64,000 nucleotides of DNA, taken from Branchiostoma floridae (lineage: Eukaryota; Chordata; Leptocardii; Amphioxiformes; Branchiostomatidae). This document shows, in pieces, positions 1 to 64,000 of the stretch (position 1 is the first letter of the stretch; each line of letters begins with the position of its first letter). Position numbers and translations under genes: made by a program. The notes beneath the pieces are model-generated. The model searched no databases. It was given only the letters and a program-made list of their open reading frames with translations, and had not been told where the DNA came from. The DNA lies in assembly GCF_000003815.2 (NCBI RefSeq), contig NC_049989.1:20525255-20589254 (forward strand), in the 5' to 3' direction.

Positions 1-178
1 TTCTGTTAATGATATTTTCAAAACTTAGTCTATCTGCCCCCTGTATTGAAGACACTGTTTCTTCCTAATGTAGCCGAAACATTGTTAACTACAGTCATGT
101 TTGCTCACAAATAGAAGGTAACAATTTTAAATTTATACATGCCTTCAGCCTATACAATACGCCCTCGGCAACCTCTGC

Positions 179-270
179 TAAACTGGGGTTTCCACTTCTG
201 TGAGTGTGGTCTCTATATAGCTGTGCCGATTCTCTGAATGGCACACGTGTGGAAACCTCAGTCCAGTTTA
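179..270. repeat. Short fold-back (inverted repeat) element
   Basis: The left arm TAAACTGGGGTTTCCAC (179-195) is matched by an inverted right arm, GTGGAAACC...AGTTTA (249-270), with one small bulge. The loop between them is about 50 bases. It lies in the DNAH10 intron after exon 31 and encodes nothing. It could be a very short MITE or the relic of a palindromic insertion; no target-site duplication was recognised. Confidence 0.55.
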
Positions 271-346
271 CCATCTATCCTTCTCCCGTACATTGCATAG
301 ACCAATGTTGAGGATGCGTGTACATGTAGTTAATGCTGCAGTACTA

Positions 347-833
347 CAGTCAAACCTGCCCAAGACGACCACCCGGGGGACCGGGAAAAAGCGGTCGATT
401 TGGACAGGTGGTCTCTGAGAAGAGTATCGACTCAAAACATGCCCGATGCAAAGTATAAATGGTTTCCGTTGTGTTTAATGGCAAATAGCAAGCACACTGC
501 ACGCACGCAAAGAAGCGAGGTGTTTAATGTCAAATACAACACGCACACTGTAAACTGTAAATTTAACCCCAAAATCTGACGCAAACTGGCCGATTTCGGC
601 ACAAAATCGCGCTATTTATCATAAAAAAAATCGATGCCAACCTCAATTTTGAAAATGATGCGGTCGTTATGGGTCCCAGTTTGGGCCGGTCGCGGTCGCT
701 TTGGCCAGGTGGTCGTTGAGAAAAGGTCGCTTAATGCTTACGTCAATGGGAAAATAAATCGGGACCGAGAAAAAGCGGTCGAAATGGCCAGGTGGTCGCT
801 GAGAAGAGGTGGTCGCTCGGGCAGGTTTGACTG
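347..833. mobile_element. MITE with CAGTCAAACCTGCCC terminal inverted repeats, TA target site
   Basis: This 487-bp non-coding element begins CAGTCAAACCTGCCC and ends with the reverse complement GGGCAGGTTTGACTG. It is flanked by TA on both sides (345-346 and 834-835), as expected for Tc1/mariner-type transposition. Subterminal sequence is also inverted (GACCACC near the left end, GGTGGTC near the right). The same family recurs in inverted orientation as the larger 45300-49824 element, and short relatives lie at 4262-4431 and 17605-17748. It sits in the DNAH10 intron downstream of exon 31. The short open frame inside it is not a gene. Confidence 0.8.
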
Positions 834-868
834 TATTTAGATATTTAAAAAAAATGTTTTGTCCGTAC

Positions 869-3800
869 CTCCACCACCTCAGCGATAAGAGACAGCCCCT
901 TCTCCCAGTTCTGTACAGTCTGCAGGAAAGGTCCCACGAACCGCGAGGCTGACATGCTCTGTAGGTTCATGGCATTGTCGTCCAGAATCTGCATGACGTC
1001 GTCAACGGAGCCCAGGATGAACCCACGGTCGGAGGTGCCTATGGAGTAAAAAAATAAGTTATTAAACAAAGAAGTTATTAAACAGCTCAATTCATAATTT
1101 TTCCAGAAAGGAGACAGCTACTTATTTAGTAGTCTGTATCTGTATAGTGATTTGGTGAAACATACCAGCATCTGTATCTGCCCAGTACCTATATAACCAG
1201 TATAACAGCCATTTGGCATAAAACACACAACAGTCACAATGCACAGCAGCAGCTGGTTATATTACATTGAGGAACCTGTTGCATCTAACTTTGCACATGT
1301 AGCTGCAAGTGCTGTTTAAAGCAGCTATACAGTGAGGACACCTTTCAGAGACAGCATAGCACAGAATTCAGCACCAAGGACAGGTCTATTGTCTAGACTG
1401 TTTAAGGAAAAGCAACGTATCTCCACTAAGTTTTATTCAATAGGAAGCTCTCATTTTCTGGTCATTGGTTCAATATGTACCGACTGATCTTACCTTTGAT
1501 GTATTTGTGCACCATAAACTTCATACTGGCCCACGTCTCCTCTACTTCCTTGATGCCCTGTTGGGAAAGACAAAAAGAGATATGAAGTGTGATATAAAGT
1601 CCCTTATCTAAAGAGCATACTTCATTCTAAACTACATATCATTTTGGCATTCCTTCATGACATAATCAAAAGAAGAGCCATAGCCTGAGGTGGTGGCTAC
1701 ATGGAGATGCTTTAGACATATTGACAGTATCAAAGACATGTCAACGTCACTTTTCCAAGACATACCTTACCTTCTTGATACTGACTTTCTTGAATGTGAT
1801 AAGTAAATTCTAAGACAACTAAACGTGCCACCTGTATAGGTAACAAGACATGTACCTTCTCAATACTGAGTTCCTTGGATGCGGAGGTGACGATATCAGC
1901 GATGGTTTCTGCGTAGTTGTGCAGGTCCATGGCAAACAGGTTCTCCAGAGTGAATGTTTCGGGGTTCATGTCAAACGACTTCCCCGTTTTCTCCATCAGC
2001 TCCTTCCAATGGCTGGAAAAAAAGCAATGATGGGGACAAATAATTTTTTTCTGAATCTTTCTACATGTATCTATGCTTTTCACTTTCAATAAACCATTAT
2101 TTGCTCCCTAGATGTGTTGGTTTGTATTTCTGGAAAAGACTGAAAAACTCATCACGGACCAACAAACGTATCTAGCAAAATGAATCAGAAAAGTCCTCTG
2201 ACTCTAATTCTTCTTAGCTGCTTCTAATGGCTGACAGTCAGCAAGGAGAATCAGAACTGTATTTCAATAGCTCAGTCTCATTATTCATTTTATTAAACTG
2301 CTTCATTTCTTTCCATTTCCATACTTAGTTTTATTCTAATTACTTTTAAAAAAAACATTGATTGAACTCCTTCATGGATATGTCGGTTTGTATTTGAAGT
2401 CTGTTATGGATCAAACTGAAAACTTTGAAATCGAACAAGTATTCCCAGGAAAATGTCTGACTGAATCAAAGAAGACCGATGCCAATGCAGTACGTATCTT
2501 ATAGTTCGTGTTACACATAAGACTGTTTCCACATCATTACATGCTCTCAAGTTTTAAAGAATATCCAAAAGTTTCAAAAGAGTGTACCGTTCTCGCAGTG
2601 CCTCGTGCTTGAGATCCACGAAGAGCGGGATGGAGGCCTGGAACTCCCTCATCTTGGCATCCAGGTGATGGGCGCAGGGGAGGCTCTTCACATCCTTCGG
2701 CATCCTCTTCAGCTGCTTGATAAACCCTTCAATACCCTCCACTAGCTGGTTCACGTTCAGGTTGGCCCAGAGGGTCTGGGACCACTCCTCACGGGCGGCC
2801 TGGGGAAATATGGTCACAAAACTTTTAACTACAATCACATTACAACAGAAGGATGCCTATTACAACTACTTCTGATACTAAGCTACTACTACTACTATTA
2901 CTAGGACTACTTCTATGGTTATACTACTACCACAACTACTACTAGGAGGACTACGGTTATGGTACTACTACTGGTACCACTCACCACTACACTACTTCTG
3001 CTACTACTACTTCTTCAAGACAAGTACTACTACTACCACTACTACTATTGCTACCTTTTGCCAAAAAAAACTAAATATAAAAGGCTGCTTCTACAGTCAA
3101 ATTGCATGAAAGGTGTGAACGAAAACAACAAATGTACCAAAAATAAACAATGTTATGCAATAAATAATAGATAACAACTTGTACGTGGGACCTGCATCTA
3201 TTTGTAAACCTGTAAAGTGTCTACACTTCATTGTAATTAATCTGAATATCAAACCTTCTGTTGCTTGTATAGAGTGTAGATCATCTCCAGCCCCTTCATC
3301 TCCTTCTGCACCTGCTGTAGCAGTGGGTACATGGTGATGGGCAGGTCAAACAGACGCTCAGCGTTCGCCAGCTCCTGTCTCTCTCTCTCGTACTTCGCTA
3401 GCTCCTTCTGATACTGTTCCAGAATCTCAACTCCTGCAGAGATAAAATGCAACAGGTATGAAATGTGATGTCTAATAATTTTTACTGATGGTTTCATAGA
3501 GGCAAGAATAATTGCAATGGGACTGTTGAGAGTTTTTAAGTCTTGGAATGAGTACTCAATGAAGTCCAAAGTCTTTCTATGATCTTTTGATGATCTCTGA
3601 TCTCTAAGGTCTGTCAGTAATACTAGTGATCTCCAGGGTTTTTCAATGTTATTGATGATCTCAAAGGTATTCTTAATCCTATGCAAAGATCTCCATGGAT
3701 AATGTTTCTTGGTCTCTCATCCAACAGATGGCAACCAGCAGCTAGAATACCATAAGTTGCCATGAGCTGCCTGGCCAAAAGTGGGATAACAATGTTGTAC

Positions 3801-6800
3801 ATGGGAAGATTACAGACGGAGATCAACAGAGGTGAGGGTGCAGGTGTGCTTTTCTATACAGAAATCAATTAATGAAGATTGGTATAAGGTGGACTAAAAA
3901 CTCATTGTGTTTGGAGGAATAGGACCATGTTAATGCCAAAGATATTACTTTTTTAACTTCTTTATCATCATAAAAAGGATTTGGTTGTGTCAAGAACTCT
4001 AACATCTTCCTGAAGTACCCACTAAGCCAGCTGCAGACCTCACCTTTGTCTAAGTCTGCCCCCACGGCTCCCGGTCCCTCAGCGTGGAACTTCTCCCCAA
4101 AGTTGTTCAGGTCCTTGTCGTACTCCTGAATCTGTTGCAAGGTGATCTGTGTCCAGCAAGGAAAATGAATAAGAAATAATCTTTACCAGGGACAGGTACC
4201 ATCTGAATGAATTTCTATCACATTAAAACAATGCAAAGTGCTATTAGGTCTCTTATTGCCATAGTCAAACCTGTACAAGTGAACACCTCTACATAAGGCA
4301 GGCTCGGAAATACCATCTGCATATGCAGGTTAGTGCAGGTAAAATTGGAGCTGTACAGGTACCAACTGCCCACATAGACCAGATTTTATTGTTCGTCTGA
4401 GTGGTCTTCTTGGCATTAAGGTTTGACTGTACTTTAATATACTGCAATGACATAAAATTTCCCCAGTGCAGTTTGGCTCCTCATACCCGGTGTAACTGTT
4501 ACACAAGACCTAGCTTCTGGTAGTTATGTAAACCATGTAAGGTGGACAATATTCTATGCAGTGTAATTTGGTATACCAATCTAACCCCAGTGTTTCCTCT
4601 TGTTTCTGATATTCTTCTGTGTCATCTCAAGGATCCAGGTAAAATACATTCTAAACTATGGTGTTTGACATTAGCTAATGACTGTTGTTTTAGCTACAAG
4701 ATGTATGCTGACTGTGAATAAAAGTGTGACAACCCTACTTGTCTGATCAAAGCTTATCTATTTCTACATATCATGGTGTCTATGGGACCACTAGTGGTGT
4801 TTGTAGGTCCACTATTTTTGAGGTGATCACCACCTCACCACATCACCTGACTGTACTCACTTCTAGACTCATATGCTGTGTTTTGTAAACATCAATGAAG
4901 ATAAAAAGGGATGAAAGTTCAACATTAATTTGACATAATCAGGTTATACACAGTAAAGATTGTTCATTGTAGTACTCTAAGTTATGTGCTATCATTTGGT
5001 AACAGCTATCAAGGACTACTTTGACGTCTGGTTAATCTTGGGCTGGGAATATGAGAATTTCAGTTTTTAGTAGTTACAGTTTAAACAGGGTACATGACTT
5101 TAATGGATTATACTAGACCTCTAAACTAAAAAAAATGTGATACTTTGCTACTAATTTATCCAATAGACCATTTCCCCCATTACTCAGTGATTTTACCGAG
5201 AATGGTCAGGATTCATGTTTGTCAAGTTTTGTATGTTTCTCTATCTTCTTCTTCTGCACATCTAAATGTTGAGTAAGTATGAGCCATGGAATTGTTAAAT
5301 TTCTAAATAATACATAACAAATATTAAAATGGGTTGAAGACTGACCTCGGTGAACTTCTTCTTGACAGGTGCAAGGCGTGCGTCCACACGTTTGGAGTCC
5401 AGGAACAGGTCTCCCCAGATCTGGGGCATGTCTTTCACCAGATCCGTCTCCTCTTCTGTCACCTGGGGAGGACATGGGGCAGTTTCAGTATGGAATTTCT
5501 ACACTAATTAATAATTCTGCTTTTAAAAAGTTTAAGTTTCCCGAGCATCTGTAACAGATGCTTAGGGGTGGCGTCCATCCCCGTTTCTGTAGCCCTTGAG
5601 CCACACATGTGTGCAAGTCACTATAGCAGAGGGCTAGTCAGCTTGTAGTGTTGTGTGTTTATCTCTCCTCATTAGTGTTTATTCTTTCTCATTAGTGCCG
5701 AGTGCATAAGCAGAGAATACAGCACATATCATTTCTATTATTTTAAAGTCTTTGGTGTGACCAAATACAAGTCTATCCACTCTGCTATTGCATCTGTCAA
5801 CATTTGCTTTGCACAAAGGAGGCACAGGTTACTAGATTTACTGACACACCTCCCCAGTACTGTATTCTTTAAATTAATGCCTATATATGCCAAAAGGTGT
5901 TTGAAGCTAAAAAAAGTACCAGACACTATAATGTGCTGATAGACTAAATTAAATGTTCTGAGATGTAGCTTGCTACACATTTTCTGCCCTATATTTAAGT
6001 ATTGAGAAGCCCACCTCTATTTTGTACATGCCCAATGTGCGATATCTCTCCTGTAGGTCAACAAATCTCATCTCCACGTCAAGTGAGATGTCCTTGATGT
6101 TGGCGATCACGCCGAGAACAAACTTCAGATCCTCCAAGGTGTCCGGCACCTTCTTCAAGTCAGAGGTCTGGCCCTGGAGACAGAAGACAAAAATCATTAA
6201 GGTTTCTCAATGTATATGAGTAAGGAGGAATTGGTATATCAGCATTCTATTGTATTTAGCTGACATGTATTCTAATGACAGTAATGTTCATCATAACATT
6301 TTTTGCTGTCTCCAATATAAGATTCTTGATTCATACAAATTTTGCAATAAAGAATATCTTATTTAGATTAATTTTAAGACTTTTACCTAAATGCACATTT
6401 TGTTGCTGCAGTAACACTTGCGCTATTACTTTGACCTTTCCCTTCTAACTCTGCTTTTAGTTAAGCATTGTCTTTTCAAAAATCTGATAACCAACAAATT
6501 GATATGGTGAGGCTTTATGTGTGTGTGTACAGGTCGGGGACATAATACCTGTTACAACACTGTGGATAACATTTTGTACAAATCAATAAACCAATTTGAT
6601 GACAAAATAATTCTGATGCCAGCCAATCTCTAGTTCTGTCTTGAGAGTGAAAAGAGAAGGGATCCTTCCCAGTGTGAGTGGGTCAAATAAATCTGTCTGG
6701 ATATGCAGATTGTACTCTTCAGTACAAACCTGGTGTGTTGGTTTACCAAGTATGCCATACAAACAAACCTCCAGTTCCGTCTTGAGAGTGAAGAGCTCTT

Positions 6801-8006
6801 CCTTGGCGGAGTCGTTGAGGAGTTTTCCGAGCGAGCTGACCCAAGCCTTGGCGTGGTCCTGTACCGTGGAGGCCAGCGGAGTCAGCTGCAGCCGGATACA
6901 GTCCTCATCTTTCACCAGGGGCTGCTCAGATACCTGGGAAATGAAAACAAGATTCTATATTAGATTTTATGCCATACCTGGGCCACAATAACAACCGATA
7001 TTGTGGCGTATCACACAGGCTTCCATTGAATGAAGCAAACACGCTCTACAAGCACCATGTTCGGCACAACAACAACAGGCAACTGTAGAGTGGTATCAGA
7101 CTTATATTTGATAATATTATCATTCTATTATCCAGTATTCTATTACCAAGAAGGAAATAAAATAAGTATCTGCCAGTATTAAAACAAGAATGCTTTCTGC
7201 TAATAACATGCTACATGGTTCAATGATTGCACCACTAGTTCAGCACCAAGGACAGATACTGTTCATATTTTCTCAAAGTTATACCGGTTATACTGGCAAG
7301 CTGCCTACATTGAAATTAATAACAAAAACAGCAATTATCTTTTCATTAGCAGTGATAAATATTACCTATTCTGTGAGTATAACATATAACATACAGACCT
7401 CGTGTGCAATCTTGGTGTAAAACTGAAGCTTCTCGTCGTAGGCCACACAGGACGGCTTCTTAGCAGCAAACTTCTCCATCATGATGCCCTGTAGAGGAAG
7501 GAAATACAGTCAGCTGTCTGAACAACTCTGGTCCTGCCACCAGATTCTGGTCATCAGAATTTCTTGGCTTCTTGAGCGGATGATTGATTTGTTAACATGA
7601 TAGAGGAAAACATAATGAATGAATATTCTAGTTTTTGTTTTTATTTTCACTCAGTCTTAGTCTTAGGAACAACCAGTTATACTTTGAAAGTTTCTAAATT
7701 TTTTTAAGTTTTTCAAATCTTAACCATTGCTACCAAAGGTGGTTCCTTTATCATCTTCAGTCACTGAACATTAAAATGCTTAAATCCTAGCAGTAAAGTA
7801 TTTGGATATATTTTGTTATACTGTAGCTCCTATGCTGCATCTGAGGAGGTCTTGGTGCTTAAAGCATATCAGGTCTTATAATTCTGTTCCAATCAATTTG
7901 CCCTCTAACTCATTCTTCCCTATTTGCACTGACTGTTCACATTCATACAGCAAAATATTTCATACATATGCACACACGCACGCACGCACGCACACGCACA
8001 CACACA

Positions 8007-8049
<43 letters not shown>

Positions 8050-11000
8050 ACACAAACAAACACACACAAACAATCACACACACACACACACACGCACACA
8101 CGCACGCGCGCACACACACACACACACAGACCTTGTGCAGTTTCCAGACCGGCCTGTATCTCTTCCACCTGCTCAGGTACTTGTTCAGCGCCATCAGCAT
8201 CTTCTGCACACACACACACGCACACACAAACAGACACACACAAACACAGACACACAGACCTTGTCCAGTTTCCAGAGTGGCCTGTATCTCTTCCACCTGC
8301 TCAGGTACTTGTTCAGTGCCATTAGCATCTTCTGCACATTCTGGGACACAAGCACACACATGTACACACACACAGACACAGACAAACACACACACAGACA
8401 AACAGACAGACCTTGTCCAGTTTCCGGAGTGGCCTGTATCTCTTCCACCTGCTCAGGTACTTGTTCAGTGCCATTAGCATCTTCTGCACATTCTGGGACA
8501 CAAGCACACACATGTACACACACACAGACACAGACAAACACACACACAGACAAACAGACAGACCTTGTCCAGTTTCCAGAGTGGCCTGTATCTCTTCCAC
8601 CTGCTCAGGTACTTGTTCAGTGCCATTAGCATCTTCTGCACATTCTGGGACACAAGCACACACATGTACACACACACAGACACAGACAAACACACACACA
8701 GACAAACAGACAGACCTTGTCCAGTTTCCAGAGCGGCCTGTATCTCTTCCACCTACTCAGGTACTTGTTCAGCGCCATCAGCGTCTTCTGGACGTTCTGG
8801 GAAGCCGTCACAACCAGGTCGATGACCCCGGAGTCTGCCGCGATGTCCGTGAAGAAGCTGAACACGATTGGTTCATCCTCCCCCTCTGCGTGCTGAGGAG
8901 GGGTCTCGATACAGGTGCCATGCATCCAGCGCACAAACAGCTTCGAACTGGAGATAGAAGTAGACACATATTCTAGTAAGTAAATGCTATTGCTAGTTGC
9001 GTTCACTGGACCCACACCCCACCCACCCCCACACATAACTATGAACTTATGAGCAAAGAAGTGAATTGCACCATTAAAACTCCTTAAAGTAGAAACAACA
9101 TGTAACTCTAATTTACCTTTATCTCTTTTCCAATGAAACTAGTCTTTTGGTTTCAAAAATATCTCTAAGTTGATGTATGGTATGTCTAAAAAGTATGTTG
9201 ACCCCTGAATTCTTTTTAGCCATAAAGCAAAAAAATTGATTGATTGGTTGGTTGATTCATAGGCTGATTGGCTGATTGATTGATTGATTGATTGATTGGT
9301 GGGTTGAATAATACTCAATATAATTATAGGTTTGCATCAATAATTCTTGCTGGTAAAATCTGTCAGTTCCCTCACCCTTCCACAGCATCTCTGACACAGT
9401 TCATGCATAGCTTGTAGATCTCGTTGGGGTTTGGCGTGAGGACGATCTCCGGCGCCGACAGCATGGCGTCGATCTGGAAGAGCGGCTTGGGGGACGTGAT
9501 GGCGCGACAGAACCACGACAGGTTTCTCTTCACAAGCTACAGGGAATAACAAGAGGAGGCAATTAGAGATGGTAGACTTCACCCACCCTCCAAATACTGC
9601 ATGTAGGATGTATGGCAATGCAGAGCTGTACGTAGTGTAAAAAATTCATTTCTTGCAACCTGTTTTTTGATCATCCTGTTTTCAGAATCAACAAAAACAT
9701 ATGTCTGTAGTTTGGAAGAAGATTGTAAGAGGGCCAACATTTATACACAAATATCATATCAATAAAAAGTGCAGCTCTGCTATAGACCAAAAATCTCGTT
9801 GTTTCCTCGATGGTACAATAAACTTATCAATCGCTCAGACATGCTTGGAGATACATTATATAATACTGTAACAGTAAAACTTAGATTCAGCAACAACTTA
9901 GATAACTATGTAAAATCGGATGGGAATGATTTAATGTGGCTTGTGACTGAAGGCTATTTCCTGTGCCAAGTGGTGTAGCCAAACCAGGAAGATTAACCCT
10001 TATGTTAGATTTAAGCACGCACCGCTACGAGAGAGTTGTAGACCCTGCTCTCCCAGTAGTTGTAGTAGGAGTGCAGTTTGTTAGATATAAGAACCTACCG
10101 CTGTGAGAGAGTTGTATACTCTTCTCTCCCAGTAGTTGTAGTAGGAGTGCAGTTTGGGGGACTTCCCCGTGTTGGTGTGCACCACCAGGCCCTCCATCTT
10201 GGTGAGGAGAGGACCGATGGCACGGTACTTCCTCGCAAGAAGCTCATAGTCTTTGGACCTCTCCCGCTCAATGTACTCAAAGAATTCCTGTAGAAAGAAA
10301 CAAAGTCAGTAAGCATACCTGCACAGGTAACGGTAACATGATTTGCAGCATCTGACTGCTGTAGCAAGAAAAAATTGGAATCTAGTGGAAGACCTGTACT
10401 ACGTACTCAGGGAATTGTTGTAGAAAACATTCAGTGTTCATTCAGTGTTTCATTACATGCAATAAGAATAAAGTTTATCCCATTCATAATGCTTTCTTTC
10501 CTTATCTTTTTCCTTCCGCTGTTTGTGAATATTCTCATCCATATCTTAAAGGACAAAAACGGACCACAAAACTGAAAGAATTGTACAGGGAAAAGTCAGT
10601 GTTAATAATATGACTTAATGTAAAGATACAAGACTAAAATAGACTAGTTGCTTACCTTAGCCCCTGGTAGTGTCTCCCCAGCCTTGGGAGGAGGAATCTT
10701 GAACAGGTTAGAGTTCTCCACCATGGCCAGGCGAGCGTTGATGTCCCGCGCATTCTTCTGGATCTGGTTCACTAACGACTCAAACTTGCCCATGGCCTTG
10801 GGCGGGAAGACAACGTTAACTCATCAGTTTCCACAACAGATGGACACACAGGCAAGTTAAGAATAATACTTAACTCCTTTTGGGGGACCGTAAGGTGTTT
10901 ATATGATTATCGTTAATACTGGGTCCAGTTCTAGTTATCTTCCTGTAGCTTTCTGAGTAGCTGTGTCAATGCAATTCTCACAGAGAAACAATTTCATAAA

Positions 11001-13384
11001 AAATATCACCAACACATGAAGGACATTTAGTACACTTCAACACCCAGAATAACTCTCTTCTTAGGAGATGAGAAAAGAATACCTCAGCATGGAATGAATG
11101 GAACTTAGTATACAGAAAAAACTACTTTCTTGGTACTTAAAGTTAAACAAATTTAGCAAAAAACAGCACCACCACATGAAGATAAGCAAAAGAATATCTA
11201 TTACTGCTTCAAGACCAATACTAACTGAATGAAATGAAATAAATGAAAAGACAAGAAAAAGACACATCAGCATGGAAAGAATAAAACGTGGTACAGAGAA
11301 AAGGTGCAGATGTACCTGCTGTACTCTGGAGACGTAGTCGTTGATGCCGAGAGAGTTCCAGTTCAGCCGCTTGTAGCCTGGTCGCAGGACTCTCCTCAGC
11401 TCACGAATGTGTTCATCCAGTAACTGGGTCTGCAAAACACAGGAACAAAAAAAATTTAGTTGCAGGTCTAATTTGGCCTTCCTACATGTTACACATCAAT
11501 TATCAACAGTCTATACCTGTCCCTAGTGCTGAAAATATTGTACCTTCCACTGTACATTATAAAATAGAAGGACAGGTATACTTCAGAAGTTTTTGCTTCA
11601 ACCTAGATTTGCTTGTCGACAAACTTGGTCTAAAACACAGAAACAAGACTTAAGCTACAAAACGTACTGGGAATATACTTGATGGATGGCAGTTGAAAAC
11701 ATATAGTAGTCTAATCTGCTAATTGCGAGAAGATGTAGAAAAGGCACCCACAAAACAGCCTTGGCATTTTGAAAATCAGGCAAACAGAAAAAGAAATAAA
11801 TCTTTCTATTTATTTAGTGATTTAAATGTAACTAGATTTAACAACAAGCCAGAGTTTTGTAATGTCTTATAGCTTATTGGGGTTCTGTCAAAAAGTTGTT
11901 GAGTTTCTTACTATAACACAAATTTCCAAAAACTAGCATCAACACACAAGGAAGAAGAGCAACAAGATAATTAGCACTACTTCAAGACCCAGACTAATTT
12001 TCATCTGAGAAGAAAAAATGAAACCTTAGCATAGAAAGAATACAATGTGAAACATTTGCCTACCTCAGCTTCGTCCAGTGAGCCCAGTAGTGAGTGGTAC
12101 CTGTTCAGCATGTGACGCAGTCCGTCCACATACCGGATGTACTTATCCTCCTGGTGATGCAGAAAATGGAAAACATGGCAGAATTCATCACCAAACTCAG
12201 CAAAGTGTATACAGCATCAGAGTAGTATTCATACATTGATAGCTGAAGCCATAAAAATATAAACATAGCACCGTAGGGAAGAAAACGGTTCTTCTGTGCA
12301 AGGATTAGATTTAACTCAACTAGTCTATGACGGCAAAAGCATTTGATCCACTTACATATGTGTGAGTTACTACTAACACTTACTTCATTACTACGTTGCA
12401 GGCATATTCTCTAATCATATAATATAGGTGACAATTGTTAGAGGAAGAAACAAAGATAAACTAAGTCCACAGAACTCTGTGTGCACGTGTGTGTCTGTGT
12501 GTGTGTGTGTGTGTGTGTTTCTCTGCAGAAACTACTTCCCCACATACCTGCAGTGCTACGTTCCTGGCTGTCTCAGGGATAGGAAAGCCCAGCTGTTCCA
12601 TGTACTTAGTCTCTGTGATGATCTCAGACAGCTCAGGGGCAAAGTCTACCACATACTTCACCTTCTTGGATTCTTCACCTTTAAGAAACATGGAAAACTA
12701 AAGTTAGACAATCATCTGAATAATATTTTAAACTCATACACATCACATGACACCATTATCTTGGGATTGCAACACCTTCCAATTGCTATCTTGCTTTGAG
12801 TCTACCCCCAATTGTGATATGTTTGACAGATCTCTATTGCAGTACACCCCAGGTATGCACAGTTTGGATATGCAAGAGTGCCTCATAATGGGGGATGTCA
12901 TACTGGAGATCTGAATGATGTCTTAGACATTATTTTTTCAGGGTGGAGGACGCATATTTCAGTTTGTAAGACCTGTTGACTTTTCTCTCTGCTGCCTAAC
13001 CCATACTTTTGGTGCAGATGGCTGCTTCAGATAGAAGAGAAGAAGGCTAAGAAAAAAAAGGCCAGTACCTAATGCAGGTGCCACTTTGTTGCCCTGTTCT
13101 ATACTTAACCCCATAACTAAAATAAATCTGGTGCCAGACGGCTACTATAGCAGGAAAAAGGACCAGTACCCCCTGCGGCTGCCTCCACCTTGCCCTGACC
13201 GATACCTATTCCCATAACTCAAACAAATCTAGTGCCAGAAAGCTGATACAGCAGGACGAAGAGAAAAACAAAGGCCACTACCAGCTGCGGGTGCCTCCTC
13301 CTTGCCCTGGCCCTCCTCCTCTGTCTGCTGAGGTTTGGCCAGCAGGTTCCTCTTCAGGAAACCTGGTAACACTAGACTAGACTA

Positions 13385-13417
<33 letters not shown>

Positions 13418-13526
13418 AATTACCAGCTGCAGGTGCCTCCTCCTTGCCCTGTCCCTCCTCCTCTGTCTGCTGGGGTTTGGCCAGCAGGTTCCTCTTCAGG
13501 AAACCTGGTAACACTAGACTAGACTA

Positions 13527-13559
<33 letters not shown>

Positions 13560-13668
13560 AATTACCAGCTGCAGGTGCCTCCTCCTTGCCCTGTCCCTCC
13601 TCCTCTGTCTGCTGGGGTTTGGCCAGCAGGTTCCTCTTCAGGAAACCTGGTAACACTAGACTAGACTA

Positions 13669-13729
<61 letters not shown>

Positions 13730-16700
13730 AATTACCAGCTGCGGGTGCCTCCTCCTTGCCCTGTCCCTCCTCCTCTGTCTGCTGGGGCTTGGCCAGCAGG
13801 TTCCTCTTCAGGAAACCTGGTAACACCTGTTCCACCTGCTCCCGCCACGCCGCATACTTCTCATCCTCAAACACCTTCATCTCCTTAGCAACCGTCAGGT
13901 ACCGCATCCGGGCCTTTAAGAGATAAGATAATGATGATCATGTTGATGAAAAACATGCTGCTACAAACAAATAGAAAGGGAACTTTTGAAAATATGCAGG
14001 ATATTTCCCTCTGTGGAATTTGCCTTTTGCGAAACCAATACAGGTGTTGCCATCCCCGCCTTACTATGAGGTTCCTCATCTGTGCCTAAGGAAATCAAAC
14101 AAGCTCGCTCATTTAGATATAAGCATCCAATAAGTTACAGAGTCCTCTATATAGAGAGACCTCAAAGTAATGTAAACCAGGGGAAAAAATTGATTTTACT
14201 ACAACCAAACTTGTCACTGATCTGTATGATGAATGAGTATACTAGCAACCATCTCTGCACAACTGACCCAAGTGTTAGGAACAATATCTCCAGTAACATT
14301 TTCTTTGAGTCCTTGAATGGTCACCACAGACAGGGTTGTCTAAATTTTAAAAAGAAAACAAACAAACAAACAAGCAACTGCAGCCCACCTGCTTGCCCTG
14401 GTCAGTAGACAGCATCTCATCCAGCACCTGGAAGCGGATAATGACGTGCTTCATGCGGTGGAAGAGCGAGCGCTCCCACATGATCGCCCCGGCAACGGGA
14501 GGCTGGTTCTTGGAGAGCGGCGGGTCGTCCTTGTACTGCTGGTAGATGGAGTTCATCGTGTCCACCTGAAGGGAAGAAGGACAGATGTTACCATTTTTTC
14601 GACCATTCTCCGTTAGTGAAATTCAACACAAATATAGCAACTGAAATATACAATAAAACATGCATTGGTTTTATTTATCATTTTGAGTTAACAAAAAAAC
14701 TCAACATCAAAGCATAAAAGTTAATGGCAAAAATGATTCCATAATTTGTATCCAAGGTAATAAAACAGTAATTATGGAATATGAAAAATGTTTGTGGATA
14801 ACATCAATGGTTTATACCTTCTAAAGTCAAGTCAGGTACCCATTTTACACCTGGTTGGAGTAAGGAAAAACATGTGCCTTTTTCAAGGGTACAGTGTCTG
14901 GCCAGAAATGTCAGGAACCGAACAGTGACCTCTCAGTCCTGTGTCTGCTATAGCCTAGCCAATTTGACATTTGATGTCATCTGAAGTGACTTTCATGACA
15001 GTCTTTTAACCTGTGCAAGATTACACTAAATAATCCAAATCAACCCGACCCACCTCCTTCCCGAACTGCAGCAGGATGTCATTGAACTTCCTCATGAGCT
15101 GTGAGTTGATGGCGTCGCGTGTGCGGATGTGCTTGAACTTCAGCAGCAGGTCGAACGCGCCCTCGGCCGACCTCAGCGTCTTGAAGGACTCGTCGATGAA
15201 GTGCTTGGCCTCGCCCTCGATGGCGAGCACCTCGCGGTTGAACCAGTCCATCACAGCCTTCCACTGGTTCTGGTGACGCAGCCCGAACGGGTCGAAACTC
15301 ACCTTGGAGGGAGAGAAAAATGGTTTGTTTGTTATGGATGAAAGGCAGGACCTGTCTGTCCGTTCCAGGATGGAAATTTGCTTGTTGGGACAGAAAAACT
15401 ATTCACTTTCTTGTCTGTTCCCAAAATCTGAACTCTGACATGAAATAAATGAAAAGTTAAATGTATCTTTAAAATGACAGATCTAACAATGAAACTAACA
15501 AAAATGAACTCCCCAAAAAAATGTGGAACAGAAAAAAAATTAAAATTGAGACAGCTCTAATGCCAGATTAGTTTTGGACTGTCCAACTGCAGCCTTTGGT
15601 CTCATTGGACAAGGTAAGAATCTTCGACACAGGACCAAAAACATTTTTGCAAGGGGAATAGAAGAGACCATCTATATCAAGCCTAACGACAATCTCTTAA
15701 CAGAGACTTTTTGCAACTTATGATCAACTGCTCACTGAATCACATTCTAGCTGCATGACATAATGAGACAGATTACTAGTACTCATACATTGACAAAGAC
15801 TGGAGTTTGACACTTGAAAATTTGAGTACATCAAAATTACGTGGAAGTTACAGTTAACTGTAATGTTCAACTCTGCTTCCAAATAATTCAGTCTTACCTC
15901 CTCCACAGGCTCCACCAGCCCATCCACTCTCTTCAGCACGTCTTCGATCCTCTTGGGATCTCCCGTCACAGCCTTCAGCTCAGGGCCGAAGATGTTGTAG
16001 AACTCCTCAAGAACCTACAGACAAACAAAAAAACAAACAAACATGTAACAACACTGTCACAGCCTTCAGCTCAGGGCCGAAGATGTTGTAAAACTCCTCA
16101 AGAACCTACAGACAAACAAAAAAACAAATAAACATGTAAACAACACTGTCACAGCCTTCAGCTCAGGGCCGAAGATGTTGTAAAACTCCTCAAGAACCTA
16201 CAGACAAACAAAAAAACAAATAAACATGTAAACAACACTGTCACAGCCTTCAGCTCAGGGCCGAAGATGTTGTAGAACTCCTCAAGAACCTACAGACAAA
16301 CAAAAAAACAAATAAACATGTAAACAACACTGTCACAGCCTTCAGCTCAGGGCCAAAGATGTTGTAGAACTCCTCAAGAACCTACAGACAAACAAAAAAA
16401 CAAATAAACATGTAAACAACACTGTCACAGCCTTCAGCTCAGGGCCAAAGATGTTGTAGAACTCCTCAAGAACCTACAGACAAACAAACAAATAAAACAA
16501 AGAAATGTAAACACTTGGTCAGAGCATGAGGCAACAATGCCAGTCCGCAATTCAAAGACAAGTTGTTACAAGAAAAGAATAAATCATAGTTAAGAATGTT
16601 CAGATTTTTTCCATTATGTATTGTAACTAAAACTAGTAATAGTAGTCATGACAGTCAACATGAATATTTTTTTTCAGTTTCAATTTCCTCATCTTGCCCT

Positions 16701-19700
16701 TTGATGTTCCCAATACTGATGTTCGAATTAGTATATTCTGGATGTCTCTTCATTATGTTGAATGATATGGTTTCTATTCTGTTTTGCGATACCACAATGA
16801 TCATAGACAGAGGAATCCACAGGGACAACCTCGTAAGAGATAGACTGACAACATAAGTAGAGATTCTCATATCCTCAACTTATACAGTGTAAACCCTACA
16901 AACAGAGGCTTCTGGTGAGCTGCCATCAAACCTCCACATCAACGTGCAGGCATGTCTAACCCTCTCCTGACAGTAAACAACAGAAGATAATCCAGAAAGT
17001 GACCAAGAGTGAGTGATACTAGACCCACCTGTGCAATGTCATATATGTCCTGACATATGGAGGCCATGTAGTCTGTTCTCTCAAACAGCTTCTTGCGATC
17101 AAACTCCCATCTGGAGTCCCTTCCCGAGGCCTCGATCTTCGCTCGCACGTCGAAGTAACACTCCTTCCACAGCTCGAGAGTCTTCTTAGCCTCCGAGGTT
17201 CTACTCTTCACCTGCTCTGTCTTCTCTCTGAGGGTTCAGGCAAAGAAAAAGTCATTTGTTAAATTTGTAATTAGAAAATATAACAATATAACAGAAAGTA
17301 CACATCTAGGTAGCCATCTGTTTCATTATGCATACAACATTTTTACAAAAAGAAACATATTTTTTGTCACTCAATGACATGTATTTACAAAATTTAATAA
17401 GTGGATAGATGTCACTTTATTTACCTTGAGGCAAAATTCTATATCTGACATCCTCTAAAATTGCATATTTCTTGAGATCCAAGGAATGAAATTTACTTCT
17501 AAAGTCTAACCCTACCAAATGTGACACCAAAAGAAATATTTTACATGATGTGTTGATGATCCTTGTTAAAAAACTTTGATATGCGGCAAGAACCCTACCA
17601 ACTAATCAAACCTGCTCAAAAGGACCAATCTTGCGTCAATTGGAAAAGTTATGAAAAAGGACCACTAAAATGTGGCCACATCAGCCAGGTGGTCCTTAAG
17701 TAGTCACTTGTATGTTTATTTATTTCAATTTATTCATAGGTTTGACTGTATGCCAATGGACAGGTGGTTCTTAAATGTAGAATCGGTCACTAGTATTGGT
17801 CCCTCTGTACCTCAAACCCTTTACAAAATCTAGACTCACTTGAAGATGGTTCTAAATGTTGATGACCCGTGGCACACACTCAGCAAGCTCCAAGACGATG
17901 CTTCATTACTCTTAGGGAACCTACTGGCTGGTCTTCATTTCTTAGCTTAACATTCAAAGTGAGCATTAAAAACTCTAAGCAACTCACTTGAAGATGGTTC
18001 TGATGTTGATGACCCTGGCCACACGCTCGGCCAGCTCCCAGGCAATGCGCTCCATGAGAGGCACCATCCTCTCGTCGCGGTTGTAGTGTCGTGAGATGAT
18101 CCACACCATCCGCAGGGCGTTCATCAGGGAAGGGATGGTGTCCAGCACGACATTGAACCCCGTTCCATGGGTCAGATTCTGCGGGGAAGAGGAATGTATT
18201 AAGGTTGGTAAATGACTGTATAACGGTAGTTCACCTTTATCCACATGGTAACCTATATCCGTTGCTTTTAAAATGATGTATTTGGGGATATCTAGTCGAC
18301 GGACGTTGATTTTTTTTTCATTGCATTTCAGTCTCAAACAGCCATCAGTGATATCTTGACTTGATATCACTGAATACTCCAATTTTATACGCAACGGATA
18401 AAGGTTACCCAGGGGATAAATGTGAACTAGCGTTACCAAAGTACCTTTTATTTGCAAAGAGCAGGTCAAAGCATTACAACAGCCACCAAAGTTAACGTGA
18501 CTGTCTCAGAGTTAAACAAGTCCGCTAGCTAAATTGTCACAGGCAAGCAAAAGAGCCAATCGGGCATGCCCTACACCACTTATCTAATCGGGCAAGTAAG
18601 ATTTTTCCATGAGTGAGATTTTGATATACTAGTACTACAGCTGGGACTTCCTACTGCAGTGTTGAAAAAACAAGAAGGTTTTTGATCGAAAATGCCCAAG
18701 AAGACCACTCAGGGGACTGATAAAGTCCGGACTATGTGGACAGGTGGACACTTTATTCAGCCCATTAGCCATCATACATTAGTTTGTTACAATAGACAGG
18801 ATTCCTATTGCTTGTGTCAATGGGACAATATATCTAAGAGACTGCCAAAAAAAGGGAATAAGATTGGCGTAGTCTTTGGCATATACATTTAGCAAAAGTA
18901 TAAATTTCCTATACCTTGAAGTGTCTCTCCAGTGTTGAGAGGAACCTGACGTTGTCTTTCGCCTCCACATAGAACTTGGTGAGGTCGGCTCTCTCTGACT
19001 CGAACGACTGGACAAAGGGGCTGTCTGCCTTGGTCAGGATGGTCAACATCTGTGGGGAAAAATATAACAATCAGACTACTTCTTCAAGGAGGTTGGACAT
19101 TCAAGTAAGAAGACACATGGCCAAAAAGGTATTGAAGCAACCAGGTTTAATTTAAGTACAAATGCTACAATGATCACTCCCTCGACAGGAAAGGAGGCCT
19201 AGAGGTCAAGCTTTCTGGCAGTTGGGGTGCGGTACTCAGTAAGTGAGTAATTAAGTATGTGTGTGTGTAAGTGAGAGAGCGAGTGAATAAGTGGGTGCGT
19301 AAAGGGGTGAGTGAGTGATTGTGTGAGAGTGAATGAATAAGAGAGTGGGTGAGTGAGTGAACATGCATTAGTGAGTAAGAGTGAGGGATGCAAACGAGGG
19401 ATTAAGTGAGTGAACGAGTCGTACCTTTTTGACCACAGGAATCTTGAGCTGTTCGTGCAGCGCACTGAGCGCGGCGTTACGCTCCCGCCAGAAGTCGATC
19501 TCGGCCAGCGGACCGTTCCCCTGCGGTTGTTTCTTCTGCTGGTGCTCCAGTGCCTGGTGGATCTGTCGCTCCCAACTTGACGTCGCGTTTTCTATCTGTG
19601 GCAGAAATTTCAAGAGGTAAAAACAGGGCTAAAGATGTCTGACAGGCATCAAAACGTCAGCTAAGGTGAGATTAAATGGCTGTGTAAGAGAAAACTCCTA

Positions 19701-22700
19701 TATCATAGGGTAAAAGAAGTTTTCATAAATTCACTATCCCTAGCAGATCAGCAATCAGACCAGAACAACATCCTGCAACGTCCAACCTTCTTAAGATGGG
19801 GAATAACGGACACTAAATCGGACAGTGAGTGAGTGTTCCTAGCAGCCTATGAGTAAGTTCTTTTCACTGGTTCAAATTTAAACTTAATTCTTTTGAAGAT
19901 GAAATTTTACATGCAGTAAAAAAATCCTTTTTATTTTGTCTGGAAAAAATAGTTTAGTAAGCACCTCAAGGTTGATTTTGAAAGACAATGTCTTAAACCT
20001 ACCTCTTCCACGAGAGCGGAATCCTTCGCCAGGTCGACCTCTGACCCTTCCAGGTTCAGCTCGGGAATCTCCAGGCGAACCTCGCCCTCGATCTGACCAA
20101 TCGTGCGGCTGATGTGACCTGGGGGAAAACAGATGAATTCAGATATTTTCAGGTGAAAATTTACCAAAAGGTCTACATTTAGATGGACAGCAGGGAAGAA
20201 AAGCTAGACTCTATCCAATCTTCACTTCTCCAGGAGGACTGAAGAAAACAAGCACCTAAAATAGCTGCATACAAAAATCCCAACATCATTAGAGAGTGAG
20301 TGAGACAGTAAGAGGCAGAGTGAGGAGAGAGAGGGAGAGAGAGAGAGGTCTTGTATCATGTTACCTGATGAAACTATTATACAACAGTTAAAACCTCATG
20401 TAGTGGTACAGGTTTGATTGTGTTTGACTGATCTTTCATTCAATTTAAAATTTATGAAAAGCCCGCAAATCAAAATACATAAAAGGGACAGCCGTTTTAC
20501 CTGTGAATTTCTGCATGTTGATGAGGAACTCGTCCCTCAGCAGAGCTCGTGTCTGGGACTCCTTAATGTTGAACTCCCCTTCCTCCTCGCCGTGGTCCTC
20601 TGGTGGGGCCCGCGGTGTGGCAGCGCCGCGGGACGGGGGCACGGACGAACCGCTCGCCTGGGGTCCGCCATTTCTGTGGGTGTTATAGGACAGGAGGGGA
20701 GTGTAGACCTACAGAGGGGGGAAAAGTAGGTGTTATTTTCCTGTATCTGTATAGCTGGTATAACTCCCGTTCTAGCGTAACACACCTTCTTCTATATCAT
20801 TATCTATATATCCGATATAACAGCCCTTCAATGTAACACACCTTCTATATCTGCATGTATATCTGTGTAGCCTAAGTAGAACAACCCTTTGACAAGCAAT
20901 TTAGTTGCTACAGCTATGATAATTTCATCCACACAATGATAATTTTTTAATCAAAAAAGTGCTCTTAAACATCTCAATCCTGGGCTACTTCCTGGTCTTG
21001 AGCAGTTTTTTGTTTTCTATTTCCCTGTATCAAATAACATAAAGAAACCAACAAATGATATACAATGTAGTACAATTATGGCTGTACGCACCTGGCTGAT
21101 AATGTGTTCCAGCATGACCAGTGAGTGTCCGTTCAGGATCCCGAACTCAAACTGTTTGGGGAGGGTCTCATTCGCCTCCTCAATGTCGTTTGGACAGTCC
21201 ACGGTGCCGAGCGCGTTCCGCAGAAAGAACACGCAGTCCTGGTCTGCTAGCTCCTCTGGGAGGTGGTCCATGCACACAAACAGGTACGACCGCATCACGG
21301 TCTGGATAATGATTTTCTGTGGGGGTAACACAACAAGACAATCAGAGACGGCAGACTTCAAACCCTTCTCCATATAGTTATATATTATATAGGCCCTTTG
21401 GGAAGCTATTCCATTTCCAGGCCCACAGACAACAACAGTGGCACTGAGAATGTATATAAAGCACATTATATATGAAATGTCAGTGTGTATATTGGGAACT
21501 CCAGAAATATACACACAAACATAGGCAAGCACGCACGCAAGCACTCACACACAGACACCACAACTACAGGCAAAACAATTCTTTGAACACTCTCTTTGCA
21601 TGAGCTGACAGAGCTTGAAAGTTCCGAACTTTAAACCCTGTCAATACTTATTGTATATTCTACTATATTTTGATTTCTCAGTTATGAAAGGATTGCTAAT
21701 TACATGAAGCTGTGATAAATAGATTTACAACTTACAGTCTGTCTCGACTTGGGCATCTCCACCTCGGGCGTGGCTGATGATGCCCCTTCCTGTCCCTCCT
21801 CACCACCAGCCTCCTCCCCCTCTGCAGCAGTGGTACCTTCCGCTGCTGCTGGCTGCTCTGTGTCACCTTCTAGAGGAAAATGGATAAGATTAAAAAGTCA
21901 ATAAAAAGACAATTCTCCATCTGCAAATGATTTCATCACGTTGGTAAGTGACTGAATAACAAAGTTCAACATCCAAAAAATCAACAACCACTGTTTTGTT
22001 AATCGTCTATATATCACCTTCCTCAGGGCAATAATGACCAGTTGTACCTGCGGCTCCCGCAGTATTTAAACTTTAAAATGTGGTCGGCTGCTAATGGCTC
22101 TTAATTTCGGTTGCGAGTAGAGAAATTTGAGATTCAAAGAGAATCTAGATATATTCTGCTTATGTAAGGCAAGGATAATAGAGCTATTTTGAGTAGGTAA
22201 ACAACATGCATATAAAATTCCCAGTCAAACTTTAAGTATGATATATCAACTTTAGACGGAGAAACTGCTGGAAAAAATTTGGCAATTTCTTCCTGTGGTT
22301 AACTTTTAACGAAAGGACGAAGTTTTGATAAAAAAGTACCAACAACCACATATTACAACAAGTTTAATGTCTAATAGAATATCTTACCTGCAGGTTGTGC
22401 TGCAGGTGTAGTGGCCCCTGGGTCTGCCCCTGCATCCCCCTCTGCCCGACTGCCACCCCCCTCCCCCTCCCCCTCTCCGTCTCCGTCCCCGCTCCTCTTG
22501 TCATCATCACTGCCGGCCGCCCCGTCATCTACCGGGATGTCTGGCACCTCAGGTTCTGGAACAGACGTCAATCAATCAATCATTTGATTAATCAGAAAAA
22601 GTTAGGGAAACTTTATATCCTACAGTCATGTCTTGTACCTTGGGTTCAACGAGTTTTGGAATGGAGTTTAACGAAAAGCTTAATAAATTTGAAAATTAGA

Positions 22701-23316
22701 AAGCTGAGATCTCTCCGACATGAAGTAATATGGTGGAATAAAGTTAATTTGAAATGACAAATTGACACACTTAAAATACTTGTGCTGTCAGCATATATGA
22801 TATAAATATATAGTAATGGAAAACTCTAACAATATCAACTCTTCTAGTAACACTACTATTAATGATATGTAGTTGATCAAAGCAGAAAATGTGTTATTTG
22901 ATTGCCTTAATTATTTTCAGAGGACTGTTCAACAATAATTGAGTTAATAAACGTAAACGTTATATTGTTGATGACAATCAATTGCACAAATATTGTGACC
23001 ATCAATAAAATTATGTAGGGGGTGTGTCGTCAACAAAAACTTAATTTTTTTCCTCCTTAAAACGAGACAAATCTTTGAGTTTCCACCTACCACATTCTAC
23101 TTCAACCTCTTCTTCTTCTTCCTGAGTCTGACAGTAGAACAGGATAGCAGTTGGGGATCCACTCTCAGGACTTTCGTTCAAAAACTTCAGAATCTTCCGT
23201 TCGTACTCGCCATCTTCTCGGTTCAAGAGTTCCTCAAAAATCTCCGTATCTTCGATGCCGAGACCTGAGTAGACTTTGTTTCGCATCCATTCCAACCGCA
23301 CGTCGTCTAGAGCCAT
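869..23316 (-). CDS. DNAH10: Dynein axonemal heavy chain 10, N-terminal 31 exons (partial)
   Basis: Heavy chain of an inner-arm (I1/f-type) axonemal dynein that drives ciliary bending; only the tail is in the window. Exons on the plus strand: 23091-23316, 22388-22555, 21736-21869, 21092-21316, 20501-20708, 20003-20118, 19425-19595, 18915-19049, 17988-18178, 17029-17227, 15898-16014, 15054-15302, 14389-14565, 13736-13913, 12548-12678, 12064-12150, 11316-11429, 10656-10796, 10099-10287, 9376-9536, 8716-8947, 7399-7488, 6769-6933, 6015-6173, 5346-5462, 4044-4146, 3255-3433, 2588-2799, 1856-2012, 1494-1557, 869-1038. All borders are GT/AG and phases close (4,965 nt, 1,655 codons). The DHC_N1 tail starts near residue 386 (AEIDFWRERN). 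The linker (DHC_N2) appears near residue 1525 (HWKELMEKTG, then SRFVGPFLQTV). Those blocks, and WEFDRKRLFERTDYMA-like sequence near residue 560, match DNAH10 as I recall it better than DNAH2 or DNAH5. Exons 2 and 3 encode an acidic low-complexity insert. The start ATG (23314-23316) has A at -3 and G at +4. The AAA+ motor continues left of position 869. Confidence 0.93.
2880..3055. repeat. ACT/CTA trinucleotide-rich microsatellite
   Basis: Imperfect runs of ACT/CTA triplets fill this part of the intron between DNAH10 exons 27 and 28. Open frames across it (Y/T/L-rich) are products of the repeat and not genes. Confidence 0.8.
4262..4431. mobile_element. Short relative of the CAGTCAAACCTG MITE family
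   Basis: The segment starts with GTCAAACCTG just after TA and ends with AAGGTTTGACTG followed by TA. The subterminal text (tgaacacc / gagtggtct) recalls the family at 347-833. It lies in the intron between DNAH10 exons 25 and 26 and is non-coding and diverged. Confidence 0.5.
4441..5345. other. Intron with no recognisable feature
   Basis: This is the rest of the intron between DNAH10 exons 25 and 26. It is AT-rich, and I saw no coding sequence, clear repeat or terminal inverted repeat in it. Confidence 0.6.
6622..6662 (-). repeat. Degenerate copy of the 3' edge of DNAH10 exon 23
   Basis: The minus strand reads FTLKTELE followed by I instead of the donor. This matches the last codons of exon 23 (FTLKTELE then GT) about 140 bases upstream in transcription. 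The copy has lost the GT donor, so it should not splice. It is one of roughly ten exon-edge duplications in the window. Confidence 0.65.
7965..8712 (-). repeat. Tandem array of DNAH10 exon 21 3' edges with CA-rich spacers
   Basis: Four partial copies of exon 21 precede the genuine exon (8716-8947) on the plus strand, at 8132-8203, 8260-8340, 8412-8492 and 8564-8644. The period is 152 bp, or 128 bp for the leftmost copy. Each unit carries the last 24-27 codons of the exon, the same GTCTGT donor and a CA/GT-rich intron piece. In minus orientation three copies are preceded by TTGTGTCCCAG and the fourth by a GT run ending in CAG, so each has a possible acceptor. All four are open in the exon's frame, start and end in phase 0, and differ by only a few substitutions (for example W to R, D to H). 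Pure CA runs fill 7965-8128. Confidence 0.9.
10016..10080 (-). repeat. Single copy of the 3' edge of DNAH10 exon 19
   Basis: The last 19 codons of exon 19 (KLHSYYNYWE then RVYNSL) recur about 80 bases downstream of the real exon end, followed by a GTGCGT donor. No convincing acceptor precedes the copy, so it is probably silent. Differences (WES for WER, LVA for LTA) show some age. Confidence 0.8.
12487..12519. repeat. GT dinucleotide run
   Basis: Short GT-rich tract in the DNAH10 intron directly downstream of exon 15. The C/V-rich open frames crossing it are spurious. Confidence 0.7.
13065..13732 (-). repeat. Tandem array of DNAH10 exon 14 3' edges with (CA)n spacers
   Basis: Three near-identical copies of the last 90 nt of exon 14 lie at 13282-13371, 13424-13513 and 13566-13655. 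Spacing is 142, 142 and then 170 bp to the real exon (13736-13913); the last spacer is longer because of its CA run. In minus orientation each copy is preceded by a GT run and GATAGTCTAGTCTAG, which ends in an AG acceptor, and followed by GTAATT or GTAGTG donors. Each is open with phase 1 at both ends, encoding a block like LPGFLKRNLLAKPQQTEEEG plus about ten residues. Two older, decayed units of about 105 bp extend the array to 13065. Confidence 0.9.
15963..16509 (-). repeat. 92-bp tandem array of the 5' edge of DNAH10 exon 11
   Basis: The real exon 11 is 15898-16014. Five further copies of its first ~51 nt, with the preceding acceptor and ~41 bp of intron, follow on the plus strand at exactly 92-bp spacing (unit starts 16054, 16146, 16238, 16330, 16422). 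Each begins VLEEFYNIFGPELKAVT after a TGTAG acceptor. Unlike the other arrays it duplicates a 3' splice site. The only following donor-like GT is the weak ACA/GTGTTG. Copies are almost identical, so expansion was recent. Confidence 0.92.
17605..17748. mobile_element. Short relative of the CAGTCAAACCTG MITE family
   Basis: It starts ATCAAACCTGCTC after TA and ends GGTTTGACTG before TA. The interior has ggaccact / aggtggtcc stems like the family at 347-833. Non-coding, in the DNAH10 intron between exons 9 and 10. Confidence 0.5.
17834..17905 (-). repeat. Degenerate copy of the 3' edge of DNAH10 exon 9
   Basis: Sequence around ACTCACTTGAAGATGGTTCT recurs from the true exon 9 donor region (17982-18001), about 145 bases further downstream in transcription. 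It includes the GTGAGT donor and about 60 diverged exon bases. Indels break the frame, so it is a relic. Confidence 0.7.
18509..18645 (+). mobile_element. Partial terminal segment of the CAGGG/GGCAAGT transposon family
   Basis: About 130 bases from GTTAAACAAGTCCGCTAGC to GATATACTAGTACTAC resemble the left part of the MITE at 55793-56117 and the reversed right end of the 34926-42834 element. Shared text includes aatcgggcaagtaagattttt. No opposite end was seen, so it is a truncated copy in the DNAH10 intron between exons 8 and 9. Confidence 0.6.
19225..19420. repeat. Degenerate GAGT/GTGA minisatellite
   Basis: Irregular GAGTGAGTGAAT-type repeats fill the intron directly downstream of DNAH10 exon 7. 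The S/L/T/H-rich minus-strand frames here are repeat artefacts. Confidence 0.75.
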
Positions 23317-24391
23317 GTTCGGTCCAAAATATTGATATTTACAGCGTTAAATACAAGTCCATCTTCTCCGTCGCGCAAATCTTCGACTCATTCGACCCGC
23401 GCAATCTTTTAATTGAGTTGAAAATAGAAGTGCTGCGGTTACTGAAAATAGTCCAACCGGCTTGGGGAAAAACATCAAAATATTCTATTTAGAACCCGAG
23501 TTATAATATGTCATAGCAATATCATAGCTTTGTAGTGTTTTATTTTGTCCCTAATTTCTATTTTGATGAATTCTTAACGTTTGTGATCGCGGATGAATAT
23601 AGTGTAATAAATTTGTGACAAGGCTCCACAACAAGCCTTCGGTTGCTAGGGCGCCATGTTTACAAACTTATTTTGGCTTGACACCGCTAATATAACCTTT
23701 CATACATTTCGAATTTAACAAGATGTGAGCTTAGACCCCTTTGCCGGGTACCGAATTTGTCAACTTGACTAGTAGGTGGCCCGTTTATATCTTACAGCAC
23801 GAAGAAGGATGACTTTCTCGTTGCTAAGGCGCCATATTGGAAAACTTTGACAAACGTTTTGATTGGTAAAGGCTCTGCAAGGGGTTCACAATGACTCTCG
23901 ACTAGCTTGGGGGTATCAAAGAGGTTTGAAGGAAGCTAGATATCTTTTTTACATAATACAAAATAAAGGTCATTTGTGGTACTTTGCAAAACTGAACAAA
24001 AACAAACGAAGTCATCTTTTTCATCGACAGTCCAGTCTCAGGAGGCTGTCACATACGCACTTTGCGAAAGGCGAAGGCATTACGTAGCGACACCTAGCAG
24101 TTATTATCAAAACTGCAGAACATTGCTAGCATCAAAACGTGTCGAATTGAGAATATCTAACAAAGTATAACCCAAAGTATTTCCAGTAATAAAATGCAAT
24201 TAAAAATTTATCTACTCTTGTTTTCACAGTAAGTTTGAAAATTGCTCTATCAAGTATTATATCTTTGTTTTTGCTTCTTATTTACAAGTTATTTTTGCGG
24301 TTGGATGTTCCTAGAGTTCAGCAAAAAGGTCATTGCGCATGCGAACTAGCTCGGTTTACCTGTTTGAAATTTTTCGATCAGCAGCTGGGAT
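23317..24391. promoter_or_regulatory. DNAH10 5' region, part of the shared DNAH10-TCHP promoter
   Basis: This non-coding stretch lies between the DNAH10 start codon and the retrotransposon. Two copies of a 16-mer with one mismatch stand 178 bp apart: GTTGCTAGGGCGCCAT (23642-23657) and GTTGCTAAGGCGCCAT (23820-23835). Each begins with a half-site like that of RFX factors (GTTGCT), which control ciliary genes. On the other strand it reads as a YY1-like ATGGCGC. No full palindromic X-box was found. The transcription start is not visible. Confidence 0.45.
24382..24391 (+). repeat. Target-site duplication, left copy
   Basis: CAGCTGGGAT here is repeated exactly at 31139-31148, immediately after the (CAA)n tail of the retrotransposon, and marks both ends of its insertion. 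Confidence 0.85.
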
Positions 24392-24993
24392 CGAAAGCAA
24401 AATAGTGTCGATAGTGTCGTGTGCAAAAAAGACAGCGGACGTGTTTTTCATCGCCTCTGCTCAAGTTCCGCAAGTTTTCGCTTTTTTCTCTTATATTCAG
24501 TAGATTTTATACCTGCTCAAAGTCCTTTTTTCGTTAAAGTACTAAATAGTGGTCATTTTGATAATATTTTTAAAAACTTTGTTATAAGTTCTTGCATTTT
24601 ATAGGCACAAACTTATTTTCAATCTTAGCGTCTAACGAATTCGTTCTTTTTCCTTTTTTCAATTCTTTATATATTCTTTCCTTGCTCATTTAGACCTTTT
24701 TATCAAGCTTAATTCAATTTTTTCGTTTTATTATCAAGTGGAGACTTTCATCTAGTATATACTTATAATATTTTTGATAGATTTTTCATACTTTTTGCAC
24801 AAGTTTATACTTATCATTAGCGCTTAACGGTAACGTTCTATTTTGAGGTTGTAATCGTTTCTTCAGGTCTAATTGGATTTTTCTGGCATCTAATTCATTA
24901 TTGAAGGTTATCTTTCTAAGTATGTTTTGAAATATACATTTACTAGAAAATTTCTATAAGAATTTTACAATTTTCATATACAAATTCAAACTT

Positions 24994-25231
24994 TTTCTTC
25001 GTGTCTAACGATTGAGCTCCATTAGACTTTTTTCGATTATTCTTAACATCGAATTTCATACTGTACCTTTTGAAAACAAAAGGAAACTCCGTTTTACTGG
25101 ATAGATTCACATATTCTTCGTGTCTAACGATTGTGTTCGATTAGACTTTTTTCGATTATTCTTAACATCGAATTTATACTGTGCTATTTGTAAACAAAAG
25201 GAAAGTCCGTTTTACTGGATAGGTTCACAAA
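24994..25231 (+). repeat. Two 119-bp tandem repeats in the retrotransposon 5' UTR
   Basis: Two units, 24994-25112 and 25113-25231, each contain GTGTCTAACGATTG followed by ATTAGAC, giving a GTCTAA/TTAGAC stem. They then share TTTTTTCGATTATTCTTAAC and AACAAAAGGAAA. Looser relatives of the CGTCTAACG core occur at about 24628 and 24826. Such 5' repeats often act as internal promoters; that role is inferred. Confidence 0.8.
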
Positions 25232-25282
25232 CTTGACAAGTTCTCCTGTTTCTGGTTTCCTCCGTTAATACTATTCTACGGG

Positions 25283-26572
25283 ATGCCAACCACAAGAGGA
25301 CAATCAAAGATTAATAATGTTACAAAGGAATGTTCCAAAGATACCAAACAAACAAAGCGTGTTCCCTCAGATGACGACAATAGCAAAGCTAAACAACTAA
25401 AAGCTGAAAGAAAAGATCCCTCAAACTGTGAGATCAGATCACAGATTAGTAACGAGACAAGCAAGCAAGTCAAACATCATCAGACAAGTGAAGAAGAAGA
25501 GGAGGAAGAAGAAGAACTGTGTGTCTGTGGCAGAGAACACACAGAGGGAGGAAGCTGGATTTGCTGTGATCAATGCAAAGTTTGGTGGCATAACACATGC
25601 GCACATCTATCCCAAAAAGCAATCAACTTCTTCGTAAAGAGTAGTCAGATCTACACTTGTGCACAGTGCATCATTCAAGAAATCAACAAACGGATCAAAA
25701 GAGAGGAAAACAAGGTCGAGAGCAAACAGAAAGAGGAAAAAACGCTAAGAAGCATTAAATCATCTCAAGTCAAATCGAGCAGTATCAGCAGCATCAGTAG
25801 TCAACACAAAGATAAAGAAGAAAAGGAGAAAATCATCATATTAGACGGTGCGATAGACTCCAGCTCATATCGTAATAGTGCAAGTATCTTAGCAGAAACT
25901 AATAGATGTAAGCCAGGAACGGTACAAAACATTGAACTCGCTTATCTACTACCAAGAGGAGGAATCGCCATACATTGCAAAGATAATAAAACTGCTGAGG
26001 AACTAACGAAACCTTGGAAAGACCAGGCTTTTGGCAGTGAAGAGGATAAACACATTAAAGCACACAGTGTTCACAAAACACAAGGAAGAAGGGCAATACT
26101 GAAGAATGTCCCAACTGATATAAGTGAAGAAGTGATAGAGCAGAACATTCAAGATCAATTCAAGATAAGAGTCAAAGCACATAGGTTCAAGTACCAAGAT
26201 TCGGGTAAACCGATAAAAGTCATAAGGATCGAGGCAGTGGAGGGACAACTTTCTGAAATTTTCACAAAGAATCCTACGGTAAATGGCAAAGCAGTAACGG
26301 TAGAAGCATACAAAACCAAATCATTCACCCCAATAAGATGTTTTAAATGCAACAGACTGGGTCATATTGCCAAATTGTGCACAGAGACTGCTACCTGCGT
26401 GAGGTGCGGAGGTACAAAAGGACACCAATATAGCTGTAAACCGAAGTGTATCAACTGTCTTGGCTGTCATACTGCTAATGACAATAGTTGCAAAGAGTTC
26501 ATCATCTTAAGACAAAAACTTGAAAGCAGAGGTCCGGACCACCAGGGTCAGAAGAAGGAATCATACTCATAG
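25283..26572 (+). CDS. Retrotransposon ORF1: PHD finger and CCHC zinc-knuckle protein
   Basis: This 429-aa nucleic-acid-binding (gag-like) protein of the element should coat its RNA in the transposition particle. A basic, Lys-rich N-terminus and an acidic run (about 69-77) precede a PHD finger at residues 79-128 with the pattern C79, C81, C94, C97, H102, C105, C125, C128. A coiled, Lys/Ser-rich linker follows. Residues about 265-345 look like the RRM-like domain often found before the knuckles (RRAILKNVPTDIS). Next are zinc knuckles with C352, C355, H360, C365 and C371, C374, H380, C384, plus a Cys-rich tail. A PHD finger could guide binding to modified histone tails; that is inference. It ends 147 bases before ORF2. 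Confidence 0.9.
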   Translation: MPTTRGQSKINNVTKECSKDTKQTKRVPSDDDNSKAKQLKAERKDPSNCEIRSQISNETSKQVKHHQTSEEEEEEEEELCVCGREHTEGGSWICCDQCKVWWHNTCAHLSQKAINFFVKSSQIYTCAQCIIQEINKRIKREENKVESKQKEEKTLRSIKSSQVKSSSISSISSQHKDKEEKEKIIILDGAIDSSSYRNSASILAETNRCKPGTVQNIELAYLLPRGGIAIHCKDNKTAEELTKPWKDQAFGSEEDKHIKAHSVHKTQGRRAILKNVPTDISEEVIEQNIQDQFKIRVKAHRFKYQDSGKPIKVIRIEAVEGQLSEIFTKNPTVNGKAVTVEAYKTKSFTPIRCFKCNRLGHIAKLCTETATCVRCGGTKGHQYSCKPKCINCLGCHTANDNSCKEFIILRQKLESRGPDHQGQKKESYS

Positions 26573-26719
26573 GAGGGAAAGGCATCAAACAAGAACAATC
26601 ATTTAGTTATTACACAAGAGAATACAGAAACTGCTTCACAACATCATAATCAACAAACTCATATACCTTGCAACTCAAGTATTAAAATTCTTACCAGGAT
26701 CAAGATTCAAAGAAGCAAG

Positions 26720-29700
26720 ATGAAAGTCGCACAGATTAATATACGATCAATCAACACATCAGCAACACTCGTAGACAAAATGTGTGAGTCAAAGAAAATC
26801 GACGCAATATGTCTTTCAGAAGTATGGAATAAAAGCAAAAACCCAATCTGTCTTAGAACCTGGAAATGGCTACAAAAGTGCAGAACAGAGAAAAAAGGAG
26901 GAGGAGTTGCCATCGCCGTAAGAGAGAACATAAAGGTGTTAGAAGAACCCATCAACCAAACTACTCACGCGGATGTGGTGGCTCTCAACATGTATACAAA
27001 TACTATGAACTTCACCCTCATTTCAGCTTATGTCCCACCTGATGATAAACAAGCGCTACAAGAAGTCTTCAACATAATCAAAGATCTAAGCAAAAAGAAG
27101 AAACACCTTATATTATGTGGAGATCTTAATGCAAGACATTTAGCCTGGGGCGACAAAAAAGTAAACACATTAGGACACATGCTGAATGACTTGATAGAAG
27201 CAAGTAACTTACAGATTTTGAACAACAGTACCCCCACAAGGGAAGATAGCATAATTGACCTGACACTAGTTAACAATGATTCTGTTAAACATGTAACAAA
27301 CTGGCGAGTGGACTCAGAAGTACAACTGCGAACTGACCATAACTTAATTACTATGACAATAGGAGACAAGGAAGAAATTGTAAAGCAACAAAGATGGAAC
27401 CTACGTGATGTAAACTGGATAGAATGGGAAAATTTGACAAATACAGTATTCCAAAAATGGGTGGAGGAGACTGACTGGACAACAAACACAGATGAAAACA
27501 AGGCTGAAGAAATCTACAAAAGCTTCAGAGAGAAAGTGCTAGAATGTGCAGAAGAAATGATCAAGAAAAAGACGGTAACTCAACATAGCAAGGGGTATTG
27601 GACTAAAGCCCTAGACGTCCAAGTGCACATTACAAAAACAGCACTAAGAAAATTCAGAAGAAGAAGAGACAGGAACAATCTGTCTAAGTATCTGAAGGAG
27701 AAAGAAACACTTGTAAGAATGGAGGATGAAGCAAAAAACATACACTGGAACAAACAAATCAAGGAAATGGATCCTAGTAAACCACAAAAGTTTTGGAAGA
27801 CGGTAAAAAATCATCTAGGCCGTGGTAACTGCAAATCAACGATCCAACCCCTTAAACGTAACAATGGAGACATCGCTACCACTGACCAAGAAATAGCAGA
27901 AGAAGTTATTAATGAATATTCACCAGGGGGCGTGAATATGCCAAACTCGTTAGAACCATGGAAGCAGGGTGTGACACAGGCAATACATGCTGTCATAACA
28001 CATGAAAAAGAAAGGCTACAAGAATACAACACACAAGAAGAAGAACATATGACACATGAAGACAGTCTAAATATGGACCTGACTATTGAAGAAATAGAAG
28101 CAGCTGTACGGAAAATGGATGTTGGTTCCTCCCCTAGCCCCACCGAGGGCATTTTGCCCATTATGCTAAAGAAAGGTGGTAGGGGTTTGATGGAAGCGCT
28201 TTTCTACATGATGAGCTATGTGTGGGAAACAGGTCAAGTGCCAAAACAAATGAAGCAAGATAGTAAAATTCTAATTAAAAAACCAGGGAAAGACGACTAC
28301 AACCAAGTTCGAAGTTACAGGCCTATCACACTGTCAAGTGTGATTGGCAAACTAATGGAAAGGGTAATTAACAACAGACTTATATGGTGGACTGAAGTAA
28401 ATAACATCTTATCTCCTTACCAAGAAGCCTACAGGAAACACAGAACAGCAACACATGGTGTATTAAGACTGGTACAAGACATACAAGAAGGGTGGCGAAG
28501 AAAGGATACAACAGTAGTAATCTTTGCAGATTACAAGGGCTGCTTTGACAAGATTTGGCAAGAGGGTCTTTTGTTTAAACTAGCATCAAAAGGAATCAAA
28601 GGAAGAATGTTGTGTTACTTGGAAGGTTTCCTGAGAGGCAGACAAATCACATTCAAGGTCAACACCATTAACTCCATGCCGTTACAAAGCAAGGTTGGCG
28701 TCCCGCAAGGAGCTGTGCTCTCCACTACTCTGTGTAATATCTACACGGCTGACGCATATGCGAATACTGTGTTGAATAACTTCCAATACGCTGACGACGT
28801 AGCTGCGTGGAAAACTGGAGCGAATGTAAAAGAAATAATCAAATATGTTGAAGAACAAGCATCTCATGTCATCACAAAGTGGTGTCCTATGTGGAACATG
28901 ACAATTGAAGAGACAAAAACAAAGGCAATGATCTTTAAACCATCACAGGAAGAGAATCAAGAGCCAGTTAACCTGCAAGTTAACGGAAAAAGCATCGAAG
29001 TGGTAAAAGAGATTAAACTAGTGGGAATTACACTTGATGAAGAACTCACTTTCGACAGTCACATCCTGAATACACAAAGAAAGGCATACAAGGGACTTAA
29101 AGCGATCAGTTATGTCACAATGGCCAGAAATAACCCTAATCAAGAAGCTCAACTACAGCTCTACCGAGCACTCATCAGACCTATGTTAGAGTATGGGGTG
29201 GAATGCACCATTTCTGCAGGGAGAAAACATGAACAAGCATATGCACCGATCCAGAGGAAAGCACTACTTGCTGCTACAGGATGTAAACAAAGAACAAGTA
29301 ACGAAGCACTTGAAACGCTAACAGGAATACCACCAATCGACATTCAAATATCGTGCAGGCAAGCACAAACGTATCTAAGACTCACAACAAAGCACACAGG
29401 AAACCCGACATATGACACTATAATGGAAGAGATGACACCTGGCAAAATAGGAACAACAACACATCTACTGGAAACGAGGTATAAAGAACTAAAAGGAGAA
29501 ATTGAAACAGACATGGTCAGCAAAGAATTCCAATACGATGCTAGGCTGTCACCCTTTTCAATAGGAAACATAACTGGCACATTTGTTCAAAAGACACACA
29601 ATCCGGTGAACAAAGAGCAAGGCAAAGAAGAGATTCTACAATTACTACAGGTAGTGAAGCAGAGAGAGACAACAGTTGTATTTACAGACGGGTCTGCCTT

Positions 29701-30601
29701 AGGGAACCCCGGACCTACAGGATGTGCAGCAGTTATATACGAACTATGGGGTAGAACGGAACCGTTTGCAGTCAGAAAGCCGGTAGCAGCCAAATCTAAT
29801 AATTACGAGGGGGAACTACAAGGACTACACCTAGCAGTCAGCACACTGGTCAAAAGACAATACCACAATAAGGAAGTACTGTTATTATGCGACTGCAAAT
29901 CAGCCATAGAAAATGTCACTACTTCTCACCAAGTTGAAGCATACAATGACCTAGTCAACTCAGTGCGACAGAAAATGCTTGAACTGAAACAAAGGGGAGT
30001 CAGAATACAGGTGGAATGGTGTCCAGGTCACATGGGTGTTGAGGGGAATGAAATAGCAGATGAACAGGCCAAAATGGCAGCAGAAGAAGCAAAGAAAACC
30101 CTGACTGTTACAACATGGACAAAACAACAAGCACTAAAACACATTGAGAAACAAGCAGAAGAGAGGTGGAAAAGAAGAAGTGAAATGCAAAATGAAAGTA
30201 CTCACATGCAGAAGATCAGTATACACATGAAGAAAAAATGTAAGGTGTTTGGACTACGAGCAACACAAATTGCAATTAACCAGCTTGTCAGTGGGCATAC
30301 AGAACTGAATGCCTACAAAAATTGGTTAGACTCCAAAGAAACACCAAACTGCACAACATGTGGCACAAGAGAAAGCACAGACCACTACTTATACCGATGT
30401 GTACGCTACGAAAGAGAAAGACACCATCTTCTGCATGAAGTCGACAACATCTACCAAACCTACAATATAACTCATGAAGATAGATCAGTGGACATTGTAA
30501 CGCTGGCGGGAATGAGAGACGACTTAACTGAAGAAATAAACAAGAGGATGTATCAAGTGTTATCCAACTACATTGAATCAACAGCAAGATTCAATGAGTG
30601 A
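26720..30601 (+). CDS. Retrotransposon ORF2: endonuclease, reverse transcriptase, RNase H
   Basis: This 1,293-aa polyprotein nicks target DNA and copies element RNA by target-primed reverse transcription. Residues 1-230 form an AP-like endonuclease: QINIRS at the start, SEVW near 34, GDLNARH near 134 and TDHNL near 210. The reverse transcriptase has RSYRPITLSSVIGKL near 533, FADYKGCFDKIW near 601, GVPQGAVLS near 658 and the catalytic YADD near 690. RNase H near 985-1125 shows TDGSALGNPGP, an E in NNYEGELQG, CDCKSAIEN and GNEIADEQAK, so D-E-D-D is intact. A C-terminal C-x2-C-x6-H-x4-C motif (CTTCG...DHYLYRC, near 1211) is typical of such ORF2 proteins. No stops or frameshifts were seen. Confidence 0.95.
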   Translation: MKVAQINIRSINTSATLVDKMCESKKIDAICLSEVWNKSKNPICLRTWKWLQKCRTEKKGGGVAIAVRENIKVLEEPINQTTHADVVALNMYTNTMNFTLISAYVPPDDKQALQEVFNIIKDLSKKKKHLILCGDLNARHLAWGDKKVNTLGHMLNDLIEASNLQILNNSTPTREDSIIDLTLVNNDSVKHVTNWRVDSEVQLRTDHNLITMTIGDKEEIVKQQRWNLRDVNWIEWENLTNTVFQKWVEETDWTTNTDENKAEEIYKSFREKVLECAEEMIKKKTVTQHSKGYWTKALDVQVHITKTALRKFRRRRDRNNLSKYLKEKETLVRMEDEAKNIHWNKQIKEMDPSKPQKFWKTVKNHLGRGNCKSTIQPLKRNNGDIATTDQEIAEEVINEYSPGGVNMPNSLEPWKQGVTQAIHAVITHEKERLQEYNTQEEEHMTHEDSLNMDLTIEEIEAAVRKMDVGSSPSPTEGILPIMLKKGGRGLMEALFYMMSYVWETGQVPKQMKQDSKILIKKPGKDDYNQVRSYRPITLSSVIGKLMERVINNRLIWWTEVNNILSPYQEAYRKHRTATHGVLRLVQDIQEGWRRKDTTVVIFADYKGCFDKIWQEGLLFKLASKGIKGRMLCYLEGFLRGRQITFKVNTINSMPLQSKVGVPQGAVLSTTLCNIYTADAYANTVLNNFQYADDVAAWKTGANVKEIIKYVEEQASHVITKWCPMWNMTIEETKTKAMIFKPSQEENQEPVNLQVNGKSIEVVKEIKLVGITLDEELTFDSHILNTQRKAYKGLKAISYVTMARNNPNQEAQLQLYRALIRPMLEYGVECTISAGRKHEQAYAPIQRKALLAATGCKQRTSNEALETLTGIPPIDIQISCRQAQTYLRLTTKHTGNPTYDTIMEEMTPGKIGTTTHLLETRYKELKGEIETDMVSKEFQYDARLSPFSIGNITGTFVQKTHNPVNKEQGKEEILQLLQVVKQRETTVVFTDGSALGNPGPTGCAAVIYELWGRTEPFAVRKPVAAKSNNYEGELQGLHLAVSTLVKRQYHNKEVLLLCDCKSAIENVTTSHQVEAYNDLVNSVRQKMLELKQRGVRIQVEWCPGHMGVEGNEIADEQAKMAAEEAKKTLTVTTWTKQQALKHIEKQAEERWKRRSEMQNESTHMQKISIHMKKKCKVFGLRATQIAINQLVSGHTELNAYKNWLDSKETPNCTTCGTRESTDHYLYRCVRYERERHHLLHEVDNIYQTYNITHEDRSVDIVTLAGMRDDLTEEINKRMYQVLSNYIESTARFNE

Positions 30602-30703
30602 AATTACTATTAAGAAAAGCATATGCAAAGTACCAGGGGAGAAGTACCAGAGTAATTCCTAGCACCTGGAAGCACCGTGAAATGAGAAGAACCAAATGTT
30701 CAT

Positions 30704-30839
30704 GTCTAGCAGAAGTATAGACGTTATACAAGTAAAACAACAATAGCAATTAATTCAGATATACATTGCATTTAGTACATTGAACTGACAATAACACTGA
30801 TTAATAGTAACAAAAACAACTATTAAGAAATAATAGTGT

Positions 30840-30879
<40 letters not shown>

Positions 30880-31107
30880 GGACTTTGAGCAGGATACTAT
30901 CCTGTAACCCCCTTCAAATAAGTAGAATCGTCCTCACGTCACATGAGCACACGACACCAGTTAGCCGCCATGTTTCACAGATTATTCGAATCGACTTTTC
31001 CGTTGACACTGTCCAAGAGGCATTTTACCTAGAGTCTTCTCATTGAAATCTACTGTACCAAGAGACACTCAGCACCAAGAGTTCACGTCTAGCGAAACAT
31101 TAGACGT
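30704..31107 (+). other. Retrotransposon 3' UTR with two related hairpins
   Basis: Two stem-loops share sequence. The first pairs GTCTA (30704-30708) with TAGAC (30718-30722). The second pairs ACGTCTA (31085-31091) with TAGACGT (31101-31107) and is followed by TAAACAAGGA and the (CAA)n tail. Such 3' hairpins are commonly the site the element's reverse transcriptase recognises. The 37-base T run (30842-30878) separates the two. Confidence 0.7.
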
Positions 31108-31138
31108 TAAACAAGGACAACAACAACAACAACAACAA

Positions 31139-31148
31139 CAGCTGGGAT
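31139..31148 (+). repeat. Target-site duplication, right copy
   Basis: Exact second copy of CAGCTGGGAT, directly after the (CAA)n tail. Confidence 0.85.
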
Positions 31149-31801
31149 GCTGAAAACAAACAGGAAGAATTTCGTCTTTTGTTTGGTTTTCTGACTGTAT
31201 TTCGTTAAATTTGTTGGGTCACCGAATTTACACACATCAAGAAGTAAGTAGTCAAGTTACCTTTTCTATTGCAACGTCGTAGAAATGTGAATCGGACTCA
31301 GTTTTAAGTAACTTTTACCTGATCATCTTTTCGAACTCTGTCAGACACCTGTCGAATAATTTATCCAACAGGTGTCTCTTTAGTTCTGCCATTGAGTTCA
31401 ACAGTGAGTGTCACTTTAGTTCTATATGAAGAAAAAGTCAATTTTTGCCATTGAATTTAATAGTAACAACAGCGGCAAGTGGAATATTTTCTTTGTATAT
31501 AGTTCACTCAGGTAAATATTCTCAAGTGTAACTTATATTTGGAAGCACAAGCACTGTGGTGCTATAAATATAACGTTATACAATATCTAATAGACTATGT
31601 ACTGTATACTAACAACAAAAAAATGCTGCAGTGGGAAGAGTGTGGTCCAAAACATGACTGAGTTTATATTGACCCCTCATTCCGGCCCTAATTTTCTCAA
31701 AATTTCTATAAAAAAAAGTAATACCAACCTGATGAAACTATTCAAGATCTCTTGTAAGCATCTAAAGGAAAATCTCACCATCCAATCCACAGGTCCCAGC
31801 C
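31149..31801 (+). promoter_or_regulatory. TCHP 5' flank and presumed 5' UTR
   Basis: Non-coding sequence between the retrotransposon and the TCHP start codon. It holds an inverted repeat, GACACCTGT with ACAGGTGTC (about 31344-31376), and a short duplicated phrase around TTTAGTTCT. No TATA box or clear initiator stood out. With the retrotransposon removed, this flank would lie about 1.7 kb from the DNAH10 start. Confidence 0.4.
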
Positions 31802-34800
31802 ATGGCCCTGCCCACGCTACCGTCCTACTGGCATGTCCGTAATCGCCTCGCCGAGCAGAGGATGCTCCGGCAGCGAAACCACGAGGCGCAGTTCCGGGAA
31901 ACGTGGGACAACCACGCCCGCTACTTCCACAAGTCCAACGTGCAGACGGCGAAGGGCGCTCACTGGTCGTCACATCGCAGCTACCAGGACAGGTATGTAT
32001 CCATGTCACATAACCGCCAACAGGTGAAATCTCCAAGCAGATCTCCATTGTTCAAGCAAACTCCATTGGTTTATGGTAGCTAATGGAGCTTGCTTGGCCA
32101 TACCATGAAGATATTGGTAATACTGCCTGCCTGCCACCGAAGATCTGCTTGAAGATTATACAGGTACTCACCCCCAGCTGCAGAGTAGCAGACCCCTGCC
32201 CATTGAGGGGCTAGAAGCCAGTAATTTGAGTAAATCATGTGGCTTCCGCAAACCAAAATGATAAAGTGACCACCCCTTCCATACCATACAACAGTACCCC
32301 TCCCCCCACCATGCATGCCAGAGCCCTAGACCCGCAGAGGTTTGGTGCTGTGAAGAACTGCCTTGCTGAACTTCACACCAATTTTGTACTTCAAGTTGTG
32401 AAGATCAAATTCATTTATACAGAACAAATTGATGAAAAATGAAGGGGTATGAATAATCTCGCTATTATCCGCATGTTGAATACAAGTAGTTACTATGATC
32501 ATTCATCACATCCACCTAATGATAACGATAATGTTGTTCCCTGCAGCATGGAAGCCTTCAACACAGCCGCAGAGAAAGAGGCGAAGTCTGCCCGGCTGAA
32601 GGAGCGGAGAGAGAGACTGAGTGAGCTGCTGAAGGAGGAGAGAGACACGTATGAGGCGGAGCTGAGGGGGATGTCACTGGACAACTACAGGAGGATGGAG
32701 TCCATGAAGGAGAGGTTTGTTTGTTTGTTTTTGTTTCTTGAATTCTTAAATAATGGTTTAACACACTATATAGTATTACAGTAAGACCAGACTGTAACTT
32801 TAAAGTGTAAGGTTTTCTTGGTGTATGAGGCAGAGTTGAGGGGGATGTCACTGGACAACTACAGATGGATGTAGTCCATGAAGGAAAGGTGTGTTTGTTT
32901 GTTTGTTTTTGTTTCTTGAATATTCAAATAACTGCTAAACAACATATATTGTCTGTAACAATCATTTTAGCTCACTGAACACTATATTTATTGATTTCTT
33001 CAAGCACAATGCTTAAGTAGAATGACTCACATAAATTATTCAGCTATTCTGAACTGATGATAATGGAGGTCTTTAACCTTTCTCTTCCATGCATGCAATG
33101 AGCAAAAGTCGATACAACATATAATATGTTATGTAATAGTTGATGGCTTAAATGACTACTAGTACCATGGACACAGGAAAAACAAAGGAGAAATGATACT
33201 GATTTTGAAGATGTCATTTTTTTTCTTCTTTTCTCAAAGGGCTGATCATCTGAAGGAGAAGAAAGAGACAGAAAGAAAACAGGTAAGCCTCATCTTTTGT
33301 TCATACATAAAGTAGAGGATACTTTTGATTACAGATAGGCCAAAATACAAAATGTATGGGTAGCAGGACAACAAATTGCTCTCAGTTCTCAGCATGAAAT
33401 TGTGCTGAATAGTGTTCTCTTTGCTTCTCAAAATATCTACATTGTAATAATATTTTAAATCTTTTTCTAAAAAGGCTTTCTACATATAGTTCAATAAGGT
33501 ACACTTGAGTCATAAACAATGTCAGGACTTGAAATGATTTTCTTCTGTACTTTATTTCTCCTTGATTATATACTTCTGACTACAATATTTCAGTGATCCA
33601 TAGTAACAGAATTTTCTTTTTTTCAGATTGCTGAAGTAAAGTTAAAGGAACACTTTAGAAGAAACAACCCTGACCTTCGACAGGTAATATATGCTAAGGC
33701 CACACCAGTCTAATTTATATGTCTTTATCTCCACCTTTTGCTAAATCTTTACTTTGTTAGAACGACATGTATTTAAGAACAAAGAAACAAAAACTGGTGT
33801 GATCTGTACTAGAGTCGATATTGTACCAAGGTATGATTTCAAATATCAAACCTGAGTGTCTGTTGCACAATGTAGTTTCTGTGACCTACGACACAAAATT
33901 TACAAACTACAAAGCCATTAAATGGATTTACTTCCTTGTACTAAACAAATGAGATTTTCATACTTTCGTCTTTGTATTTTTACCATGTAAGTGCTGCTTT
34001 AAACTCAGTCACTTCAAACCCTAGACTTACACGAGATGTCATGAAACTTTAAAATGGACATAATTAACATAGTCAAAAGTTATTTTGATATTTGAGTTTG
34101 AAGTTCTTGTTTAGACATTGTGTTGTCAGCAGTATTCTCTCTGAAAATGTTATCATTGATGATAATTCATCAAAGAAATTTTTAACCGGCAGATCTGACT
34201 AATAGATGAAAAGCATACACATGATACAGTACAGGTGGTGTAATTTGACATCAAATGTCTTGCTATTTCTCTTCCTGTGTTAGATCGAATCAGAGCAGCA
34301 CAAGCAGCATGTTATAGGTGCCTGGAGTGACCAGGTGGAGGAGAAGGAGGAGGTAAGAATTCTCCAGGACAATCAACGATTCTACTGGATCGTGATCTCT
34401 ACTGTGACACATATATATAATATACATAAATTATATATATTTATATATAATTATATATGGCCACCTTCGGTCAATACTAACCATCGATGGTAAAATCCTT
34501 ATACATGTAGATAATAATCAGCCTCACGGCGTCAGTTGTGGCTAAACAGTCCTATACAAGAATGACAGTCTCTGCCACATAGGGCACATCTTCTTAATAC
34601 AATATATGACAGATCAAATTGGATGCCGAGGGCATCTATGATCTGCAGCCAACAAACTTTTGAAAGAAGTTTAAAAGGTGCAATGAATTATATGATCTTA
34701 AATTTTATACAATTGTTCAATACAATTATAGTGCATATTATATATTCCACACTCAAATATATACAAGGTATGTTCCTTTCTCTGGTTATTCAGATTTGTC

Positions 34801-37800
34801 GGAATAATATATTTGGTATATACAGTCATTTGATCTTTAAGTTTAAGGATACAATGGTGCATGTCTTTAATGTAGTCATATTAAAATGTAATATCTTCAA
34901 ACTTTAAGAGAGGCCTTTAGAGATGGTCAAGTTTTCTAAAATTCACTTGTCCTATTGGGCAAGTATACACAAAAAGTTAAATTGCCCAAAGAACCTGTGT
35001 GAAAATCAACTCGCCCCGAACGGTTCGGACTGGTCCGAGGGCAGTCCGAGAGGTCCGCCTACGTCAAAGCCGTCCGGCCCGCGAGGCTGCCAGTCCGAGC
35101 GCCGGGCGGTGAACCGTCATTAAGTGGTTCAGCACGTTCGGCAGTTCAGGACCGCCGGACGCTTCGGGCGCCGTAAAACACTTAGAAAAAATTGCCGCCG
35201 CCCTGCCAAATTTTGTCTAAGTCCCTAAATTGTATGAAGCCGTGCGACAGCGCCCCCTTCCGTACACTAGGCGCAGCGGCCAGAAGAGCAGTATAGTCCG
35301 TAGGTGAGACTATTAGACATTGTTAGAGGCATGCATTACGTCCATTATTGCGGGGCAACAGCCAGAGCGGGCGAACACTAATAGTAATAGCGTTGCACTA
35401 TCGCCAGAACAATACAAAATGTACTATGAAAATTTAAAAAATTGAGATTTTTCTACCTTCAAATCTACAACTTTTCTTCTATATTATATTTTGGCCGCGA
35501 CTAATGAATGGGTGACGTGTTTTCTTGTACATATATGTCACCACGCACGGCTGTCTGAAGTGAAGAGTAGAGTATAATACAATACTCAATAGAGTGAGCA
35601 AAAACCAACTGATGGGTCTTCTAGTAAAGTTTACATACACTTATAAAATGCTGTTCATTTTCCAATTTCCAGCTTACAGTGTTGAGTCACCCTTTGAAGA
35701 ATCTGCTCCGCTACTCAGTGCAGTTTTTCTGCATGTGCGAACGTTGCTCAGAAAGCCCGGCTGTCCAGTGTGCGAGATGATTTTGGAAAACACGGCGACC
35801 CCAGTTCCAGGCTGCACCCGCTGAAATAAACAGCGGGTTGATTGACATCCCGCCTGTGAGGCGCACGTGAGCGGCGCTCTGGTGGTCTTCCCACCACACA
35901 TTGGCCGTTGCCATGGCGCCATGCTGGCGGCAGCCGTTTGATGTGTACAGTGTGGGACAATCTATTTACTGGCTAGTCAATCGCTACGATTTGTACGAAA
36001 TGAGCCGGAGACGTCGATTTTCACTGCAAATAATGAGCCACATGATTGGTTGTAAGAAACTGAAACTGAAATCCTATGCCCCACTATCAAGTTTCTTGGA
36101 AATTCATCTGAATATGGCGAGCCAAAACACGTTGTTCAACCACGTGATTAAGACAATGCCAAAATTTTCGCAGTTACATATTGCCACATTTTGTGACATA
36201 ATTTAGGTTGTGGGCCCTGTCCGAGTTTTATGGACGGGAAAATACGTCTGGGAGAACTGCGACAAATGCCTGTTTGTCTAATGAAGTCGGCAGGCTTGCT
36301 TGCCGACTTGCACGTCGGCTTGCTCTCTCCTTGCAGGAAAATGTTAGTCTCTACCAGTACCAGACTCCGGGTCGCTGGAAAACCGTAGAAATAGAATGAA
36401 TAGAAGAGTAAGCCGGCCAGGGAACAGTACGCGACCTGCACAGTTTGGATTGCCCATCACGCCCATGCAGCGTTGAGTACGCGGATCACACCTACATGTT
36501 TATCCTCTCGACCATTATTAAAGGGTAATCTGCCACGAAGTACCAGTCTTTGTATCGTATCTCGTACACTACCAAATGCCGTGCATGCAGCATATAAAAT
36601 CTTTATTGACACGACAAAAGTAAAGCGACTTTCGTAAGGTCTATAACTAAACAGACATATGAATATCTATAGGTATGAACAAGTCATTGTTACGAAGTCT
36701 GTTCTCATGAAGAATGAATATTTTTTAGTCCTGTTTGTCTCTTTATTTTTCTCTAGCGATAAATGAGAAAAAAGTCTTAAACACGTAACAGCAGATACCG
36801 CTTGGATAGTCGCAGTGGCATGGCGAATAAGAATTCGGCACGCCGTATTTCGTTTCTAAATCACACGAACGCTATATTGTCCGTTCTGCTGTCGTGTTTG
36901 ATTTACTAACTACATTGCCCACGCCAATAAAATCGTTGTCTTCCAAGCGCAGTGTAATAAAGTACTATAAGAAGAATAAACGACAATGCTATTGTAGGTC
37001 ACCCTGGCACCTGAGGTCTTCACCATACGACTCGGGATTGATCATGCTCGCACGGCGTTAAAACGGGCGGGGAAAAGTTACAGACCACCATTGTTTTCTG
37101 TAGAACTAAATATAATCTTTCTACCCTATGATTAAATAATTGTCTCTGGCGCTTTACAAATAAGACGACATTGAGTTGCGCTACGTTTCGATTGACCGTC
37201 ATTGTACCAAGCGACGATTCTGTCCAAATGTGCAATAATACGGGAGATAATGTTGAAAATGTATTTAGCATCTTTATTGCCTTTCATGGCGTCCGGCATT
37301 ATCTCGCCTTGTGGACAATACCTAACATGATTTGTGAAGTGCAATATTTTGAATGTTTCTCACTTACCAAAATTTCCACCATCGTTTGGAGTCAAAGCGC
37401 ATGCTTTGGCCGGAAAGGAACTTGTGAGCAGTACCTGGTTGGATCACCTGTTGGACGACCTGTAGCAGCGAGACTTCAATCGACTCTCTGAAATCGTGTT
37501 GAGTTTGACCAGTGATATTCCCCTTGACATTATATCAAGAAAGTGGGACTAAAAACAAGTACAGTGCTGTGTCACGCTGGAGTACGGTATCCAAAACAGG
37601 ACACGGGGAACGGTTAGCCGAACATCTAACGCCACCATTTTATATGCATATTGTTGTTAGAAGCGTTAGAACTACTTTATCATTTTGACCTGTACTTAGC
37701 TTTAAGAGCATAAACGTACAATAAAAATTCGAAAATATATTACTCGTTAGTCGAAGCGACGACTGGATCAAGAAACGCCGTGGATGGCTGCATCCAGCAC

Positions 37801-40800
37801 GTTACACTTACAGAAGGAGAGACTATGCACTACCCGTGCGTCGCAAATTGATAGGGGTTGGGGATGGTGACGCACAATCTAGGGGTCAGTGTCATGTTCC
37901 CCTGAGAAATTTGGACGCTTCATCCTTCGTAATATGAAAGGTTAGACTTAGAGAACTGCCCTGGATCTGGCCAGGGACAGGCGGATCTCAGGACACGCAA
38001 CAGTGCCTCCCGAACCGTTCTGAACGTTCGGACCGGTTATCACGATTATTGTCAGCAGGGTGTCAAGCTTGAAAGACTCCCCTGTCTGCCCCTGGGGATA
38101 ACATGAGCATTGCGCGTGCGTCGCGGTCATTTCAAATTGAAAACTCATCAGAAAACCGTTTCCTGATGTCCTGTGTTATTTTTCCGCTTTTTAGTCTTAT
38201 ACTAAGGCTAAATGTACTGACTATCATGGATAAGTTGGAAGAGGTGTCGCGTGAGGGGTTTGTACGTTGTCGTTTCGGGTCAGGATGCATCAAACTGCCA
38301 TGGAGAGATGGAAAAGGACTAGCAACACAAACAATTTGTGTGGAATTATGTTCTGGTGCTGTTCCAACCGACTGCCGAAACTTCCGTGGAATACGAACGG
38401 ACTGGAATACAAACATCCCTTCTTGTTCAAGACTGAACTGGTAAGAAACTGTTTTACATTGTTTAGCTGTGTTACCAAGTGTGTTAGATGTGAAATTATC
38501 AACAGCACAGTCAAAATCCTGGCTAACTGAAGGCATGTATTTTTTCCGCACTTACTGGGACTCCTGTGGGCTGTATTATGCACAATGTTGTTTCAGCGCC
38601 CATTTTCGTGGAAACACAGTGGTATGATGACGTAATATTCACTTGTTGCAGCAAAGAGGAAGTCATGTTTCCACGTACCGTTGCAAATCATATCATGAAA
38701 ATATCGAAATCGCAAACTCCTACCCCTACCTAGGCCTGACGTTGTCCTCGTCAGGTACTTATTCCTTAGCTAAAAAGAATCTGTCTCTAAAGGCACGTAA
38801 AGCTGTATTCGGCCTCAAACCTCTCACTCTTTCAACGATGTCCCCCAAGACTCTACTTAAGCTATTCAATACGTGTATTAAGCCCATAATGTTATATGGT
38901 AGTGAGATTTGGGGTATAGACTGTGGAAAAGATAACTGCCCAGTGGAAAATATCCAAACCCGCTTTTGTAAAAATATTCTTGGCGTGCACAGGAATTCCT
39001 GTAACTCCGCATGTAGAGCAGAACTCGGAGTCTATCCAACAGGCATAGATATAGCAATCCGCATGGTTAAGTACTGGCTACGCCTTAAACAGTTAGATTA
39101 CTTTAGACACCCTTTACAAATAGACGCACTACTCTGTCAACAAAATGTACCTTTAAACAATCATAAGAAAACTTGGCTCCAACATGTAAAACAAATACTT
39201 GATGATAATGGTTATTCCTATCTATGGAACTATGCTCACTCTAGAATAGACAACAAACATATTTGTACATTGTTAAGGAAAAGACTGTCAGACGTGTATG
39301 TCCAAACCTTTTTCCAGCAATTGTCTAAAGATAACGGCAAACTAAGATTTTACAAACATATCAAAACCGAATATGCCATGGAAACCTATCTATACCAGAA
39401 CGACGCTGACAAGAGATCCAATGTATGTAAGATAAGAATCAGTGCTCACTCACTAGAGATAGAAAAGGGTCGTTATAAAAAAGTGCCAGTTCAAGATAGA
39501 TTGTGTAAATACTGTGCGACGGTTGCAGTGGAAGATGAAATACATTTTATATGTAACTGCCCCCATTATGAGGACGAAAGAAACAACCTTTTTGACACAA
39601 TCAAAACATTATTTCCAACTTTTCACCAGTTAGTAGACCTCAAAAAAACTATATTTCTGTTAAAATCACAGAACCCACTAATCATTAAAGAAGTGGGACT
39701 TTTCATCAGCCACTGCCTCCAAAGAAGAAGTCAAACCACCCAGTAAAGAAGTAGAAGCATGTACATAGATAGCTGACGTGTGTGTATTTAGAATAGACAC
39801 TTGTTACTTTTCACTGTCTGTATCATTGCAATTAGCCTACGGGCATGGATTTGCAAATAAATATATTATAATATAACCTTCTCGGCGAAGATAATGATGT
39901 GATTATGATCGTCTTACAATTTCCGCATACACCACTGATCGGAGGTAATTTTAAATCCATGACGAAGGTAACGAAGTTGTTTCCTCAATGTCCCGGGTTT
40001 GATAAAACCTCCCTGGTTGGGGGCAACGTTCTCACGGGTCGGACATGTCGGAGCCAGGCGGATCTCTGGACACGCCACAGTAAATCCCGAACCGTTTGAA
40101 CCGTTCGGACGGGCTATCGGGATTATTGTCAGCAGGGAGTCAAGCTTTAGAAACTCGCCTGCCTGCCCCTGGGGATAAAACCTGTGAAATTCCAGCGAAT
40201 TTGTTTTCTTCTCTGTACTTCAGCAAGTGTATCTTGGTTGTGTACATGCCCAATGCTGTGTAACGACTAAACGCACAGAACAAAGACTAAACTGTAGACT
40301 AAGCGTAATCTGAATGAGCACGTCAGGTGTCCATGTCCATGCTTCATATAGAGTAGAGAGAGTAGAGTACAACTACAACTGAAAAATATTAATATCAACG
40401 TTCCATAGAATTACTTCTCCTCACCATGGCATACTAGTAACTTCCTCCCAAGGACGTTATATCCATGTCCTCACGAGCGGAATTTCCTAGACAATAATCC
40501 TCCCCGTTTAATATTGTTCCTCCTTACCAACTTTTCAAAAAGCGTTTATTTACTTGTGCCGCAAGTAAAGATTTCGCCTGCTATTCACACATGTGCCTTT
40601 GACGGGCATAAAAATCTATCAAGCGATGTGAAAGTTGAAACGTCTACGGCGTAGGTTAACAATAATCCTCTAGGGTGACGTCTTTTAATCTCTACTCATT
40701 CAATCAACATTGTATGATATCACTCGTGGTACTTCTGAAGCCTTCTGAATATCGTTGATTTTACCAAAGTTAATGAAATCACATGCACAATAACTATACA

Positions 40801-43800
40801 CTAGAGACAAGCAGATTTTACATCCTATTTGCTTTGCTGAATAATTTAAGTAGATTCTAGACTTACGGCCTAAGCTCAAAGGTGCGGCCGGACGTTGCAA
40901 TTGGTGATTTTGCCACCCTTCCAGAAATTGGAGACCCGTTGTAGTGTGACATTTTGATTCCTGCCCTACGAATCGGTCTGGTAGGCGGCTGTCCCCGGAG
41001 ACCAGTTTTGCTGGGATTAGGACAGAAGGAAAGCTTTACGGGAACACCGGCCAGTCTTGTCAAAAGTCGCTTACAAGTGCGCAAAGTAAATTTACTGCCG
41101 AAAGATTCCAATAATAATTGTGCAGACGTTTGATAATACGGACAGCATGACACCCAGCTAGCGGATATATGGTTGCTAATTATTTTGTCGGTCGCCACGC
41201 GATGATGGACAGCGGCACGCCTCTATACCTAAAGTTTCGCGCTGTGTGGGTGTGGCCTAGCCACTGGCTCGCAAATTGATATCTGGATCGTATTTTCCCG
41301 TCTTTGAATAACTTGCTCGTGAAAAAAGGCAAGAAACACAAAGGAAATGGGTATAATGACGACATCATTCTTAGTGGTATTCCTGTCAATGGATGTGCAA
41401 ACTGTGCCAAAAATTAACACATGGAACGTAAAATAAACAACAAACAACGAGTTATAGACATGTGCGCACTTGTCGGGCGGCTGTCCCAAAGGACCGGGAG
41501 GCTTCAATCAAGTGTGGGAGAGTTCAATTCACGTATGGGGGCCAGCACCTATATCAAAACTAGTCTTATTTTAGACACGTAGAATAATATTTTGTGGCAC
41601 TAGATTAACATATATATTACAATTCAATATTTAGATACAACTTTCTTTCAATAAAATACAATAAAGTTCAACACACACCAACAAAATGTTTGGCTTCTTC
41701 ATAGGATCGTCTTCTTGTTTACGTTTGAGATGGGGTCACTGAACCCTCGCCGCCGCTGGGTGCGTAACGTGCCTAGCGTTGGCATGAATATATTAGGGCA
41801 TTCAATGATGTTTATAAATGAATCTTCTAGATTATGGACTTGAATGTATATCATATATTAGTGATAGTGTCTCCACCACATGTTTGGTAACCACGCTTCA
41901 GTCGGAAAGACATCAGAAATCCATTACTTACGCTTTGTACATGGTTTGTGCGGGCAATCAAATGTTTCCTGGGACTCCGCACGCACATAACGTCAAAGTG
42001 AGGGCACATGTGATTTACATTGATTGTCTTGCGGCTGGTGTCATTCTGTAACTTCAAGCCGTCATTAATACTTTGTCTATAGGAGCGCTGGCGGCAGAGG
42101 GATGAATTGCATTCAAATTCTTTCTATTTTGTGACGGCATTCCGGCGGTTCAGACCGTCCGAACTGTTTGGGCAGCGATTTCCACCTCACAACAGCACGA
42201 TTTTACGCATTCCACGGGTGTTTGGGAGGTACAGTTGCCATGTAAATTGGTGGTTCGCAGACGTCCGCAGACGTCCGAACCGGCGCCCCGCGGTGCTCTG
42301 CACGCCCCCAGACGGTTCGGATCGCTTTGTTGCTATGGGAACCGCCCGTTCGGCCGTCCGGCCCGGGCGGAGCCGTACCGGCTCGAACCGTTCGAACGGC
42401 CCGCTCCAGGCCGCCGCCCGAAAGCGTTCGAACGATGCCGTCCGGGACCAGTCCGGGACGTAGTCCGGGCTAGTCCAAGCGGCCAATCTGGACCCTTTAT
42501 GGCCGTCCGAACCGTTCTGCGAACTGTCGAGCGTCCGTCCTGTCCGACCGACCCGTCCGACCCCCGGACTATTGCATGGTTCGAACTGACGGTTCATGCC
42601 GGTCCGGACTAGTCCGGGACGGGCAAATTTTCACACAGGAAGTTAAATTGCCTTTCCACTTGCCAGAAATTTAAGTAGACTTCCGTAAAAGTTAAGTGTA
42701 TCAATTTCATCAAAATCTCACTCAGAAAAATCTTACTTGGCTGATCGTGCAAGTGGGGTAGCACATGCGCTTGCCCGATAGGCACTTTCACTTGCCCAGG
42801 AAAATGGGGCTAGTGGACTATATGTCCAACCCTGGGACTTTGAGGTAATTTTATGTAGCCATCATCATCAGTGGGTAAATCTGTGGTCTTTGTTGGAGGT
42901 TGCCAGGAGTGCAAGCTTTTATGGGCATCTACTGGCTTCTTGCAATCAATATTTGCTGGCATCTCATACAGGACATCTTCTGCCTGCATATATATGGCAC
43001 CATCTGGCTCCACATACACACAATCATCATCATCGCGGGGAGGGGGGCGGGTGTTAGGGGCAGGCAGTGTACACTTTCTGGGTGGAACAGGGTACTTCGC
43101 TTTAGGAGGTATCTCTGGACCTGCACCAGGTTTGGGAGGGTTTGAGAATGTGTCTGCATATACATAGTAATGAGACTGTGAGACGGCAGTGGTGTGTGTT
43201 TTATGCTCAGTGATAGCCTGAGACTGGCCCTGCTCTGTCTGATCATGGCCTCTGGTCATTACACTGGCTTTCCTGTTAGTGTTACTCAAAGCAATATTGG
43301 AATTTTGGCCTGAAGGAGGATTCTTGGCCCTCTTCTTGCACCAGATGGGGAGAATGATGGCACCAATCAGAACAATACCAGCTATTGCACCACAGACAGA
43401 GGCAATGACAACAGGAAGGGGAAAACTGCGAGCAGGTTCATGGGAACTATTGCTTTCTGGTTTAGTTAGCTCTACAGGCAGTGGGGTGAATGTGGCACCT
43501 GCAGGCCGTGATACTGAGCCAGCATTTTGTTTCGAGTGCAACTGATAGTTATAGGTGTGGTTGGTGGTGCCATTGTAGGAGCTGTTATTACTGCCCAACT
43601 GGCCATCAATTGACACAGTTGACATTTTGCTCAGATTGACAGGCAGTGTGGTGACTGCGGTGTGTACATGGCATGCTGTTGAGCCAGAGTTCACTATGCC
43701 ATCAACATGCACGGTCGATGTTTTGCCTGGATTGACAGGCAGTGTGGTAAATGTGGTGTGTATAGGGCTTGCTGACGAATCAGCATTTTCCATGCCATCA

Positions 43801-46800
43801 ACAGGCACAGTTGATGTTTTACCTGGATTGACAGGCAGTGTGGTAAATGTGGTGTGCATAGGGCGTGCTGATAAATCAGCATTTTCCATGCCGTCAACAG
43901 GCACAGTTGATATTTTGCTCGTATTGACAGGCAGTGTGGTTGATGGTGCCACTTTACAGATCTTGTCTACAGAGTTGATATTTTTAAGCCTTTGTCCAGA
44001 GAGCATGGCAGGCTGGGAACATGCCATTTGGTTTACAAATGAAGGAGGTTTTGGAGGCCCATTTAGTTTTAACCAGATGGGAACCATCCTACAGTCACAC
44101 TTCCAGGGGTGTTGGAAATATACACATAAGGAATAGATGCCAACATGTTATATACTGACAGGGGAAGGACAGACATCTGGTTTGACTGCAGGTACAGCCT
44201 TTGGAGCATGGGTAGATTTGAGAGTATCCCTGCCTGAATCTCAGTTATGCTGTTGGAGTCCAGGTTTAGATGTTTCAGGCGGGGTAGATTTGAGAAAGTG
44301 TTTGGGTGAATCATACTTATCTGGTTGAAATTCAACCTCAAAGTTTCAAGCCATCGTAGGTTTAGAAATACTTTTGGCTGAAGGTCAATTATGTTGTTTT
44401 TGTTCAGGTACAAAGTGTGTAGCTGGGTTAGATTTGAGAATATACCAGTTTGAATATTGGTTATTCTGTTGCTGCATAGGTACAAATTTGCAAGCTTTGG
44501 TAGGTTTAAAAATGCGCCAGGTTGAATCATACTTATTTGATTGTTCTGTAGGTTTAAGAATGTGAGCTTTGGTAGATATGGAAATATCTCAATGTTGGTT
44601 ATTTTGTTGCAGTATAGGTTCAATTTTTCCAGGTCACTATACTTTGTGAGCCATGACACACTTAAAGATGAAATCTGATTTCTTTCCAAATTCAAATCAG
44701 TGACATATTTTGGCAGCCACCGAGGGATGCATGTGAGGCCCACCTTTATGAATGACCAGCATGATTTACACCTACTCCTGCAGTCATCATTTTTTGACTT
44801 CTTAAACAGCCAGCTTCTGGCATCCTTGGGCTCGAAGATGATGAGAAAGAAAATCAGCAGGTGCCACAGCTTTCTTCCCATATTGTCCTGCCTGCAAAAA
44901 TAATGTATGTAAGTAGTAGGGGGCACTAGAATGAATTTGAAACTAAAAAATGTCTCCAATTCATGCTTCCCTTAAAGTTCTGCAAAACATTTATGGCAAC
45001 AACCTTTCAAAGAAATTATGCCAAATAGCCTCCACTTAGTAACAAACACTGAAAACCTCTGTATCATTTGGCCACAACAGTTTGATTTTTAGGTTCTACT
45101 GAGTTGAAAATATAATGTAAAACTTGAATTTCAGGAGTGTCTGAGGAGGATTATGCAATTCTTGATTTATTTGTAGAGAACAAATCTATTATCCCACTGT
45201 GGCAATGTCTCCAGACTCTCCACCCATATTACACTGTGACAGTAGACTGCCCCAAACCAAAATAAATGAAATGACATGAAGCCAACTGGTTTTGCTATAC
45301 AGTCAAACCTGCCCGAGCGACCACCTCTTCTCAGCGACCACCTGGCCATTTCGACCGCTTTTTCTCGGTCCCGCTTTTTTTTCCCATTGACGTAAGCATT
45401 AAGCGACCTTTTCTCAATGATGACCTGGCCAACGCAACCGCGACCGGCCCAAATTGGGACCCATAACGACTGCATCATTTTCAAAATTGAGGTTTTCATC
45501 GATTTTTTATGATAACTAGCGCGATTTTGTGCCGAAATTGTTGTAAGAAAATCCCAATTTAGTTGTTACAGAAGTTGTTTTTTTTTCAAATCTATATCAG
45601 TATAAAGTGAACGAATGCTGAAACGTATATAGCCTCATACTTTTTATATTTCAGCCATACATAGTATGGTGAAATATATTGTATTCGTAATGTTTCTTCT
45701 TTCTTTCTTTCTTTCTTCTTTCTCCTGTCAAATCTTCAAAGTGATTCATCTCCGCCGTTCCTGGACCGAATGACCTGAAATTTGGCACAGGGGTAGAATG
45801 GGCCAATACCTTGATACCTTTTCTCAGTTTTTTCATATCTGCCTCTAAAATGATTTTATTGAGGTTTCAAGGTCATGTTTTGACCAAAATAAAATATATT
45901 GTCCCCCTGTACCCTGGTCTTACAATGGAATGGCCTGAAATTTGTTGTAGATAGGCATTAGATAGTTGGTAAAATGATCCAAGTAAAAGTTTTGACATAA
46001 ACTACTTTAAAATAATTAATTTTGGCACTTTTCTGAGGGGTAACTTGTTTTCTTTTGGCCTCCTGGCGTGACCTTCCGTGACCCCGCACGGAGTCCACAC
46101 CTGTGCGCGAAGAGCGAAGGCTAATTAATATTCATAAGCATAGCGGGCCGATACGCTGTGGCCTGGAAAAACGAAGCTGTAAAAGGCCCGCTACGCTGCT
46201 TTTTCATCCAGCGTAGCGGCAAAAAAATTGGGAAATAAAGAAAAACATCGTAGTAAAAATACATAGGCACGTGCCAAGCACGCGCCTTCGCTGTTTCAGG
46301 AAGTTATCAGCTCCAAGGGAGGTGTTTTATAGCACCGGCCCGCCGTACCGCTGTCTTGCAGCCTCTCCCAGGACCGCCGCGGAAATGTAAACAAAGCGGC
46401 GAGAAGGCCTTGCCGCACGTTCATCAGCAGGGTGGAATCCCTCCCCGGAACAGCCAATATGCATAAGCTTTCCCGCGAAACTCCTTACTTGGGGAGCGTG
46501 GTTGATGTAAACAAAGGCTCTTACTAGTAGTTGCGTCATTTCTTTTTCTGTGAGGAAAATACAATCAATTCTTTCTGACACATTTCTAGAGCAGGAACGG
46601 GTCGCGTTCCCCAATTTCCTGTTCTAAATTTTGCGTGTGCCGCCCTGCTTTCGCGCCAAAAAATGTAAAAAGTGTAGCGAGTGTGCCTTGCCGCGAGTTA
46701 TCAGTGGGGTGGGATACCTCCCCGGAACAGCCAGTTCCCGGGGAATGTCCCGTATTTGGGGATCGGGGTTGACCAACAGGCAGTTACTAGTAGTTGCGTA

Positions 46801-49800
46801 ATTTTTATTTCAGCGCGGGAAATAGAATCAATTCTTTCCGACATAATTTTGGAACAATAGCGGGTCGCGTTCCCAAAATTCCTGTTCTAAATTTGAAGCT
46901 CTTTGGCTCGGCAACGTAAGTTACAAACCATCGTAAGTTTGTATGTAAAACCCGGGCGTCAGGCAAACCTCGCAAAGTGACCCCGCCCATAAACCGCCAG
47001 GGCAGTGTCGGCAGTGTTAGTGTGGGGATCCTTCGCCGACTTTGTCAAAGGGCCGCCGGCTATCAATCAAACGCGGATGTTGATTACTGTTTCAAACAGT
47101 CATGGTGCCGTACAGCGAAATTCATGCTTCGTGAATACATTCCTTGGACTTTCTTTCCCACAGCGGTGCTTTTACAAAATATTTATTAGACTGTAACACT
47201 GAGTCCCACATGTTTTAAAGAATAGAATCTGACGCGAAACAGCGGTTTTTGCCCGGTATTTTTCTTGAAACATGTCCGTGGGAATATCGTCTGACGGCGA
47301 GGCGGCGACGCAGGGATATCAAACCGTCAACATTACATAAGTCGCACGGTGGCTAACAACGCTGCGAAGATAACGTTACTAGCGCTCTAACTTAGTAAGC
47401 GCTTCAACTTCAGATGGCAACCCGGACAATATTTATCAAGTACTGTTGAGCTGAGTAAAGTTTGTTGTTTATGAGTTTTTAGTTGTCTTTGAAGCTTTTA
47501 TCCGAAATATTGTTACGTCAAACTGCTGAAGAAAAGTTAAGTGACTGCTACGATGATCGTAGATATGGCCCTAAAAACTGATAAAATAAGCCTTCTCAAT
47601 AGCCTAAAATGCAAGAGCTTAAGGGGGGCTTCGATACCGGACCCCGCCGGGGGCCTTCGCCGGCCCCCGGACCCCTGCCCCATCATTTCTGTTTTTTGAC
47701 GGTAACTAGCTATCTTTATTTTGATCGTGACGACGTCCACATACTAGTATTTTTCTGTGGGGAGGGGGGGGGGGGTCAAATATATTATGCTGCTTATTGT
47801 GTAACAGTGGGGTTTAAGCGCTGCCAAACTGACCACGTCAGTTGCTCTAGAGTTTTTGGTGTTGTGGTTTGCACGTTCGATTTGTCATCCGCCGACCCGG
47901 GGTCGATCCCCGTTATCGGCATGTTTGTTTCTTTCTGTTTTTTAATTTATAATTTTGTTAATATTAATATTAATTCATCCTTTGGACTGTGATTTGTGTA
48001 GATGTTATACCAAATGTCACTCGTTTGACTTCTATATGATGGTTTTAATTTCATTCATGTCAATCCTTTTTGATCCTTGATGTCGGCCTTGGTAGTAGTT
48101 CATTTCGAGAAGTTACTGTTAGAATGTTCAATTTTTGCGCAGGAGTGATTTGGAACAGTTCAATTTTGCATGGGAACGGGTATGGCTGAAATATGCTGTA
48201 TTTGCTCTCAAGCAAATGTCGGCCTTTCTAGTTAAAGAAAGATCTGTGTAGCTCATACCTTTTTTTTAAGAAAGATCTGTACGTGTGAATGCTTTTGTCC
48301 AACTGTACTGTACATTCACCAGCGGTACGCTATCGGGGCGTACCGGGCATCGAATTCGAAAGGTGCACTGTCGTTATTTCAGATCAAGAACATAGCGACG
48401 AATAAAGGCTTGTATGGTTACAAATTGACAGGATCAAAGTTCCCTTACTGTCTAAAACGTTAGTGTACAAATACTTGAGCTTTAAAACACTGTATCGTAT
48501 AAAAGCTCGATAAAAGCTTGGGGTTAGATTTACAATTTACAGTGTGCGTGTTGTATTTGACATTAAAGACCTCGCTTCTTTGCGTGCTTGCTGTGTGCTT
48601 GCTATTTGCCATTAAACACAACGGAAACCATTTAACGGGGGCCGCCCTAAGACGGTTCCCGTCGTAAGACGGAACGGATTTTTTGCTGATCTTATTATCC
48701 ATAAGTACACCGTGTTCGTTGCCACTGACTATGCTGATTACAAAGGTAAATAAACCAAGTTCATGCACACAGCTTTAATTTGCATTCCAAGTATACTTTA
48801 AGTTTAACATATTTACTTCATGTTTTTAAAAAAAAACAGAATTCTAACAGTAATGTTGGCAGTGCTGAATCACTGCGGTCACCGGCCTCTGCGTATTGGC
48901 GGCTCGTGTCGCTAACTATACGAACTCTTTCAAGCTGTCACACAACTGCCATGATACACATAAATAAAGCCCCATAAAACACTATGAATATGGGTCTTCA
49001 AATGTCTGTTGAGTAGAAAAGCAACCAAAAGGAAGCGACATAAACATTGCCACCATTGTGCTCCCAAGGGAGTGTGGCCGTGAAGGTGGCAGACTAGAGA
49101 ACGCTCCAAAGATTTATTTGACTGTAACAAATGATTCGTGCTGTCTATGAAAATAAGACTTGATAGAAAGATGTAGATGATATTTTCATATAATAAGACC
49201 GAGTTTTGTTGATGTTAGCGGTGTCTTTTTTTCGTAATGTTTTTTTTAGTCGGGCATTCACAATCAGTGCATTCAGCCCATTGCCCGTAAAAACATGAGC
49301 TGGATTGTACAGCCTTCCTCATGTGAGACAAGAAGTACATACAGTCACGATTTTACTGTCAAAAGAAAGCTAAAATATCATATTATTAATTTTTTTCTGT
49401 GTACTTAAATTTACCACTTACTTCTGAAGAGAGCAAAATGTAAAAAAAAGCGTACCGAGTTAGGCACACTGTCCAGCGCAGCACAAAATTGGAAGGTTAC
49501 ATACACGAAATTGTCTCACAGTGTTTGCCGCTCGTAACATGCAGCGCGAAAGGTTCATGAACCACATGAATGCATTTCTTATTCAAGTATGTTGTTCAAA
49601 TCTATGTGTAAAAAAATTCAGGCATCAAAACTTGACCACTCTCAGGCAACTAGCGATGGAGCGCCATGAGTTTGAGCGCAAGAAAAAGCGTACCGTGTTG
49701 GGGCACCTCCCGTTATACTTTGCATCGGGCATGTTTTGAGTCGATACTCTTCTCAGCGACCACCTGTCCAAATCGACCGGTTTTTCCCGGTCCCCCGGGT

Positions 49801-52800
49801 GGTGGTCTTGGGCAGGTTTGACTGTAATTACAATCTTAAGCAAATTGGCCAATTTTTAAAAGATTTCTTGATAGAAAGCATCAACTTGGCACCTATTGAA
49901 TCAAGTGGCCTTCGTCTTTTAGTAATTTTTATTTCAAGTTGGTATATGTTGTTGGAACATAATTATAAGATGTGAATAGTTCAAAAGGTAATTTCAACAC
50001 CATAAAATGCTAAAATAGCTTTGATATACACATTTCCCTTTTTAAAGGATATGCCAGCCTGCAGAATATTATACAAAGACCTGTGAGTCTGCTTTGATAC
50101 CAAATATGATTATGAAAGAAGAAAAATGAATAACATTATGGTTGTATTAATCTGTAATCTTCTGTCTCCCAACTAAACATCTCCCATTTCAAAATAAACA
50201 TATCCCATGGACAAATCTTCAAAACCTTATAAACATACCCCCAGAATAAATGTACCCCCCAAAAAATTACCAGTTTACTTTGTAGTAGACAACATAGAAT
50301 TGCTAGTAGATTTCAACCAACACAAATGCATTAGTTTTACATGCATATGCGGGTTCAACCACTTTGCTAGAATGCTGAATTTCCTTTTTTTTTTCTTTTC
50401 AGCAGACAGTGGACTATCCATATATACTATATAATTATATATAGTGGATGGACTATATATTTTATTCCTGACTTTTAGAAAAAGCATTGTGTGCTCCAAC
50501 TCGAAATTTTGTTGTTCAGATCTAGACAGCTCACATACAGTCAGAATTAATGAGTCATGCATCTGCCGTTGCTGTCTACAAAAAGAGCATTACCTTAATC
50601 AAATTTGTTCCAACTTCTCCTTCAACCTACTGTACTCAGAAAGCTTTTTGTTGGCACTTTCTGTGCGAGGAAGTTGTGAAGGATTTCTGGTCCTCTCCTT
50701 GCTGCTGTTGTAGGATACGTGTGTCTGCAGCTGAGCAGTCACAAGGCGTGGCAATCCGTTTAAGTAACAGTTGTTTATATGGTTACCTTAATTGTCTGAA
50801 GTTAGATTACTTTTAATATTCAAGTGTGTTGTTTACTCTAGGACCTGTGTTACGTCATCAGTAATACGTTTCCAATCTTTAATGTGGGGAGATTATCTGG
50901 ACATTTTTGCGATGATCGCATATTAAGCTTTTAGTGTGGTTTCTTCTATAATATCAGATTTGTTTCAGGGAATAATACTTGGGCAGCTTCAGCAGCTGAG
51001 CATGCAATAACAGTTTAATATAAGTCTTAGTTACTATTATAATAGTATATGGCTTTACCTTAATTGTCTGCACCCAGATGTTTGAATATTCAATTTGATA
51101 CTGTAACTACAGTGACTTGTTTTTTTACTCCTCAACACCCTCCAGTTTAATTCTAGAGTTCCATTTTTATTCTGTAGTGACCTCCCATATCTCAGTTACC
51201 TTACATCCAGATGGGCTGATATTGTAAGCTAAATTCAACATAGGTCTGCTGTTCCAGACATTGTCTGTAAAATTTTTAACAAGGCTAAAAAAATGTACTT
51301 TTCACAAATTTCAGCATACTAGTCGTACCTCCATACATTCAAAATTACTTGATACATCAGACAAATTTTATCTGCACTGGTTGGTTTCTTTGTTTCAGTG
51401 TTATGGGTGCTCTTACTACTATTAATAGTAACGTTAACCATCGTACGAGCACAAAATAAATCAGAAATACCTGCACATCTCGTATGTGACCAATTTTCTG
51501 CATTTTTTAAGTTAAAGTTTTCACTCCCTGTATTTGAGTATTCAGGTTTAGTCTTTTAGCCTGGACCTTCCTAAATCTAGGGATGATTTTGAATTCTAGA
51601 TTTTAGAGGATTCATGGCGCACACTCCAAGCTATTTCATTTTCACTTCAGAATGGGTAATGTTAATGTGCTGTCTACAAAATGGACTTACCTTTAGTTCC
51701 AAAGTTTGTCCAAAGTGTCTTTCGGCCTGGTCAGGAACGTCTTTGTTTGGATCTGGGTGAAGAAATTATGAAGGATTCTGGTCCTCTTGTTGCTGCTGTG
51801 CTTGTACGATACGAGCCTCTAAAGCTGAGCAGTCACAGGGTGTGGCAAATAGGTTTAGATTAGCATTATTCATTCAGTTTACTGTAATTGTCTGAACCTT
51901 AGTGTAAATGTTTGAATATTGAATATAACTTAATGTTGTTTACTCCAAGACCTACATAGATGTTTTATATGTACTTCAGAGGACTATTTTATTGTACCTA
52001 ATACTAGTAATAGGGGTGGATACCGGTACAATGTACCGGCACAAAACCATTTTTTCTCATTGGACCGGTCCAGAAAAACCGGACCTGTAAAAATTTGGTG
52101 GGCCGGATGTTAGATCAATTAGAAAATGAAGAGGTTATGTGGGCATGATTTTTTGGGGGGATCACAGGTTAAAGAAAATAATAAGAGTGAAGTACAGCAG
52201 CTGTAACAGTTTATTGTAATCTCTACCAAGTTTTACGGTCAATCGTATAGTGGCAGTTAGCCTTGTAGGCTTTTAAAACGCCAGTGGGACTCAAATACTC
52301 CACCAAACAGATTTCTTTGTAGCGGAATGGAGAATTGTCCATTCACAAGTTTTCACATACTGAATTAAGGTCCAGGTTCAGGTCCGGACCTGGACCTGAT
52401 CCTCTGGACCTAAACCGGACCTGGACCTGAATTTTCTGTACCAGTACCCATCCCTAGTACCTAATATTTAATGCTATTCACCATCATTATTTGATTGTAC
52501 TTATGATTTGTACATTTCTGTATAATTGTATAAAAAAAAATTATGTACAATGTATGTGGTCACAATATAAGCTAGTCTAGTCATCAGCTGCCTAGTGTCT
52601 CATTTTCTTGTCCTTTTTACATTATGAGTAAAGCTATATATATATTTAGTTAATGCTTCTAAACTTATGCTTCTAAGTAAAGCATGATGGGAAAATTAAA
52701 TAGTACAATTTAATACATTTCATCCCATTATGTCCCACCCCCCTCTACAGAGAATTGCCAGTGCTCGAGCAGAGGAAAAACACATTGATGATGTCATGGA

Positions 52801-55800
52801 GCGGCAGAGACTGGCCGCCCTCAAAAAACAGAGGGAAGAAGAGATCAAAAGAATGAAGGCAGAGAAGAGACAAGCAGGCGTGCTGAAAGAGCAAGTGGAA
52901 GAATTGAAGGACAGGGAAAGAGAGGTACTTTATTATGCACTATACATTCCAGTGCAGGGTGCCTTGTCTGCTGTGTATGCAGTACCTCTACATACTGATA
53001 GAGGCACTTCTGATATGAGGGTGTTTTATTGCATGTACTATGTAAGATGTGTTGATGTGACATGGTGAGTTTAGAGGCTGTGTTTTGCCACAGGCTTGTT
53101 ATAGCTAATATCATCATTATTATAACACAGTGTAGAAACACTTTAGATTATGTTTTTGATAAAAGAAAATTTACTTGGGGGGGTATGATTATATTGACAT
53201 TGGACGGTAGTACATAGAGCTGGTTGTGACTCAAGGACTGGGGCCTTCTATTATCCTCTGGCGGTGAAAGAATGTGTAACACAAGCTAAAGTGAGCCCTG
53301 ATTTTGGGGGGCTTTTGTAACAAGAAGGCATTTTGTACCAGGCCGTTCTAACATGAGAGTGGTTTGTTCCAGGCCGAGGCCCTAAAGCAGGAGGAGGCAG
53401 AACTGCTGAGGCAGCAGTGGGAGCTGGAGAAAATGGTGAGTTCTCCAAACCCACCTGCACTTCTGGACTAGAGATCAAGAGTTCAAATCCCAGCTACCAT
53501 ACCTTACCTGAAACTAAAAAAATATTGATTATAGCATCAGCCCATATATATATTAAGCTAACATTGGATCAACATTGTAGATCAGTCTAAAATAGTCAAT
53601 TTGGGGGGGGGGGGGTACTTTTTACTCACTTGTCACATGTAATGTAACAAGAACTAAAGACAAGTTGACAACATCAAGGTTACAGGATGAGTGAGACTAG
53701 AACAGCATCTCTTCTCCCTAAGTCAGAAACATCGGGATTGAGACAAGTTCGACTCACTGAGAATGAGACTAACATTTGTTAACTGTGTGTAATAGTTAGC
53801 AGCATATAAAACATACCGTACATCTTACACCATCTGTCTTTGTAAACAATGTACAGGAATTTTTTTATGATTATTACTTTGTGTTCTATAGGAGGCAGAA
53901 AGAAAAGCTTTTGAAGAGCAGAGAAAGAAAGCAGATCTTGGGTAAGTTTCAGAGTTGATATGATTGTGATTGTTACTTTTATAATTCACACCACTTACTT
54001 GAAGATAATATACAGTTGAGGTTTGCAATAATCCATGATCATTTACATTGTTATTTCTACAAACAGATTTTTGAAATATATTACTTGATACTTTCTTAAC
54101 TTAGACTTAGTGTAATTCCAAATTTGTACCTTGTGTCCAAATAGCAAGTGACCCTAATTTAATAGCTATTATTTAGTGATAAATCTATAGCACATCAATT
54201 TTGTCTGTCAAACTTCACATTACAGACAAAGGCTAGGGCGATTGTTTGTCACGGTGGAAGAAGCTAAAACCTGATATTTGATATTTGACATTTTCCATCT
54301 CCCACCTTTGTTTACAGCCGAGCCCTGTCCAGGCAGTACAAGATGCAGATGAGGAGGAAGTCACAGCAGGTGCAGGAGGCACTGGTGAGTCACTGCTTCA
54401 TCATGGGTTTGGAAAGAATACTGAAACTGATGCTGTCCCTGTCTCTGCTCTCAAAGAGCTGGACCTTAAGATACTGGTACCGCTGACAGAGCAAAAGGAG
54501 GGACAAGTTTTAGGCGGATTGGTTGTGGGCAGATGGATGGGTGGTTGATTGGTTGATTGATGGAAATCCTTAGGAGGTAAGATGCTGGGTTAAGAAAAAA
54601 ACAATGAAGATTAGACATCCACATAATGAGATACACCAAAAAAGCAGAGATCATTCATCAGTGACACTGTGTAGGTCTTGTTGAACAGCAGTTTTTATAT
54701 CCTAACTATTTGACTTGATATGTAAAGCAGGTGAGGATAGTTGAATGGGGAAACAAAAGATAAGGTTGATGCAATTTATCGATTAGCTCCTGTGGTTTGA
54801 GTTGAGACTGACATTATCACTCTCCGCCCATCAGGAGCTGGACCGTAAGATCCTGGCAGCGCTGACGGAGAAAGAACAGGAGGACCGGAGGCTGGAGACG
54901 GAGCGGCGGGAGCGGGCGCAGGCGGATGCTGCCTGGATGAAGGAGGTTGTGGAGAAACAGATGAGGCTGGAGAAGGAGAGAGAAGAGGAGCTGGATGAGA
55001 TGTACAGGTGAGACAGGTTTACGTTGCTTACATTATCGTGATTAGTTGGTGGGCAGGCCTTTAGCTAGGATTTTTACATAGGGGTTCCAAATTTTGTTCC
55101 ATTGTCACAGCAAGTGATAAAGGCGCCAGTATTGCAGATGGGTCAAGGCTCATCCACTTTCCAATGCATCATGCAGAGTTTTAGAGTGTTTTTAAAAGTC
55201 ATGTCAGAGAGGTCACAGTTGAAGACAGGTCAATCAGAATGATATGGTTGTCAGACAATCTGCTTCCCAGTGCAAGGGCGCATAGTTCGTCCAATTTGTG
55301 ATTATTTTTAGAACAGCAGGTCTAGATGCATGACGCCAGAACGCATGGCTGGCTAAAAGCCTGTAGGTGGGGTTTTCTAGAAAAAATTGCTAGGGGAGTG
55401 CTGCAATGGAGCTAAGTGGCCTAGCTCAGTCTTAAGATTAAGAATTGAGTGGTGACTGAAAATTTGTTGGACCCTCCTGAGTTGGTGTTAGATTTCTTGT
55501 TCCTGTTACTAATTGATGATGTTTGTGTTTCAGACATGAGGCGGAGCGACAGTGGGCCAAGCGGGACGCAGAATGGGAGAGAGAGAGGCTGGCCAGGGAG
55601 AGGCTCATGAAGGAGGTACATTTTGCAACAGTCTGCAAAGTTTTGAATATATTGTCATAGTCTGTAAAAGAGGTGGTGGTTTAAGGTTCACAGTTTTTGC
55701 TGTGACCTGTTTCATAGGAACTTGAGAGCTTTCCCCAAAACTTGTGCCCCATGATCAACCTGAGCGTATGACTGGCATGTTGGCTTTATTAACCAGGGAT

Positions 55801-58113
55801 AAACAAGTCCACTAGCCCTATTGTCCAGGGCAAGTGAAAGTGCTGTTCGGGCAAGTGCATGTCCTACCCCACTTGTCCGATCGGGCAAGTAAGATTTTTC
55901 CATTGATTTTAGTGCAATTTTGATATACTTGTTACTTTTTACAGTCATGACATCAAGCAATTGTCTACAGAGAATTCCATTGCTGGAAGTGAAAATGCAT
56001 ATACTAGTAACAGTGACATTTGAATTTTGGGCAAGTGAAAAATTGGTTCGGGCAAGTACATTTTTTATGTGCTTGCCCGATAGGACAAGTGGATTTTAGA
56101 AAACTTGTTCAACCCTGTTAACCATCATGAGAACCTACCTTTGACCTGATTGACTTTGACCTGATTGACTGTGCCTGCATGACCTTGACCTGTGATGTAC
56201 CTGACCTTGACCTCTGCCCCCAGGTTCTGGAGGAGCGTCAGGACCAGCTGGCGGCTAAGATGGAGGCTCTGCGGCAGCGCCAGGCGGATGTTCTCCGGAG
56301 CCGGGAGGACCTGCTGAGGCAGCTTGAAGTGGCCAATCGGATGGCTCGGCAGGAGGAAGAGGAGAGGGAGAGGGCTGTGCTGGAGAGGAAGCAGGAGGTC
56401 GAAGGGCAGGTGGGTTTGACCTGTGACCTGTGACCTTACGGGTCTTAAACTTTGACCTGTCAGTGAGTAATAGTAATAGTTACAGGAGAAGGGCATGATC
56501 GGTCTACTGGTTATCGTTACTTGAAACAAAAAAGCAAGAGGCGAGAAGTTGAAGGGCAGGTGGGTTTGATAGGCTATTCTTGTGACCTGTAACCTCAATG
56601 GATTCCGTTTGTTTTGCATAATCAGTACTTTAGACAAAGAGCGGCAGCATAATTAATGAAAAGTGTAATTAATGGTAGTTGTGATTAGTGATGAATGTAA
56701 CAAGTGATCGCTTTGATTATCCCCCTGCCAGATCACGGAGCGCCGTGAGCGACAGCGTACAGCGCGGGAGCGGCTGGAGCAGGAGCTAGCTGAGGAGAAG
56801 CGAGCAGAGCAGGACTACGAGGAAGTGCTGAGGCAGGAGGCAGCCAGGCTCAAGCTGGGGGGCTTCGAACCAAAGGTGGGGGGTCGTTAATGTTGTAATT
56901 AGTGTAGAAATAATGATTATTGTAATTAGTGTAATTAGTGAAATGACAAGCGAGCAGAACAGGACTATGAGGAAGTACTGAGGCAGGAGGCAGCCAGGCT
57001 CAAGCTGGGGGGCTTCGAACCAAAGGTGGGGGGTCGTTAATGTTGTAATTAGTGTAGAAATAATGATTATTGTAATTAGTGTAATTAGTGAAATGACAAG
57101 CGAGCAGAACAGGAGTATGAGAATTGTACTGAGACAGGAGGCAGCCAGGCTCAAGCTGGGGGGCTTCGAACCAAAGGTGGGGGGTCGTGATTAGTGTTGT
57201 TATGGTGATTATTGTAATTAGTGAAAAATTGAGATAAGAGTGTAGCAGGACTATGAGGAAGTACTGAGGCAGGAGGCTGCCAGGGTCAAGCTGGGGGGCT
57301 TCGAACCAAAGGTGGGAGCTCATTACTAACTCTCACTCACTCACTATCCAGTTTAACGTCTCTTGTTCCCCATCCCATGGGGGTTAAACAGGAGGCTGCC
57401 AGGCTCAAGCTGGGGGGCTTCGAACCAAAGGTGGGGGAATGTTGTGATTTGATTTGATTTGATTTGGACTTCGGTAGCATTCAATACAGGTGTTCTGGAC
57501 CAAGTGGTAAAAAGCTGTATCACACGACTTCAAAGTTGTTTCACACAGGCTTCCATGGAACAGTTTGATTGTAGTCTGCATGCACCAAGTGCGCCACTGT
57601 CAAAACTTTGAAGACCTGATTTGATTTATTGAACTATCTGACTGATGCCTACCCGTGTCAGGGAACCCAGTAGCAGTATAATAAAAAAATGGATGCTTCT
57701 ATACAACATATAGAATACTACACAGGGTATTCCAATTGCCCGAGGTATGGCCTGACCACAGGTAGTATCACCAGAAGGCCAGAGGGCGATCCGACCCGTG
57801 GGAGGGCCAGGACTGAAGGCGATACGCAATACCTCTGTTGTATTTCATTCATATCATGCCAACCTGAGAAAACTCAAGTTTATCACAAAAAGAGCAGAAG
57901 ATGATTAGAATCAGAGAGGAGGACTTCAGACCAAAGGTATGTTAATTGTGCTATAAGGATTCAGCTAAGAGAGTCTCAGTTTAGATTTGACAGTGAAAAG
58001 TTTATGTCGCACAGACAGAAATAACATGCTTCATTTGTGACAGTCGGACATTAATATGTACTTCTTTTCTCCTACAGTCATACCCAAGGAGCCGACGGTC
58101 GGCTTGGGACTAA
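31802..58113 (+). CDS. TCHP: Trichoplein keratin filament-binding protein, 14 exons, complete
   Basis: Coiled-coil centriolar protein. In vertebrates it binds keratin, supports microtubule anchoring at the centrosome and activates Aurora A to restrain primary cilium formation. Exons: 31802-31992, 32547-32714, 33240-33282, 33627-33683, 34284-34352, 52751-52924, 53373-53435, 53892-53941, 54318-54384, 54835-55007, 55534-55615, 56224-56409, 56732-56875, 58078-58113. All introns are GT/AG and phases close: 1,503 nt, 500 aa, against 498 aa recalled for human. The start MALPTLPSYW is the hallmark TCHP N-terminus, in a strong context (GCCATGG). The middle is almost entirely Glu/Arg/Lys/Gln-rich helix (TPH-type coiled coil), with ADAAWMKE near residue 330 matching the human ADVAWMK block. 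The C-terminus, FEPKSYP...SAWD, aligns with the human end (YRPKPYG...IAWN). Intron 5 is 18.4 kb and full of insertions. Exons 2, 10, 12 and 13 have partial copies beside them. Confidence 0.95.
32822..32945 (+). repeat. Copy of the 3' edge of TCHP exon 2
   Basis: The last ~65 nt of exon 2 plus ~55 bp of intron recur 173 bp downstream, with a GTGTGT donor. One substitution in the exon frame turns a GAG into TAG, so the copy would stop translation if spliced in. It is probably silent or a poison segment. Confidence 0.85.
34999..35200. repeat. GC-rich palindromic subterminal repeats, left side
   Basis: Clustered variants of GTCCGAGG, GGTTCGGACTGG and CCGTCCGG form a high-GC island just inside the left inverted end. 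The mirrored cluster lies at 42130-42620. Such subterminal motifs are usual binding sites for a transposase; that role is inferred. Confidence 0.65.
37974..38101 (+). repeat. Direct repeat inside the 7.9-kb element, copy 1
   Basis: About 128 bp, from GACAGGCGGATCTC to CTGCCCCTGGGGATAA, is repeated in the same orientation at 40053-40179. The shared core contains CCCGAACCGTT and GATTATTGTCAGCAGGG. The pair brackets the LINE fragment. Confidence 0.75.
38643..39746 (+). pseudogene. 5'-truncated LINE: reverse transcriptase C-terminal part
   Basis: A 367-codon open frame matches only the thumb and C-terminal region of a non-LTR reverse transcriptase. It has NSYPYLGLTLSSSGTY and LYGSEIWG near the start and a C-x2-C-x9-H-x3-C motif (CKYC...HFICNC) near residue 290. 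The fingers and palm with the catalytic YADD are absent. Homology starts near 38690, so the first codons may be host sequence. The copy ends in an AT-rich tail with AATAAA (39855-39876). No RNase H is seen, so it belongs to a different clade from the intact retrotransposon; CR1/L2-like is a guess. The open frame suggests a recent, dead-on-arrival insertion. Confidence 0.8.
40053..40179 (+). repeat. Direct repeat inside the 7.9-kb element, copy 2
   Basis: Second copy of the 37974-38101 repeat, about 80 percent similar by eye, 2.08 kb downstream. Confidence 0.75.
42130..42620. repeat. GC-rich palindromic subterminal repeats, right side
   Basis: Dense variants of GTTCGAAC, GTCCGGAC, CCGTCCG and GAACCGTT. 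This is the right-hand counterpart of 34999-35200. Long frames on both strands here are composition artefacts. Confidence 0.65.
42810..44881 (-). pseudogene. Frameshifted LRR transmembrane receptor, 3' end formed by a transposon
   Basis: Intronless paralogue of the receptor at 59750-62437, antisense within TCHP intron 5. The start (MGRKLWHLLIFFLIIF, a signal peptide) aligns with MGRKLRHLLIFLLIIL of the paralogue. In both, an AG acceptor-like site sits 6-12 bases upstream, suggesting a spliced 5' UTR. An LRR N-cap and about nine LRRs follow. At 44105-44120 a one-base deficit breaks the frame between ISNTP and the expected LRR C-cap; the next frame continues W-K-C-D-C-R-M, then four 32-residue stalk repeats. 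After these come a transmembrane helix (about VVIASVCGAIAGIVLIGAII) and a cytoplasmic tail with several tyrosine sites (YVEP, YMQA, YEMP, YIKL) and proline stretches. The last nine codons and the stop come from the transposon end ending near 42834. The frameshift may be real or an assembly error. Confidence 0.85.
43638..43939 (-). repeat. 96-bp tandem repeats coding the LRR receptor stalk
   Basis: Unit starts lie at 43638, 43734, 43830 and 43926, exactly 96 bp apart. Each encodes a 32-residue Ser/Thr/Pro-rich unit containing TTLPVN..K.STV. The intact paralogue carries only two such units, so the stalk length varies. This looks like a mucin-like spacer likely to be O-glycosylated. Confidence 0.88.
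46406..46898. repeat. Diverged direct repeat of about 220 bp
   Basis: 46406-46632 and 46684-46898 share GCCTTGCCGC, CCTCCCCGGAACAGCCA, ACTAGTAGTTGCGT, AATCAATTCTTTC and CGGGTCGCGTTCCC in the same order, offset by 278 bp. It lies inside the 45300-49824 element and codes for nothing I recognise. Confidence 0.75.
48635..49713. mobile_element. Nested 1,079-bp TA-flanked DNA transposon, non-autonomous
   Basis: The left end, ACGGGGGCCGCCCTAAGACG, is mirrored by the right end; about 18 of 23 terminal positions agree. TA flanks both ends (48633-48634 and 49714-49715). Removing the element plus one TA restores the uninterrupted sequence seen in the MITE at 347-833 (ccattta then tactttgc), which gives an empty-site comparison within the same window. 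It contains no long coding frame. Confidence 0.82.
49827..52010. other. Intron interior with no recognisable gene
   Basis: AT-rich remainder of TCHP intron 5. Two weakly similar stretches (about 50560-50960 and 51680-51960) share phrases such as AAGGATT(T)CTGGTCCTCT, AGCTGAGCAGTCACA and GGCAA followed by a GTTTA(A/G) motif, so an old ~1.1-kb duplication is likely. No coding sequence was recognised. Confidence 0.5.
52011..52456. mobile_element. MITE with TAGGG(A/G)TGG inverted ends
   Basis: The 446-bp element starts TAGGGGTGGATACCGGTACA and ends TGTACCAGTACCCATCCCTA, a near-perfect inverted pair. Interior ends are rich in palindromic GGTCCGGACC and GGACCTG motifs. GTACCTAATA occurs just outside on the right (52457) and again at 51994, 7 bases left of the left end, so a duplication is suggested but not flush. 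The ends resemble hAT-type MITEs. No coding frame. Confidence 0.7.
54452..54510 (+). repeat. Degenerate copy of the 5' edge of TCHP exon 10
   Basis: GAGCTGGACC, TAAGAT.CTGG and CGCTGACAGAGCAAA, which open exon 10 (54835), occur 380 bp upstream after a pyrimidine-rich stretch ending CTCAAAG. The copy lacks a donor and has drifted. Confidence 0.7.
55793..56117 (+). mobile_element. 325-bp MITE flanked by TTAA
   Basis: The left end, CCAGGGATAAACAAGTCCAC, and the right end, read in reverse as CAGGGTTGAACAAGTTTTC, are inverted. TTAA lies at both borders (55789-55792 and 56118-56121). The interior repeats GGGCAAGTG motifs in both orientations. It is the compact relative of the 7.9-kb element in intron 5 and of the fragment at 18509-18645. 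TTAA duplication is typical of piggyBac and Kolobok elements, but that assignment is tentative. Confidence 0.72.
56526..56600 (+). repeat. Copy of the 3' edge of TCHP exon 12
   Basis: The exon 12 end and donor (GAAGGGCAG then GTGGGTTTGA) recur about 140 bp downstream, with the following TGTGACCTGTAACCT intron phrase. Only about 25 exon bases are kept. Confidence 0.75.
56943..57440 (+). repeat. Tandem array of TCHP exon 13 3' edges
   Basis: After exon 13 (56732-56875) four more copies of its end (GGGGGGCTTCGAACCAAAG, then a GTGGG donor) occur, with GGCTTC at 57011, 57162, 57297 and 57416. Spacing from the real exon is 150, 151, 135 and 119 bp. The first and third copies keep the exon frame from GAC TAT GAG onward (21 codons) after a CAG; the second has a frame-shifting indel and the fourth is short. 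Pyrimidine tracts before them are poor, so use as exons is doubtful. Confidence 0.88.
57916..57936 (+). repeat. Possible fifth, degenerate TCHP exon 13 edge or micro-exon
   Basis: EEDFRPK followed by a GTATGT donor lies 140 bp before the last exon. It parallels the exon 13 end (GGFEPK then GT). The human protein has YRPK at this junction, so the resemblance is notable, but length comparison favours skipping it. Confidence 0.4.
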
Positions 58114-58587
58114 GAGCTGCTGCCCATCACACTAGCTTACACTGCTGCTAGATATGGATAGAACAAGCTATTACATGCTGAATAATGGTAGATAGAGGGA
58201 TGAATATATTAAAAATAAAAGAGGAAAAATTAAGGCAGACTGCTTTGCATGTTCTGTTAGTAGTATACATCAGATTCTCACGTTGTCCAGAGGCTACCCC
58301 TTTGGCATAGCACAATAACTTTGCAAGCACAGCATTATGTTACTAGATAAATCTGAAACTAAAGCTGTTAATTGAGAGTACCAGGAGTAGCTATATTGTA
58401 GATAGCTTTGCTATATAAATGGTGCAGAATTAATGTTTTGTACTGGTTATGTTATGTATGAAAGGTGTTGGTATCATTTATTGAATGTGTCGGTCAAAGT
58501 GTGCCTTTTGGTGGAAATGTGAACAACTGTTCCAATACATATATCGGTGTAAAATTTATAGGTGTTGGTGAATCACTAATGGAAACC

Positions 58588-58593
58588 AATAAA
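58588..58593 (+). terminator. Polyadenylation signal AATAAA for TCHP
   Basis: AATAAA stands 475 bases after the TCHP stop codon, followed by a T-rich stretch (about 58641-58650). It is the first good signal downstream. Confidence 0.55.
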
Positions 58594-59749
58594 CGTCTGG
58601 GTGAACTTTTGCAGATAAAGAGAATTTTCTGGCTGTAAATATTTTTATTGATCAAAAGCAAATGATAACAAACAGTCAACAGTTACGTCCTGTTAGTGAC
58701 TACAGTAAAATTGGTCTTCTAAAAAGATACATACCTTAGGAAAAGTCATGATTGTTGTTATTGAATATAAGGTTTCTGCACTTGATGTTTTAGAGTACAC
58801 AATTCTGTACATATCCATTCACAGTCTGTACATAAATATGCACAAACTTATCAATTGGCTTTGTCTGTCTCCATGAAAGTTATGAAATAATAATTATGAA
58901 ATTAAATGAATCTAAGTCAGTCACTATAACTCCTAATGATAAGTATGACTTTTTAGACCAGAATGTTTTTATTCCTGAAGTTAAATAATTTTTTACATAT
59001 TGTCTGATCATTTTACATTTTGTAAACTAGGGGACCAGAATCTACCCAACACTTTCCTTATATAAAAAACTTTCACCAAAATATCAAAACCATATAGTAT
59101 GTCCAAAAAATACAAAAACAAAGTTCTTCTGCAGTACCACACAACAGGGGGCCCAAAATGGATCTTGACCTTCGTCTTCCCCCTATCCACACAGCACATA
59201 TCACCCAGAGGTTCTAAAGTTATGCTAACCACAATTATACGAAAACACAAACTCAAGACACAAGAAAAAATACCTCCATTTTTTTCAAGGAGGTAAGATT
59301 AGGTTCTAAAGCTATATCAGCTTCGTTGATCATACTTGTATGCATTTTTCTTAACCAGTAGTCTGCCTCTAGCCATAACTCAAGTTTTGTACTAGGCGTA
59401 AGGTGTGTGAGACGGGTTGCCAGGATTGATTTACCCACAACAAAATGAAGTCTTACTCTGATAAGTCCTTTCCACACTGTATGGTGTATAAAGCAGCAAC
59501 CATCTCCATTTCATTAGCCCTAGGGCCACACAGCTGTGTGAGCATGCATACTAGATCATCAAACTTAAGAACTAACACACATCCTTATTAACATTCATGG
59601 AAAGCTACATGCATGATACAGCTACTCACAGTTACATAAACATGCATGATACAGCTACTCACAGTTACATAAAACCTACTTTTCAACAGATCACCTCAGT
59701 ATCACTGTCGAAAGATAGTGGATGCTACTTGAAACGTCACTGATAATTT
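58594..59749. other. Convergent intergenic region between TCHP and the LRR receptor
   Basis: AT-rich sequence without a supported gene. It should include the 3' UTRs of TCHP (plus) and the LRR receptor (minus). A short repeated phrase, CATGCATGATACAGCTACTCAC, cut here to its core GATACAGCTACTCAC, occurs twice near 59615 and 59650. Confidence 0.5.
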
Positions 59750-62437
59750 TTACAATTTGTACAGAGAACAAGGCTCTGATTTTGAGGCAGCCGACTCTGT
59801 GCGGTATATTGAGTTTCTAGTATCCAACGATTTATCAGTAGTAGGCTCTGACTGGCCCTGCCCTGTCTGGTCATTGGTACATTGGTACATAGAATTAGGC
59901 TCTAAGGCATCCTCGCCTGTGCGGTATATCATGATATTATTTTTCTCATCCAGAGATTCATCAGTGGTAACATGAGATTGGCCCTGCCTTGTCTGGTTAT
60001 GGCCACCTGTCACTACAGCAGCTGATGTGTTTTCATTGGACTCAGTGATGGCCTGAGACTGGCCCTGCCCTGTCTGATCATGACCGCTATAGCTGGACAT
60101 TTCTGTAGAAGGGGGATCTTTTGTTTCTGTTTTCACATCTCCATACATAGGGTTTGACTGCAAGGCAGCTAGCAGTGCCTTCGGTGATAGATTGGCAACA
60201 TCCACAGGCAAAGATTTGCTGGTGGCTTGTGACTGGCTCTGATCTGTCTGATCTTGGCTATAGCTAGTCATTTCTGAAGATGTTGGATCTTTTGATGGCA
60301 TGTTTACATTGATATACTTAGGCTTTGGCTGCAAGACTGCTGGGAGTGCCTTTCCTGATCGATTGGTAACATTAACACCCAAAGATTGACTTTTGGCTTG
60401 AGAATGACCCTGCCCTGTCTGATCGTGGCCACTGGCCATTGGCATTGCACTTACGGTAGCCGTGGTGTTTTTGTTGGATTGAGTGATGGTCTGAGATTGA
60501 TCATGCCTTGTCTGATCCTTTTGGGTGTCTATGTCTTCATAATAATGATCAATGTCACTGGTCACTACAACAGCTGTAGTGATATTGTCATTTTGGGTGT
60601 CCGTATCTTCATAATAATTACCATTATCAGTGATAACAGCTGTGGTGGTATTGTTGCTCAAACTTTTTATCAAGGCCACATTTCGATCGACAACATTTGC
60701 CGCAGAACCTGAACCTTTAGTTTTGGGATTTTGGTCAGAAGAAGCATTCTTGGCTCTCCACTGGAACCAGATTGTGAGGATAAAGGCAATAACCAGGACA
60801 ATGCCAGCTACTGGACCAGAAACAGATGCAGCGAGTAGAACATGGGAACTGTCGCTTTCTGGTTTACTTGGATCGACGGGCAGTGGGGTGGATGTGAGGC
60901 CTACAGGGCGTGCTGTTGAGCCAGCATTTTGTATGAAGCACCACTGATAGTGAGGCGTGTGGTTCTTGTTGCGATTGTAGGAGCTGTTGCCACTTTCCTT
61001 TGGCCCTTTAAATGACACTGTTGGCGTTTTACTAGAATTGACGGGCAGTGTGGTTGGTGGTGACACTGTAGGAGTTGTTACTATTTCCGCTTCAAATGGC
61101 ACAGTTGAAATGCTACTTGGATTGACAGGCAGTGTGGTCAGTGCTGCCATTGTAGGAGCTGCTACCACCCCACAAATCAGGTCTTTAGGGCTGACATTTT
61201 TAAGCATTTGTCCAGAAAACCTGGCAGGCTGGGAACATAATACTTGGTCTTCAAACGAATGCAGCCCCTTCATTTTTAGCCTAAATGGAGTCATCCTACA
61301 GTCACATACCCAGGGGTTATTTTTTATGTCTACAGTAGAAATAGATGCCAATAAACCATAGGCTGACCGTGGTAAGACAGATATCTGGTTTGTGTACAGG
61401 TACAGGAATTCGAGCTGTGATAGCTTTGAGAATGTACTTGGGTTAATCTCAGTTATGTTGTTGTTCTGCAGGTACAGACATTTCAGCTGGGGTATTTTTG
61501 ACAGTGTGCTAGGATCAATCTTAGTGATTTGGTTAAATTCCAGATTCAAACGCTCGAGCTTGGGTAGATTTGAGAATGCTCCAGACTGAATGTTAGTTAT
61601 TCTATTGCTTTGAAGGTACAATTCCGTGAGCTTTGGTAGGTCTGAAAATGCTCCAGACTGAATTTCAGTTATTTTATTCGAGTGTAGGTTTAAATTTGTG
61701 AGCTTTGGTAGATTTGAAAATACGCCTGAACGAATGTTACTTATTTGATTATTGCATAGCGTCAACTTGACGAGCCTTGGTAGGTTTGAAAATGCACCAG
61801 CCTGAATGGTAGTTATTTGGTTGTTGAAAAGGTACAGAACTTGAAGCATTGTTAGATGTGAGAATACACCTCTCTGAATGACAATTATTTTGTTACCGAA
61901 TAGACTACATATACACAGCTCTGGGAGATTTTGAAATGCACCAGGCTCCAATTTAGTTATTTGATTGCCGGCAAGTGACAACGTTGTGAGCTTCGGTAAA
62001 TTTGGAAGTACACCAGGCTGAATGTCAGTTATTCGGTTGTCAGACAGATACAACGTTTTGAGCTCTAGTAAAGTTGATAATACACCTGGCTGTATGTTAG
62101 TTATTTCATTGTAGGAAAGGTACAACTCTGCGAGATGTGGTACACTTTTAAATGTTCCAGCCCTGATGTTAGTTATTCCATTGGAGATTAGGCCTAATGA
62201 TTTCAATTTACTATACCTCCTGAGGTCTGATTGTCTAAAAGATGTAATGCAGTTACTATCTAACTTCAGGGTAGAGATAGATGTTGGTAGGTCCTGGGGG
62301 ATGCTGGTGAGGCCCATGTCAGCACATGTACAGGACAGGGATGTTTCACACCTACTCTTGCAGTCAGCTTCTGGCATGTTGGGTTCCTTCAGGATGATGA
62401 GCAGAAAAATCAGCAGGTGTCGCAGCTTCCTTCCCAT
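59750..62437 (-). CDS. LRR type I transmembrane receptor, intact, intronless coding region
   Basis: 895-aa cell-surface protein of unknown ligand. A signal peptide (RHLLIFLLIILK) and an LRR N-cap (CKSRC...CTCADMGLTSIP) are followed by about 13 LRRs of the L..L.L..N.I..I..G.F type. An LRR C-cap with NPWVCDCRM lies near residue 365. A Ser/Thr/Pro stalk has two TTLPVN..K/S.STV units. A single transmembrane helix lies near 532-557, with basic residues after it (WFQWRAK). The 338-residue cytoplasmic tail is low complexity with repeats of HDQTGQGQSQ and tyrosines in YINV, YGDV, YYED and IYRT contexts; YINV fits the YxN form bound by Grb2-type SH2 domains. An acceptor-like TTGACAG lies 6 bases before the ATG, so a 5' UTR intron is likely. 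Closest relative in the window is the broken copy at 42810-44881. Amphioxus has many such LRR receptors, often suspected of immune roles; that role is inference. Confidence 0.88.
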   Translation of the reverse strand: MGRKLRHLLIFLLIILKEPNMPEADCKSRCETSLSCTCADMGLTSIPQDLPTSISTLKLDSNCITSFRQSDLRRYSKLKSLGLISNGITNIRAGTFKSVPHLAELYLSYNEITNIQPGVLSTLLELKTLYLSDNRITDIQPGVLPNLPKLTTLSLAGNQITKLEPGAFQNLPELCICSLFGNKIIVIQRGVFSHLTMLQVLYLFNNQITTIQAGAFSNLPRLVKLTLCNNQISNIRSGVFSNLPKLTNLNLHSNKITEIQSGAFSDLPKLTELYLQSNRITNIQSGAFSNLPKLERLNLEFNQITKIDPSTLSKIPQLKCLYLQNNNITEINPSTFSKLSQLEFLYLYTNQISVLPRSAYGLLASISTVDIKNNPWVCDCRMTPFRLKMKGLHSFEDQVLCSQPARFSGQMLKNVSPKDLICGVVAAPTMAALTTLPVNPSSISTVPFEAEIVTTPTVSPPTTLPVNSSKTPTVSFKGPKESGNSSYNRNKNHTPHYQWCFIQNAGSTARPVGLTSTPLPVDPSKPESDSSHVLLAASVSGPVAGIVLVIAFILTIWFQWRAKNASSDQNPKTKGSGSAANVVDRNVALIKSLSNNTTTAVITDNGNYYEDTDTQNDNITTAVVVTSDIDHYYEDIDTQKDQTRHDQSQTITQSNKNTTATVSAMPMASGHDQTGQGHSQAKSQSLGVNVTNRSGKALPAVLQPKPKYINVNMPSKDPTSSEMTSYSQDQTDQSQSQATSKSLPVDVANLSPKALLAALQSNPMYGDVKTETKDPPSTEMSSYSGHDQTGQGQSQAITESNENTSAAVVTGGHNQTRQGQSHVTTDESLDEKNNIMIYRTGEDALEPNSMYQCTNDQTGQGQSEPTTDKSLDTRNSIYRTESAASKSEPCSLYKL

Positions 62438-64000
62438 GTTGTCCTGTCAACAAAAACAAAGATATGATGATGAACAAAAAGAAAAATATGATGATGAGCA
62501 AAAAAAATACATAAAAGTTACCAACAGACAAACAACTATCGGTTTGACTAAATCGCTCGAACACGCGTATACATGTGAATAGAACCAAACTTATCAAAAC
62601 AAAATGCAGAATGACCCCATCTACATACATAACAAATACTGGACTGCATGTCTTAATATACTTAGTCCACAACAATTCAAGTTCTAGACTCATGAGTTCA
62701 AAACAACTAATGTACTATACTATAATTCCAAAGGAGTCAGGGATGGAAAGTGTCAGGGTGTAAGTACAGTCAGATGCAATATTTCCTCAAGATGATCTGA
62801 ATTCATGCTTCCTCCTGGTTTAACAAGAGTTCGGAAAGCTCATGCCTCCATGAAATATTCTGATTATACAAATGCCTTTCACGTCTGCATAATTGATGTT
62901 GGTTATGTACACCTTTAAATAACTAAACCAGGTCTCAATGTTAACAATCCAATCATTTACTACATGTACTTTCAATTTCAAATCGATCATACAAATAAAA
63001 AAGTTAATTTGCATAATTGGTATCCGCTAATCTTCCACCTGACACAAACTATGTATTTGTGTCATAAGGTATGGCGGCTGCGAAAAGGTGTCATTTGACA
63101 CCTGTTCCGCCATACCCTCCAGTGTGGAGAATCCAAATAAATAAATAGAAATAAATAAATATAGTGGAAAACACTGTAAATATAGACTTTCCTCATTAAG
63201 CATGCAAATTTAGTCCAAGTTTCCATCATTTGCTCTTCCTAATGTACATCTCTGCCTGGATAGTAGATAGGAAATCCATTAATTCCTTGGGAAATTTTGA
63301 CAACCATGCCCCTGCAGTTTCAGAACAATCTGCTATGGGGCCCAAACATACATTACGTCTTCCTTACATCACAATATATCTATATATACCAAACAATATT
63401 ATCATCGTAATACATCCAGAGGCTGCTGACAAAAAAATACAGGTATCCATAAACACAAACATACACACACACAGAATCACCAAAAACTATACCTCCATTT
63501 TTCATGGCGGTAATCATTCCTTACAATGTTTAAGAGCCAAGAATAGTTTGGTATTTGTTATTTTTAGTAGGAGGGATACAGGTCGCCAATGTAGGTAAAA
63601 TGCATGCTCACTGTTAAAGAAAACTTGGCATTGAACAGTAATTTCACTCGCACTAACAGCAAAATAGCATTCTAATACATGAATGGATGTTAAGTTATCG
63701 AATTGCAAAATATATATACAGTTTTCAAGGTCCAATATGATGAAATTGAAATGTTTACATCTTTCACACAAGTTCATTTTGTATTACGCTAATGGCATTA
63801 GGTAACACCAGGTGAACGGTTGGTTTATCGTCATGCTTATCAACTCTATATTCAACGAACATGTACTTTCAGATCAATGACGTCACAAAGCCAAAAATTG
63901 CACCAGGGCTCAAAATACACACATACAACATTTCCTGCATCATTCTAATGCTAGGTTAGCTGTATGTACACATCATAAACACCCCCTCTCAAAAATTATT
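62438..64000. other. Upstream region of the LRR receptor; one palindrome
   Basis: No coding sequence was recognised. A nested palindrome at 63068-63116 pairs GGTATGGCGG with CCGCCATACC and AGGTGTCA with TGACACCT. The rest is AT-rich with short ATAAATAA and CA runs. The promoter of the LRR gene should be here, but no motif decides its position. Confidence 0.5.

Follow-up and report, generated by a model that had tools for sequence, protein, structure and literature searches.

Why should the ends of exons be copied, time after time, beside the exons to which they belong? The question is raised by a 64-kb stretch of the Branchiostoma floridae genome (contig C11:20525255-20589254; hereafter the window), for which an original prediction had claimed ten copied exon edges in two neighbouring genes and a duplication process tied to splice junctions. 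The minus-strand gene is DNAH10, which has 82 exons over 67 kb, extends beyond the window toward lower coordinates, and was annotated past it. Seventy-seven exons were mapped in the first 24 kb of the window and the adjoining 40 kb, and five more were called in the next 10 kb by an ab initio exon finder. Exons 58 and 59 each have one edge unpaired beside an N gap (the acceptor of exon 59 was placed by hand), and the predicted donor of exon 34, considered erroneous, was excluded from the unit-length test described below. The DNAH10 exon numbers used here are those of the original prediction minus one. The joined exon peptides of the N-terminal part matched PDB chain 8j07_k8 (dynein axonemal heavy chain 10) at 1666 bits, with 1691 bits for another chain of near-equal length and a different label; the rest of the peptide matched 9fqr_K2 (dynein axonemal heavy chain 10) at 4450 bits over 2340 query residues in a single colinear stretch.

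The plus-strand gene is presumably TCHP, a name taken from the original prediction and in keeping with its N-terminal MALPTLPSYW. Two plus-strand stretches, scanned against Pfam in three frames each, and two leucine-rich-repeat stretches, scanned in one frame each, returned no families. The latter two, at 43602-43940 and 59740-62192 on the minus strand of the window, hold frames that resemble leucine-rich-repeat proteins as judged from reading the translation; their coding 72-bp and 96-bp repeats are ordinary protein repeats with no junction copies.

Copies in the window were found by self-BLAST (E 0.01) and TRF, and the units were also read directly. The features, in window positions, were as follows.

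869-23316, minus strand: DNAH10 exons 1-30 (of 82), from the splice-site map and peptide matches to DNAH10 PDB chains.
17834-18178, minus strand: DNAH10 exon 8 (originally 9; exon 17988-18178) with one donor-end copy at 17834-17901; self-BLAST 84% over 68 bp, offset 147-148.
15898-16525, minus strand: DNAH10 exon 10 (originally 11; exon 15898-16014) with five upstream acceptor-end copies; 92-bp unit, TRF 5.8 copies, 97%.
13055-13913, minus strand: DNAH10 exon 13 (originally 14; exon 13736-13913) with three donor-end copies; 142-bp unit with (TG)n, 92%.
10003-10287, minus strand: DNAH10 exon 18 (originally 19; exon 10099-10287) with one donor-end copy; 76-bp unit, 88%.
8070-8947, minus strand: DNAH10 exon 20 (originally 21; exon 8716-8947) with four donor-end copies; 152-bp unit with (TG)n, 91-96%.
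6586-6933, minus strand: DNAH10 exon 22 (originally 23; exon 6769-6933) with a donor-end relic of about 27-31 bases, seen by eye and under the BLAST threshold.
31793-32714, plus strand: presumed TCHP exons 1 (31793-31992) and 2 (32547-32714); ab initio bounds from the exon finder and translation.
32650-32952, plus strand: TCHP exon 2 donor end with a copy 174 bp downstream; 84% over 130 bp.
54456-55007, plus strand: TCHP exon 10 (54835-55007) with a relic of its start at 54456-54494; 85% over 39 bp, offset 379.
56224-56567, plus strand: TCHP exon 12 (56224-56409) with a donor-end relic of about 25 bases near 56540-56567, seen by eye only, with no alignment match.
56732-57449, plus strand: TCHP exon 13 (56732-56875) with four donor-end copies; 150-bp unit, TRF 3.6 copies, 89%.

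Eight of the ten claimed edges thus passed the alignment threshold (E 0.01), and DNAH10 exon 22 and TCHP exon 12 stood as short relics recognised by eye, the former about 150 bp downstream and with its splice site lost. The printed units bore out the statement that the exon end and the adjacent intron are copied together, with the exception of the TCHP exon 10 copy, whose alignment begins at the exon edge and which consists of exon bases without intron bases. As predicted, the copies of DNAH10 exon 10 and TCHP exon 10 lie on the acceptor side according to the alignments, and the spread of ages is as wide as had been claimed, from the 97% identical array of DNAH10 exon 10 down to relics at 72-85%. 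Besides its array, DNAH10 exon 13 has older relics at 13055-13239. In the arrays of exons 13 and 20 (13279-13727 and 8070-8802), TG tracts lie behind the donor site, and slippage may feed array growth.

The association with junctions was quantified over the whole of DNAH10. A duplication cluster was defined by an offset of 25-600 bp and a score of at least 44 bits, with low complexity removed, and was taken to include a junction when the copied segment held at least 12 exonic and at least 2 intronic bases; the null expectation was the fraction of all positions where a segment as long as the unit would satisfy this rule. Under this unit-length null, 19 of the 25 clusters included a splice junction against 5.48 expected (P = 4e-9), and in DNAH10 the proposed tie between duplication and junctions was therefore upheld. 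A corresponding excess was observed in the 44 kb of the gene outside the window, which the original prediction had not covered (14 of 19 against 4.23 expected, P = 1.2e-6), inside the window (5 of 6 against 1.17, P = 0.0011), and among clusters of at least 90% identity (10 of 12 against 2.96, P = 2.5e-5). Expressed as rates, 19 clusters fell in the 14.7 kb of positions that cover an edge (about 13 per 10 kb) versus 6 in 52.3 kb elsewhere (1.15 per 10 kb), which by simple arithmetic on the cluster counts places junctions at about 11 times the rest of the gene.

Copied edges account for 19 of the 161 scored and affect 18 of the 82 exons, with both edges copied at exon 79. They comprise the donors of exons 8, 13, 18, 20, 35, 41, 57, 61, 65 and 79 and the acceptors of exons 10, 34, 37, 56, 59, 60, 74, 79 and 81; with 10 donor and 9 acceptor edges, the predicted donor bias disappears across the whole gene. 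Wider offsets add the donor of exon 38 (726 bp) and the acceptor of exon 49. Of the six clusters that lack a junction, one consists of the exon 49 acceptor-end copies, which lie 1.5 kb away from that exon, and another, at exon 64, holds 8 exonic bases. The former are two tandem copies in intron 48 (gene position 38586-40395; C11 about 20508860-20510668; loci L023 and L024), about 1.5 kb upstream with 1.4 kb of other sequence between, and an insertion perhaps split the array.

A cruder null, in which whole array footprints were rotated, gave 14 of 21 DNAH10 clusters against 10.7 expected (P = 0.08), and 10 of 15 against 7.5 outside the window (P = 0.12). It was not kept as the main test, since array growth followed the initial duplication; the unit-length null was chosen after the footprint-rotation result was known, and both are given. 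The edge criterion was also altered, from 8 bases on both sides in the footprint rotation to 12 exonic and 2 intronic bases in the unit-length test, after the 8-base rule had been seen to miss junction copies with short intron parts.

The excess could also be read without any targeting of junctions, if short duplications arose everywhere, those internal to exons were purged, and those at edges survived and stayed detectable for longer, one of their copies being constrained. None of the 25 DNAH10 clusters falls within an exon, as purging predicts, and a copy held by selection prolongs detectability; the footprint rotation is in line with this reading, as is a random sample in which no edge excess appeared. 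That sample comprised 20 random 10-kb loci of C1 (170 kb), scored with the ab initio exon finder at a threshold of 22, which on DNAH10 (63 kb) had recovered 70 of 77 exons and 126 of 140 exact edges, wrongly calling 6 exons on the strand of the gene and 11 on the opposite one. At the random loci, 1 of 20 clusters coincided with a predicted edge against 0.7 expected (P = 0.53), the power being low with only 35 exons predicted; in the remaining 40 kb of the window, 2 of 12 clusters did so against 0.69 expected (P = 0.15). However, a twofold detection advantage of edges would still leave P = 1.7e-5 for the whole gene (5e-4 outside the window, 0.012 inside, 0.002 at 90% identity or more), and a fourfold advantage P = 0.0064 (0.033, 0.079 and 0.044, respectively). 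The excess persists among the clusters of at least 90% identity, and the purging of exons does not lift edges above introns, yet the rate away from edges in DNAH10 equals the background (20 clusters per 170 kb, or 1.2 per 10 kb, at the random loci). An origin without targeting is, on this evidence, rather unlikely. Duplication that is frequent throughout exonic or GC-rich DNA, combined with purging of the exon-internal cases, would look the same as junction targeting.

Beyond the two genes of the window, junction-copy structure was found in three further dynein heavy-chain genes on three chromosomes: an exon donor end in four units of about 122 bp (L029, C1), an acceptor end in a 75-78-bp unit across at least 957 bp at 94-99% identity (L030, C19), and an 80-bp donor end at 94%, with a spacer and an offset of 147 (L031, C13). 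Single exon-end relics were seen at L006 (acceptor at 9156) and at the adjacent locus L027 (donor near 6815). With about 12 units, L030:1-957 (C19:2339501-2340457) is the longest junction array encountered; it begins at the first fetched base and may be longer. L029:906-1349 and the array of DNAH10 exon 35 (C11:20521813-20522184) are donor-edge arrays of two paralogous dynein genes on different chromosomes; both affect the protein region YEYxGxxxRLVITPLTD, but not the same junction.

The genic loci L002, L026 and L011 yielded no cluster that included a predicted junction, one predicted exon in L002 appearing to be false. Lists of AAA_6, AAA_9 and myosin-head matches, which detect mainly copies of about 20 or more codons, were inspected by eye. 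Extra AAA_6 matches to the same range within 600 bp accompanied 3 of about 112 exon matches outside DNAH10 versus 2 of 7 inside it, among the 122 of 152 candidates scored and with three ambiguous pairs uncounted. No clear case was seen in 83 AAA_9 matches, those of DNAH10 included (79 of 79 candidates scored), or in 149 myosin-head matches (65 of 348 candidates scored, several ambiguous overlaps uncounted); protein kinase matches were mostly long and single-frame and were not used for edges. The process had been suggested to be either local or genome-wide. The structure does extend beyond the two genes, to the dyneins on C1, C13 and C19 and to the relics at L006 and L027, whereas a genome-wide excess at junctions did not emerge from the random sample (1 of 20 against 0.7 expected). 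Junction duplication is genome-wide but uneven, and it is much rarer in other dynein genes than in DNAH10. DNAH10 is unusually rich in junction copies and may be a special case; TCHP seems likewise rich.

Tandem units that lie across an intron-exon boundary, at either edge and with many copies bearing AG or GT signals, are known in amphioxus as mirages and, in the accessible text of two reports, are described from Adh3, the globins Gb6 and Gb9, and PGBD5, with units of 10-72 bp in Adh3 and 150-160 bp in the globins (PMC3087553, PMC3902484). An Adh paper is cited there as the first description, and the minisatellite class at exon borders that the original prediction had mentioned does exist under this name. 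The copies in DNAH10 and TCHP belong to it: in DNAH10, the units span the junction in 19 of 25 clusters, either boundary is affected (10 donor, 9 acceptor), and the units of directly tandem arrays fall within the 10-160 bp known from Adh3 and the globins, with some pairs spaced rather than directly tandem. The globin paper proposes intron gain from mirages, with splicing seemingly undisturbed, in the portion available (PMC3087553); in DNAH10, the intact colinear reading frame suggests that splicing may be normal despite the copies. In the literature searched, outside which most subscription papers lie, no genome-wide count of mirages and no null model was found, the class having been reported gene by gene. 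The new elements here are the counts against a null, with 19 of 161 edges copied in one gene, apparently the separation of some copies by unrelated sequence, and the measured synonymous excess between exons and intronic copies.

Directly tandem arrays have units of mostly 75-155 bp, and in wider-spaced pairs (offset 174-513 bp) the copied part is 39-130 bp. When 26 units were compared with one another by BLAST, with simple repeats masked, the only match was between two paralogous dynein exons; sequence common between loci, as for an introner or a transposable element, was not encountered among these units. The exon 59 copy (83 bp at 94%) is separated from its exon by about 88-100 bp of unrelated spacer and the exon 74 copy (81 bp at 93%) by 104 bp, and the spacers of these young copies did not match the flank of the copy. 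Spaced copies of this kind could result from fill-in with filler, from templated insertion, or from a later insertion that separated originally tandem copies. Age polarity along arrays was not uniform: the nearest copy was the most similar one, ties included, in 10 of 13 clusters, and exceeded the farthest in 7 of 13.

When one copy per DNAH10 exon was compared with the exon, 49 synonymous and 25 nonsynonymous differences were observed, while a neutral copy beside a silently changing exon predicts 30.6-39.8 synonymous ones (P from 1e-5 to 0.02 by mutation model, the excess being weakest, P = 0.02, under the strongest CpG model). Changes private to the intronic copies of DNAH10 and TCHP numbered 45 synonymous and 30 nonsynonymous, against 35% synonymous under neutrality (P = 9e-6), and fixed differences between exon and copies in the same genes numbered 21 and 5 (P = 0.002); these P values are rough, since the changes in any one array depend on each other. 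The synonymous excess is poorly explained by one duplication that then decayed neutrally. It can be accounted for, with no need for the copies to have a function, if an evolving, polymorphic exon was copied repeatedly or if alleles exchanged sequence, and weak constraint on the copies may play a part.

Selection on the copies themselves, as alternative exon ends or latent coding spares, would agree with the private changes, with the 2 stops in 883 codons, and with the splice dinucleotide, which no fewer than 36 of 42 copies retain (the true number may be higher, since two TCHP edges were misplaced by a few bases). Exon-derived parts also differ less among intronic copies (6.7%) than intron-derived parts do (11.8%), but the latter figure is inflated by simple-repeat and intron-only matches, exon 38 above all. 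Moreover, if the copies were taken from a changing exon at various times, up to about 52% synonymous changes would be expected without selection, near the 60% seen, and the frame or splice site has been lost in some copies (DNAH10 exons 8 and 22). The unit periods are divisible by three in 9 of 26 cases, which is the chance level; in-frame coding use, and with it the coding potential that had been proposed, is not indicated, and a functional role of the copies appears improbable. Stacking of alternative haplotypes or misjoined reads in tandem is very improbable as the source of the copies: misassemblies and allelic swaps are described for an amphioxus draft in the available part of one report (PMC2632668) and a mirage aberrantly assembled in the draft in that of another (PMC3087553), but many copies have substitutions of their own, relics are 72-85% identical and spacers are unrelated, none of which is expected from allele stacking, the exons are colinear with the DNAH10 chains, and re-sequencing of PGBD5 argued against assembly error in the text seen (PMC3902484).

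We consider it probable that the copies arise as recurrent break-repair duplications at junctions, tolerated because splicing would continue to use the site next to the exon. A break close to the junction, or staggered nicks there, would be followed by fill-in and end-joining to give a direct repeat, in which the copied part, about 40-190 bp, would run across the exon-intron junction and unrelated filler would sometimes be left between the copies. Some duplications would then expand into minisatellites by unequal exchange between copies and alleles. The copies would persist because the splice site beside the exon body still works and the others remain inside the intron. New copies would repeatedly be drawn from the living exon or its alleles, which would explain why copies differ from the exon mainly at silent positions. 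The (TG)n or (ATG)n tracts in the arrays at exons 13, 20 and 56 suggest that slippage may start some arrays.

Small tandem duplications at breaks with protruding ends have been demonstrated in mouse cells in work on CST and Pol alpha-primase, according to the part of the report consulted (PMC8355091). These are likewise short direct repeats, and they arise mostly without a need for prior repeats; unlike the copies described here, they were obtained with Cas9 nickases in mouse cells and, in that text, bear no link to splice junctions or amphioxus (PMC8355091). Intron gain by tandem genomic duplication (the AGGT model, with potato RdRp as an example) is also a local duplication that carries splice signals and could turn an interval into an intron, as far as the accessible text describes it (PMC4974935); here, however, the copied splice site is already part of an existing intron, and no new intron was seen.

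The quantitative evidence comes from one gene, DNAH10, and with an excess this strong in a single long gene, the question of junctions can be put to the test with gene models and population data. As a tentative and still doubtful extension, the splice junction itself may be a germline mutational hot spot in this lineage, where break-and-copy events would follow the exon-intron structure at about ten times the background, resample the living exon through its alleles, and leave an intronic reservoir of splice-competent, frame-preserving exon ends for boundary shifts or new introns. A process that duplicates junctions would provide raw material for intron gain by tandem duplication and for shifting exon ends.
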